From: Allomyces arbusculus
Lineage: Eukaryota; Blastocladiomycota; Blastocladiomycetes; Blastocladiales; Blastocladiaceae
NCBI GenBank assembly: GCA_027604705.1
Contig: JADHYV010000003.1
Coordinates: 372,001-436,000, forward strand
Direction: 5' to 3'
DNA length: 64,000 nt
Numbering within the stretch: position 1 is the stretch's first letter; each line of letters starts with the position of its first letter. The notes under the pieces are model-generated. The model saw only the letters and a program-made list of their open reading frames with translations. It made no database searches and was not told the DNA's origin. The translations under genes were made by a program, and so were the position numbers. Shown in pieces: positions 1 through 64,000 of the stretch.

Positions 1-1
1 T

Positions 2-1111
2 CTCGGGTCCAAGATCGTGTCCAAGTGCCACGAGCAGTTTGCCAAGATGGCTGTCGACGCTGTGCTTGCCGTGGCCGACCTGGACCGGAAAGACGTTGAC
101 TTTGAGCTGATCAAGGTCGACGGGAAAGTGGGCGGGTCGCTCGCCGACACGGTGCTCGTCAAGGGCGTGATTGTCGACAAGGACATGTCGCACCCGCAAA
201 TGCCCAAGCACATCAAGGACGCCAAGATTGCGATTTTGACGTGCCCGTTTGAGCCGCCCAAGCCCAAGACCAAGCATAAGCTTGACATCACCTCGGTCGA
301 AGAGTACAAGAAGCTGCAAGAGTACGAGCGTACCAAGTTCAACGATATGGTCAAGGCCGTCAAGGACACGGGCGCGAACCTCGTCATTTGCCAGTGGGGC
401 TTTGATGACGAGGCTAACCACTTGCTCATGCAGAACCAGCTGCCCGCCGTCCGGTGGGTTGGCGGACCGGAGATCGAGTTGATTGCGATCGCGACCAACG
501 GCCGCATTGTCCCGCGGTTCGAGGACCTGGCGGCGGCCAAGCTCGGCAAGGCCGGCAGTGTGCGCGAAGTCGCGTTCGGTACGACCAAGGACCGCATGCT
601 TGTGATCGAGGAGTGCGCCAACTCGCGCGCCGTCACGATTCTCGTGCGCGGTGGGAACAAGATGATCATTGACGAGGCGCGCCGGTCGTTGCACGATGCC
701 ATGTGCGTCGTGCGCAACCTGATTCGCGATAACCGCGTCGTCTACGGTGGCGGGTCGGCCGAAATCGCCTGCTCGCTCGCCGTGACCGCGGCCGCCGACA
801 AGGTCAAGACGATTGAGCAGTATGCGATGCGCGGGTTCGCCGCCGCGCTCGATGCCGTGCCGCTTACGCTGGCCGAGAACTCGGGTTTGTCGCCGATTGA
901 GACGCTGGCTGCGGCCAAGGCTGCGCAGGCGACGCAAAAGAACCCGCGACTCGGTGTCGACTGCATGCTCACGGGCGAACAGGACATGAAGAAGCAGCAT
1001 GTCTTTGACCCGCTGATTTCCAAGCGCGCGCAGCTGCTGCTCGCGACGCAGCTCGTCAAAATGATTCTCAAGATCGACGACGTGATTGTGAGCGGCGACG
1101 ACGAGCAGTAA
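2..1111 (+). CDS. CCT5: T-complex protein 1 subunit epsilon (CCT5), C-terminal part; 5' end outside window
   Basis: This is one subunit of the cytosolic TRiC/CCT chaperonin, which folds actin, tubulin and other proteins in an ATP-driven double ring. The frame is open from base 2 ([12 protein letters not shown]...) to the stop at 1109-1111, giving about 369 residues; the family is about 540 residues, so the first third lies upstream. Epsilon-specific stretches are plain: [20 protein letters not shown], the apical segment [30 protein letters not shown] and [20 protein letters not shown]. The equatorial nucleotide-pocket segment [14 protein letters not shown] is intact and the protein ends [16 protein letters not shown]. 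No intron is seen in this part. The assignment to epsilon rather than another CCT subunit is secure from the near-continuous family identity. Confidence 0.97.
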
Positions 1112-1486
1112 GGAGCGAGCTGGTTAATTGCGTTTGTCGTTTGGCATTCTTTTCGTGGGGATTCGTTCATTTGTGTCTCGTTGATTGTTTTTGCGTGCCT
1201 CGACTTGATTTGCGATTTAGTCGGGGTCCTCGTGTTCATTATTTCCATACAAATGTCCTTTTGGGTCCGTTTTCCGCGTCGATGTCGACACCCACGTCGC
1301 CGCCCACATCTTCACGCTGGTCCGCGACGGGGAAAAAAAAAGGGGGGATATGTACTTACTTGACTCGCGCGCGACCCACACCGCCGCCCGACCCTCGCAA
1401 AACCGATTCCCGGCCACCATCAAGATGAACATCACGGGCAAGCGCCAGCGCCACCGTGGTCAAGTCGTTCATCGGATGCACGCCGT
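1112..1486. other. Convergent intergenic spacer
   Basis: This is 375 bases between the CCT5 stop and the stop of the first RRM gene, which runs toward it. It contains a short A-run followed by a G-run near 1330-1348. No coding or RNA signal was seen. Confidence 0.7.
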
Positions 1487-2391
1487 TTAGTACGGCCGAG
1501 GACGGTCGTACCCACCACTACGGCCGCCGCCATACCCGCCGCGGAACGACCCACCACCGCGCGGCGGCCCGCCGTCGCGCCCACCGCGGAACCCGCCGCC
1601 ACCGCGCCCGCCGCGGAACCCGCCCCGTCCACCGGGTCCACCACGACCACGCCCACCGCCTCCACGCCCACCACGTCCACCACGTCCACCGCGCCCGCCG
1701 CGGCCTGCGCCCCGCTCGGGCTTGATCGGCAACTCGCGCCAGTTACGCGGGGCCCACTTGACCTGCACCGTCCCATTCACGGCCGTGTCAGCGCGCGACC
1801 CTTGAGTGACTCACGACCCGACCTGGTCAAACGTACCAGCAACTCGCGCCCGCCAATCCGCAAGAACCCGCGCGTTTCCTGCGCCTTGGCCAGAATCGCC
1901 TGCACGTCCTCGGGCGAATTGAGAAGAAAGTACCCGACGCCCGTGCACCCGGCGTGGTTGGACAGCACGTTGAAATCGCGGCACCCCCCGTACGGCGCCA
2001 AGACGCGGTCGACGAGGGCCTTGGTCGTATCGGGCGGTAAGCCCACAAGACGCACGGCACTGGGGTCGATGGGTTCAGGGGGACTGAACGGGAACATGGC
2101 CAGCGGCGGCACGGGCGCGTCGTCGTGGCGATCGTCGCGGCAATCGTGCCGGTCGTTGCGGCCGTCACGATGGTCGCGGTGGTCATGGTGCTCCTTGCGC
2201 CCGGGCGCGTCGAGCGGGTCGTCGCCCGGCGAGGGACGGCGGAGGTCGGCGGCGTCCGAGGGCAGCTTATCGAACCCGGTGGCCGCGGGCATGTCGCGCG
2301 GCGCGGCCGGTGCGGACGACGAGGACGCCGACGGCGGCGTGAGGTCGCGGCGCCACTGCAGGCCGGGCTGCGCCGAGTCGCGGTCGGACAT
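1487..2391 (-). CDS. RRM protein with glycine/arginine-rich tail (upstream paralogue of a tandem pair)
   Basis: Two exons, 1837-2391 and 1487-1762, encode 276 residues. The start is the ATG at 2391 (MSDRDSAQPG). A basic/acidic stretch rich in His, Asp and Arg (about residues 68-92) precedes a single RNA-recognition motif (about 112-190: AVRLVGLPPDTT, VGYFLLNSPEDV, GRELLVKWA across the splice). The rest is an RGG-type tail of Gly-Arg repeats ending GYDRPRPY. Intron 1763-1836 (74 nt) starts GTACGT, ends CAG and has CTGAC near its 3' end; splicing restores the RRM's last strand, while reading through stops at once. The next gene downstream on the minus strand is a paralogue with the intron at the same place. 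RGG-RRM proteins usually bind RNA in the nucleus or granules; the exact target cannot be told. Confidence 0.8.
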
Positions 2392-2737
2392 GGTGGTTGG
2401 CGGGGAGTGGATGGTGTGGGCCGGAGCGCCGAGTTGGGAGCCAGCGAAGCGCGTCAGAGACAGGACAGCCGGGCAACAATCAACCAACACGCTCAACTAA
2501 CCTCGATCAAGATGCTGCCAGCACGGAAAAACGATGGCCCCAAACCACAATTAACCATGATGAACGACGCGCAACTCTTCTGAAGGACTTGTCCACCCGC
2601 CTGTGCAAACGGCGACAGCAGCGACCGAGGACGGTGACTCAGACGCCAGGTACATGCCGTCGGCGCCGCGCGTGGCGCGGCGTCCCCAGATGCCACACGA
2701 GCGAACCGAGCGCAAAACGATCAGGCCCGCTGCTGAT
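2392..2737. other. Spacer between tandem RRM genes
   Basis: This is 346 bases upstream of the first RRM gene start and downstream of the second RRM gene's stop. It presumably holds the promoter of the former. No clear TATA box or repeat was seen. Confidence 0.6.
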
Positions 2738-4527
2738 CTAGGAGCCCCACCCGCGCTCGCCGTGATACCCGCCCCTCCCGTTGCCGCGGCCGGCACCATG
2801 GCTGGTCCTCTGGTTGTACGAGCTGGTAGACCCGCCCCACGAGCTCGAGCTCGAAGACCCGCTCCATCCGCTCTCACGGCCCGCACTGCCGCCGCCCCCG
2901 GTCCACCCATGCGACCTGAACCCGCCACCGCGACCTCTGCTCCACCTGCCGCTGCTGCCGCCACTCCCGGGCCATCCATGCGATCTGAACCTGCCACTGC
3001 GACCTCCACTCAACTCGCCGCCGCTGCCGCGGGCGGTGCCGCTCGCGCCCTGCCCGATGTGGCCGCGGCCGCGGCCTCGACCTCGAGAGTTGTCGGCAGA
3101 CAAATACGTGCTGCTTTGGAGCTGGTGGTGCGGGTAATAACCATGTGCCGGTCGCGCGTGTCCATGCGAGTCGTCCGGCGCCGAGGCGGCGGGCCGTGAC
3201 TGGTGGGATGGCGTGGTCATCGCGCCCGACGTCGAGCTCCACGTGGCCGACGCCGTCGCGCACGTGGTCACGGCCGGGGCTGACGCGCTCTCCACCGCGA
3301 CTGCGACCTCTGGCTGCACATCGCCGGTTGGGTGAGCGGGTACTGGTGCAATAGTACTGGAGGTGCCCGACGCGGGCGCCTGCAGTGCGGAACCCGATGG
3401 TGCCGCCGCGGTGAGTTCCCATCGCGACCCGCGCATCAGCAGCTGCTCCGGGTCCACTTCCTCGCGTTTGGTCGTGGCCTCGGGCAGCGGAGGTGGCGGC
3501 TCGACCTTGACCGCGTGGTTGTCCGACAGGGTGAATTTTGCGCCTTGCGACCACGCCGGCTTGTCCCTTGCCCAGGGTGCGGCAGGGGGTGGAGCAGAGC
3601 GGTCGCGTGCGTGACTTGGGGATGCCGGACCGCTGCGAGAATTGCTCGTCCAGGATTGGCGCGGCGGCGGTGGGTAGACCCGCGGATAGATCTGCTTCAG
3701 CGGCGGGTAGACTTGCTTTGGCAGCGACGAGACGGGAGCATGGCTGGCGTCGGTTCTTGGATGCGTGAGGGTTGGCGAGCACGGCGTGGCCTCGTATGTG
3801 CCGACCGCGTGGGATGCGGACCAGCTTGAGCGTGGACTCGGCGGTTGCGAAATGTGCTTCTTGTAGGGCAGTGACAGCGTTTCGTCAAACTCAGCGCTCG
3901 ACTGCCGTTTCCGCGCGCCTGCGGCCTCGTGGTCGTTCTCGTCGTTAATGGCCCCGGACTCTGGCGTCGACTGCAGCGCGGGCCGCGGTGAGGCCGATTC
4001 CGACGCCGGTGCCAACGCCGGATCCGGCACCAGTTGTGCCGCTGGCCATGCTGCTTGTTGCCGTGGCCGCCGCCCGCGGCGCATGTACTGCTCGCGCCAA
4101 TTCGCGGTCGCTTGTTTGACCTAGAGCAACAAGCAAACGACGACGACAACCACCACCCCGCGCGCGCGTTGGTTCCCGTCCGTTTTTCGGCACGCGCTCG
4201 ACTGACTCGAGGTCCCGTGCGTCAACGAACCATCAGGAGCCGGCCAAACGCGGGGATTCCGCCCGGGACCGCGGCCACGTCGAAGACGCGCACAACGTGG
4301 TACGGGTCGGCAAATTGCAGAAAGAGGAGGCCCGTCGCGCCGGTATGGTCGGTCGGCACTTGCACGTCAACGACCTTGACCGTCGGCCCGAGCTGGATCT
4401 TGATCGTTTCAATGTCGCGCATGGTGATGTCGCAGGGTATGCCAATCAGGCAAACGGTCGTTGGATCCACAGGTTGCACGGGCACGACGGGGCGCGTGCG
4501 CACGCTGGGGGGCGTCGTAGCCAGCAT
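2738..4527 (-). CDS. RRM protein with long Ser/Pro/Gly-rich low-complexity tail (second paralogue)
   Basis: Two exons, 4231-4527 and 2738-4120, encode about 559 residues. The ATG at 4527 (MLATTPPSVR) is preferred because it lies just ahead of the RRM; an open frame extends to 4719, so a longer start is possible. The RRM fills residues about 24-105 (TTVCLIGIPCDITM, ATGLLFLQFADP, AFGRLLM then VKQATANWRE). Intron 4121-4230 (110 nt) runs GTTCGT..TAG in phase 0, exactly where the neighbour's intron lies; both second exons begin V-K followed shortly by N-W-R-E. The remainder is disordered: Pro/Ser-rich, a KQVYPPLKQIYPRVYPPP repeat, and a Gly/Arg/Ser tail with two copies of a FRSHGW-containing unit. 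Related to the previous gene by tandem duplication with a divergent tail. Confidence 0.7.
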
Positions 4528-6563
4528 GGTCGTCGTGGATTGTCGTGCCGGGGAAGGATGGATTGTGATGGTGCGGGCAGGCAAAGGAGGGCAGTGGAAG
4601 AAAGCCAAGCCAAAGGCGGACGGTAAGTGACGTGGATCGTCTGACGCAAATCCTGTGAAATCCACGTGGCACATGCTGACCTCACGGCCATCGAATACTG
4701 CTGCAGAACGTCCGTCCATTTCTGCATGATGCCTCGAAGAACACCCATCGCTACTGACCGCAAAATGGTGTTGAGCATGACCTCATGTCAAGCAACGCGC
4801 TTGGGGAGCCGTGAAAGGCCGCATTATACCCCAACCACAGTCCTTCACCTTGCCATGACCCATTCTCGTGCGCAGTGGGCCCTGCCGACTTGAACTGCAT
4901 TGAGGTGAAACCCTGCCGAACCAAACCGTTCCCATATGTGCCCTCGGTCTTGCCGGGTCGGGTCTTGCCCACTTCAACACTCAACTTCATGATCCCCAGC
5001 TTCATGGGTCGCGGGCGAGCCCATTGCGACTTGGCGAGAACAAGAGAGAGGGAAACCACGAAACATACCGCTCATACATATTTTAGCCGAGGAGACACGA
5101 TGCATCGTTCTTGTTTTTGCGAGGCTTTGGTTCCTTTTTCGGTGAAACACGCACGTTCGCTCTCTCGCCCAAGCCGCTGCGCCAATTTTGTAGCTTTTCA
5201 CTTTCCGGCTGCACCCGTGCCGATTTCCTGCACCAGCCGAACCGTCCTCGTGCCCATTTCTCCATGCCTTCGCCTTTCGCCCTCTGTTCAATGGCCTGGG
5301 TCTTGTGTCTGAACTTGGCGCTTGGCTGGGCTACTTTTCGCCAGCTGATTGAACGTTGCTCTCTCTTTCTCTCTCTCCTTCCGGAACCGTTCCGGTTTGA
5401 AATACTCGCGCGCGCACCACCGTGATAGAGCGGGAGCAGACCGGTTTGCAGCCAGCACTACCCCGCACAGGAGAACATCTTGCTTGACACACCGACCATA
5501 AATTCGCGCGCCGCATCTGATCAAGACTGATGAGATTTGAGCAATCTGGCGCTGCCGTCGTGACCTGGACCCATTTGCATGCACGAAATCCCGCAACCAA
5601 CGTTGCCGACGTGTCATGTCGTACATGTTGTTTTGATGAAGGGTTCTTTTCGGCTCGCGATGGTTGCGTTTTGGCGCCCACACGTCTGATTCCCCCGTTG
5701 ATTTGCTGCGCGCTGGCAGCTGCGCGCGGGCTCGTTTCGATACTTACTTTTCAACGTGGCGCGCGCATTCACCCGCAGGGCAAGGCCGTTCAGGCGCGAG
5801 CGGCTCATACTTGGGTTTTGGCAATGCGTTCGGCGCGTGCAGGTGCAATGTTGGAACCGTAGGGCAACCGGGCGAAGGAGAAATGACTCTGGGATCTGTG
5901 CACGCGCAAACAGAAAGGGGGAAAAGCTGTGCAACGAGCAAGACGTTGAGAGGCGCGCAAGCAGGTGTAATTTCTCCGACTGGCCGAGGCGTGTCAGTGT
6001 GTCCGTTGTTCGAGGAGCGCGTGGCTCATGCTCCAACGTCGCGCTCTTCATTTTCTTCCCCCTGGCAAACGAACAAGCGAACCCTGCAGCAGATCGCGAC
6101 ACAAGCGCGCTGGTCGGTACCTCTCGCCGCGACCAAATGCCGTTTTGCCCGGTCCTGCGCACAGCCACCGCCGCCCGCCGCCGCGCAGGAGAAGTCATCG
6201 ACGTCGTGGTCTTGTCCGCTTCGTCGCCGTCGTCCCGCCGTCTTGTCTGGGAAGAACACCATTTGGTGCCGTGGAAGAACCAGTCGGCTGGGCAGTCACC
6301 TCGCGCGCTCTCTCTCTCTCTCCCTCCTCACTCCTTCCTCCGGCTCGATCTCTTGTTCTCCGCCACGCCCGTCGACAACTTCTGCTCTCCACCGCTTGCT
6401 GCACGCTGACGCGGCCAGGTCCTGGCCAACATCACACGTTATTTGGATCAAGAGTCACCATCGGCCACGCCCTCCCGATTGCTTCATCGACACGCCCCGT
6501 CTCCTCGGACCCGACCCGCGCGGCCCCTTGCCGCCCACCGATCCCGATCAGCATCAACACTTC
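4528..6563. other. Two-kilobase divergent intergenic/promoter region
   Basis: This lies between the starts of the minus-strand RRM gene and the plus-strand zinc-cluster gene. It holds pyrimidine tracts (CT repeats near 5360-5385 and 6308-6335), the latter about 230-255 bases upstream of the regulator's ATG. Open frames on both strands here are short on recognisable domains and overlap each other, so I regard them as chance. A long leader with upstream ATGs for the regulator is plausible. Confidence 0.55.
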
Positions 6564-9500
6564 ATGACGACGCGACCCACCGCGACCGCGTCCGCACTCG
6601 TCGACCCAATGTCGGCCATGCCCTCGTCGACCTTGGCCGCGTCCACCTTTCTCTCGCCGCACGCCGTGGACGATCACCGTGGCCCTGCCGCAAACGCTCC
6701 AGCAGCAATCATGCCCACGCTGATGCCGACCCACGACGCGCCACCTCCACCATCCGGATCCGCAGCACCAGCGGCGGGCGGGTCAGTCCCGCCGCGCAAG
6801 CGCAAGCGGCTCACCAAAGCGTGCGACGTTTGCCGCCAGCGCAAGGTCAAGTGCGATGGCCGCATTCCGTGTGGCCCGTGCCAACTAATGGCTCCCGAGG
6901 TGTGTGCCTACGCGGCCGTGACACGCAAGCGAGGTCCGTTTGCTGTTCTTGTCGTTCCCTTGGCTCTGGCCGTCGCTGTTGCCGATCCATGGTTGCTTCG
7001 CGCACGCACCCGCGCGCGCTCGGCCCGACTCTGATGTGGTGCTGTTGGGGGAGGGTTATTTGGTCATCCTGCACGGCCGGTGGAACCGGCGTCAGCGTCG
7101 GTCCAATCGGCCGCGGTGTTGGTGGCGAACGACGAGGCGCGTGGGAGAGGCGGGAGCAACTGCGGTGATGGTGTTGTTCTGGTGGTTTTCCAGTCGATAT
7201 TTTCGGATACTGCGGCCAACGCTGAAGCGACCGCTGTTCTTGGCATTGTGCAGTTTCACTAACGCTGGCTCGCTGTTGTTAATTTTCCCGAAATCTCATA
7301 TATTTTCTGGTTACGTACAATATTCTCCTCGTTGCTATCCTTGCTTGACGCGCAAACGACACGAAACGACGCGACGACACGACACGAGCAATTCCTGGTG
7401 GTGTGGATCGTTTTTTGCTCGCAACATCCACGACCAACATCAACTTGGCTATGCACTTGTATGTTGCCGTGGCGAATTTTGGCCGCTTTCATCCCGTCTT
7501 GTGTGTCCTTGCGTACCACGGTGCTCTCGCCTGAAACCGCGTGCGCCGTTCCTGGTGCGGTGCTTGCTCGCGTGCTCATTTAATTTATGGACCGGGATGG
7601 ACCTGTTTGTGGCCGCGGTGACGTGCTGGTGGTGGCTGTTTTGGTTGGGGTCGATGGTTGCCACGTTTTCCCGGGGTCGGTTCTCGAATTTTTCCGGTGA
7701 CTTGTCCTGTTGTTGGGTTTGTGTGCTGCTTTCCTTTTTCTTCTCTCTCTTCCTCCCTCGTCCACCTGCACCATCATCACCTCGCTGTCATGTCCACCCA
7801 TTACCAGGCCCACGCCGCGGCCGCACGCACCAGCACGGCCACGACACCGTGCACTCGCCCGAGCTCGATTACAGCGCCGCCTCGTCGTCGGCCGCCCCGA
7901 GCCGGCGTACCAGTTTTGGAACCTCCGCTGCTGGCGGCGGCGCGCACCCAGCTGGTTACGACGACGGCGACCGCGACGACGATGACGATGCGCCCCTCGC
8001 GCACGACGACCTGCGCAGCCCGCTGCTCGCGCCTGCCGCCGACTCAGCGGTCAACGCGCGCGGGTCTCTGCGCCAATTCGGGTCCGAGCGCACGCGCAGC
8101 GTGAGCAGCGACCTCGGTCTGCTCGCTGCGGCCGCCGAACGGCTTTCAGCGTTTGACACGGTCCACACCACCACGGCCGTAGCTGCCACTGGCGCCGGTA
8201 GCAGGCCGCCGGCGCTCGACCCCGCGCCGCTCCCGCCGGTCCTGCGCCGGTTCGCGCCGTCGCCACCGCGCACGAGCAGTGGGGTGCCGCTGCTGCCGCC
8301 CGTGGCCCCTTTGCCGGCGACCCCAGCCGTACATCATGCCCTGGCGAGCCCCGAGACCCTTTCGCGCGCGACGGATTTGCAACGTGGCAATAACTGGGAT
8401 CAAGCGCGGCCCCCAAGCACCCATTTCCCGTCGCCTGCCGCGCCGGGTGCGCGTGCCGTCGATCCCACGTCACGGCCGGGCGATTTGCCTCTATGGCTCG
8501 CGCAGGCGCTGGTTCACGGGTACCGCAGCGACCTCGGTGCGCTCGCCGAGTCGGAATGGGCGGACTGGGTCGCAATCGAGCAGGACGTGGCTACAGGACG
8601 TGTCACGGCCGTGACGCTCGCTGCGTGCGCGGCTGCAGTCGCTGTCGTCGGACCGCATCTGGCGCCTTCGGTCCCGCCCGCCGCACTCGCGGCATCGGCC
8701 GAATCGTGGGCCGTCCAGGCATCGGCCATGGTGCTGAGCGGCGACGATGACGTTTCGGGGTCCGATGCCGTCATGGCCTTGACCCTGGTCGCGCGCGCTG
8801 CCGTGGCCAAGTTTGACCGAGATCCGATGCCAACAAGAGGTCATCGCGCGTGGATCGCTCTCGGCGCGGCACTCCAAGCGCTCGACCGTGACCTCGAGGA
8901 ATCCGACGCGTCCAGCCGCCATGCCGCATTGCCTGTGTCGGCACCAACCAGCGAGTTGCGGACGCTCGCGCTCGTCGTCGACGTGACAACCATGACTGTC
9001 TCGATCGCGGCGTGCATGGGTCGAGATCCGGCAGCGCTAATCCCGGCCCGGTGCCTCGACTATCTCAGCAACACGCGCGCCGCATCCGCGTCTGCGGCTG
9101 ACGCTGCTGCATGGCACGCGGCACGGCTCCTGCGTGTCGCCGTCGATGTCCTGCACCTGCACAATCGCCCTCGCGCCGCGACCGTCGCCACCGACCCGCT
9201 CGACCCGCAACTCGTGCACCATCTGCACCGCACGCTGGCCGACCTGCGCGACCAGTGGCCCGCCGGCTGGGCCCGTCCCGCCGTATCGTCGCGCGTGCTC
9301 GCGCTGCATGCCACGTACCTCGCCGCGGTCATGTGGCTGCACCGCAGCGCGACCGTCGCGCTCGACGCCATGGCCAACGACCGGCTTGTCCCACCTGCCC
9401 AGGAGGCCGCACGCGCCGCGCACCATCGGATCTGTGTCGAGGCTGCCGACTCGGTCGTGCATATCGCGCAGTGGCTCCCACACCATCCGCGCGCGCTGCG

Positions 9501-10290
9501 GCCTGTTGTGGTTGCTGCGGTCGTGCAGGCCGCGCTCGTATTTGCGCATCAAGAAAGGACCGCGCAGACGGACCCTCAGCAGGCGGCGAGGGTCCATGCG
9601 CTCGGACGCGCGCTTGAGTGGGCCATGAATGGCGTCGATGCGAACCGGGATAATTTGTGGGCATGGGTCGTGCGCGCTGTTGACGACCCGCCGCCCCCGT
9701 GGAGTCCCGGTCTGCAAGCGCTCGCGGGACGGTCGGATGCCGGATGGTGGGCGTGGTGGACGGCCGTTGTCGCCGCTCAGCGGCGGACACCGCCTCTCCC
9801 ACCACCTGCGCCGCTCCCGGTCCACGAAACGACGCCGCCCGTGCCGCGCGCGAACCCACCAGTACCCGCGCGGTCACCTCCGACCGCCGTGGGACCGGCA
9901 TGGCACCCAGGTCCACCGCCACCACCACCAGTCTCGGCTCCCGCGCGGCACGCCCGCACGAGTCCGGACTCGGTGGACGGTGGCCGCGCTCCCGTCCTCC
10001 CGTCGATTCGGCTGCTCTTGCAAGCGACGAATGTCTCACCAGTTCCACAACCATTACCGCACCCGCACCCACACCCGCACGCGGCGACTGATCCGTTCCG
10101 CTCATCCACTGGGCCAGTCACTGGGTACCCGCCACCTCCGCCACCGCCGGCACTGCCGCGCGTACGTACCATGTCGAACTTGAACATCTCGGACCAGATG
10201 GATGTGGTGGTGGTGGGTGGTGAGGCAAGAACGGCCGCGGAGGCGGCGTCGGCGGCCAGGAATAAGCTCACGCAAGCGCCATTACGTTGA
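6564..10290 (+). CDS. Zn2Cys6 (fungal binuclear zinc cluster) transcription factor
   Basis: Exons 6564-6933 and 7808-10290 encode 950 residues; a nuclear DNA-binding regulator by family. The start is the ATG at 6564. A basic PPRKRKRLTK stretch leads into KACDVCRQRKVKCDGRIPC; the six cysteines at about 87, 90, 97, 103, 106 and 114 give spacing C-x2-C-x6-C-x5-C-x2-C-x7-C, which holds two zinc ions. The 874-nt intron (GTCCGT..CAG) joins in phase 1 to give KRGPRRGRTHQ, the basic linker expected right after the cluster; that match is why I accept so long an intron. The long exon is Ala/Pro-rich with a helical middle part (about residues 400-720) resembling the fungal middle-homology region, then Pro-rich low complexity. 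Target genes are unknown. Confidence 0.82.
6934..7807 (+). other. Unusually long intron of the zinc-cluster gene
   Basis: At 874 nt this is by far the longest intron seen; the others are about 50-150 nt. It is AT-richer in its middle (near 7260-7330) and pyrimidine-rich before the acceptor. No ORF, repeat or convincing RNA element was recognised inside it. Confidence 0.6.
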
Positions 10291-10473
10291 TGTGTTTTCT
10301 ATGCGGTGTTGTTTTTGTTGTGGCAAAGCAAACATGTTTATTTTTAAATGTTTCCGGCAGTTGTTGTCCCTTGGAGAAGGAATGACACGAAAACAATCCA
10401 ATTCGTCACTTTTGTCCTTTCTTCCACCATCGCCACCCCCAGCGCCTGTGGATAGAATCAATGTCAACGACCA
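10291..10473. other. Junction between regulator gene and DIRS-like element
   Basis: This AT-rich stretch holds the 3' flank of the zinc-cluster gene and probably the unrecognised left end of the retroelement. No copy of the right-side inverted repeat was found here, so the left boundary of the element is unresolved. Confidence 0.45.
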
Positions 10474-11658
10474 TTGCAGGTCCGCCCCGTCGCTCCCCGC
10501 GAGGGCGCTGTCGCGCATGCCTTGGGGGCTGCGGACGGGCCCATGGTGGGGGCGAGGGCCCACCCCGTGCGTGACGCTCCCGTGGGTCATGGAGACGGCA
10601 TGCTGACGGCTGACGACGTCGCCCGCATTGCAGCGGCAGCGGCGGAGGCTGCGGTGGAGACCGCTTTGTCACGCATGGCGGCCCGACCCGTGGTGGCGCG
10701 CGCCCCGGCGCACGCGGTGGGGGCGGACCACCACGACGCGCACCAACAAGATGCCGCGTCGGTGACCAGTTCGTCAGCTGCGGCTGAGAACCCACTGAGG
10801 CGGGACGACAGCGGCGATACTCGCGTGCCGGACATGCTGTGCGACGCCGTTGCCCGCCCGGATAACGACGGGTTTTTGTGCCCCGCCGACGTGTTCGGCC
10901 CCCCTCGACGAGTCAGAAGACGCCAAGAAACAGCGCCGCAAGTGCGCCCGGTTCTTTTACAACGTCAAGGAAATCATGCCGAACAAGGAAGCGCCCGAGC
11001 TGGCGTTCACCCTCCCGGGCCTTGGCACCTCGACGAAGTAGGCGCCGACCAAGACAAGGTGCTCGCGGACGTGACCAAGCGCATGATGACCCAGATGCGC
11101 GGCACTGTCACGGTGGCCTCTCGTCTGGAAGTCCTCGCCGCGCTCCTCCAAGAGGTGGCCCTCTCCAAGCTCGACGTGGACGATCGCGCCGACGTGCTTG
11201 CCGCGCTCGACGCCGTGGTCGGTACGGTCCAGGCCAAGGCGCACCTCGAGGCGGCGGACGTCTCCCACCTGACCGGGTTGCGTCGCGTCGCGTACCTGGC
11301 GACCTACCCTGGGGTGGACAAGGCGCGCGCCAAGGCTCTACACGAGGTACTGCCCTTGGGCTCCCGCTCGGGCCGCATGTTACTGTTCGACGAAACCGCG
11401 CTCGCCGAGCGGGTGGAGGCCGACGGCAAGGCGCGCTACTGGCATGCGCAGAGCACGCTCGGCACTGCCCGTGCCCAGCAGCCCCGCGCGGCAAACCCTT
11501 TTGGTCCCGTGCGCCAACATCACCAACCGGCCCCGCCTGCGGGGGGACACGGTTTCGGCGGTGGTAGTCGCCCACAGTTCGGCGGAGTGGCGAAGCGCAC
11601 GTTTGGCGGCTCCAGCTCTGGCTCGGCGCCGACGTGGCCGAACAAGAAGCGGGTTTAG
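10474..11658 (+). pseudogene. gag-like part of DIRS-like element 1
   Basis: This is the first frame of the element: Ala-rich and helical in its middle, with a Gly/Asn/Arg-rich basic end. Its position before the reverse transcriptase and its composition suggest the structural (gag-like) protein of DIRS elements. No zinc knuckle was seen. Confidence 0.6.
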
Positions 11659-11694
11659 CGGTGCTGCTTCCATCGCCGATGGATCGCAATTTGA

Positions 11695-12753
11695 ATGTAT
11701 TGGATCATCGCACCATTTCTACAGAGGGTGGAACTCAATGCATGGATCGAGAAGGGCGCTGCGAGGGTGCTGGAAGAGGGCTCACGTCGCGACTACTATG
11801 TGGACGAGGTGGTCCACCCGGTCTTCACCGTGACTCAGAAGTGCGGGAAGGTCCGGGTGATCATAGACTCCCAATACGTGAACGAGTTCGTTCGGGACGA
11901 ATTGTTCAAGATGGAGACGATGAAATCAGTGATCGGGGTAATCCCGGACATGGAATTTGCGGTGGTGGTGGACATCGCCGACTTCTTCCTGCATCTGGGC
12001 GTGCACCCGGAGCACCGGCACCTGCTGCGCTTCGCGATGCAGGGCCAGGTGTTCGAGCAGCTGGCTTCGCTCTTTGGGCTGAAGTGCCTGCCGCGAATTT
12101 TCACGAAGCTCCCGAAGCCCGTCCTGGCGGTTTTGCGCAGGATCAGAGCGACGGTGTTGGCTTGGCTGGACGACGTGATCATCAGATCGGTGACAGAGGC
12201 GCTGACCCTGCGGTTCACGGTCCTGTTCATTCGCCTGATGCAGCTCCACGGATTCCGGATCTCATGGAAGAAGCTGTCAATTCCCACATCGCAGACAGTG
12301 CAATGGGTGGGATGGGAGTGGGACCTCGCGCAGAAAGTCATGCGGGTCCCTCCCGCAAAGCTGATGGCGGTGCGGAACGAGCTACGCAAGTCGAGCCGTC
12401 TGGACCGGATTCATGTGAAGAGCATGGCGAGTCTGGTGGGGAAGGTCCTGGCCATCTCGCCGGCAGTGGGCGAACTGAAGCTGCTCACGATGGAGCTCCA
12501 CGCCACAATGCGTTTGGCGGCGCGGTCCATTCGGAAGCGCCGCGGGAAGTGGGGCTCCCTTATGGTGGACGTGACGCCCCTCATGCGGGCGGACATGGCG
12601 GCGAGCGCGGCGGTTCTCCTGGACTACAGGGGGTCCACGCCGCTGCGGTTGGTGGTAGCACCCTGGGGCCTTCTGACTCGCGTACTGCAGAAGCTCCGGG
12701 ACGATCGGGGGACGGCAACTGTGGTCACCCCATTCTGGCCGTCCCAGATTTAG
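11695..12753 (+). pseudogene. Reverse transcriptase part of DIRS-like element 1
   Basis: Reverse-transcriptase blocks are recognisable: a VVVDIADFFLHLGVHP block with the first catalytic aspartate and a WLDDVII block corresponding to the YxDD box. The palm and thumb segments follow in the order expected for DIRS-type enzymes. Confidence 0.85.
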
Positions 12754-13039
12754 TTCCAGAACGCCCTCTGGATGTCGGTGGACGACCCTGTGCTCCTACC
12801 GATGGACGCACTGGTGAGGGCCATGCGGACGCAGGGACCCCCGAGTGGGACTCGCCTGATCGCGTGGCGGCTCTCCGGCATTTCGGGACTCTGCTCGGCC
12901 TATCGCGAGCGGTTGTCGACCGAGCTGACGCGGCCCTTGCCGAGAACACCAGGAAGCAATACGACGCGTCTTGGCTGTGCTGGCTTTGCTGGTGCTGCAG
13001 GGAACGTACTGATCCCCTTGCGCGAGATGTAAACGCTTT

Positions 13040-13861
13040 TTGTGCGTACGCCATCTTGCTCTGGGAAGAAGACCCCTCTCCCGCACGGGCGGCGCTGGTG
13101 GCCCGCCAACGTGCGGCAATTGGGACGACGTGGGGTTAGTTCCATGGGCCAGATGGCGCGATCACGTCCCTGTCAACCTGCGCGACGGTATCGAAGGTCG
13201 TGCGCTCCTTCCGGGTTGGGGCCCGACCACAGACCTATCGTTCACGAAGCTGAACCACCGCCTTGCATACCTTCTCTTACGGTACGGGAGGCGCCGCTTC
13301 AGTTGCCTGGAACGCATCGTCGTGCCGGAGAGCGCGGTGCTTCCGGACACGTTGCGCTTGGCGATCCGTGGCCCCAAAGACCGGCGTGATCAAACAGTGA
13401 TCACATACCTTGTGCAGGCTGATGACCCACTGTTGGACGTGGGGGCGCACTGGGCCGCTTATCTCGGGCGCCGCTCCCCTTATGTGCCTGATGGGGACAC
13501 CAGCGACGCCCTTTTTGTGGGGGCGGGCACCACCAAGCGCTTCGTGGTCGCTGACACAATCGCGATTTGGGTGCGCCAACTCCTGAAGGACGCGCGGATC
13601 CCGCAATGCTTCCGCGCATACGACTTGAAGGCGGCGGCCTGCAAGTTCATGGAACTGAACGGTGCCACCGAGGAGGAAATTGTGGCTGGGACGTGGGCCT
13701 CTGTGGCCACATACTGCAAACACTACCAGGGTACCCGGGTCGACAAAGCTTTGCCACCTCCTCACGCGGGAGGGGGGCCTGTAGACCTGCGAACTGGCAC
13801 ATCGCAGTACCCCGAGGTGCTGGCGAGGGCAATGGACAATGCTCATTGCCCGAGCTGTTAG
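13040..13861 (+). pseudogene. Tyrosine recombinase part of DIRS-like element 1
   Basis: The C-terminal catalytic region of a DIRS-type tyrosine recombinase is visible, with an arginine-containing RAYDLKAAACKFM segment and, further on, a SVATYCKHYQG segment offering the nucleophilic tyrosine. The end of this part overlaps the left arm of the inverted repeat. Confidence 0.75.
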
Positions 13862-13944
13862 GGCTGTCACCTGATGGTCCTGACAGCGAGGGATGATGTG
13901 TGTTGTCTGAGCCCAAGCCAACACAAGGGGCGCAAGATGTGCCT
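13841..13944 (+). repeat. Inverted repeat of DIRS-like element 1, inner arm
   Basis: This 104-nt arm begins at GCTCATTGCCCGAGCTGTTA and pairs with the reverse complement of 14212-14315 at 99 of 104 positions; all five differences are transitions. It overlaps the last codons of the recombinase part. In DIRS elements an internal complementary region repeats the ends of the terminal repeats, and this arm would fit that role. Confidence 0.9.
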
Positions 13945-14211
13945 CCCACCCGGTTTCTCTGCGGCCAGAATGGGCGGCCGACTTCCCCGTTGTCCCACCC
14001 CGTCTCGACAGGCACATCTGCTCCGTATTGGTGTCTCTCTCTGATCAGGGAGTGGGGATGCTGACGGGTTGGGGGCGAGGGGTTTGTACGCCTTGACTGG
14101 GCCCAGGCGGTCGAGCTCAATTTTTCATTTCATTCTCAGAACTGACGTTCTATAATATATTTCATGTTCCTGAGATAGTGTCGATCGATCAAGCCCATTC
14201 AATAAAGGAAT

Positions 14212-14315
14212 AGGCACATCTTGCACCCCTCGTGTTGGCTCAGGCTCGGACAACACACATCATCCCTCGCTGTCAGGACCATCAGGTGACAGCCCTAACA
14301 GCTCGGGCAATGAGC
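14212..14315 (-). repeat. Inverted repeat of DIRS-like element 1, outer arm
   Basis: This is the reverse-complement partner of 13841-13944, separated from it by 267 nt that are AT-rich toward the right side and contain AATAAA at 14200-14205. It is likely the outer end of the right terminal repeat, hence the right boundary of the element. Confidence 0.88.
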
Positions 14316-16134
14316 AATCTGCCGGAAACGCAGCAAGCTGAGCCCCATGGTGCAGACCGAAGCTTTGTGATGCCAACCTTGTTCCCTCTCCCTGGCCCTT
14401 CCACGTCACTTGATAAAACAACCAACACCAACACGTCCTTCCGCTTCCTTCCACGCCCACATCGTGTGCACTTGTGCACATCAACACAAACGTCTTGTAT
14501 TAACACTTCCCAACAATGCTCTTGATATATAAACACGTACTCTTGGCCGGTTTCTGGCAGCCTCTCTCCTGCCACCACGACCTATTGGCGCCGCGTAGGT
14601 TCCCGAGTTGTTGTTTGGCATGGTGGGACGGACGGAGTTGCTTTTGTGACTGGTGCATTCATGAGGAGTTGATCATTTATCCCGAAACTGTCGACGGTCA
14701 ATTCATCGACGCGCGGGGCGCAGCACGACTGTTCCATCACTGTGACAAACCGTCGACAGGAGCGCGCCATGCTTGCGCTGCGCGAGCTTGTTGTGGTGCG
14801 CACAGTGCTGAACCTTCACTCTGTTCCCCGACTGCTCGGCCTGCAGCTGTTTCTCGTTGTAGATGTGGCTGGTGTGGGTTGATCTGCTGTCAGTCCTGCT
14901 GGCTGAGGCTGTGGAATGGTGGTGTGCTCGACCTTGGCTGCAGGTGGGACGCGTCGAGGCGTCGGCTGCGCTCGGCCAGGAAGTTGCACGTAGTGCTTTT
15001 GATCTTGATGACTTTTGAGTCGCCGGATGGGTGGTGATTGGGAAATCGCTGTCACCATGGGGGGATGAAAAAAAGCCATCCATTCTCATCTGAAGCCAAA
15101 TTAACCTTTGAGTCAGCACTGTGGGAGATGCTCTAATCAGACCTGCTCATTGCCAGGACAGCCAACACAGAAATATACCAAGGCTCAACCTGAGTTGGAG
15201 AAACGAAGTGATTGTTTCGGAAATGCGCGATATAAGGTACCAAATTAGGGCCTCAGGTTCAGGACAAGAAGTATCTGCCCTTTTGCCCATGGTGATCACC
15301 AAGTCACTTTGAGCACACAGTCTCCAAAAAATATCCCTCTACAACCTCTGATCTGCGCTGCCAGATGCCAAAGCACTGGAAAGCGACAGATGAGGAGATG
15401 ATTTTGTTTTTTCGTGGACGCCTTCAACAAACTGACCCAGGCGCAATACACAGAAAGAGGTTCAATATCCCTGACGGTGGGGGCACAAATTGGAAGCGTA
15501 CAGATGACGCTTTTCGAGAGCAGAATTGAGGGATTGCCGTTGGTGATGGGCTGTAACAAATGCACGGAGAGGTACCGCGACAGGGGGCGGTTTGCTGATA
15601 GCGAAAAACTCTGGCGCTGGCGATTGCAACAGCCGCGAGGCCACCTCGCTCACCTCTCCTGAGGGCCCATGCGGCGCAGCAACCAAAGGATAAATCCACA
15701 ACAAAAAGAACGGCAGACAACACCAACTAAACTTCAGCCTCGCTTTTCGCCCACCATCTAACAAGCCGCTTGCGTGAGTTTGAGAATTCCTTTTGATATC
15801 ATGAGCGCGCCATCCGCCCGTCATCAATACGCCCGGCCGCGAGAGCCTGATGGCCAAACCGGGTGGAGCAGATGCGCGGCAGCCCCACGAGTCCTCTACA
15901 CGCCGCTCACTCGCTGTCCATGGGCCCGAACAGAGCAATCGTGCAGCTGCGCGCGCGCGTCATCAGTCCCTTCCATTGCGTCCTGCACATGCGATTGTGG
16001 AGAGCGAAGCAGGGCTGGGGGCAACATGATGGAATCACAGTCATTAAAGGACATGACAACCAAAGACATGGTCAGAGACGCCAAAGATGGCGAAGTGAAT
16101 GCTCAAAACAGCTATATCCGTGTATTACATGGCT
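14316..16134. other. Gene-poor accessory region right of element 1
   Basis: About 1.8 kb of lower-GC DNA carries many overlapping short open frames on both strands. None shows a recognisable domain, and none has a consistent start, phase and length that would mark a gene. No inverted repeat or tRNA-like structure was recognised. It may be old transposon debris. Confidence 0.5.
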
Positions 16135-16683
16135 TCACACGCTCACGGCTTGGCGCTCAGCCTTCCAAAACCGGCCGTAAATCCACAGCAAACCGCCAAC
16201 TGCACCACACACCCCGCCTGCAGCACTTCCCAAAACGATAGCAGCACCCATGCCAACCTTGTCTGGGCGCTCGTCAAGAATAAGGTCGAAGAACTTGACA
16301 GGCACCATGACGCAAACGAACATGATGGCCCACATGCGATAAAAGGACTCAGTGCTGCAATGCAGAATGTAGAGAAAGCCGACTTGAAGCATGACAAGCG
16401 CAATGGCAAACACGATGTAGCCGGCGCCTGAGCCGACAACAAGCAGTGGGGTGAGCCGTTTCAGGACAAATACGGCCAGGCCCATGTCGCGCCTGCCGGA
16501 ATAATCGGCAAGCGGATGTACCACGAGCTGGTACACGAGCAGCACAACTTGGATCGCCATTGAGACCAGGAGAGTCGCGTAGATGATCAAACGACAAATG
16601 CGCGTTGCGCGGGAGTGTGGCTGCGACACAATCGTGGCAGCGTCAGTGGTAAGCTTGGTGTCTCTTGGGATTGAAGACGACAT
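16135..16683 (-). CDS. Small four-helix membrane protein of unknown function
   Basis: A single exon encodes 182 residues from the ATG at 16683 (MSSSIPRDTKL). After a short Ser/Thr-rich hydrophilic head, four hydrophobic segments are visible at about residues 30-53, 72-97, 107-127 and 140-163, the last Gly/Ala-rich (AAGGVCGAVGGLLW). The tail KAERQAVSV is short and polar. I recognise no family. The arrangement of helices and loops looks like a genuine integral membrane protein and not chance, because hydrophobic blocks are separated by charged loops (STESFYR, LDERPDK). It lies alone between two retroelement fossils in gene-poor DNA, so it may be lineage-specific. Confidence 0.6.
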   Translation of the reverse strand: MSSSIPRDTKLTTDAATIVSQPHSRATRICRLIIYATLLVSMAIQVVLLVYQLVVHPLADYSGRRDMGLAVFVLKRLTPLLVVGSGAGYIVFAIALVMLQVGFLYILHCSTESFYRMWAIMFVCVMVPVKFFDLILDERPDKVGMGAAIVLGSAAGGVCGAVGGLLWIYGRFWKAERQAVSV

Positions 16684-18370
16684 GGCACAATGGGACGCTG
16701 AAATGCAGAGCAGCTGACGTGGGATGGAGAAGGTGCGCGCCTCGAGGAGGAGCGAGGGGCCGCATCATTATAGCTACATGAGCGGATAGACAGGAAGCAC
16801 AAGACGCGTGCGAGCCGAGTGTGCTTGAGCCCAAGGGCCACGTTGAACACGCGAGCCTGTTTGTGCCCCCAGCGCCATTTTCGAACGTTTCACAGTTTTG
16901 CTCAGCGTCTCTCTGATCTCTGTGGCAACGCGAAGAATGTGGGCACTAACAGGTAGCCCGCTCTTTCGCAAAGATGCCAAAGCACCATACGTGCTTATGC
17001 ATGGTGCAGCAGTGGCAACAGTTTGAAACATTAGGCATTAGGCATCAACCTGGCCAAATCGTATCTGAAGGTGGCCGTCGAGGCCAGCAAAGTGGCTAAG
17101 AAAAAGGGGCGGCAGGTTGTCAGTTTCTTTGTGGATATTTTCGTATCAGGGCATTCGTCGGGTCTAATCGACACCAAGGGAGCAGTGAAGATGTTGAAGT
17201 TGTGTCTCCAGCAAAGACCTTCCGCCCGAGCCTTGTGACAGGGTCTTCTGACAGCCCTAGTGACCGCCTTCAGCCAATGAGAGCACGCGTAGTTGGTTGG
17301 TCAGCAACGTGTCGAGCGCACGTCCTCATCCTGTCAGTCGTCCCAATATCCATCAGGGCAAGCCACAGGTAGGGCAGCATGAGCAGCTGGCCAGGCGCCA
17401 ACCTGGGCTAGAAAATTTGAATCAAAAGCACAATACAACTCATCGCTGCTACCTAATACGTGCAGTTCCGCAAGCGTTGGCGACACAAGCGAATTAAACA
17501 AACACTTGATAATAAGGACAGCAGCCCTTAGTGTACGGCATGGGGCAGGGAGCCAAGATGCTGGTCGACAAGACCGTCTTCAGTGAACATCTTGTTCCAG
17601 ACATGGATCATAGCTTCGAGGCCCTTGACGTGAAGGAGCTGAGAGTGCAGGCTCGTGTTCATGTCCATGCCTGGAATAACGCCGACTTTGAGCGACTGCA
17701 GTGGTCACTCGCGTTGCTGCTTTTGCACAATCGCCTGTGTCATTGGTGCAGCCATGACGAGCAGCACATCGCCAACTCGGATCAAATCATGATGAAGCAC
17801 CTGCAACTTGTGGAGACGACCCAGTGCGTGCACAATTGCCAATGTACATGCAGTATCATTCCTCCTTCCAGCCCCAACCAGGGCTACCATTGAGCACCAG
17901 GCGCGGTGTGAGGACACAAATGGCTTCAGGGGCAAGGCGCTGTCACAAAGCAGGCAGAGGAGAAGGGCGGGGGAAGCCCAGGCTCAGCAAGAGGCACAGG
18001 TGATCGAAAAATTTCCTGTTTCGCCGCAAAGCTAGCAGTGCACAAACGGCCTGGAGGCGGGAGCGAACTGAAGAGGAACGCTACGGATAGCTCGTGAAAG
18101 CGTCTCCACCCGTCAAACCCTCCCGCAAATCGTTCCCTGGTGCACCGATCGCGTGGAACGATGCGGTCCGTCTTGCTCGCTTCGCGCAAAGGCGTGCGCG
18201 TTGCGGTCGTACTTCAAACGTCGCGCCAACAGAAAGAGAAAACGGGCCCGCACGTACCTGTCGTCAGAGGGAACAGCCGTTTCGCGCGTGGGACCTGGGC
18301 GGGCGGCACTCGTTGCGCGCCCTCGAAACCCGGTCAAAATGTGCGCGTCGACGATAGCTGTGACGAAACT

Positions 18371-18434
18371 CTGAGTGACAGGGACGAAACACGTCAGCAG
18401 GCAGTTCTCTTTCAGCGGGGCAGGGCAGGCGTGC
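18371..18434 (+). repeat. Direct repeat, copy 1
   Basis: This 64-nt unit beginning CTGAGTGACAGGGACGAAAC is repeated 151 nt downstream with three differences, all transitions. The DNA between the copies is not itself repeated. Confidence 0.9.
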
Positions 18435-18521
18435 ACCTGTATATTCAACTCTGACGCTGACGATATAGACAAACAACATGCAAACCAACTGGTGGATAAC
18501 AAAAGGGAAAACAGTACGGAC

Positions 18522-18585
18522 CTGAGCGACAGGGACGAAACACGTCGGCAGGCAGTTCTCTTTCAGTGGGGCAGGGCAGGCGTGC
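18522..18585 (+). repeat. Direct repeat, copy 2
   Basis: This is the second copy of the 64-nt unit (61 of 64 positions equal to 18371-18434). Both copies lie in a non-coding stretch and end at the same GCAGGCGTGC. Confidence 0.9.
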
Positions 18586-19439
18586 GCAAAGGACACCCAC
18601 CCACAGGCCACCGACTCTTTTGAACTCGCCCCGCGACATGCCTGCCGTCGCTCAGGGGACCACAACAAACAGCAGAGAGGCCTGGGCCCTCAGCAGCACG
18701 CACATCGGCGATGGTGGTGGCCGCGAACCGTTTCTGCGCGCCAGCCTTCACACGCGCAACAGCGTCATGGGGCGCATTAGCCGCCACCCACCATGCTGCT
18801 GAGACAGAGAAAGAGTGAAAGGGAATGACGAGAGCGGCATGGTGGATGACAGTGGCCGCCATTGGCTCAGCCCAAAGAGAAGGGGAGAGAGGTAGGAGAA
18901 GGAAGCCAGCGTCAGTGACTGCTGGTTGGACTCGCGCACAACCACGTCGTGCGCCTGTGGACAGTGGTCCGTCATGCTGGTCCTGGCATGGGACCAGGAC
19001 AAGGTGCGCTGGCTTCATCGACGCCACGCTTCAGTGGGCGCGATCAACTCGCGCAGAAGAAGGGGCTGGCTCCAGTTGTCGCGGCCAGGCGCAGTGAGGC
19101 GGCAGAGAATGGTGACGAGGACGGAAAGGTGGAGGAGCGCAACGTTTCGCGTCGACGACAGCAGTCCTGATGAAGAGAGGACTGGAGGCAGTCGTGACAG
19201 GCCGCAAACAGGAGCCTGAGGTCGTGGCATATTTACGCGGGCAGAAGCGCGGCAGGAGGTGTGGAAGAAAATGAAAGGAAAAAGGGCCAGGGAGTGAACC
19301 GCGGGTGTGAGCAAAGTCAGGTTTGAGCCGGCGACCTCAACTCAGTGGCCGGGAGTCAGTGATCCGCCCTGGTCGCACGAACCGCCACTGACCAGATCTG
19401 ACCCCTGCTGCCAAGCACCGACAGGACCGTTGAGGGCGA

Positions 19440-20359
19440 TGTCTGACGGTGGCCCTGCGACAGCGGGCCCTGGCCAACCAGTTGGTGGACTTGGGTTTCC
19501 ACATGGGGGTACACAAGAGCCAGTTCACGGCAAGCATGATGACCGAATTCTTGGGTTCACCATCGACTCACTGGCAATGCACATCTCTGTCCCCCAGGCC
19601 AGGTGTGCAAACTCCACCACAAGTGCTTGGCACTGGCATTGGCATCCACGTGCACACCAAGGAAGCTCGCTGCGGTCCTGGGCCTGATTCAGTCCACAGC
19701 CCTGGCGATCTACCTGGTGAAGATCCACCAGTGCTGGGCCCAGTGGTCCCTGACATGGGCACTCAATGCCCATGGGTCCTGGAACCAGCCATTCACCATG
19801 TCCCCTCCTGCCCGTGCAGAGCTCTGGTGGTGGGCGAACTCAGTGGAGAAGTGGAACGACAAGGCGATTGTGCCCCAACGTCCAGAACTGGCCCTTACCC
19901 TCAAGATGGACACAAGCAGTCTCAGCTGGGGTGTCATGGGCCCTGGGGTCATGCTGCAGGGCCAGTGGACCAAGTCCAAGGCCCAGAACAGCTCCAATTG
20001 GTGCGAGTTGTCTGCCATGCTGATCGCGGCCAAGGCGCATGCGAGCTTTGGGTGGCAAGACTGTGCTGATCAGATTGGACAACATGACCACAGTGTCAGT
20101 CATCAACCAGCATGGGACAACAGCGTCCCCACTGCTGCTCGACCTAGCCAAGCAACTATTCCACCTGACTATGATCCATGGTTTCCGGCTGCAGGCGAGG
20201 TACGTACCCGGGACTGAGAACACGCGTGCAGACATGGCAAGCCAGGTGTTCCTCAACCAGCACTCGTACAAGATGACGACAATGGCGTTCCAGCGGCTGC
20301 GCACAGAGACACCGTACAGCCTGACGACAGACCTGTTCGCGTCTATCACGTCCACCTAG
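19440..20359 (+). pseudogene. Reverse-transcriptase end and RNase H part of DIRS-like element 2
   Basis: An EFLGFTIDS-like thumb segment is followed by an RNase H region with IRLDNMTTVSVINQHG, SPLLLDLAKQL and RYVPGTENTRADMASQ, typical of the domain as found in DIRS elements. Confidence 0.8.
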
Positions 20360-20392
20360 CTCCCACGGTCCTTCTCGTGGCGACTGGAACCA

Positions 20393-21126
20393 ATGAGCGT
20401 GGGCACGGACGCCTTCAAGCAGGAGTGGCCAGCATGTGGAGGGTTCACGTTCCCTCCCCCACGCCTGATCCCACGAATGGCGCAATGGGCCGTGTTGTCG
20501 AGGATCAACTCCCTCCTCGTGACGCCAAACTGGCCGACGGCGGTGTGGTTCCCACTGGTCTCCTCACTGGCCCTGCGCCCGCCAGTCCTGCTGCCGCCGT
20601 GGGTGATAGACCGGGAGGTGGCGAGCGCACGCGTCGCATCCAACGGCGCTGGGCGTGCTCGCATGGTGGATCGGGTGCTGAGTGGTGGTACCCGCCTGTT
20701 GGCCGGTGCTGCAGTGACAGCGTCAGCCGCACACGCTCCCTCCACACTCGTGGCGTACAGCAAGACGTACGCGCGCTTTGCCCGCTGGTGTGCTGGCGCC
20801 GAACTGACCCACTGGACGGCACTGTGTCGCTGATCGAGTGGCTCCAACTCAAGTCGGCCCTGATGGCTGCCGGCATCGATGTCAACGCGCACTCGATCCG
20901 TGCCGTCTCAGCGTCCACTGCCGACAAGGACGGCGTCGCCCACTGTGACCTCCTTGTGGCCGCAAATTGGCGCAACGAGTCCACTTTCTACCGTTCCTAT
21001 TGGCGCGACGTCCCCAAGCGCAAGGCTGACGCGCCCCCAGTCCAAGCGGCCGTGCTCAAGCGCGCGCGCCACATCCCGCCCGCGCCCACTGCTGGTGCTG
21101 ATGCGGATACTGCACCGGACGCGTGA
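20393..21126 (+). pseudogene. Linker and tyrosine recombinase part of DIRS-like element 2
   Basis: Segments like the core-binding half (STLVAYSKTYARFARWC) and the catalytic half (HSIRAVSASTADKDG, ESTFYRSYWRD) of a tyrosine recombinase can be recognised; the final tyrosine-bearing FYRSYWRD matches the position of the nucleophile. Confidence 0.75.
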
Positions 21127-21177
21127 GCTGGAGCCCGGCGAAGCTCCCAGCTCGCCACCGCTCGCCGGCTGGGTACT

Positions 21178-21236
21178 GGGAGGTACTGCAGCACAGCGTC
21201 GAGGTACCGAAGGGTACCCGAGGCGAGCGGTAGCGA
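21178..21236 (+). repeat. Inverted repeat of DIRS-like element 2, inner arm
   Basis: This 59-nt arm pairs with the reverse complement of 21587-21645 at 53 of 59 positions. It contains three GGTAC boxes. It lies about 50 nt after the recombinase part, the same place as the arm in element 1. Confidence 0.85.
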
Positions 21237-21586
21237 TCCCACCCTCCATCCTCGTTGCAGCGCCGTGTCGCGTCCTGGTGCTGCTGTTTCTTTGATTACC
21301 TGTTTTTTGTCTGTACCCGTATTTTGCAGTGCCCTATCTTCCTTTCGTCTGGGGTTCGCCTGTCGACTCACCTCCCGCGCCCACCTCGCGGTTCCGCCAC
21401 GGATCCCTGACCGCCCTCCCCTGGTTATGTTTGTCACCCGCGGCGGTTTGCCCACCCGTCGCTCGGCTTCGCCTCGCCCTCCCTTTGCTTGTTGGCCTCC
21501 TCGTTTGTTTCTAGGCGGGAGAGCAGAGTGGTGCAGGTTTGTTTTGCATTCCATACGAAAAACAAAGTTGAGATGGCTTTCCCAGC

Positions 21587-21645
21587 TCGCTGCCGCTAGC
21601 CTCGGGTACCTTCCGGTACCTCGACGCTGCGCTGCGGTACCTCCC
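21587..21645 (-). repeat. Inverted repeat of DIRS-like element 2, outer arm
   Basis: This is the partner of 21178-21236, 350 nt away, and the probable right limit of element 2. It ends about 115 nt from the stop codon of the ankyrin gene. Confidence 0.83.
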
Positions 21646-21760
21646 GATGTCACTTGGGCACAACACAGTGAGAGAAAATGCAGCATTTCATTCTTGTGTG
21701 CTAAACAATGCAAGATTAGAAATGAACTACGTTGCGCGCTCAACACCTTAGCAGCTTAGC

Positions 21761-24700
21761 TCAGAACGAGCCCAGATAAACTTCAATCGGCCGGCCATCC
21801 GCTGCGGTAACGAGCACGCCGCCCTTGGGTGACCAGGCATGCGAGAGATAGTTGTAGACGTGCGTGTGCTGCGAGTAATTGTGCACGTTCGAGCACTCGC
21901 CCTTGACAATGCGCCCGACCGCCGGTGGGATCCGCTGCGCGATAGTCGGCTCCACGAGAATCCGCTCATCCACGGCGGCAAGCGCGTGGCCCATCGGGTT
22001 GGGCGGTGCCGTGCCCTGCATGACGCGCCACAGCGACAGCGGCTTATCCTTGCGCGCGCGCTTCTCCTTGGGCACGTCGTTCTCGTTCTTCACTGGCTCG
22101 GGTTCGGCCTCGGTATCCGTCTCAATCGCGTCCTCGGCCTTGTTGTCGGTCTCAATCGGCACATCCTCGTCGGGTTCCTTGAGCACGTTCACAAGCTCGT
22201 AAGAGTCGGCCGACAAGATCGGGCGGCGGTACATTTGGAACACGCGCGCCCACGGCGTAAGCCCGTCGCCATCCTCTTGCCGCCAGACGGCGCCCGTGTC
22301 GGCGGCCGGGTCGAGGGCCTTGACCGCCGGGGGCAGCGCGTCGCGCAGCGTTTCGAGCACGCGCACGTCGGTCTTGGAAATGGCGAGCTGCACAGCCGTC
22401 TTGCCCGCGAAGTCTCGCGCCAGAATCGCGTCGGCTGGTTTGGCGGGCGCTGTCGCGGCCGCGAGCTCAGCGCCGTGCTTGGAAATGTAGTCGAGAATGC
22501 GGCGCACCGTCTTGTACTCGCCCGCGAGCGTCGCGACGGCCAGCGGCGTGTGCCCGAACGTGTCCGACTGCGCGCTAAGAATCTTGGCCATGGTCGGCAG
22601 CGGCACGCGGGCCAGGAACGGCGCAACGAGCTTGCGCGGCCCGCTCGCGCACAGGTAGTGGAACGGCGTCCACTTGCGGTCCTTGGTCACGCGCAGCGGG
22701 TCGGCACCCATGTCGAGCAGCTTGGTCAAGCACCGCCGCGCTGCTTGCGGCTGCCGGCACACAATGTGGAGCGGCGTCTCGCCATTGTCGTTCGTTGCGT
22801 TGAGCAGCTTTTCCGAGAACACGGCACGGTCCTTGACGTGCTCGGCGAGTGCGTCCATAGCCTCGAGCGCTTGGTACTCGACCGCATGGTGCATCGCTGT
22901 CTTATTCTTGTCCGAACCGTACCCGTGCGTGAGCGTGAAGATGCGCTGCATAAACCGGCGCCGTTCGGCCGGGTCGATCAGGGCGGCCGCGCGCGGGTCA
23001 CCATGGTTGGCGCGCGTCGTCACAAAGTGGTCAATGTCGTGCTGCAGCGCCTTGGAGACAAAGTACTTGATGATGTCCGGCCGGTTGTACTCGGCCGCAA
23101 TGTGCACGGGCAAAATGATGGTAGGGTTAAGCTTGCGCTTGGCGCCCTTGGACTTACCCAGGCCCGCATAGACGTCGCGCCACTTGAGCTTGGCCTGCTC
23201 CTCGTCCCACCGCTTGTCGCAGAAGTAGAACATCGGCATGTACAGGCCACCGAGGGTCTCGCGCATCAGCACGCGCAGGATCGGCAGGCGATCGGGTAGC
23301 TGCATGGCCAGCGTGAACGGCGAGCTGGTCGAGATCGTGAACCGGCTCGGGTCCGTGATATTGACGCCGACGACGTTGGCCACATAGTCGGCAATGAAAT
23401 CGCCCTCATCCTTGACAATGCCTGTCGTCTTGAGCACGTCAAACGTGTAGGTCTTGTCGTTGAGGCCGCGGTAGGTGGAGATGATCGTGGAAATGCCCTC
23501 TTCCCACCCAGACAGCACACAGTAAGTGAGCGGGTCCGCGTACGACGACCACGCGAGAATGCGGGACGCCATTGTGAGCATGTCGCGCAACGGCGTTGCC
23601 GAGTGCGTGTGGTGCATGGCCGACGGCGCGTTGCGGTCGTCGACCTGCTCGTGCAGCTCCGGCTCCTCGCCCGAGTCGTCGTTGTCGGAATCGTCAAAGC
23701 TGTCATCGTCGTCAGAACTGCCGTCCTCGTCGTCGCTGTCGTCGAGCTCATAGTTGTTGATCAGCGCCGCCTTCTTCTTCTTCTTGGCGTCCTCCTCGAC
23801 CGGCAGTGGCTTGTACTGCGCGTGCGTGGTGCGCATGAGCCACGCGAGAATATGCGCGTGGCGGCGCATCGTCGCGATCATGAGCGGCGACTCGTCGTTG
23901 CAGTTGGTCACAGCCAAGAGCAGCCGTTCCTTGGCCACAAGCTTTTCAATTGTCGACAGGTCGCCGACCCAAATCGCCTGGTAGAGCGCGTGGTAGTGCT
24001 TTTGGCGGTGGTCCGGGATTTTGTTCTTGTCGCGCGGCTCAGTGCGGTAGAGCTTGTAGGTGCCGTGCCGCGCGGCAACAGCCGCCTCGGCCTTAGCCTT
24101 GGCCGCGTCAATGTCCTCTTGGTTCTTCATGACCTCGTCGGTCGGCTGGTTGGCCATGACCGACGGTGGGCGGTGCTCTTTGGCCGCATCCGTCGGCTTC
24201 GTGACCGTGAACAAGTCTGGGCCATACTCGACCGTTGTCCAGACGCGGTAATCGTAGAGCTGCGGCGAGTAGCTTTCCTTGAGGTTCATGTCCTGGCCCT
24301 TGCCGCCGGCCGCGACGAGCAAATCAATGATGCGAATGCACGACACGACGCGTTCATGCAGCGACATAATGTACTCGGAGAGCTCCGGGCGCACTTTTTC
24401 CTCGTCCTTGTCCTTGTCCTTGCCCTCGCCAGCCTCGTCCTTTTCGAGACCCAAGTCGCGTCGTTTCAGGTACTCGTCGTAAGTCGCCGACTCGCGCATG
24501 CGCTTGAGTCGTGCGGCAAACACTTCGGGATTGACCTCCTCGACGACGTCGCCCGGCTGGCGCGGCTTCTTGACGGGCTCGAGCGCGCGCTCCAAGTCGC
24601 GGTTGAAGTCGGCGAGCTTCGAAAACACTTGGTCAACGAGTGGCTCTGCGCGGTAGTAGCTCGTCTTGACATTCGGGTCGGCGCCATGCTTGAGCAGGAG

Positions 24701-27479
24701 CTGAACCATTTCGACGTGGATCGCAGACGGGGCGCCCGTTGCCGCCTTGTACAGCGGCTGGTCCACGTACCGAATCTTGTATTCGGCCTGGTCCTCGGGG
24801 CACTTGTAGTACTCGACGGCCCACTGTTTCGTATACTCGGCGGGCGCGCCAAGCTGCAGGAGCTGCGCGAGCAACTCGACGCTCTTCGACTCGATCGCGG
24901 CGGCGACCAGGTCGGAAATGGTCTTAAACGTGGTCGCCGTCGGGTCCGAGTCGAGCAAGTACTTGACAATGTCCATGCGCTTGGCCTGCAGCGCGAGCTT
25001 GAGCACAGACGTGCTGTTGCTGTCGCAGTCCGACGCGAGCGCACCAGAATCAATCAGCAGCTCCACCATGGGCAAGTGCTTGTCCTCTTCGGGACCGAGC
25101 CACGCGAGCGCGAGCGCTGGCGCCGCGTACTTGCGCCATGAACCCTCGGCCTTGTAGGCCTTTTTCGGGCTCGCGCCGGCGTCCTTGATCAGCCAGCGCG
25201 CGACGTCGAGGTGGCCGTAGAGAATTGCGTAGTGCAGCGGCGAGAAACCCGAGTCCCAATCGATATGATCGACGCGGTGCACGTCAGGCTCCTCAGCGTC
25301 TTCCTCGGCTGATGAGGCCTCGGCCATTTCCGCGTCGTCGTCGTCGCCCTTGGCACTGCCGCCGTCATTGCTGCCGTCGCCACTGCCCTCGCTCCCGGCC
25401 GAGACCATTTCAAAGTCGCCGTCCGAGTCGGGCGACGCGGCCTTCTTGCCGCGCTTCTTTTCGGGCGTCTGCTGCCCGGACGCCGGTGCGTCCTCGCCCT
25501 TGGCCTTAAGCGCGTCGAGGTTCTCCTTGGCCTTGGCCCAGAGCACCTGAGCGATCTCGAGGAACCCGTACTCGCACGCGAGGTGCAGCGCGAGCCGCCC
25601 ATCGGGCATGGGCGACGAGACGCGCGCACCGTACTCAAGCAGGACCTTGACCATGTCCAAGCGACGGAACACGGTCGCGACGTGCAACACCGACCGCCCG
25701 ACCCAGTCACGCGCCTCGATGGCCATGAGCCAGGCCTTGCGGCGCTCTTCCTCGGTGGGCGCGGCCAGAGCCTTGGCACGGGCTGTATCGAGCAAGCTGC
25801 GCACGCGGGCAATATCGCCGTGCGCGACCGCGTAGACGAGCGCCGACCGGTCCTCGGTAATGTAGGCGTCCGCTGCCCAATCGTCGTCGGTGATCGGGTG
25901 GAACGACCCGATTGTCTGGCGGCCCGGGTCATCGACCATGAATGTCAGCGGCCCATGCACGAAATTTTCGACATCTTCCTTATCCTCGGGCGTGACGATC
26001 GGCGGGCACGACCCACAGCAGTCGCTCATGACCTCTTCCATGGTCCCGAAAAACACGGGGTGCTGGTGCACCGAGACGCCGCGCTTCGACATGAACCACT
26101 CGTTGTTGAGCGTCTTGTCCTTTTTGGCTAGCAGCTTGACAATCTTGCTCGCAGTGTACTCGGGCCCGTACGGCAAGAACACCGATGAGTAATCCGACGA
26201 CTCGAACGCATCGTTGCGTGCCTTCAAGTCGCGCCGACGCCGCCACGCCTGCGCCTCGTACCGACCCGCGTTCTTGTGCGCCGGGCGCTGCTTGCGCTCG
26301 CGCTGCGCCTCCTTGTACTGCAGCCGCGTCTCTTGGTCGCCGAGCGCCTCGAAGACGAGAAGGCGAGCCAGACCCTGAACCTTGTCGAACCCGCGCTCGT
26401 AGATCTGCGGGTCGACCAGGTCGCGGTGCAGGTTCGGGACCTTGACCGAGTACCCGCGCTGCGAGTACTTGGCGAGCCGCGCCTCGTAGGTTGGCGAGCG
26501 ACGCGACACGTCGATCGAGTTGATGTGCGTGATGAGCGCGAGATGCGCGCGCGGAGTTGCGAGTACGTCGATTCCGTTGTACCCGACGGCGCAGGCGTCG
26601 ACGTCAAAGCCCTGGATGGTGGAGAGGGAGGCTCAGCAAGTGCTCGTACAGCTTGCAGTGGTAAGCAAGGAGCCGCGTACCATCAGCGTCTCGGCCGGGC
26701 TCTTGTACAAGCGCAAAATGATTTGAATGTGGCGGTACGGGTACTGCGAAACGATCGTGCACGCGTGCGTCGTCCTGAATGGGGTAGGCAGAGGGAAAGC
26801 AGAGTCAGATTATCGAATTCCGGCAAAGGAAGGAACTCGAATTTGCGTACCGAATCACGACTACCTCAAACGGCACCGAGTCCATGATGGCCTGGTAGAC
26901 CTCCTCCATCTTAGCGCGCGCCGCCTCCTCGTCGAGCCCGTGAATGAACAGGTCGATATCGCCAGAGCCGTACTTTGTCAAGAAGAAATCGCGGCGCTCG
27001 CCATATGTCGTCTCGGGCGGCAAGTGCGAGAGGCATGCCTGCACGGCGCCGCCCGCGACAAACACATTATCCCAATTCAGGCAATCGAGCGCACCCGCCG
27101 TGAACAGCTTCCAGTTCAACATAAACTCGGACTTGTCGGCCACGACCTTGGTCCCTTCCTTGGGGCGGTCGGCCGAGGCCATGACGAGCGGCGCGTCCAC
27201 GTCTTCTTGCCACTGGCGCGGCACACGCAGCGCGTCCTTGGGCAGCGCGTGCACGGGCACGAGCAACGCGTGAGGGTCCGAGATGGCGGGCGAGTCGCGG
27301 CACTGCGCAAAGCACCGGCGCAGGTCGTGCTCGCGCCGCGCATAGTCGATGCGGAAGGCCTCGCGCGCAGCGTACGACTCTCTGGCCGCCGCGAGAAGGG
27401 CTTGGCCGTACTGTGCGGCATCGAGACGCGGCACGCGCGCCGTCGGCAGCGGGCCTGTGGTCACGGCAGCATCAGACAT
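21761..27479 (-). CDS. Giant ankyrin-repeat protein with N-terminal nucleotidyltransferase-like domain
   Basis: Exons 26851-27479, 26681-26774 and 21761-26611 encode 1,857 residues from the ATG at 27479. The head looks like a minimal nucleotidyltransferase fold: VAGGAVQACL (GG at 143-144), then GSGDIDLFIHG (Asp174, Asp176), and FDVDACAVGY at 243-252 as a candidate third acidic strand. A conserved block VSRRSPTYEARLAKYSQRGY follows. From about residue 440 onward come many ankyrin units (GRSVLHVATVFRRLDMVKVL, FSPLHYAILYGHLDVARWL, ETPLHIVCRQPQAARRCL, HTPLAVATLAGEYKTV) broken by acidic low-complexity inserts. Both introns (76 and 69 nt, GTACGC..CAG) restore the continuous block SPAETLMGFDVDACAVGY. 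Ankyrin repeats bind proteins; whether the head is catalytic is unknown. No signal peptide or membrane segment was seen. Confidence 0.85.
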
Positions 27480-28039
27480 GTTTGGTTGGAGGCTTCTGGC
27501 ACGGTAACTTGGTAGCGAGCACTTCGACGGGGTCGCGTCGGTCTGGCTGCCCGTGTCGTCGACGTTGGAGCGGCCAGCGCGCCAACGAGGATGCTGTCGG
27601 TCAGGTGAGAGTGCGGTTGCGGGCACTGGCGCGCGTCGCCGTGGTATTTATACTGGTCGCGATCACGGTCATGGTGGGACGCGTCGCAGCGCGCACCACC
27701 AAAGCCGACCAGGCGTGGGACTGGTCAACAGCGTCGACTCACTTGCGCGCTCAGCCTCAGCGCGAGCGCAGGGACTTGCTTCAAGGCGTAAAACTGGCCT
27801 TTGCCCGGCCTTTGCCTGGCAAGTAACAGCGTCGACTCGACGACCTCGAACGCCATGGCGAGCCGGATAGAAAGAAATCACTACGAAATGAAAAAGCAGG
27901 CGATACGATTCATATGTTCTGCTCTCCACCCGTCCAACACGAGATGCGCAGCGGCGCGGAGCCCACGGCGCGGCCTGGATCAAAATTCGCCAAATGGGCC
28001 CGATACTGCACGCGCATCTATCCCCTCCGAACCCTCCTC
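27480..28039. other. Spacer upstream of ankyrin gene, downstream of urocanate hydratase
   Basis: This 560-nt region contains the likely promoter of the ankyrin gene (TATA-like box at 27645-27652) and the 3' flank of urocanate hydratase. No other gene was seen. Confidence 0.6.
27645..27652 (-). promoter_or_regulatory. Putative TATA box of the ankyrin gene
   Basis: TATAAATA on the minus strand lies about 165 nt upstream of the start codon, isolated in GC-rich DNA. The distance would give a leader of roughly 130 nt. This is sequence-only evidence. Confidence 0.4.
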
Positions 28040-30334
28040 TTACAGCCCGAGCGACGCCAACACCTCGTCCGACGCCTGCTGCGGGCGCGTGAGCTTGAGC
28101 AGCGGCTCAAATGACTCGGCCTCGTTAATCTGCAACTGCGCGTTCTCGTTGCCCGCCCACGCGCGGCGTGCAATGCCATTGTTCACGTCCCAGAAGAGCA
28201 TCCGGCGCGCGCGCACGGCCGCGGCCTCGGTACCGTCGAGCAGCAGCAGGAACCCGCCGTTCATGACTTCGCCCCACCCGACGCCGCCGCCATTGTGCAG
28301 CGAGACCGAGGTCGCGCCGCGGAACGCGTCGCCAACAAAGTTGTGCACGGCCATATCGGCGGTGAACTTGGACCCGTCGGTCACGTTCGAAGTTTCGCGG
28401 AACGGCGAGTCGGTGCCCGAAACGTCGTGGTGGTCGCGCGACAGCATCACGGGGCCCTTCAACCGGCCATCGGCGATCGCCTTGTTGAGGGCGAGCGCAA
28501 CGCGCATGCGGCCCTCGGCGTTCACGTACAGGATACGCGCCTGCGAACCGACGACCAGCTTGTGCTCGCCGCAGTGCGTGATCCAGTGGTGGTTGTCTGG
28601 GAATTGCGAGATGGCGGGGTCAGTCTCACGGCGGAGAAGTGGATGGCGAGCGAGAGGATGTTAACGTACCGCTGTACTGTTCAATCTGACGCTTGCCGAG
28701 TTCGTTGGCGCGTGCCTTCGACTCCTTGGACAGGTCGGTCAAGACCTGCGCCGCAATCTCGTCGGTCGTCTGCAGGTCGCTTGCGAGACCACTCGTGCAC
28801 ACCCCTGGGATCGACAGGCGGCATCATCAGTCTCTCATAAAGCCGGGACCCAACTGGTAAGGCAAGGACAACGTACAACGGAAGGGACCAAACCCAAGAC
28901 TGAAGATATCGCCCATGATCGCCTGCACGTACGACGGGTACTTGAACTCGCCGTCCTCGCGCAAGATATCGGCGCCCGCGCGGCTCGACTCGAGCAGCAT
29001 CGCGTTCCCGTAATCAAAGTAGGCCATCCCGCGCGCCGTGAGCTGGTTGATAGCGGCAACTTGGCGACGCAGCGACTCCTGTACGAGCGCCTTGAACTTG
29101 TCGGGGTTCTCGACCATCATGACCTGCGCCTCCTCAAACGAAATTTGCGCCGGGTAGTACCCGCCCTGGAACGGGTTGTGCAGCGACGTCTGGTCACTGC
29201 CGAGTTCCGGGATCAGGTCGGCGTCCTTGACTGAGTCCTTGGCGAGCCGCTCCCAGACGTCCACGACGTTGCCGTGGTACCCAATCGAGACGGGCACCTT
29301 CTCGGCACGCGCACGCTTGATCCGCGCAATCAACGCGTCGAGCCCCGACACCTTCTCTGTGACCCACCCTTGCTCGAACCGCTTGTCGAGCGCGGCGCGG
29401 TCGACCTCGGCAATGACGGCGATCATGCCGCAAATGAACCCGGCCTTGGGCTGCGCGCCCGACATGCCGCCGAGACCCGCCGAGACGAACAGCTTGCCGC
29501 GCAGGTCCGACGTGCCAACGTACTTGCGGCCAGCGTTGAGCAGCGTGATGGTCGTGCCGTGCACGATCCCCTGCGGCCCAATGTAGCAGTAAGAACCCGC
29601 CGTCATCTGGCCGTACTGCGAGACGCCCATCGCGTAGAGTTTGTCGTAATCGGCGCGCGACGAGTAGTTCGGGATGACCATGCCGTTGGTCACGACGACG
29701 CGCGGCGCGTCCTTGTGCGACGGGAACAGACCCATCGGATGGCCCGAGTACATGATGAGCGTCTGCTCGTCGGTCATTTCCGATAGGTACTTCATGACGA
29801 GGTGGTACTGCGCCCAGTTGGAGAAGACCGACCCGTTGCCGCCGTACGTGATGAGCTCGTGAGGGAACTGCGCGACGCGGCGGTCCAAGTTGTTCATGAT
29901 CATGAGCTGGATACCCGCGGCCTGGATCGACTTGGACGGGTAGTCGGCGATCGGGTAGGCCTGCATCTCGTAGCTAACGAGCAAAAAATTGGTCGGTCAG
30001 TTGGTCATCAAGCTTCTCCACCGGTTTGCAATCGCCGAAAACGAGACGAGACGTACTTGGTCGGGCGAAAGCGGTTCATGTAGATGTGGCCAAACACGTC
30101 GAGCTCCTTCAAGAACTCCTTGGCGAGCTTGGCGTGATCCTTGGGGTCAAAGTAGCGAAGCGCATTGCGGATCGCCTGCTTCCTCTCGGCGGCGTTGAGG
30201 TTGTGCACGCGCTTGGGTGCGTGCGGGACTGACGGGTCGCGAGCAAAGACTTCCTCCTCGGTGCGCGCCCAGAATTCGGGCTGGTCAAGGCCGAGCGTCA
30301 GGCACTTGAGCGTTGTTGCGTGCGAGTTGGCCAT
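28040..30334 (-). CDS. UROC1: Urocanate hydratase (urocanase)
   Basis: This enzyme adds water to urocanate to give imidazolone propionate, the second step of histidine breakdown, using bound NAD+; it acts in the cytosol. Exons 30057-30334, 28877-29973, 28670-28804 and 28040-28596 encode 688 residues (human enzyme about 676). Landmarks are TYGGNGSVFSNWAQYH, YSGHPMGLFPSHKDAPR, the dinucleotide-binding GLGGMSGAQPKAG, GFGPFRWVCTSG restored across the third exon junction, LSRDHHDVSGTDSPFRETSN and SLHNGGGVGWGEV. All three introns are 72-83 nt and begin GTACGT; each splice restores the family sequence in phase. The C-terminal half matches the eukaryotic UROC1 type. A TATATAAG box sits 63 nt before the start. 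No other histidine-degradation gene lies in the window. Confidence 0.95.
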
Positions 30335-30396
30335 GTTTTTGAGTGGTCGTGCGAGCTGATGCAACCGAAATCTGGCCGGGCGGGGCCGCCGTGGGT

Positions 30397-30404
30397 CTTA
30401 TATA
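30397..30404 (-). promoter_or_regulatory. TATA box of urocanate hydratase gene
   Basis: TATATAAG on the minus strand lies 63 nt upstream of the ATG at 30334, in an otherwise GC-rich context. Spacing fits a TATA box with a short leader. Confidence 0.6.
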
Positions 30405-31208
30405 TCGGCGTCGTTGGCGAGCATCAAGGTGCAGCAAGCTCTGCCAGCCATGATCGGCGCACGACAGGGTCGGACATCGCAGAGGAGCGCTGTGGAGCGT
30501 GAGGATGGGTGCGGCAGGTCGGCCCGTCTCGCAACCACGTGCCGGGGCCGCGAGACACTTGTGCGCCGGCTTTCACCCATTTTACGCTCTCTTTCGCACT
30601 GGTACGCCGCTTTCTCCGGCAGCTTGCCGTTCAGCCCATGGCTTTGCCGGTGGCCGGCCGTAAGAGCGATTAACCAGATCTGGTCCTTTGAACAATGCAA
30701 GGGGCCGGGTAAAAGTTGGTTTCTCGAGTTTTCTCACTTGCTCGGCAGGCCCCGCGCTTGAACGGACGACGCGCTCGAACGGGCCGCGCGCGGATTCAAT
30801 TGGGATCATGATTGGAGCACGATGGAATGAGCAAGGCATCGACCAGAGAGAGCCCTGGCGGCCCAGCACGACTTGGCACGACGTGGATTGCAACACGAGG
30901 TGGGTTGCAATCCATGTGGTTCAAACCAATGCCGCCATCATGGCGATCAACGCTCAACCGTCAACGCCATGAAGGCCCGCGATAAGCGTGCTCACCACAT
31001 TGATCATTTGCGCATGTCATTCACACGCCCGCCCTGAAGCCTGAAAGTATCAGTGGCGTTTTTGGAAGAGACTGCACCATGCTTTGGCGCTCTTGGCAGC
31101 CCCGCTCACAAACAGTGTTTGCAACAGAAAGCCAGCAACACCAATAACGAGATGGATTTGTTGGAAGCAAATCTGGTTGGCCAGAACCAGACCTGCTCAT
31201 CGCCCAGT

Positions 31209-31280
31209 AATCCAACCATGAGCATAACAAGTGAGCAAACCATAGAATCCAACCATGAACATAACAAGTGAGCAAACCTA
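31209..31280 (+). repeat. Two-copy tandem repeat, 37-nt period
   Basis: The unit AATCCAACCATGAGCATAAC... (37 nt) is repeated at once with very few changes, covering 31209-31245 and 31246-31280. No third copy was found. Confidence 0.85.
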
Positions 31281-33092
31281 GTGTCCACTGCGCGAGGTGA
31301 GGTGGTGAAGGCGGGGCGTGAAACCACAACACGTCCACAAAGCAGATGTTGCTTTGGCTGCTCACACACATTGTCGAAAACAATGTGGGGTCTGTCCAAA
31401 CGGCCTGCACTGACCAATCTCTCTTCTCGCCCATCTGACGCTACTTGACGCTTTCTCCACACCAAACGACGCTGTAGGCAAATCCGTATTGAATTTGGCA
31501 AACCTGTCGACCTGGAGTCACAGCGCTTGCAACGTCCAAACTGGCGCCTTGCCATATCAGCCAGGACTGCCTTGACTGGGGCATGCTTTGCATACATGCA
31601 CCAATTCCTTGACGCCTTGTTCTATTTTGGCCTCCGCCGACACGGCTCTGGGACAGCGAGGCACCAAAGCGGTCCAAAATGATTCCTTTGGGAGCTGGTG
31701 CAGTCCCATACAGGTGCGACCTGCCAATGCAGGGTCTCACGTCATTCATGCACCTTATCGTGGCTGAGTGCGGGCCAACGTGGCAGTGTCTGCTCAGGGT
31801 CTTGACGCGGTGCTCCGTGGTACAGTGCTGGGCGACCAGGGGCCAATTCATTGTTGCTTCTGTTGGTGCTGTCAGCTGATGGTGGTGAATGAGCTCGATT
31901 TGGTCGCGTTCCAGATCGTGTGGCCGGGTACGTGAAACGCTCATGTCTCATCATGCACATAACGATGCGGCCTGCTGTTGCCAATGGCGACGTTTCAGCA
32001 GTACATGTGCACTAGTCGAGAGGCATGGGCAACACGACGATTCGCGTCAAGCTGCGCCACATCATGCCTTGCAAGAAATGCCAGGACAGCTTTCTCGCAT
32101 TCCCTAAATGACCATTGGATGACCATAAACCAGGATCTCCATAGTTGTGGCCAGCCGCAAAACTCAAGCGTGGCAACTACAAAGCAGCAGCGCCGATTCT
32201 TCAATGACTTGAGTGTGCACATCAACAGCCTGTCCTTGGGTGTAAATTGTCCCAGGGTCAGTTGAATACAAGCGTCCATTATCGCCTCATGTTGGTCAAA
32301 ATGATCATGATGCATTATTGTGCATGGCGAATGGCGCTGTTGTGCCCTTCATGGTGTGTTTCTGTGTCGTTCATGATTCGTTTCGCTTGTTGGGCCATGA
32401 TGTCTGACAAAATCAGAACACTTGCTATGACATTCCCCCAATCGTCGCCAAAAGTGAATCACTGCCATTCAATGCTAACTATTGGCCTAGCTCAAAGGAC
32501 GCGGTGAAAGCGAATTGTGAGAGCTGAGTATAAATATTATAAAAGATATTTGTGGTTATTACCACAGTTGGGCGGGGAGGGCAACATGCGCTGCACCCAC
32601 CAAATCATCTGGCCCAATCTGGAGCTTCAGGCAACCATCAAGCCCAACATGCTTCAGAAGTGGAGGCCACTAGCATGATCATCTGTCTCGACTCTCCACG
32701 ATCTCGTGGCTGTTTAGCGTGATGATTTTGAGCTTGCTGGCTTCCTTGCTGTGTAGTAATTTTCATTGCAAAGGTCACTTTGCAGCTGCATCAATGTCTG
32801 AGTCGCAAAGGGTCCCAGTGTGCTGGTGAGTTGGCATTGCTCTCTCCTCACTTGAATTCAAATTTTCCTGGAAAGATGACGTTGGCCGCTTTGATAGATG
32901 TACGCGATGTGGCTGGATTGGCGCACACCTCCTCGCTCATGCGTTATTCACCCCAAGAAATGATTTTTGAAAACGATATGATCAAGGGATCAACACTTCA
33001 GGGAATGGCCGCTCAGCGGAAAGCAACAAACGAAGCGAACAAACGCGTCACAAAGGGGGTAGAGTGCCAACCTATCTACCGCAAACGAACCG

Positions 33093-33827
33093 TTACTGAT
33101 TTGGTTGCGACGACTGCTGCATGCGCAACCGCGCCTGTGCAAACATTTCCTCTTGTGCGCGCGCCATTTCCTCGTCGGTCATGCCCGTCTTTTCCATGCG
33201 CTTGCCACGCTTCTCGCGCTCCTAAGTGGGTGGAGAAGACGACGATAAGTGACGCGGAATGAGCCAGGACGGAGGAGGTGGGTCAATGAGCACGAACCTT
33301 TTGCGACTCCTTGTGCTCATCCCACGAGTCGCGCACCTCGGCAATGTAGTCCTCGAATCCGAGCCGCTGAAAGGCGGGAGTATCGTCGTCAGATCGCTGC
33401 ACAGCTGACGCGCGGTGCCGCGTCAAAGCGTCACGTACCTGCAGCGCCGTGATGACGTGCTCGGGCCCAATCGTCTTGCGCGAGTCCTTTTCGCACACTT
33501 CGTTGGCCTCGGACGAAACGAGATGAATGAATTCTATCGCGCGTGACAGCCCGTTGCGTCAGCTATGCTGAATGTGGAGAAACGACGAGGGTGTCGCCAA
33601 GCGTACCGACGCAGCAGTCGATCAAGAGGTCGCGCGTCTCCTTGGCGCACGAAATGTCGTCGGGCAACATCTCGTTGACGAGCTTCGTCACGGTTGCTAT
33701 GATCGGCAGTTCCGCATCAGCGCCAGGTGATTCCGGTGCCGATTTCAAGTGCAAGGGCAGCAAAGTACAAACCCTTGGGGAGCGACAGGTCCTCGTCAAT
33801 CCCGCCGGCCAAATCGCTTGAAGACAT
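33093..33827 (-). CDS. DR1: Negative cofactor 2 beta (NC2-beta/DR1), histone-fold TBP regulator
   Basis: NC2-beta pairs with NC2-alpha through histone folds, clamps TBP on the promoter and blocks TFIIA/TFIIB entry. The gene is split into five small exons: 33773-33827, 33607-33696, 33439-33533, 33298-33366 and 33093-33221, giving 145 residues. The start is MSSSDLAGGIDEDLSLPK at 33827. The joined protein reads ATVTKLVNEMLPDD, CAKETRDLLIDCCVEFIHLV, SSEANEVCEKDSRKTIGPEH, VITALQRLGFEDYIAEVRDS and a basic ERREKRGKRMEK-like region before a Gln/Ala-rich helix ending QSSQPNQ. Each splice keeps phase and restores the family sequence. Introns are 71-76 nt (GTTTGT, GTACGC, GTACGT, GTTCGT). The shuffled exons make it easy to miss in a simple ORF scan. 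It is divergent from the thiolase gene, 656 nt away. Confidence 0.93.
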
Positions 33828-34483
33828 GCTATTGCAGCGCAATCGAGAAAAGAACAGGGTCGTGAATTACAGTTGTCGCAAATTCCAGAGGCACCGTCGA
33901 CAATCTCCATGGTCGTGCGCTGCGCCGGCCCATGACCGTCCGCTTGGCCTCGGAGGGCCAATAATGAACGGTCCGGAGTCAATGCGGGAGCTCGTAATTA
34001 CGTGTTGCAGTCGGTTTTGCTGGTCTGGTCGAATTGATTTCGTCGGTGCCTCGTCGGAGCTGGGACGCGGTGGCAGGGCGCGAGCAGGGGGTTGGGTAGA
34101 GGTTCAGCGCGGCCAAGAGTCGTCGTCCACAGCTGGTATCGTGCAGCAGGAAGCCATGGTGGAGGCGGGAGGACAGGTATTTATGGCAACGAGGAGAAAG
34201 ACGTTGGCAGGCCGCCGCTGACACGATGGCCCTGCGGTGGGAACTTGGGCAGGGACAGCTTGAACAGCACATGATGCCTTTGAGAGTCTTTGATGTCCAT
34301 GGCAGGCTGGCCGCCAGTGACCTCACCGCTCCTAATTCACCCGATACTGTCCGGAAATTTCCTGCCCCAAGGCTTGTGGCCAGTGGGACTTAGCCGTGGG
34401 CCGGCTCATGTTGCTCTTTCTCCCCATCCATTTTGCACCACCAAGTTACCAACTGTCAACAACTCGGCGAGCCATCCAACACC
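33828..34483. other. Divergent promoter region of NC2-beta and acetyl-CoA acetyltransferase
   Basis: 656 nt between two start codons on opposite strands. No strong TATA box near either start; an ATAAATA-like stretch lies near 34178. No ORF with domain signal was seen. Confidence 0.55.
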
Positions 34484-36029
34484 ATGATTCGCACGTCTAT
34501 CCGCCAGTTCTCGACCTCGACGGCGACCCTCAAGGTCCGGCACGCGCCCCGATGCCGATGCGACGGGCATCTCCAGGCATCCTGCTCAATCCATGGCTAT
34601 TCCGCCCATATTCTGGCCATCTTCGACTGATAGCCGTCAATGTGCTGCTCGCGACCTGTGCGCTGCTTCGCGACCTGTAGAACAAGGTCGTGATTGTGGG
34701 TGCCGCGCGCACGCCCGTCGCGCTCTTTAACGGCTCGCTCGCCAAGCTGACGGCGCCGCAACTCGGTGCTGTCGCCATCAAGGGCGCGATTGAGAAGGCG
34801 GGTATCAAGCCCGCCGATGTCGAAGAGGTTTATATGGGCAACGTTGTCTCGGCCGGTGCCGGTCAGGCGCCCGCGCGCCAGGCGACGCTGTTTGCGGGTT
34901 GCCCCGAGTCGACCGAGGCCACGACCATCAACAAGGTCTGCGCGTCGGGCATGAAGGGTACGGATTGTCGTTGCGGTGGTGGTGGTGGTGGTAGTGGTGG
35001 TGGTGATGGTGGTGGCTGTTGGTTGCTGTGGTCGGGTGATGCTCATTCCGGTTCATTTTCGCTCCGTCTAGCGATCGCCCTGGCCGCGCAGAGCATTGCT
35101 CTTGGCGACCGCGACGTGATGGTCGCTGGTGGCATGGAGAGCATGTCGAACGTGCCTTTCTACTTCCCGCGCAACGCCAAGTACGGCCACCAGACGGCCA
35201 AGGATGGCATCATCAACGACGGTCTGTGGGACGTCTACAATCAGGTGCACATGGGCAACTGCGCCGAGAACACGGCCAAGGAGCACGGGATCACGCGCGA
35301 GCAAATGGACGCGCACGCTGTCGAGTCGTACAAGCGGTCGGCTGCCGCCTGGGCCAACGGTGTCTTTGCCAACGAGGTCGTGCCCGTGACGGTCGGCGAG
35401 GGCAAGCGCGCCGTCGTTGTCGCCGAGGACGAAGAGTACAAGAACGTCAAGTTTGACAAGATCCCGACGCTGCGCCCGGCGTTTGCCAAGGACGGGTCGG
35501 TCACGGCCGCCAACGCGTCGACGCTCAACGACGGCGCCTCGGCTGTCGTGCTTATGAGTGAGGCCAAGGCCAAGGAGCTCGGTGTGACGCCGCTCGCCGA
35601 GATCATTGCCACGGGCGATGCCGCGACCAAGCCCATCGACTTCCCGGTTGCTCCCGCCCTTGCCGTGCCCGTCGCCCTCAAGAAGGCCGGTCTCACGACC
35701 AAGGACATTAGCCTGTGGGAGTTCAACGAGGCCTTCTCGGTTGTTGCGCTCGCCAACGAGAAGATCCTGGGCCTCAACCCCGAGCAGATCAACATTGCCG
35801 GTGGTGCCGTTTCGCTCGGCCACCCGATCGGCTCGTCGGGCGCGCGTATCGTCGTGACGCTCACTAACCTGCTCAAGTCGGGCCAGTATGGCTGCGCCGC
35901 GATCTGGTACGCTTGTTTGTGCCATTACCCCAGCTGCGCTCACGACGAGACGACTGACCGTAACGTTTCCCACCCATTCGCAGCAACGGCGGTGGTGCCG
36001 CGTCGGCCATTGTCATCCGCAAGCTGTAG
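34484..36029 (+). CDS. ACAT1: Mitochondrial acetyl-CoA C-acetyltransferase (acetoacetyl-CoA thiolase)
   Basis: This thiolase interconverts two acetyl-CoA and acetoacetyl-CoA, serving ketone and isoleucine metabolism in mitochondria. Exons 34484-34534, 34681-34957, 35072-35906 and 35984-36029 encode 402 residues. Exon 1 is only a 17-residue leader, [17 protein letters not shown], which has the Arg/Ser/Thr make-up of a mitochondrial presequence. The body shows the nucleophile segment [17 protein letters not shown] (acyl-enzyme Cys), [47 protein letters not shown] (catalytic His) and the second Cys in [15 protein letters not shown], formed across the last splice. Intron 2 holds a GGT-repeat microsatellite. 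Intron donors are GTCCGG, GTACGG and GTACGC. A cytosolic ERG10-type role cannot be excluded if exon 1 is alternative, but the leader favours mitochondria. Confidence 0.94.
34975..35015 (+). repeat. GGT trinucleotide microsatellite in thiolase intron 2
   Basis: About 41 nt of nearly pure GGT units with two interruptions lie inside the 114-nt intron 34958-35071. Confidence 0.9.
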
Positions 36030-36511
36030 ATATACCTGCCTCCCTCCTCTCTGCTCCCGGAAATACATAAGTAGCTTTGTACCCCTCAGTTATTCCCTTC
36101 CTGCCACGCGGCAATGCACAGCTCGTTAGTCAGGCTCGGCCTACATAGTTCGTGTCGTAGGGACTTGGGTGCGTGGGGTCGCTGCCCCAGACAGCGCTCC
36201 GCGTCAAGAACGTGAAATTTGGTGAGTTCGATGCATTCGGGTGCGCGGCGTGCGTGGTGCTGTTGCAACAGCAGAGCAAATCCACCTACCAACACTCTGC
36301 CAACAAGTCGCCCTCGCACGACAGCAGCTTCAAAGACTTCAACAACGAACACGGCGACTACCCGCAACACGGCCACTGCGACCGTCAGCTATTCGCTCGC
36401 CTTTGTGGTGATCCGTGGCAGTTGTTTCCCGTGTGCACCAGCGGCGCATCGACTTGCACGCTCGGCTGTCATCGGCTCAACCTCACGGCCCAGAAAAGTA
36501 CTGCCAGCACC
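36030..36511. other. Spacer between thiolase and TTC7-like genes
   Basis: 482 nt, tandem orientation. An open frame in the same phase as the next gene extends upstream to 36173, but its composition (Cys/His/Asn-mixed) is unlike the protein body, so I treat it as leader and promoter. Confidence 0.55.
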
Positions 36512-39500
36512 ATGACGACCAACCCGGCCGCGGCCAAGGTCGCCCGCGTCGAGGCCGACATTGCCATGGCACGCCTGCGTGGCGACTATGCCTCGGCCAT
36601 GCCGCCGCTTCTCAAGAAATGGCGAAAGCTCATGGGCTCGCAGTCGACCATTCTCGACGATGTCGTTCAGGCCGAGGCGCTTCTCTACTCGCTGACCGTA
36701 CCGGCATCAACGGCCGCCGCGGTGGTTGCTGCGGGCCCGCTCCCCGCCAGCGCGCCCGGGTCGCTCGTGTCCGGCACGACACAGATGCAAGTCATAAACA
36801 CGGCCGCGCCCATGCTGGCATGGAGGTGGTCCTGGTCCGAACCGGCACCACAAGCCGCGAAATTGCTCGCCGAGCCCGGTCCGAGCCCAAAGGCTGCAGC
36901 CATTCTCGACGACGCGGCCGCGTTGGTGTCGCGCGCGTATGCAACGCTGCTCGAGAACCACCAGGTTGCAGACCGCGCATCGGTCGCAAAAGACACGTTG
37001 CCGAAACCCGAGCGCGACTTGCCGGTGCCGCCACTGACCGACGCAGCACGCGCCGACCTCAAGACGCTCATGGGCTCGTCGCAGCTCTACCTCGAAATTG
37101 TCGCGCTCAAGGCCCACATTCTGCACCTGCGTGGGGCTCGCACCGCGTGCTTGCGCGTCTTGACCAACGAGCTCGAACTTCCCCCAAGCTCAACGGTCGC
37201 CGACTATGAGTTGCAGCTGCGTGGCATGGGGATTGTGTACCTGATCAAGGCACTCGTCCTGAAAGCCGACTGCCTGCACGCCGAGGCCATGGCGCCTGCA
37301 GCGGCACCGGAAGACCGCGTTCTGCCATCAGCCGACGCGTGTGTTGTCGAACGCGACGCGTGCCTGCGCTATCTCCTGCACCTGTTCCCATCGACACCGG
37401 TCCCAAGCAGCGGCGGCGACCCGTTCAATGACGTGTCGATCCCGCTGCCGTCGGCAGGCCAGTGGCTCCCGTTTGGGTCCCCCGTCGAACCGTCGCTTCT
37501 TGCATCGGCGCACTGGCACGACGTGCTCGCACAGGGCCTGTTCATGGGCACCATGACCTGGCTGCAGGCGTGGATGGAGCGGATCGTGCACGACCGCGAA
37601 GCGAGCTCGCCGACGTCTGCCGCACCCGCCACCGCAACCGGGCCCAACGCGGCCGTGTCGCTCATCGCGTCGCTCCCGTTCCCGGCACTCACGTTCCAGA
37701 CGCTCGATTTCGTCCGCGCCTACTTTGCCGCAATTCCCGCCGCGAGCCGCGCCGACGCGCCGCAATGTATCCTGCTCGCGCAATGGGCGATTCGGTTCCT
37801 CGTGATCTGGTCGAACGTGGTCCTGCAAATCACGACGGGACAGAGCCCCGGCGCTGGTGCAGGTCTGCCCGCGAATGTGTTTAGCGCATTGCCCAACACA
37901 CTCTACGTCGACTATGTCCCGCTGACGACCGCGGCTGTCGGGCCCACGTCGAGTGGGGCCGGTGCCGGGAATTTGGGCGGGTACCTGGCCAACAGCCTTC
38001 TCGAAGAACTCGAGAGTTTGTTTGCCGCGTGGTACGGCGCGATTGTGGCCGTCTACCCGTTCCCGCGCGCCGGGATCACGGATTTGCCCCCGCCGCATGT
38101 GAACAAGCTCATGGAAGAGCTTGCGGCCACTCTCGAGTGGAGTGACGAGATGACGGCGATCAAGCCGTCGTCGATTCGGGTTCGTGTTGGGATCGCTCTC
38201 CGCTCCGTCTCATACGCCATACTGACCCTCACTCGAACCCATAGCTGCTCGAAAACACGCTGAGCCACACGTTTCACTCGCTCCTTTGCCTGCGCGTCCT
38301 GTCGATGACGCATTTCAGCACCGGCGGCGTGCCCATGGGCCTGACACTGCTGCGCCGGTACATGGAAATCGCCAAGGAACAGTTTCTCGACCCGGACATG
38401 CGCGTCTACGAACCGCTCATGTTCCCACAGCGGCACGCGCGCCTTGTCCAGCTCTACGACGCGATTGGGCTCGGGCGCGACTCGATGTTTGTGCACCGGT
38501 GCGACTCGGTCGACGATTATGCGGCGTTACTTGTGGACGGATCGCAGAAGCTGGCCGAGTGCAATGAGGTACCGAAGTTTCTCGGGTCGATGTTCGACGT
38601 TTGGCTCAGACGACTAATGATGGTCGAGCGCGCGCTAGTTGGATCAAGCACTCGACATTGCGCGACATGCTCGGACCCTCGTCGATTTCAAGCCGGCACC
38701 GTCGTGGAAGGTCGTGTGCCGGATCTACGACAACTTGGCGACGCTTCTCGGCCTGTCGGCGCTGAAATGTACCGACGTCCCTATTCTTGTCGCGTTGCGA
38801 ACCCAACGTCTCACCTCAATTGGCACTCCTCTCCAGGCTTCCATGGGCCGAAACGGCAAGCGATGCAAGACGAGGCTGTGGCGCTGCTGCAGCAGTCGTA
38901 CGCGCTCGACACCAAGTCGTATCGCATGCACTACCAGCTCGCTCTCATATACGCTGACCGCAGCCAGATCCCCCAGGCCAAGGCGCAGGTCAAGCTCGCA
39001 CTCAAGAGCAACCGTGCGCATATTCCCGCGTGGCACCTGCTCGTCCTGCTCCTGACGGCCTCGTCGGACCTCGAGGGGGCCATTAAGCTCGCAGAGCTCG
39101 GCGTGCGAGAGTGCGTCATGCACCACGTGCCCGCCATTGCCACGATCAATGTGGCAAACAACGATGACGACGCTGGTCTTGTCGTCGGTGCAGGTGCCGC
39201 CAACACCGCAGCCACGCGACTCCGGTCGGTCACGTTCGACCACCTTGCCGCGCTTGCGCGCGACCAGCAGCTCAACCAGACGTGGTCGCCCGCCGAGTAC
39301 GACGAGCTCGTGTCGGCTCTCATCGACTTGAAGCTGACTCAGTCGCGCATTCTCGAACGCGTGCGCGGCACCGAGGCCGCCGTCGCCGTTGTCCAGGAAC
39401 TGTTCCGCTGGTACAAGCTCCTGTTTGACGAGGACGTGCTCGTGCAGGACATGAGCCGGCTGCGGTCCGAGTCGGTTCGGTCGACCACGTCTGGGTGGTC

Positions 39501-40618
39501 ACTCTCAACCATGGCCGCAGGCGGATCGCCGCTGTCGGGCGCCGTGCACGTGCGGCTCAAGCAGCGCCGCAAGCGCACGATGCTGACGGCCGCACTCCTA
39601 AATGGCGCCGAAGCTGTCCCCGGCGGCGACGACGCGCCGGACGTGCCCGGTAACGTGCGCCCGTCGTTTGCGACCAATACCGCGTCGGGGACCAACACGC
39701 CCGTCCTCCGGCGGTCGCTCGAGAGCAATCCGGCCCTAGCCGCCGTCGCCAACGACAGACCGCGCAACGACTCGTCGACATCCTTGTCCTCGCTGCCATC
39801 GGAGGGCGGCGAAGGGTCGCTGTCAGGTGCACTCCTGTCGACTCGCCGCACGCATATTCTCGCGCGCCTCTGGCTCCGGCTCGGGCAGATTTTTGGCGGT
39901 GCGGGACAACTCGCCGAGGCGCGCAAGGCATTGCGCGAGGCCGAGGCTCTCATTCCAGGCCATACCCCTGCGGCGTCTCCGACGGCGTCGAGTTCCGGTG
40001 CCGGCGTCCTCTCGCCCGGGCGCGGGACCGCGTCGCCGACCCCCGGCGCGTCGCCGCGCGTGCAGGGTTTGGCGGCGCCGTTAAATGGTGCTGCGGCCGC
40101 TGCTGCCGCCGCGCACCCGGTCGTGGGCCAGCCCCGGTCGGCCATGGCCGTGGCGTTTGCGAATATGGGACCCGATTCATTGCAGGACCACGTGTGGTGC
40201 GAGCTCGCGGCGCTGCAGTACGCGACGGGGAGTACCGACCAGGCGATGACGTTGTGGCACCGCACGCTGGCGAATAGTCCGCATCATGTGGATGCGCTAT
40301 TGGGGCTCGCCAAGGCGCATTTCGAGAATGGCCGGTCGCATGAAGCCGAGTTAATCCTGGACGACTTGTGCCAGCATAGCGGGTACAAGTCGGTCGATGC
40401 GTGGTGCGTTTGGTTTCGTCGACTTATTGGCATGATGCGGACAGGAACTGACTCTGGTTGGCTTGCATTCCAGGTACTACTACGGCAAGATTTGCAAAGA
40501 GCAGGGCAAGTTCGACTTGGCGCTCAAGTCGTTCCGCACGGCGCTCGACCTCGAGCGCATTGAGCCGATTCAGCCGTACTCAGACTTGCCGAGGTTGAGT
40601 CTCGTCACCATGCTCTGA
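36512..40618 (+). CDS. TTC7: TTC7-like tetratricopeptide protein (PI4-kinase complex scaffold)
   Basis: TTC7 (yeast Ypp1 is the counterpart) anchors the type III PI4-kinase at the plasma membrane together with EFR3. Exons 36512-38179, 38245-38568, 38639-38768, 38837-40403 and 40474-40618 encode 1,277 residues. TPR-like helix pairs are clear at LDQALDIARHARTLVDFKP, MQDEAVALLQQSYALD, SYRMHYQLALIYADRSQIPQ and, at the end, YYYGKICKEQGKFDLALKSF then TALDLERIEPIQPYSDLPRL, which matches the family's closing signature (TALELE..P..PFS..PR). A Ser/Ala/Pro-rich loop (about residues 850-1050) is low complexity. All joins are in phase; introns are 65-70 nt and have CTAAT or CTGAC branch-like boxes. The call rests mainly on the C-terminal signature and size. 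Confidence 0.78.
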
Positions 40619-41025
40619 TTCCGTTCCTTCGTGGCCCGTGGAGGACTGATCGTGCCATTTTTCGATTTTTTTTGTTTTGTTTCTTTGTTCGTTGTTGCTG
40701 GACTCGCCGCTGCATCCCCGTGGCCAATTTTCGAACCCTTCTCTTTTCCGCTCGGATCGCGCTGTAATTGGACCCGCGTCGCTCGTGCTATCGCAGTTGG
40801 ATCTGCCTGCGAATTGTGACATCTCGCGACATGCTGCGAGCAGTGAATCTACCCTAAACCTACGTTGTGGCCAACTTGCGCTTGAGCAACCTGCATGTGG
40901 GATCACCTGGCTCTCGTAAACACCTCCACCGCGCCGCTCGCCAGAGTCTCGCACATTGTTGGAAATCACATTCACGACGATCAGCACCTGCCACGTTCGC
41001 CCGCCCCGCGACTTGCTGCAACACC
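40619..41025. other. Spacer between TTC7-like gene and ATP synthase subunit e gene
   Basis: 407 nt with a T-rich stretch at about 40655-40690 just after the TTC7-like stop, which may serve 3' end formation. No other gene seen. Confidence 0.55.
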
Positions 41026-41361
41026 ATGTCCGCCCCCGCCGCTGCCGCTGCCGCCACCGCCACGACCTCGCCCGTCTTCCGGTCGTGGCTCCTGTGGTCG
41101 GCGCTCGGCGCCGGCGCCGCCTACGGCTTCTTCCGCGACGCCTCGCTCAAGTCGGCTGCCGCGCACAAGCACGCCGTCGAGACCAAGGACCGCGAGGTCG
41201 CGCACTTCAACGCGGCGCGTGCGGCCTACGCTGCGCAGAAGGCCGCCGAGGCCAACAAGGGCGCGCCGGCCACGGGCATCGTCTCGGACCCGGACTCGCC
41301 CGACTTTGATCTCGAGAAGCTGATCCTGCACTACGCTGGCGAGACCGAGGCGAAGCACTAA
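41026..41361 (+). CDS. TIM11: Mitochondrial F1Fo ATP synthase subunit e
   Basis: Subunit e is a small inner-membrane protein needed for ATP synthase dimers and cristae shape. A single exon encodes 111 residues from the ATG at 41026 (MSAPAAAAAATATTSPVF). One membrane helix (about residues 19-36, SWLLWSALGAGAAYGFFRD) holds the family's GxxxG dimer motif at Gly30 and Gly34. A charged coiled-coil-like stretch and the C-terminal VSDPDSPDFDLEKLILHYAG, close to the family's SDPxDPxFDLEK end, complete it. The Ala-rich head is longer than in yeast. The frame is open further upstream, but the ATG has a good context (ACCATGTCC) and position. Confidence 0.88.
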   Translation: MSAPAAAAAATATTSPVFRSWLLWSALGAGAAYGFFRDASLKSAAAHKHAVETKDREVAHFNAARAAYAAQKAAEANKGAPATGIVSDPDSPDFDLEKLILHYAGETEAKH

Positions 41362-42079
41362 ATCTTCCATCGCGTGCCGTGTGGAGGGAGGTGGGCTGGG
41401 GGGCCGCTGTACACGATGGCGCGTGGAGGGATTGTGCGGGTGATGCGCGTGGTGGCGAGACCTTTTTGACCGTTTGCGTTTGATTGAGGTATGGAGGGCG
41501 GAATGCACGCCGGCCCGCTCCTCGATCGCGGCGTGCTCGGCTGTGACTGCATCTGGCGCGCACAGAGACTGACGTGTTGTTGTCGACGCTGAACAGAAAT
41601 CGCCACCGCCGCTGTTGCCGCGTTGTTCCGCTCGTCGTCGTCGTGTCCCGATCCGTAGCATTGTCATTATAGTACCCTTTGATCGTTTGGGCATGGTCGT
41701 CGCGAGCGCATCGTTGAACGTGACAATGCGCACCCGTTCGCGTCCACCTTGAGCTCACCTGTCAATCAAACGAGAGTCCTTTGCGTGAATCTGCATTTCC
41801 GCTTCGCGACAATCGCCCTGACCATTCGGAGCAGACGAAACGGTCTGATTGAATGTACTGACAGTGCTTGGCGAGAGAGCTGGGCCACGTTTTCAACGCA
41901 GCTTCAGGGAGCAGGGAGTTGTCACAGCCAAGCTGGATTTATCAAATTCACATCTCAAACCAAACCAAACCGATCCGAACTCGAACAGCAAAGAACGCAC
42001 AATCAAATATCAAAACAAGACACCCCGTTTTCCGTTTTGCACGACTACCCACGCATACACGCCCTCTCCGAACCGGTTG
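41362..42079. other. Convergent spacer between ATP synthase subunit e and NOP7 genes
   Basis: 718 nt between two stop codons on opposite strands. The right half (41760-42060) is AT-richer. Overlapping frames in the left half run antisense to UTR sequence and show no domain. Confidence 0.55.
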
Positions 42080-44191
42080 TTACTGGGTCCGTGCCTTCTT
42101 GGCCATCTTGGCCCCCGTCGCCGACGCGGCCGGTGCCGCCTTGTCGCTCTTGGCTGCCGAGATCATAGCCTTCTTGCGCTTGAGGTTCTTGATTTCGTCC
42201 TGCTTCTTCTGCTCGGTGCGTTTGATCGCCTCAAACAGCTTTTTGTCCTTGTTCGACATCATGAGCTTGGCCATGGCTAACCGGTCGGCCTCCTCCTGCG
42301 CGGCCTTGGCCTTGGCTTTTTGCGCAGCAGTCGGCTTCTTGATGGCAGGTGCCGCGGCGGGCTTCTTGGCCTTCTTGGGCTCCTCGACCTCCATCGCGTC
42401 CTCGTCGTCGTCCGAGTCGGCGTCGTCCTCATCTTCGTCCTCCTCGTCTTCCTCTTCCTCGTCCGAGTCAGCGAGCGCCGCGTCCTCCTCGACCATTTCG
42501 TGCGCCTCGACCTCCTCGTCGTCCGACAACGCCGGGTTGTACTCGAGCGGCGAAGTCTCGTCGACAAACGGCGACAAATGTGGCGGCAGCGAATCACCCG
42601 GCGCGTATCCCGTCCCGTGCTCCGTACCCGCGACCAGCAGCAACTTGCCGGCGTTCACGCAATCAAACACCCACTGCGGCTGGACAAACACGCGGCGCGG
42701 CAAATTCGCCACACTCTCCGGCAAACTCGGGCGATCGACCAAGTGGTGCGTAATGCGCGGATCGTCCGCGGCCACGGGGGACCCGGCACCAAGGACCGCG
42801 TCCCAGCCGACGGTGGCGCCAAACGCGCGCAGGACAAACTCGACGGCCGACCGCGGGACTTCGCGCGAAATGTAGAAGACGAGGCTCGAGAAAAGCGACT
42901 GCTTCGAGGACAGTGTGCGCGAGAGCGCCGAGTAGGTCACGAGCGGCTTCGAGTGGATGTCGCCCTCCTCGCCGGCAGCGGCCCCGTCTGCGTCCATGGC
43001 CTCGTCAAAGTCCTCGGCGACGGGTTCGTCAGCGTCGTCGGGGGTGGCTTCGGCCATGGTCACGTCGTCGCCATCGGTGTCCTTGATCGACGCGATTTTC
43101 GACTTGAGCGACTTGAGCCGCTTCTTGTCCTCGGCCGACAGCTTGGGCGCCGAAGCCGCGGCAGCCTGTGCCGCTGATGGTGCGGCGTCCTTGGCGTCGC
43201 CGGCGCTCTCGAGCGTCAGCGCATCGAGCCCTGCGGCACCGGCATCCTTGGCAGCATCGAGCGCCGGTGGGTACTTAAGGTTGAGTTCCGAGTAGAGCCG
43301 GAACATGACGAACCCGAGCAGCGTGTCGTAGAGCTGCAGGAACGTGTGCATGACCTTGAAGTCCACGTCGGTCGGGACGGTCTGCGAGAATTGGTGCGGC
43401 ACAATCCAGGTAATGGGTTGGCCCTTGATCTCCACCTGGTAGTAGATGCCCTTGATGGAGATGAAGGTCTTGCGCAGGCACCGCGCCTGGATCACGTAGT
43501 GCAAAAACTCGGCCGACTTGCGCTGGCAGCTCTCAATCAGATCCTTTTTCAGGACGTTGGTCGAGGGCATGGTCGCGAAGAGGAAGATCATGGAGAGGGC
43601 GTCGTCGAGGTCGCGCAACGCGTCGGTGAAGGTCGGGTACCTGTGGCGGGTGAAAATGGATGAGGCTGGTTCCGTTCAGCGGCAAGGAAGAACGGCCAAC
43701 GTACCGTTCGCGAATCAAATGGTCAAACGTAAAGACTGGCTTGTTCTCCTCGAGCGCCTCGGCCGTCGACCACTGGCGTTTGGTCAAGAGGCGTGCCATC
43801 TTGCGCGCAAAAATCTTCCATTCGCGGAACTTGGCGAGCAGCGGCTCGTGCAGCAAGTACTGGATGTCCTTGCGGTAGTACCATGTCGTTGGCGCCGTCG
43901 ACCCCTTGTTAACCTTCTTTTTGTTGGCGGGCTCGCGCGGGTAGATACCCTTGAGAATGCAGAGACGGCTACGAGAACGGCACGCCAAGTGTCAGCGATG
44001 TTTGCTCGCGATTGGATGGTACAGCCACCAGAGGGAGCCCTCCACCCGATGGATGCGGTCGTGCGGTCGTATGCGGAGCAGAATACCGACCGGAAGTCCT
44101 TGAGCGAGATTTGCAGCTTCTTGAGCGCCTGGCGGCGACTAATGTAGTTCTTGACGGCGCCCGTCGTGCCCTTCTTCTTGATCTTGCCCAT
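42080..44191 (-). CDS. NOP7: Pescadillo / NOP7 ribosome biogenesis factor
   Basis: This nucleolar protein works in the PeBoW (Nop7-Erb1-Ytm1) complex for 27S pre-rRNA processing and 60S assembly. Exons 44091-44191, 43705-43968 and 42080-43640 encode 641 residues. The N-terminal pescadillo domain is strongly conserved: [38 protein letters not shown] across the first splice, [40 protein letters not shown] across the second, and [25 protein letters not shown] domain follows (about residues 375-470, ending [19 protein letters not shown] with its conserved Trp). A long Asp/Glu tract and a Lys/Ala-rich helical tail finish the protein. Introns: GTCGGT..TAG (122 nt) and GTACGT..CAG (64 nt). It is divergent from the carrier-like gene, 379 nt away. 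Confidence 0.95.
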
Positions 44192-44570
44192 GGTTGCAGC
44201 GGTGTGGGGGTTCGAATTGGTCGTCGACTGGCCAAGCTGGTCCGCTTGTGCAGGGTCGTCTGGATGGTGGTGCTGGTGTGCAATGGCGCGAACAGGCGAG
44301 CGGAGGAAGCGTGCGTCCTGATCAGGTGCATCGGCGTGACCCGTCGCAGCTGTACGTGTGACGTGGTGCGGGACCGGATGCAGGAGACACGTGACCGTGA
44401 TCTGCGCCACTGCGTGGCCGAGATCGCTCTTGTTGGCCGCCAATGTACGACTTGACCAACCTCGGCCTCCACACCCTGCCGTCCGCGATCCTTTCCAGCA
44501 CGAGCCCGGGCACGGCGCACCTGTTGGCCGCGACGCCCCGCAACTTCCAGCACTGCCGCGCCCACGCACC
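44192..44570. other. Short bidirectional promoter, NOP7 / carrier-like gene
   Basis: 379 nt between two opposite start codons. No TATA box was noticed; GC-rich. Likely shared promoter. Confidence 0.55.
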
Positions 44571-45932
44571 ATGGTGCTCGACTCGTGGGTGCTCGAGCCG
44601 CAGCCGCACCACGGCACCCCACCACGCTCAAGGACCACGACCGCGGCCTTGCGCCGCAGTGACGACGATATGGAACGACCACACCATGAACATGACGGCG
44701 ACAGCGACCCACTTCACTCGGCCGACGAGCTCGACGACGATCCCGCCATACGCACCTGGGAGCGCCAAAAGCGACTGGCCGACGCGCAGCAGAACATCTT
44801 GTCGGATCTCGGCCTCTCATTTACGAGCGATGCGCCAGGTAGCTCAAAGTGACCGAGGATTGTGCTGTTCGAATGATGGTTGAGCTGACCAGTGCGACTA
44901 GATGATGTCCCGCCCACGCCGGTCCCGCTCGCGCGCACGCTGCAAAGCATGACCTTGTTCGCGCACGATCTGGGTCTGTGGCCGCTCGACACGATGCGGC
45001 TTCGCGTGACCGTGTGGCAGCAGGTGCGTCATATACCCGCCATCGACAGCGTATCCCTTGCTTTCAGCTGACGTTCTCGCCTGTCGGACATAGCCCTCGC
45101 TCATGACCATCATCCGGTCCGGCCGAATTGCCGAAGAAGGCCCTGGGTACCCGTGGGCCGGGTACCTCGAATCCATGCTGCTCCCCATCGCCGCGCGCGG
45201 CGTCCAACGTGCCTTCGACTCGCTCGTCCCCGCTGCCCTCAACCCGGCAACCGCGCAATCACCCAGCCCCCGGTCCCCTTGCCCCGCAGCCCTCGCGCGC
45301 CGCGTCCAGCGTTACTTGGCTGCCGCCACGACCCTCATCACCGACGTGTCTGTGAAGTACATCGTCTTTCCGATCCGCCATGCGGCGCTGATGCGGCAAA
45401 TCTCACTCACGCCGTGGTCGTTCCCGAGCGTCGTTGCATACTGCCGGTACTTGGTCGCGCCCTGGGCCACGTCCAACATGTTCAGTGCGCGCGTGCCGGA
45501 TGCGCACCTGTTCATCGCGCACTCGGCGCTGGATGTGGTCGAGAGCTCGACACAGGCGGCGGTGCGCGCTTGGATGCGGCGGTACGTGACGCGTGGCAGG
45601 AGTGGAGCGAGCAGCGAGAACGGGGAGGTGGAGGCGCCGCTCTCGTATGCGCTGATGGAGGGGTTCATTCCGCGGCTCGCGTCGCGGTTGATAGTACATG
45701 GGCCGCGGTGTGCGCTGTTGCGGCACCAACTGGGGCTCGCGAGGCTCTCGCCGATCCGGTTGTACGCGGGGATCGAGCCGTTTATGCTGGCCGAGATTTT
45801 ATTGGTGCGTGTTGCATGGCTGATGGATTCGTTTGGAGTGAGATGGCTGACTGACGCTTCTCGACCTCTACCTAGGACTGGTACCTAATCGAGCTTGTCG
45901 CGCAAGTCCAGAAACGCATCTCGCGCCCGTAG
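44571..45932 (+). CDS. Divergent mitochondrial carrier-family protein (possibly Ugo1/SLC25A46-like)
   Basis: Exons 44571-44838, 44902-45023, 45094-45804 and 45876-45932 encode 385 residues. An acidic, His/Asp-rich head (1-89) precedes VPLARTLQSMTLFAHDLGLW and PLDTMRLRV, a good P-x-D-x-x-R carrier signature (Pro117, Asp119, Arg122). A segment EEGPGYPWAGYLESMLLPIA resembles the matrix-helix and even-helix part of a carrier repeat. Later repeats keep the helix pattern but weak signatures (VFPIRHAALMRQ; LYAGIEPFMLAEILLDWYLI at the end). A long hydrophilic head with degenerate later repeats is typical of outer-membrane carriers involved in mitochondrial fusion, but I cannot separate that from other divergent carriers. 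Splices: GTAGCT, GTGCGT, GTGCGT; the joins are in phase, and the second acceptor avoids an in-frame stop. Confidence 0.6.
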
Positions 45933-46033
45933 CGTAAGCGGCGTCGAGCTGTATGTTCATTGTGTACCATACCCCCGAAATGAGAAATCACGGAGCGACC
46001 AGTGTGCTATATTCTCTCCACCATCAACTTGCA

Positions 46034-49000
46034 TCACATTCTGCCGCTCGCGGCCGGCGGCATCGGCACCAACCCCATCGCATACTCGCACACCTCGCGC
46101 AAATACTCCATACCATGCATCACCGCGAGTGCTGCAATCACCTGCACCTTCCTCACAAACGCGGTCCGTCCATCTTTCGCCGCGAGGACAAACGCACCGG
46201 AACACCCGCAATGTGCGTTCAAGTTCTCGCGCTTCACGAGATGGCACTTGGAACAGACTAAGTCCTGCACCTGGTGCGCAAGCACGGCGTTCTCCACCAT
46301 ATCGAGCAGCCGCGCCTCGAGATCCACTTTACTGTAGGCCGCTCCACACCTCGCACACGCCCACTTCAGCCCGCGCAACGTCGGATCACGCGTGAAATCA
46401 AGGTCCGCGGTCGCGTTACACGCCATACACACGACATGCGGCACAACGAGCGGCAAGCACGGATTCGCAAACTGGGCCTCGGGCGCAAACTCGCGCACGC
46501 GTAGGACGTCGAGCAAATTGCGCCGCAAAATGCGGACCGCGTCATCAATATCCGGGTCTAGCGCCATGATCGTGACCAGGTCCTTCACAAACTCGAGCGT
46601 CGGTGACGTCAGTGCCAAGTGCGCGCCGAGTCGCGACGGGAACGTCATGCCGTCGACGCCGTGCTCGGACCGCTGGAATCGCGGTACGAGTTGGAGAAGG
46701 CGGCGCTTGTACTTGGTCTGCACGAGCGCGCGCTTGCTCTGGATCCAGGCCTCGTTCGGACCGCTCGCCGACGAGAGGGCCACGGCGTGGTCGGCCGGGC
46801 GGCACTCGTAGCAGTCGGTCAGGAAATCGCCGAGAATGTCGTGGAAGACGGGCACGATTTGTTCCGGTAGGAACTCGGCAATGTTCCATTGCATTTCGAG
46901 CGCGATCGGGTCGGCTGTGGGCGGCGGGAGCGGCACCGTGTTCCCATCCTTGTCCACGGTTTGGCGCCGTTCCGGCAGCAGAAACCCGGCATAATTGAAC
47001 GGGTCCATCCACGATAACTGAGTCCAGGTGCGCGTCGGCGTCAAGAGCACCGACGCAAACTGCGCCGGCCCGTTCAAGTGCTGAATCAGGAAATCCACAA
47101 ATGCGTGGCCCTGCGCGACACTCGCCTTGGGCGTGTTGACCACGAGCCGATGGAACGAGCCGAACACGATCGACGTGCCGAGCTTCTTGAGCTCGCTGAT
47201 GAGCGACATGAACACGCGCTTCATCCCGTTGAAGACCATGAACGCGACTTTTGGGTCGTATAGGTACGCTGCTGAGTTGGTGAGCCATCGATCCAAGTGA
47301 ATCAGCAGCGCGTCGGCCAATTGATTGTCGATGCGCGGCGCTTCGCCTTTCTTGACTCGCGCAGCCTGCAAGATCAGGTCGCGCACGAGTGACGCGAGTG
47401 GGTCGAGTTCCGTGTGCTGCAGCTCCAGGCACGCGGCTACTGATAATCCTTCCACGTGCAGGTCCATGGTCACGGTCGGGTACATGCCCGGTGCGTTCAC
47501 TTCCGGCAAGGCCATGTGCGCGTCGAGCACCGAGAAATGCTCGTCGTCTTGTCGCCCACCGAGGTCCGGCCGCGACTCGGACGAGTACCAGAGCACATAC
47601 TCGGCTTTGACGAGCCGGCGCGCCAAGAGCACGTCGATCGCAAACGAGTGGCTGTCGGTGGTCAAGTTGCCGAGCGGCACGTTCGTGAATCGTGCGAGAT
47701 CGAGCTGCTTGGTCTTCCAGTCGCCGAGATAGGCGACTTGCGTGAACCACGACCGGAACGCTGTGCGCTGCCAGTCGAGTGCCGGCAGGTCCGCGTCGCT
47801 GAGGTGCGGCGCGCGGTGCGTGTACGGGAACAGCTGAATCGCCTTGACAAATTCGAGCACAGACGCCTTGTTGGACTGGATCGTGAGCATCGTCGGCGTC
47901 GGCCGCTCCCGGTGCCGCACGGCCAGCAGCTTGTTGAGCGCGACGAGCAGTACCGACTCAGACCTGTGCGACGTGACGTTGAAAGTGACCGCGGGCAGGG
48001 CAAACGCAGGGTCGCGCTCCTGCATGGCATTGACCAGGCGGTGGTAGACCGAGTCGACGTTGCCGACATTGTCTTTACCCGACGGATCCGAAACCAGCAC
48101 GTGGCACTCTTGCGTCGCGCGGAACGAGTAGAGAATAACAAAGTGGCGGTCGCCGACGCTGAGGTGGTAGAGGAACAGGTCGTCGAGCGCCGCGACCGTA
48201 TCAGCCTGCAAGTAATCGCTTGAGTCGGCAATCTGCAGCTGCGACCACGTCACGTTGCGCACGTTACCCGTCATTTTGCGCGCGACAATACACGTCGCGC
48301 CGAGCTGCAAAACGGCGCGGAACGTGCCCGGAATGCTGGCCTCGTAGACGCCCTCGATCTTCGGGTGCGAAAAGAAATGCATGAGCATGCGCTCGTTCTG
48401 CTTGAAGACCTCCTCATCCATGCTGCACTGGTAGAGCGTCGTCGCCTCTTGCCGGTCGAGCGTCGTGTCGATTTTCCGCGGCAAGTACTTTTTCACCTCG
48501 GTCACAGTCACCTCGTCCATGCCGCGCATCTGGTCAATCGGCATTTGCACGCGCGACTTGACGTAGAACGTGCGCGGAATCCGCAGCGTGATCTGGTGCA
48601 ACTTGTCGCCAATCAGCACCCACAGCTGGTGCGCGCCGCCCTTGCCCTCCTTGACCTGCAAGATCGACCACTTGCTCGACTCGAGACTCGCCTGCTGCGC
48701 GCGCAAGAACGCGTCCATTTGGTTGGTCCCCGAGCTCGTCGTTCCACTCGACGTTGCGGCCGAGGCCGCCGCGCGCGACGCTGACGCCGCCTCGTGCGCG
48801 CGGTGCTTGGCCGCGAGCCGCTGATACTTCCACTTCTTCTTCTGGTATTGCAACCACCCGTGGTAATCCTGCGTCGGGTTCGGGCACACCGCAGCGAGCA
48901 ACGCCTCCTTGAGCTCGTCCATTTCCATGGCGGCCGTCTTACGCTTATTCACGCGGGTCACGCGCGCCGTGCGTGCCGGGTTCGCGACCGCCGTCGCGTC

Positions 49001-52000
49001 GCGCGGCGGGGGCTTAGCCGCCCCGGCCTTGCGCAGATCCTCCATGTCGAACAATTCCGTGAGCTTAGTCTGGTGCCGCTCGTTGTTGACGCGCTGCCGC
49101 AACCAGTCCGGGTGCTTTACGCGCGGGATCGGGTTGGGCACCTTTTGCATGGCGGCGGGGATCGTGATGAGCTTTTGCAAGACGAACCCGAACCGTTCCT
49201 TGTAGTAGTCCCAGTCGATCAGGTCGCGAATGTCCGGGTCCTGCACGTTCGGGTCCTTGAGCCACTTTCGCAGGAAATGGCGCCGGATCGCCGGGTCCGT
49301 GTGCAAGATGGCGACGGGGATCGCGCGTTCGGCGACGGGTGCGTCGACGGGCTTCTTGGCAATCAAAAAGTGGCACGCGAGCTTGTCCTTGACCATGTCG
49401 TTGCCCAAGAACATGGCGAGCCGCTTGGCCGTGGTGATGGCCGTCGATTTTTGGCCCTCGTACTCGGACAGCGATTTCGACATGTTCTTGTTCTCGGAAA
49501 TCAGGTCGATCAGCTCCGAGTCGGGCATGTTGGCGCCGCGCGTGTCCATGATGTCGAGCCACTGGTTGGCGACGCGCGCGACGGCGGCATAACACTCTTC
49601 GAGTGTCGAGCCTTCGAGAAACACGGAAAAGATCTGCTGCTGGAAGATCTTGATGAGCTTGAGCTCGCCGCGCCGTTTGACTTCAAATCCCTTGAGTTCG
49701 GCCAGCGATCCATTGTCGTTGAAGACGGCATACCGCTTCTTGAGCAGCTTATCGGCCTCAGTCGACGCTGGCAAAATCATGGCGCGGTACGGGCCATCGA
49801 CCTCAAACAGGATCGAATTTTCCGAGCGAATCTCCCACTCGTCGCTGGCCCTGTCCTTGCGCGACTGGTACTGGTGGTTTGTGAACTTGCCGTAAACGAG
49901 ATGGTTGAGCATCGTGCACGGGTACGAAATCACGCACTTCTTGCCCGTCTTGGTCGTGCAAACAAAATTCTCCGGGAACGATTTGGGCAAAATGCACCAG
50001 ATCCCGTCGGTATCGAGCTCGAGCGGGCGGCCCACTTGCTCAATTAATTCGCGCGCGAGCTGAATGATTTGCGCGCCCGTGTAGCACACGATCCCGCCCA
50101 TTTCCATCGAGTACCAGCGACTGCCCTTGCGCATGACGTACCCGTAGAACGAGTTCAAAATACACTTGTGCGCGAGCTGCAGCGAGTCCATGACGACAAC
50201 CATTTTCTTGCCCTCGTTGATGCCCGCCGTATCGCTCGCCGCCTGCGCCTTCTCGAGGTTCTTTTTCCAGACCTTGAGCAAGCCCTTGTACTCGTACCGC
50301 CGGTCGCGGAATTGCCGCACCGTATCAATATAGAACGGGTTCTCGCGCTGGCACACGGTCGACGTGCGCTGTACGACTTCGTGGTCGTGCAACTTCTTGT
50401 AGACTTTGCGCGAGTAGTCGGCGAGCGTCTTGGTGATCTTGGCCTGCCGGTCGGTTTTCGACAGTTGCCGGAACACTGGGTCCTTTGCCAACTGCCCGAG
50501 AATCATATTGTAGTCGGCGTGTGTTGCCGGAAAGTACTCGCCGCGCCATGACCACTCGAGCGGCCGCTTGCACTGGTTCTCAGGTGCATTGAAGTCGCAC
50601 GTTGCGCACGTGGCCTCCGAGACCATGGCGTCCGGCTGCAACCGGTTGGTCAGGATAATGTTCGGGTACATGGCGGCCACGTCGAGATGGTAGATGAGCG
50701 GCGTTTCGAGCCGGTTCGGCTGGTCGCGCAGCCCCTGGAGGGCGGCAATAATCTGGTCGCGCTTCTCGTCGAGGTCAATCACGTCGTCGGGCGAGACCTT
50801 GTGCTCAACCTCGAGCGTGAACCGCAGTGCGCGGTCGACGTCGTTTATCAGCTTGTCGATCATGCTCGGCACGATCTTGAACGTGGTCGCGATATCCGAC
50901 CGAAAAACGCCGGCCTCGAGGGCCTCGACGTGCCCGCCAACATACGTCTCGGCCGTGAGCAGGTGGCCCTGGTAAAACTTGCCCACTTCGTCGACGTGCT
51001 TGTTGGGCATGAGCACGTTGGCTTTGAACGCCTGCACCATGAGCAGCGACTCACAGAGCGTGCCGGACCCCTTGCGCAGCACTTCGTCCGGGTTCATGGG
51101 GATAATGTTGCACAGCGAAAAGACGAAGGGGTGCACATATTTCATGTAGAGGTAGTAGGTCGCGACCGCGTCCGAGACCGAGTACTGCGCGAGAATCTGC
51201 GGCTCCTGCTGCGCGTAGGTCAGCATCACCTCCGGGTCGAGCTCCATTGGGTTGTACCCGAGCTTGGCCGTCGTCACGGCCTTGAGTCCGTGGCTGCCCG
51301 CGGGCAGGTACGAGTCGCGCTTGACCCACCGGAAACAGTCCGAGTGGTGCGCGTAGTAGCTCTTGTACTCGTCGTTGTCGTCGCGGAACACGCCAATCTC
51401 CTCGTACATGTCGAGCCCATGCGCCTTGGCGCGCGCCTCGACAAACGGCCAGTCGAAGAAATCGCCGTTGTAGGTGACAAAGACTTGCGGCTGCACGTCA
51501 ACGACGTGCTCGAAAAACCGCCGAATCAGCTGCTCTTCGTTGACCTCGTTGAAAATGACAAACGGGCCGGGGAACTCGGGTTTCGGGTTGTACTCGAAGT
51601 CGGCAATGTCCTCGGAGACGATTTCGCGGTTGGTGATCAAGTATCCTTGGCCGTCGATCATGTAGGAAATCATCATGATCTGGTCGTGCGACGCGTCCGG
51701 GAACTTGAGCGGCAGTTTGGTCGTTTCAATATCAAACGCGAGCACGACCGGGTCGGCGGGCAGCAGCTTGTCCTCTTGCCGTGTCACAGAGACGACGCCA
51801 TTTTCGGGCACGACATTGTACCAGACGCCGACGCGGTAATCTACAACGAAAAGAGCGTGGTTAGTCGGCTTGAACGCCTCACCATGCCGAGACATGCGAC
51901 GGCAGGGCAAACGCGCACCTCTGTCCATGGCGACGCGCAAGTAATACGGCACGTCGTACTCGCGAATGTCGAGAATCAGCGTCATGGGGTCGTGCGCGTA

Positions 52001-52974
52001 GGTGCGCTTATCGGCCTGCTTGGTGGCCACGCCGACTTGCACGTTCATCGACTCGTCAAAGACAAGGTTTTCGCTGGTGCTGGCCTTGGCACGGCGCACG
52101 GCGGCGAGAACGTCCTTGCGCACGCGCAGCAGGTCCTGCACGTTGCGGAAGAGCAGCTTGACGACGCGGCGCATGATGCCAAGCAGGTGGTTGGGCTGGA
52201 CGCGAAGGAGAATTGTGTGAGGTGTGCGAATGAGAAATCACCGCGCGATGTGATATCCTCGCGTACCTGGTCGAGATCCTCTTTGTCCACCATTTCAATC
52301 TTCTCGATGGTGCTCTCGTACTTTTTGCGCAGGAATTCCTCGACCTCGGGCTCGGATCCCGGCTAAACAGAAAAACGACCGCACACACGGCAAGCGCGCA
52401 AAAAAAAGATGAATGGCCAGTATATTTGATCGAATAAGTGCGAGCTGCAAGTACCTTGCACATGATGTAAAAGTAAGGGCTGTACTTGATGGTGCTCTTG
52501 AACGTGGACCCGTCGTCTTGAATAAAATAGTAGTCGCACGCTGACCGGCCTCCCGGCCAGTCGTCGTCGCGCAGGAGTGTCTAGACCGTTGGTTGCGCGC
52601 ACGGCTCAGTGTCAGCGGGCGCACAAAAATCGCGCTGTATCGCCCCACCCAGCAGTGTCGCGTACCGGATGCATGTTCACCATCCACCCGGACCGCGGTG
52701 GTCCCGCATCAAACCTCGAGAATCCCATCTTGACATCGAGTTCGTCACGCTGCGCGACCCTTTGAAACTGCTGCTCGGCGGCCGAGGCGACGGCGAGCCC
52801 GTTCTCGTCGAGTTCGGGTGCGCTTATAGCGCCCTTAAAGTTGTTGCCTCCAGCGGCACGGCGGGACGAAGGGAACCGCGACCGGCCCTGGCCGCCGCCG
52901 CCGCCGCCAGACTTGCCGCCAGACTTACCGCCGTTCGGAACGAGGCCGAAAGTGCCCTTGCCGCGCGACGCCAT
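46034..52974 (-). CDS. POL2: DNA polymerase epsilon catalytic subunit
   Basis: This is the leading-strand replicase. Exons 52666-52974, 52455-52580, 52267-52362, 51919-52195 and 46034-51840 encode 2,204 residues (yeast 2,222). A Gly/Lys/Arg-rich head (MASRGKGTFGLVPNGG) precedes MGFSRFDAGPPRSGWMVNMHP. Exonuclease motifs are intact: FDIETTKLPLKFPD (Exo I, about residue 306), VTYNGDFFDWPF (Exo II), YSVSDAVATYYLY (Exo III). Polymerase motifs: LDVAAMYPNIILTNRLQP (A), CILNSFYGYVMRKGSRW (B), LELDTDGIWCILPKSF (C). The inactive second polymerase half follows, and the end has two zinc modules, CMACNATADLDF..CARC and CSKCHLVKRENLNAHCGC. The last intron (78 nt, GTGCGC..TAG) is a multiple of three and lacks a stop, so its splicing rests on the restored DYRVGVWYN join. 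It is divergent from RPD3 (463 nt) and convergent with the carrier gene (about 100 nt). Confidence 0.97.
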
Positions 52975-53437
52975 GGTTGCGCGGGCTGAGTGGGGGGGCT
53001 GCGGTCGTCGAGGAGGGCAGGGCAGTGAGTCGAAGCTCGGGTGCGATCAGGGGTCGCCTGGGCAAGTTTGTGCGGGCGGGCCAGTGGGAAGGGGTTTGGA
53101 GCACCGGCGCTGGTCGGTTGCGGGCGCTGGCGTGCGATTGCACGCTACGAATCGTGGTGGGGCGACTGCCGTTGGTCGCCTTCGTCGTCGACACGACGAG
53201 GTTGGCTGATCACAGTGCTGGTGGACTTGGCGTGTCGTCGTCGACTTGAGCAAGCAGCAGCTGCCTAACCACGGTCCCACGTGCTTTGTGCATGGAATGG
53301 GCAGGGACCGTTACAGGCGCGGTTGACTGTCGTGCGGCTCGATGTCTGCTCCAACTTGCTCACAGCCTCCTCGCAACCACGACCAAAACGACCACCACGA
53401 CGGTCCACAACTGCGACGCTGCAATACCGCTGCAATC
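52975..53437. other. Bidirectional promoter, POL2 / RPD3
   Basis: 463 nt between opposite start codons, GC-rich, with no clear TATA box. No ACGCGT (MCB-type) element was noticed that would hint at cell-cycle control. Confidence 0.5.
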
Positions 53438-55456
53438 ATGGCCAACCGAACGGCCCAGTCCGAGCTGACCCTCGCGCAGGGCACCGCGCGCAAGACCAAA
53501 GTCGCCTATTACTTTGATCGTATGATGCTTCAAAACAACACCGGTCAGTCCCGCGTCTTTCAGGCACCATCAATTTCTGACCGTACGCGCCATTCGCCCG
53601 TGCAATTCCAGCCAATATTGCAACGTTCCACTATGCCTCGAGTATGTTCGTGCCCGGCGAGAGTCGCTGACGTTGGCTCGCCAAGACGACGACGCTGACG
53701 GTTTTTTGGGCGGATTGATGCGTGCCCAGATCACCCCATGAAGCCGTTCCGCATCCGCATGACCGACGCGCTCGTCAAGAACTATGGCCTCTACAAGAAA
53801 ATGAACGTCTTTGTACGCATGCTCGCGCTTCTCGACAGCAACAACGACTCGGCGCTCTGAATCCATGGCCTGACACCCCGCACGTTTTGGCGAAATTAGC
53901 GACCAACAGCAGCCACGTTTGACCAAATGACCAAGTTCCACACCGACGACTACCTCAATTTCCTCAAGCGCGTCTCGCCTGAAATCTACTCGACCGGCGT
54001 GGAGCGGCTCGTTGATCGCAAATGTTCTCGTTGCCCTCCCTAACACTCGCTTGTCACGACGTGCATCCTGACCACCTCCCTGCTGCTCCCATCCAGTCAA
54101 CTTCGGCGACGACTGCCCGCCATTCGACGGCATCTACGACTTTTCCTCCTTGTCCGCCGGTGGGTCGATCCAGGGTGCCGAGCGACTCGCGTCAGGCGAG
54201 TGCGACATTGCCGTGAATTGGGGTGGGGGGCTGCACCACGCGAAAAAGACCGAGGCCTCGGGCTTTTGCTACGTGAACGACATTGTTCTCGGTATTCTGG
54301 AGCTCCTGAAGTGCGTTTGGTGCCGACTTGAATTTGGCACTCGTGACCGAACACTGACTATGCAACGCGCTGCTAGATCCTACGAGCGTGTGCTCTACGT
54401 CGACGTCGACGTGCACCACGGCGACGGTGTCGAAGAGGCCTTCTACACGACCGACCGGGTCATGACCGTCTCGTTCCACTTGTTTGGGCACGGGTTTTTC
54501 CCGGGCACGGGGCACGTCTTGGTACGCGCTCATGTGCCGTCCTTGGCGCTCCGCTGCGCGCTTCATCGCACTCACCCTGTCGCGCATCTCTCTCAGGACG
54601 TTGGCGTTGGCAAGGGCAAGTACTATGCGGTCAACGTGCCGCTGCAATACGGCATCGACGACGAAACATACCACCAAGTGTTTCGCCCAATCATGAAGCG
54701 CGTCATGGAATGGTACCGCCCCTCGGCCGTCGTCCTGCAACTCGGCGCCGACTCGCTCGCGGGCGACCGACTCGGCATGTTCAACCTGTCGATGCGCGGC
54801 CACGGCAAGTGCGTCGAGTACATGAAATCGTTTGGCGTGCCAATGCTCATGGTGGGCGGCGGCGGGTACACGATTCGCAATGTCGCGCGCACCTGGACCT
54901 ACGAGACGGCACGCGCCGTGGGCGTCGACTTGCCGGTCCACCTGCCGTACAACGAGTTTCTCGAGTACTATGGGCCCGAGTACCTGCTCGATGTGCCGAT
55001 GTCGAATATCCCGAATCATAACACGCAGGACCACTTGGAAAAGCTGGTGGCCGCGATCACGGAGCATTTGCGCAATTTGCCGTTTGCGCCGAGCGTGCAG
55101 ACGCAGGAAGTGCCCGTTGACGAGCCGGTCGAGGCGGACGAGGATTTGGAGGACCCGGATGAGCGGTTACCGCGTACGTTTTGTCACCGCGTTCTTGGTC
55201 GCGGGCCCCGCGCAGATGCTGACTTGGTGATGCCCGCATTCTAGAATCATACCGCGACGGCCACATCCAGCGCGATGACGAGTACAGCGACTCCGAGGAC
55301 GAGGGTGACAGGAGGGACGAGCACGACTACGGCCCGTCGTCGTCGAACGGCGCCGCATCCAGGGGACGCAGTTCGCGGCCAGCGGCCAGTGCACGCGGAG
55401 CCCGTGGGGTGAACGGCTCGTCACACGCCGACGCCGACGATCCGATGGAGGGCTGA
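53438..55456 (+). CDS. RPD3: Class I histone deacetylase, RPD3 type
   Basis: This zinc hydrolase removes acetyl groups from histone lysines in Sin3/Rpd3-type co-repressors. Eight exons (53438-53519, 53612-53641, 53730-53812, 53900-54023, 54097-54310, 54377-54521, 54597-55173, 55245-55456) encode 488 residues. Exon 2 is only 30 nt; with it the protein reads [20 protein letters not shown], matching the family, and without it that block is lost. Catalytic parts are intact: [20 protein letters not shown] (His153, His154), [15 protein letters not shown] (zinc Asp189, His191), [14 protein letters not shown] (zinc Asp) and [20 protein letters not shown] (transition-state Tyr). The end is acidic then Ser/Arg/Gly-rich. 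[12 protein letters not shown] and ARTWTYET favour fungal RPD3 over HOS2. The usual GQGHPMKP is SNHPMKP here. Convergent with the RAD60-like gene. Confidence 0.93.
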
Positions 55457-55543
55457 CGCGGGTGCGGGCGGCCGCACGTCTGAAAAATGTCAATACATCA
55501 TTTCCACGACGAATGCAAAACAAACGGGTTGAACCAGACCATA

Positions 55544-55549
55544 AATAAA
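55544..55549 (+). terminator. Putative polyadenylation signal of RPD3
   Basis: AATAAA lies 88 nt after the RPD3 stop codon in the 127-nt convergent gap before the next gene's stop. Confidence 0.5.
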
Positions 55550-55583
55550 TACACGAAACCCAAACCAAACCCACACCCACCCG

Positions 55584-57479
55584 TCACCCTGTAATCTTCA
55601 ACGTCAACATATCATCATCGCACAAATCCGCGCCCTCGGGCGTGGAGTGCAAATCGAGCGGCTCACCGTCCGGGTCCTGCAACACGCACCGCGCCATATC
55701 CGAGACGCTGAATTTGTTGCGGAACGCATCGACCAGAACCTGCAGCGGCCGCGACGTGCCAATCTGCACCTTGAGTTCGCGCCCTTCCTTGTCGCGGATC
55801 TTGAGCTTGATCTTCTCGCCTTCGGCGGACGGGGTGCCGGACACGCTGGGCTCCTCGCTGGGTTGCGACATGATGGGGGCTGCGGCCACAGTTGCGGGCC
55901 CGGGAATCGGCGGTGTCTCCATGGTCGGCCGGCGTCGTCTTTCCAAGAGCCATTGCTTGTAGGCCTCGTAGAGCTGCGCGTTCGGGACCACATCTCATTA
56001 TCCGCACGAGGTCAACTCCACATCCACCCACCGCCAACCCAAACCGCGGAGATCCACATACCCATGGCGACGAATCCGCGAAAATTCATCGTCCTTGGCG
56101 TCGAGAAATACGACACTTTTGCGTCCTTATACAACAGCACCACATCGCGCGCGTTGAGACGCATTGCCGTCGCAAATTGCGTCGCGAGCGTCTGGAACAG
56201 ATCGCTATCAAGCACATCGTATGTCTGCGGCGCGCCGCGCGTCACGTTCACGCGATTAATCGCGAGAATCGGCGTCAGTTCAATTGTCACGCGCTTGCCC
56301 TCGACAGGCGCCGTCGCTGGCTCGGCGACAGGTGTGGCCGCGCGCGTGTTCTCGCCGCTCGAGTTGTGTCGCACGAGTGACGGGCGAAAACCCATGGCCA
56401 TGAGTTTGGCCGAGTAGACTCTGGAGGTGGTGGGTTTGATTTGCAGTGCGGGTGAGGGGCATAGGCGGGTGGAGACACGACGTGGAGATGGGAGGCATGC
56501 GTACGGCGCTTGTCGTGTTGGCGAGTCGGGAGGTGGGGTCACTTCGCGGTGCACTTGCGACTCCGGCATCTCCGGCTCAGGCGGAAGAAGCGCGTCCAGG
56601 CCGGCGATTGGTGGTGGGGCAATATCGTTCGCGTCCAGGTCATCACTGTAGGAACGCATCAGTCAACTTTCGCCATGCCCAATATTGGTGGGAGCCTCAA
56701 CAACGTACTCGGACGGTGCTTCGACCGACGCCAGCTCATGGCCCATGAACAGGTGCGACGGTCCAAGCGTGACCTGGGACTTGCCTACGAAACAGGAACA
56801 AATTCACGCCATCAGCACCCGTGCTTTGCAGGTCCAACTGCATCGGTGACCCCTTACCCGTTGTTGCCTGTGGCGCAGCCTTGACCACCTCCGACTGATC
56901 AAAGATATCGTCCAAGTCGACGACCTCGGTCGTGACGGGCGGCGGGCGTGCGCGCTTTGGCCGGCGTCTCGGCTTCCTCTCGGCAATCGATCCGAGGAAA
57001 TCGTCGTCGTCATCAAGCCCCAGCCCGCCAAAATCATCGCTCGCGCCGCGGCTCAGCGCGCTATCGGACCCAGCCGGCTCCTGGCTCGGCGGCGTACTGC
57101 TCGCGACCGGCGGCGTGCTGGAATTGCGCGGGCTCGTGCGCGGGCGTTTCCGCGCAGGCGACGGGGACGGTGCTGGCCCGGCGAGCGGCAATCCGGGCGT
57201 GGCCGGCTTGCTCGGCGATGTGCTCGCCTGTGAGAAGGACCGTTTGGCGGCAGTCGTCGTGGAGGGCGGGGTCCCAGGCCGTAATCCGGGCGCTGGTGCT
57301 GCAGTCTCAACCAGGATTGGCGGTGCAGCCGCCTCGGTCGGGAGCAGTGGGGCCAGGTCGTCGTCGTCGCTGTCGAGGAGCGAATAGGACTCGACAGCGC
57401 GTGGACCTGCCGGGGCTGCAGTGGCGGCGGACTGCTGCATCTCGTCGTCGGACGAATCGAGCAGGGAGATGGATTCCAT
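55584..57479 (-). CDS. RAD60: RAD60/ESC2/NIP45-like protein with two SUMO-like domains
   Basis: Proteins of this family bind SUMO machinery and guard replication forks and recombination. Exons 56858-57479, 56709-56784, 56505-56645, 56062-56420 and 55584-55993 encode about 535 residues. The head carries acidic SUMO-interaction-like motifs (SISLLDSSDDE, SYSLLDSDDDD, DDFGGLGLDDDDDF) and a basic KPRRRPKRARPPP. Two ubiquitin-like folds follow, about residues 318-398 (RVTIELTPILAINRV, DVVLLYKDAKVSYF) and 460-535 (IKLKIRDKEGRELKVQ, LCDDDMLTLKITG). The start at 57479 is chosen because the motif-bearing head begins there; the frame is open up to 57953. Weak points: the first intron could use a nearer donor (I chose GTAAGG), and the last ends in GAG rather than CAG/TAG. 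It lies beside RPD3 and POL2. Confidence 0.68.
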
Positions 57480-58729
57480 GCTGTTCGCGCGTCGGGTCGG
57501 CGGGGGAGGAACAGCGAGGTCGCGGGCAGCACGAACACACAGGCGCGCGGCAAGCGCTGGGGTGACGGCGGCGGGGCCGTGGCCGTGAATTGCAGCAAGT
57601 CGGTGCTCGCCGCGAATGCGCTGGGCTCGCGATGTTGGTGTCGCAGTCGCTGGCGTCGTGAAGCCGATTGCTGGCGCCAATGTGCGGTTGGGCGCTGTCG
57701 TCAAACGTGGTAGCAGGTCGACATCCACGTCACACGCTTCTCGACCAAGTTGAACGATTAAAGAACCACATCTGTTGCTCGAAAATGGATCAAGAGATGC
57801 CCTTGACGGCAGCATCAGTCTGGATGCCAGTTTTCCAAGCAACCAGCGGTGTTCTTCAAGTGTTCCCGTTTCTTCTGCGTCATGAACCAAGTCGTCAGCA
57901 TCAGCATAAATCTGAACCAATCGTGAGCTCGCCATTCGATCGGTCACATGCATGGCTTAGCAGTATGAGAAGAAGCGGAAATTCTTGCTCGCAGTCTACT
58001 CGCTCTCTGTAACTTCCTCGGATTACTCGTTTTTGGATGGAAATCACAATTTGCACTAGTTTGACCTCGACGCTTGACCCAGGACTTTGCCGCGCCAAGA
58101 GTTGTGGCGACATTCGCCATTTGCACATTCATTGACAGACACATCGTGAATGATTGTATATGATTGACACACGTGTTCTTCTTTGCCCTCTGGCTGGACC
58201 ATGGCTTTCCTTTTCTCAAGCGCACCCCCCCCCCCCCCCGGATCTTATGCCTGCACGGGATTTGCGACAATATCGCAGCATGGCCGCTAATGGGTTGAGA
58301 GAACACCGCCGCACGCGCCATCACGCGCGTGGCTAAAATTGATTTTCCAGCGTCCTTCCAGTCGGCTTGCGTGGTGCGATAGCGTGGGAACCCGCTCCGC
58401 ACATTGTGATCCTCAAATCCATGTCTCGCCGGCGTGCGGGCGAACCTGTTGTGTCGCTCGAATGATGACGAGGGCAGTCGACTCTGACATGGTCCTGTCT
58501 TGCATTAACAATTGACTGTTGGATTTGCTGTCTGATTGGCATTCTTCCTGCAAAACAAACGTTTGGGGCCGCAGGCCTCTCACAACTCTCTCCATCAGCT
58601 TCATCCCGATCAAACTCAACGTAATTCATATTGACTCTCGCGATCAGCTCTACGCCGATCCCGTGCTCGACCTTCGGCCGCCGTCAAAACCCGGCCCGCT
58701 CCAGCATCGCACCTTCCACGCCCAATACA
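57480..58729. other. Spacer upstream of RAD60-like gene, downstream of PNS1
   Basis: 1.25 kb. The RAD60-like frame stays open to 57953 and could hold a longer head (from a Met near 57935-57953), but the composition changes there. The rest (57960-58700) is AT-richer with a C15 run at 58225-58239 and no supported gene. Confidence 0.5.
58225..58239 (+). repeat. Homopolymer C run
   Basis: Fifteen consecutive C bases in non-coding DNA. Its length may be unreliable in sequencing. Confidence 0.9.
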
Positions 58730-60540
58730 TCACACATACATCGACGTGAATGCCGCGTGCGGATACGTCTCCGCCACTTTCGTCCACAATTCCGGCTTGG
58801 TCGCGGCCAACGCCTGCGGGTCCTCGGCCAGGCACACAAACGTGGTGGCCGCGCCCGACGAAATCACGCTCGAGACCATGGCAAAGACGGCAATCCCGAT
58901 CAGGCCGGCGACGGTCGCCACGATCCAGGGTTCCGGCAGACCCGGTGCGGCCCAGGCCACGATCCATCCGAGCGTGAACGTGACGGCGGCGATGAGTAGG
59001 CCGCCAAAGACGAGTACATTGCCAATGAGCGAGTCGTTGATGACAGCCTCAACGCCGCGGTCCTTGATCAGCGTCCAGGTGTCGCGCGCGGCGCGCGCAA
59101 AGGGCTTGCCGTAGATGGCGACTTGGGTGAAGGCTAGCCGGTGGAGAGGCGCGAGGGGAGAGTCAGTTGACGCCGAGCAGCGAGGGATGACGACGGCCGA
59201 AAAACGCACCGTAGACGTTGAAATACGTCGCCAAGTCCTCGACCCACTTCAGCAGGCAGTCGAGGCACACGTAAATGAAATCATTGGCGCGGTTGCCGTT
59301 CTCGTCGTACCGAGCCGAATTGGCCAACGCACGGATCGTCTGAATCACCGCAATCAGGAGCGACCCGAGACAAATCGACCCAAACGACGTGGTCACGGCG
59401 CGTTTCAGCGACCGCCACGTCGGCGACCGCGGCGCCGGCTGGTCGGGCGATGACTGGAAGTAATACGTCGCAAACACGCCGGCGACCGTCACGTGCACGA
59501 CGTTGCTGCACACTTGCACCGTCCAGTAGGCCGAGAAGACGAGGTAGGCCGTGACCAGCTGCAGCGCCGTGTTCTCCTCGGGCGGTGGCATCACGGGCGC
59601 GTCGCTGCGCCCGCCGTGTGGCGGCACGTTCGGGTCGGTCTCGACCTTGCCAAAGTAGAGCACGCACACGGCCACCGTGCACAGCCACCAGACGGCGTAT
59701 CCGAGCTGCACGAGCGAGCCAAAGACCGTGACCCACATCGTCGCCGGGTACTGGATGGTCACGTCCGAAATGGTCGCGAGCATGACCGACGCGAAGGGCA
59801 TGCGCGGGCGAAACATCATGTACATGAACCAGTAGCTATTCGTGATGGCGGTGGGTGAGGGAATGGATGATTCGGTCGGCATGGAACGAAATGGAGAGTT
59901 TCACGCACAGCATGATCATGAGCAGGAAGGGGAGCGACGCCCAGAACGAACTACACGCAAGGGATCACGTCAGCGCATCCTCGCGTGTTTGAACGCAAAA
60001 AACAACCACCCCCGCTCCGTACCCCGTCGAGACCAACACGACAATCCCCATGAACGCCATGTAGATCGCTGACAGCCAGTACGTGCCCTTGATCAGCGCC
60101 TTTGGGATCGCGCGCATCACAAACAAGTATGCGACATTCACGAGCAATGCGAGTCCCGCGGCGATCCCGGCCGTAATCAGCGCCAACGTCGTCACATTCG
60201 TGTCCTCCTCGTCGCCAAGCTTGTTCAGCGTGCCCACGCCTGCACCGCGGTCGAATAGGCCCTTGAGCGACACGCCGCCGAGCGCAATCACGCCGCCGAG
60301 ATGCGCAATGAAAGCGATCGCGGCCCATAGATCCTGCGGGCCTTTAGGGCTCACGAACCGCGGCTGCGGCGCGTCCGGGTAGAGGCCGTCGTGGCCGTAT
60401 TGCGGCGCCTGCGGCAGGAGCGGCGACCGCGCGGTGCTCGCCTCGGCCGCGTACGGTGCCGCGTCATCGAAACTACCGTAGCTTGGCGGCTGGTCGTCGG
60501 TACCAGCCGCCTTCTTGGCGGGGCTCATCGGTGTCGCCAT
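58730..60540 (-). CDS. PNS1: PNS1 / choline-transporter-like (CTL, SLC44) membrane protein
   Basis: CTL proteins are polytopic plasma-membrane proteins linked to choline or ethanolamine transport; yeast Pns1 has 539 residues. Exons 60023-60540, 59888-59950, 59210-59835 and 58730-59133 encode 536 residues. A Pro/Tyr-rich cytosolic head (MATPMSPAKKAAGTDDQPPS) precedes about ten hydrophobic segments (AAIAFIAHLGGVIALGG, LALITAGIAAGLALLVNVAY, WASLPFLLMIMLCVKLS). The family block SFGSICLGSLLIAVIQTIRA, CLLKWVEDLATYFNVYAFTQ and VAIYGKPFARAARDTW across the last splice, then GVEAVINDSLIGNVLVFGG, is well kept. The second intron's donor (GTTCCA, giving LSISYWFMYMMF) is the least certain join. The final residues are a short FTSMYV tail. 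Function as a choline carrier in fungi is not settled. Confidence 0.88.
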
Positions 60541-61140
60541 GGTTCGTGCTCGCTGGTGCTCCGATGGGTCGTGCTGGTTCGGCTGCGGAGAGTTTGCGCT
60601 GAAGAGCCGCGTTGTCGTCGTCGTTGTCGCGGTAGAACTGCGCCAGAAGGAAACGCAGGAGTGAGAGGAGGAAGGCCCACCAACGGCGACGCGTTTGCCT
60701 GGGTGCATCGTACAAGTTTGTCCACGTCATCGCAAAACGTTCGAGGTGGGCTGAGTCAATGGCTGTTAGGTTAGGGTAGGTGTTCAGGAATGCTCCCATG
60801 TCGCTCACCTCGTCCATCATTCGTCCCGTCCTGCCAGCTACAACCGTCAATCCAAATGTTCTCTGACGACGCGTGCTCGCCATTTCTTCATGGCGCCACA
60901 AGTCTTTATGGCGGCAGTCGACGAGGATTCACCAAGAAAAAAATTGACACTACATGGATGGCAATGCCTGCAACGACGCGCCCAACAAATCACCCAGAAA
61001 ATTCAAAGAAAAACAGGAACACAATGGCAAATCGGCAACAACCCGACTCGACTCGGCCCGGCCCGGCCGCAAACGCAAACGCAACCGCGAAACCCCCCCA
61101 TGCGCTCGGCACCACGAGCGCGACCCACACACCCGACAAT
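60541..61140. other. Spacer upstream of PNS1, downstream of elongase gene
   Basis: 600 nt between the PNS1 start and the elongase stop, both genes on the minus strand. Contains A-rich stretches at about 60930-61025. Short open frames show no domain. Confidence 0.55.
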
Positions 61141-62210
61141 CTACTCCTTCTTGACCTTGCCGCCCTTCTTGTCGCCGCTCGGCTTGCGCGAGTACGTCTT
61201 GACAAAGAAGTCGATGAACAGGAACAAGTAGGATGTGATCAATGCGCACCCGAAGTACGCGGCCGTGAGCGTGCCCGTGCACGGCTTGGTCGGGACCGGC
61301 ACGAACGGCGCCAATGCCGCGGGCACGGCCTGCGACCAGTGCCAGTAGGTCGCGTGGTAGGCGGCATAGTAGATGGCGACCAAATCCACGACAAACTGCG
61401 TGATTTGCAGCGTCGTGATCGATTTCTTGATCATGGTCGGCACGCGGATGCGAATCGCCGTCAGGCCATAGTACATGTACATGATGACGTGCACGAGCAG
61501 GTTGATCAGGATCGGGACCCACTGCACGGTCGGCGCGCCCGCAAGCTGCGTCCAGCACAGCACCATCGTCAGCGAGTGGTGGTACCAGTGAAGGAAGGCT
61601 ACAGAGAAGAAAATAAAAGAGAGGCGTCGCAAGTCAGATCTTCCGATCTTCTCCACCCACCCACCCGCCGTTCGACAAGCTCAGATTTCGCAATCGCCGC
61701 GCCGCTTTTCGAGACAAGAACAGAAACAAAAGAACACGTACCAAGCGGCTTGCGCTTCAAGACGAGGAAAATCGTGTCAATCAGCTCATAGTACTTGGTC
61801 AGGTAATTCAGGTAGTAGAGCACGAGCAGTTCCTTGGTCAACCCGCGCTCGTCGCAAATCGCGTGGAAGAGGCCATGGCGCAAAATTATCGGAACCACGT
61901 TCTCGGCCATGGCCAGGAACAGGAACCCCGAGAACAGCGACAAGACGACATTGTGCACAAAAAACGGCGCTTGCAGCGTAAACGGTTTGGTGTTGGTCGC
62001 GCGCAGGTAGGCCTGTCCGCCGAAAATCACGGCGACGTAGGTGACAGCCGTGACAGCGACAATTGTGCCGGACGAGAGCGGCACATGCTCAAAGTCGAAC
62101 GAGTCGAGTGGAGCACCGACGACGGCCTCGTAGGCAGTGCGCAAAAACGGCGTGAAGATGGGCGCGGGCAGCGCGTCAAGAATCGTGTCGGACACGAGCT
62201 TGGCCGACAT
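61141..62210 (-). CDS. Very-long-chain fatty acid elongase (ELO family)
   Basis: ELO enzymes are endoplasmic-reticulum condensing enzymes that join malonyl-CoA to acyl-CoA in fatty acid elongation. Exons 61742-62210 and 61141-61598 encode 308 residues from the ATG at 62210 (MSAKLVSDTILDALP). The catalytic histidine box HWYHH (His160, His163, His164) comes just after the 143-nt intron (GTACGT..TAG), and the join KPLAFLHWYHHSLTMVLCW is in phase. Other family marks: YYLNYLTKYYELIDTIFLVL before the box and MYMYYGLTAI after it. Six or seven hydrophobic helices are visible. The Lys-rich end SGDKKGGKVKKE resembles an ER-retention tail. The substrate class cannot be fixed by eye. Confidence 0.93.
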
Positions 62211-63043
62211 GGTCGAGATGCTCTTGGCAACAGGGACAGCGGGAGCGGACAGTCGTGGTGCAGTTGGTACAGTTGGTCCAAATGGGGTCGGCGTCGACGG
62301 TGCAGCGGGGGGTCGCAGCGCGAGCGCGGGCACAGGAGAGGGAGAGCGCGTCGAGAGCGAGGTCCAAGATGCGGTGGACGGGAAGAGAGGGGGGGCGCGC
62401 GGGGTGTGCAGCGATATTTATTGGCGGGGCGAGCCGGTCGTGGGTCGGGGTGGGGAGCGGTTGGTCGTGCGCAATCGTCGCACTCGCTTGCGCGCAGAAC
62501 CGGTCAGGGAAGAACACAGGCACGGGGACAAGGCCGGCCTGGTCCGGGCGAGGTTCTTTCGTGGAAGGCCGGCGCGTGGTGGGAAGGATGCCAGGCGGCG
62601 CGATGGGCGCGCTGGTGACGCTGGCTGTTGCCTGGCGGCCGGTCAAGAACGACTGTGCTGGCCCGGCGCGCGGTGGTTGCTGCTGGCCGCGCGGTGCGCC
62701 TCTCTTCATGGCGGCGCGCTGATCAGCGTGATGTCAGTGAAAATCAGGCTGCTGTCACAGGCATTCGAGCGCTGCTGCTGCACGGCGTGACCGTCCCTGC
62801 CTCTCTCCACCGCAGCAGCATCTCGCCACCTCGCCGCCCCTCGGCCCCCCTGCCTCCAACGACGCGACGGCGAGCGTTGGCGCAGTAGACAGCGACAGCG
62901 ACGACGGCGGTTACCCGCCCACCTCAACTCGCTGCAAGCCCGCAGTCGATCCCGGCACGACGAGCGCCACCTGCGAACGCGACGAGAAGCGGCTCACATC
63001 CTCGACAACCGACCAAATCCTCGCCGGCCACCATCACGTCCAA
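62211..63043. other. Divergent region between elongase and terminal membrane-protein gene
   Basis: 833 nt. AATAAATA-like bases on the minus strand near 62412-62421, about 200 nt before the elongase start, may act as a TATA element. The frame of the right-hand gene is open from 62741 without an ATG and has Ser/Asp-rich coding-like composition near 62880-63040, hinting at an unrecognised 5' exon. Confidence 0.5.
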
Positions 63044-63821
63044 ATGGAAAAGCCTGGCGCACCATCTCGCGCCGACCTGCTCGATGGCTTCCTGCCGCCG
63101 TACCTGTCGGCACCGCCAATGAAGCCGACACCCGTCCCAGCCGCGGCCCCGCTCGCACAGCCTCCACTCGGTCGTCCTGCCCCAGCGGGTCCCGCACCAG
63201 CTGCGACGCGGCCCAAATTGCCGATTCCGACCGTGCGGTCGCTCGTCTCCAAGTGTGTGCCTGAAGTGGGCCACGCTGCGATGCTGCGCGCATGCCTCAT
63301 CGCAGTGAGCGGGGCCGAGCTGTTCAACACCATCGCCTTCTCGGTCATTTGGTTCGTGCGCGTGCCCGGATTTGGCCTGACGTTTCTTTCGCTGTTGCGG
63401 AGCATTGTCCACCTGTGCACGATTGCCGTGGCTTACGTGACGTGGTTCAAGGCGGTGAGTTCGAGTGCAACTTTCTGATTGCTTGATGGTGTGGATACTT
63501 TCTCATCATCGTCTTGTTTCTGTCAAACAGGGCACACGCGTCGCAGCAACCGGTGGACCGCGAGGTGCGTCGTCGTTGCGGTTCGACAGCCACATCACGC
63601 TGCACGGCCTCTCGCTGCACTCGCTCTACTGCCTCTACATGGCCGCAGGCCTCCCGCAGACGGGGTCAGCCGGTGCTGTCTGGTGGCAGGCACACTTTGC
63701 CATGGCACGGCCCGGCACTTCACTCGTGTGCCTCGCATGCGCGCTCGTCTGGCTTGCGGCTGCAGCGTTCACGGGCATCGTCTACTTTCGGCTGCGGCGT
63801 TCGCCGGGTGGCGGGAGCTAG
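63044..63821 (+). CDS. Small multi-span membrane protein of unknown function
   Basis: Exons 63044-63454 and 63531-63821 encode 233 residues if the ATG at 63044 (MEKPGAPSRADLLDGF) is the start. A Pro/Ala-rich hydrophilic head (about 1-60) precedes four likely membrane segments: LFNTIAFSVIWFVRVPGFGL, SIVHLCTIAVAYVTWF, SLYCLYMAAG and SLVCLACALVWLAAAAFTGI. Intron 63455-63530 (76 nt) begins with a canonical GTGAGT and ends CAG; the join KAGTRVAAT is in phase. The frame remains open upstream to 62741, so a 5' exon with an acidic, Ser-rich head may exist. I do not recognise the family. Confidence 0.6.
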
Positions 63822-64000
63822 ATGCAGGGCTGCTGGAGAGCATGCGTTGCTTGGCATTACATGGTTAGACGGACGAGATTCGAGGTCGTGTCCTTGCTTG
63901 TACATATTTTAACGCTCGTGTTATTGACGTTCCTGTCGCCTCGCCATCGCCGTTGCTGTCACCGTCGCCGCGAATCGCGATTTGGCATGCAGAGCTCGGA
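63822..64000. other. 3' flank at the window edge
   Basis: 179 nt after the last stop codon, with TATTTTAA near 63905 that may belong to the 3' end signal. No further gene can be judged. Confidence 0.5.

Follow-up and report, generated by a model that had tools for sequence, protein, structure and literature searches.

The consensus of the major (U2-type) donor site in the GC-rich genome of Allomyces arbusculus appears to have moved genome-wide to a C at the fourth intron base (+4), a base that is A or T in most eukaryotes; at the level of gene models the bias towards C is confirmed. In its fuller form the modelled consensus reads G|GTRCGY, with donors mostly starting with GT, A or G, and then CG (the commonest being GTACGT, GTGCGT and GTACGC). 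The genome comprises 25.9 Mb in 197 contigs, and genes were searched for in 284 kb of it (the window, i.e., the whole analysed stretch of 64,000 nucleotides, the adjoining 20 kb, and four 50-kb blocks from other contigs). An unsupervised gene finder was run under five settings: a flat start, +4 masked, +3 to +6 masked, all donor positions masked, and a start from GTAAGT. The flat start yielded 159 introns in the 284 kb, with C at +4 in 126, T in 20, G in 8 and A in 5, and the bias, which the preliminary description had held to be genomic and not local, thus extends over several contigs. When +4 was never scored, C still occupied it in 112 of 153 introns (binomial test against the exonic decoy rate, p = 3e-22). 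With +3 to +6 masked the count was 97/144, with every donor position masked it dropped to 77/135, and the run that began from GTAAGT still ended on C (127 of 158 introns).

The flat, +4-masked, all-masked and GTAAGT-start runs had 87 introns in common, in which +4 was C in 66, T in 12, G in 5 and A in 4. The information content in this shared set was 0.98 bit at +5, 0.84 at +4, 0.41 at +6 and 0.27 at +3, which makes +4 the second most constrained variable position of the intron, nearly equal to +5G; a relaxed reading of donors, one of the explanations offered earlier, fits poorly with this constraint. At the same offset, C was found in 34% of exonic GT decoys, 29% of intronic GT decoys and 31% of all GT, and the C:G ratio was 126:8 at donor +4 compared to 3005:2565 within introns. 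Composition alone fails to account for the donors, because G is rare at +4 (8/159) and only 34% of the exonic decoys carry C. A genome-wide search for the pattern AGGTANGT...CTGAC...AGG, which fixes +3, +5 and +6, recovered 51 distinct donors (C32 T12 A6 G1 at +4), up to half of the matches being perhaps due to chance, since the backward control returned 26 rows against 54. In three intron sets +4C accompanies +3R and +5G; we draw nothing from these associations because wrong models would produce them too. Among the 87 shared introns, C is found in 59 of the 70 with +5G and in just 7 of the 17 without it, a pairing that may partly reflect a CpG effect or inaccurate models of weak sites.

In the window, 31 introns were modelled, with C at +4 in 28, T in two and A in one (63455..63530, forward strand, GTGAGT, the sole +4A donor), and 16 of them begin with GTACG; the preliminary description, which modelled introns from protein continuity and phase, had counted 36 of 44 with C and 20 with GTACG. 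C remained in 25/31 when +4 was left unscored, and in 16/30 when only GT was scored among the donor positions, a setting in which the boundaries were blurred. Twenty-three modelled introns in six genes were aligned to solved proteins; 14 junctions were confirmed, and all 14 have C at +4. In the urocanase gene (reverse strand), introns 1 (29974..30056, junction at residue 93 of an ungapped PDB alignment) and 2 (28805..28876, ungapped junction within GFGPFRWVCTS) both start with GTACGT, as does intron 3 (28597..28669), which was left out of the confirmed set for a 7-residue gap a few residues away. POL2 introns 1 to 4 (reverse strand) have ungapped junctions: 52581..52665 (GTACGC), 52363..52454 (GTACTT), 52196..52266 (GTACGC) and 51841..51918 (GTGCGC). 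The same is true for introns 2 (34958..35071, GTACGG) and 3 (35907..35983, GTACGC) of the acetyl-CoA acetyltransferase (thiolase) gene on the forward strand; its intron 1 (34535..34680, GTCCGG) lies in the N-terminal leader next to a gap and is unconfirmed. In the RPD3/HDAC gene (forward strand), the junction of 54311..54376 (GTGCGT) is ungapped and the closest gap to that of 54522..54596 (GTACGC) is about 9 residues away; two further models are uncertain, one adjoining a 2-residue gap (54024..54096, GTTCTC) and one in a poorly conserved region (55174..55244, GTACGT). Other intron models, all on the reverse strand, are found in a pescadillo (NOP7) gene with a Pfam Pescadillo_N match (43641..43704, GTACGT, junction unaligned), in an ankyrin-repeat protein gene (26775..26850 and 26612..26680, both GTACGC), and at 1763..1836 (GTACGT).

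A CTRAY branch box was present in 94 of the 159 introns within the stretch scanned and absent from 65. Its third base was G in 89 of the 94, and 68 read exactly CTGAC, which agrees with the CTGAC-like boxes noticed before; an A precedes the box (ACTGAC) in a minority (27/94). Three of the four U2 copies read GUGUAGUUUCUG or GUGUAGUUUUUG. A compensating change in U2 was considered and dropped, as the facing branch-site position shows no base preference, and for the same reason we treat the U2 difference as drift.

The preliminary description had predicted a compensating change in U1 or U6, and the genes found do not bear this out. One U1 gene was identified by a covariance model among the best 41 of 387 candidates (41.8 bits, below the Rfam cut-off of 69.5), and one also by DNA search; its 5' end starts with the canonical AUACUUACCUG, so the base facing +4 is unchanged in the one U1 found. 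Both U6 copies found (among the best 47 of 790 candidates) read AUACAGAGAAG, with ACAGAGA intact and the central A of the ACAGA box unchanged. Two U5 genes were matched. A search for the 5'-end pattern ATACNTACCTG gave 13 matches genome-wide, seven of them reading ATACGTACCTG, and some are due to chance, because the backward control gave 16; no Sm-like site was found in the stretch checked beside any of the seven, each of which, read on the opposite strand, is also a strong donor, CAG|GTACGTAT. In computed duplex energies, C at +4 is the poorest base for pairing with U1 and, along with A and G, a poor one for U6: over the 159 donors the mean would go from -4.4 to -7.1 kcal/mol for U1 if +4 were always A, and from -1.7 to -3.4 kcal/mol for U6 if it were always U.

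According to the prevailing account, derived from yeasts and mutants, +4A is found where U6 methylation and SNRNP27K are both there, and +4U without them. Loss of METTL16, of SNRNP27K or of its Met141, as expected where +4A is lost, was not seen in the A. arbusculus genome: a METTL16 gene (METTL16 domain match, NPPF motif) and an SNRNP27K gene (SNRNP27 domain match, carrying YRQYMNRKGGFNRP) are both present, and the latter retains the Met in YRQYMNRKGG, which probably corresponds to Met141 of the human protein. The conserved intron of SNRNP27K itself has +4T. One intron model in each of the two genes is dubious. A genome with METTL16, SNRNP27K and ordinary U1 and U6 that nevertheless uses +4C is an exception to the account, and so offers a test of what reads +4: base pairing, a modification or a protein.

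Since C pairs with neither U1 nor U6 in the standard register, a cause other than a Watson-Crick pair would favour it. We lean, without strong confidence, towards a genome-wide shift of the major donor to G|GTRCGY in which +4 is read without such a pair and a non-standard contact favours C. Binding of U1 and U6 to the donor would then rest on +1 to +3, +5 and +6, and the contact might involve the middle A of the U6 ACAGA box, a base that is probably methylated, or, alternatively, the Prp8/SNRNP27K surroundings during the transfer from U1 to U6. The origin was probably GC-biased mutation, after which selection for C over G would have fixed the shift. A stronger proposal, which we put forward tentatively, is that an ordinary spliceosome, with standard U1, U6, METTL16 and SNRNP27K, actively selects +4C by a hitherto undescribed contact, and that this may have arisen independently in GC-rich fungi and algae. 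The contact might place C opposite a modified central A of the ACAGA box, for example inosine or an m6A forming a protonated wobble; C might instead pair with the following G, the m6A being flipped out; or a pocket in a protein might accommodate it.

Drift in composition without any reader of C, in which constraint on +4 relaxed in a GC-rich genome and A gave way to G or C, is rather unlikely, but it has points in its favour: the stretches read are 61-64% GC, the +4C introns of Micromonas are its canonical class while low-GC regions hold a different class (PMC3879977), and those of Ostreococcus lie outside chromosome 2 (PMC2483917). Drift, however, would yield G as readily as C (G 3585 and C 3287 at the fourth base of exonic GT decoys), yet the donors have C126 and G8, although G pairs with U1 better than C (-6.9 vs -4.2 kcal/mol), and the 0.84 bit at +4 speaks against relaxation. 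A shifted pairing with U6 would account for C instead of G: the central A of ACAGAGA would bulge out, letting C+4 pair with the G that follows it, and G+5 and U+6 would keep their usual partners. ViennaRNA yields the bulged form for a GUGCGU donor; we consider this shift improbable, because the fold of the most frequent donor, GUACGU, does not adopt it, the energies involved are tiny (-1.2 kcal/mol), and none of three intron sets links +4C significantly to +6T (p 0.70, 0.86, 0.08).

For a compensating U1 or U6 variant there is very little probability left in view of the single U1 with a canonical 5' end from the DNA search, the two canonical U6 copies, and the ATACGTACCTG copies without an Sm-like site, some of them chance matches; an additional, divergent gene might have escaped notice in 197 contigs, given that the U1 match is under the Rfam cut-off and scoring was confined to the top candidates. 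That gene modelling produced the bias artificially, the genome being GC-rich, is scarcely credible and was rejected: the SAC1 intron model at residue 352 drops 8 residues present in the yeast protein, and the dubious models in METTL16 and SNRNP27K point the same way, but flat, masked and GTAAGT starts all agree and the protein alignments have C at every confirmed junction. The interpretation given in the preliminary description is thus partly supported. In practice, a gene finder demanding GTAAGT would misplace many introns in A. arbusculus.

A single open reading frame (L043:76-1974) has matches both to solved rhodopsins and to the cyclase domain of a rhodopsin-guanylyl cyclase fusion protein. 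We take this fusion to be a mark of Blastocladiomycota, and the host is probably a blastocladiomycete; Blastocladiella emersonii presumably belongs to the same phylum. Its introns are mostly 60-79 nt long, similar to those modelled here (length quartiles 71-82), and for their splice signals the published text names no more than GT/AG termini and a branch site resembling CTAAC (PMC2773782). Searches of open-licence papers, which took in the text of the B. emersonii study but not its donor logo (Figure 2), turned up no fungal consensus with C at +4. Among ascomycetes, the portion of the Hypoxylon study on stwintrons lists 6 donor hexamers with +4C among 24 allowed (including GTACGT and GTGCGT), but the list is led by GTAAGT, GTATGT and GTGAGT, whereas GTACGT, GTGCGT and GTACGC are commonest here (PMC9024468). 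In Saccharomycotina, as in A. arbusculus, +4 varies between species with U1 and U6 unchanged; there, however, a switch from +4A to +4U tracks loss of METTL16 or SNRNP27K, and A/U variation far exceeds variation between A/U and G/C, whereas here +4 is C (A5 and T20 of 159) and both genes are present (PMC10581693).

The term "non-canonical" used earlier for the donor is apt for a fungal consensus but not in general, since Ostreococcus and Micromonas are already known to have a +4C consensus and other fungi to use minor +4C donors. In Ostreococcus lucimarinus, the passages on introns outside chromosome 2 describe a GTGCGTG donor and an ACTGAC branch box, the authors calling the donor atypical and changes in snRNAs worth exploring; it shares the +4C consensus with A. 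arbusculus but is a green alga with +3G, a strict donor of 4.8 bits, and mostly an A before CTGAC, compared to 27/94 here (PMC2483917). The canonical introns of Micromonas are alike in their AG|GTGCGT donor and NCTGAC branch motif, and differ in that this, too, is a green alga with +3G, which also has introner-element introns (PMC3879977). The +4C consensus itself is thus already known, and the modelled introns of A. arbusculus would join it by their majority of +4C and their CTGAC box. The closest precedent is the combination of GTGCGT and CTGAC in these picoalgae, and the same pair in A. arbusculus suggests, from sequence comparison, convergence; recurring in picoalgae and in this fungus, the donor/branch pair appears to be a repeatable outcome of evolution.

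Introns were modelled with an unsupervised gene finder (a 3-periodic coding model with GT...AG introns of 36-300 nt, the donor and acceptor profiles of which were learned from a flat start) in 284 kb of the 25.9-Mb assembly (197 contigs), i.e., the window (contig C3, 372001-436000; 61% GC), 20 kb adjoining it and four 50-kb blocks on contigs C1, C2, C4 and C5. Among the 159 introns of the resulting 116 genes, C occupied intron position +4 in 126 (A 5, G 8, T 20) and G position +5 in 127, while +3 was A in 85 and G in 39. The +4C bias is present on every one of the five contigs (13/22, 19/24, 40/45, 32/39 and 22/29 introns). In the same 284 kb, C was found at +4 in 112 of 153 introns when this position was left unscored (A 5, G 13, T 23), in 97 of 144 when +3 to +6 were unscored, in 77 of 135 when all donor positions except GT were unscored, and in 127 of 158 when the profile started from GTAAGT. 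The 87 introns common to four runs (flat start, +4 masked, all masked and GTAAGT start) had C66 T12 G5 A4 at +4, the information of which (0.84 bit) is near that of +5 (0.98) and higher than that of +3 (0.27) and +6 (0.41). At exonic GT decoys of the same genes, the base at +4 was C in 34%, G in 38%, T in 16% and A in 12%.

The spliced proteins of flat-start models were aligned to solved structures for six genes picked as conserved and intron-bearing (four in the window, two on contig C4; POL2 over its first 467 residues, urocanase over its first 600), and a junction was regarded as confirmed when, judged by eye, the alignment was continuous across it and no gap lay closer than 7 residues. This confirmed 14 of 23 junctions (POL2 4/4, GDI 3/3, urocanase 2/3, thiolase 2/3, RPD3 2/4, SAC1 1/6), all 14 with +4C (GTACG in nine, GTGCG in three, GTACT and GTCCG in one each). 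The remaining nine lay outside the alignment, next to a gap or where conservation was poor; setting them aside is not the source of the 14/14 result, because all 23 modelled donors have +4C. One of the nine, the SAC1 intron at residue 352, was rejected by the protein alignment as a wrong model.

Extra introns came from two small stretches fetched for other purposes. Modelled donors were GTACGT, GTACTT and, in a dubious 250-nt model, GTTGTC in METTL16 (the model of which does not reach its actual 5' end), GTACGG and GTACGA in Mn-SOD, and GTGTGT (+4T) in SNRNP27K, where the junction lies within the conserved domain and the spliced domain matches profile positions 1 to 55 of 56; a second SNRNP27K donor, GTGCGT, belongs to a dubious 224-nt model past the likely stop. 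Across the whole genome, AGGTANGT...CTGAC...AGG gave 54 rows and the backward pattern 26, so up to half of the matches may be chance; with three repeat rows dropped, +4 was C32 T12 A6 G1. Another pattern with +3 and +4 free gave 22 rows (7 backwards), and the 10 matches listed of these had C at +4 in nine and G in one.

The preliminary description had predicted a compensating change in U1 or U6 snRNA, which the loci found do not bear out. The single U1 locus (best 41 of 387 candidates scored; 41.8 bits, below the Rfam cut-off of 69.5) has the 5' end AUACUUACCUG and an Sm-like site, AAUUUUUGG, and a DNA search of the genome found no second U1 copy. Both U6 loci (83.7 and 78.9 bits; best 47 of 790 candidates scored) contain AUACAGAGAAG. 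ATACNTACCTG had 13 genome matches (backward control 16), the fifth base being G, which would pair with +4C, in seven; each of the seven would likewise read as a strong donor on the opposite strand, and the stretch checked showed no Sm-like site for any of them (GATCA for one). A variant U1 or U6 could have been missed if its gene is divergent or falls in unassembled sequence.

At +4, C lies opposite position 5 of U1 and, in U6, the central A of the ACAGA box. When +4 of all 159 donors was set in turn to A, G, U and C, the mean energies of the ViennaRNA duplexes (register free, unmodified bases) were -7.1, -6.9, -4.5 and -4.2 kcal/mol with U1, and -1.3, -1.5, -3.4 and -1.6 kcal/mol with U6. A drift toward GC could account for the loss of A at +4, but it leaves the rarity of G there unaccounted for. 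C is strongly preferred even though it is the poorest base for U1 and adds little to U6 pairing, and we infer that +4C is recognized other than by a Watson-Crick pair, at the ACAGA box of U6 or by the proteins around it. In Saccharomycotina, +4A accompanies METTL16 and SNRNP27K and +4U their loss, U1 and U6 being unchanged and variation between A/U and G/C much less (Parker and others, PMC10581693). In this genome, a METTL16 domain (NPPF within MCNPPFYSS) and SNRNP27K (with YRQYMNRKGGFNRP) are both present, whereas the majority of donors are neither +4A nor +4U; passages of that paper and of the same authors' review (PMC11732430) contained no mention of cytosine or cytidine. Minor +4C donors occur in other fungi too, e.g., in 6 of the 24 allowed donor hexamers of a Hypoxylon study (PMC9024468). 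A published figure gives the donor logo of 105 Blastocladiella emersonii introns (PMC2773782), and this logo may show a +4C bias on which the accompanying passages do not comment.

Other genes were noted. Zn_clus domain matches listed genome-wide number 12, one of them at window 6816-6914, suggesting a fungus in which genes of this kind are few. The guanylate cyclase domain has 24 match rows (e.g., on stretches L037-L044), which seems high for a fungus, although rows are counted per exon and genes are therefore fewer. Rhodopsin-cyclase fusions are a mark of Blastocladiomycota, and placement there agrees with the rhodopsin-guanylyl cyclase fusion frame at 76-1974 of L043. Window 21761-27479 encodes a long protein with ankyrin repeats, modelled at 1857 residues.

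The third base of the CTRAY branch boxes in the 284 kb was G in 89 of 94 and A in 5, and 65 of the 159 introns had no such box. As to U2, there were four matches on stretches L007, L008, L009 (from 1501, minus strand) and L010 (1501-1697, plus strand) of the assembly. L007 and L008 have GUGUAGUUUCUG and L009 has GUGUAGUUUUUG (Rfam consensus GUGUAGUAUCUG), the change in these three marginally placed within the sequence that recognizes the branch site; L010, with GUAUAGCUUCUG, is more diverged. The genomes of Ostreococcus and Micromonas are GC-rich. Ostreococcus lucimarinus has the atypical donor GTGCGTG with the branch site ACTGAC (Irimia and Roy, PMC2483917), and Micromonas the donor AG|GTGCGT with the branch motif NCTGAC, its low-GC regions carrying a different intron class (PMC3879977). 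As in the passages describing these algae, a +4C donor occurs together with a CTGAC branch box in this fungus, and the occurrence of this combination in lineages that are unrelated suggests convergence.
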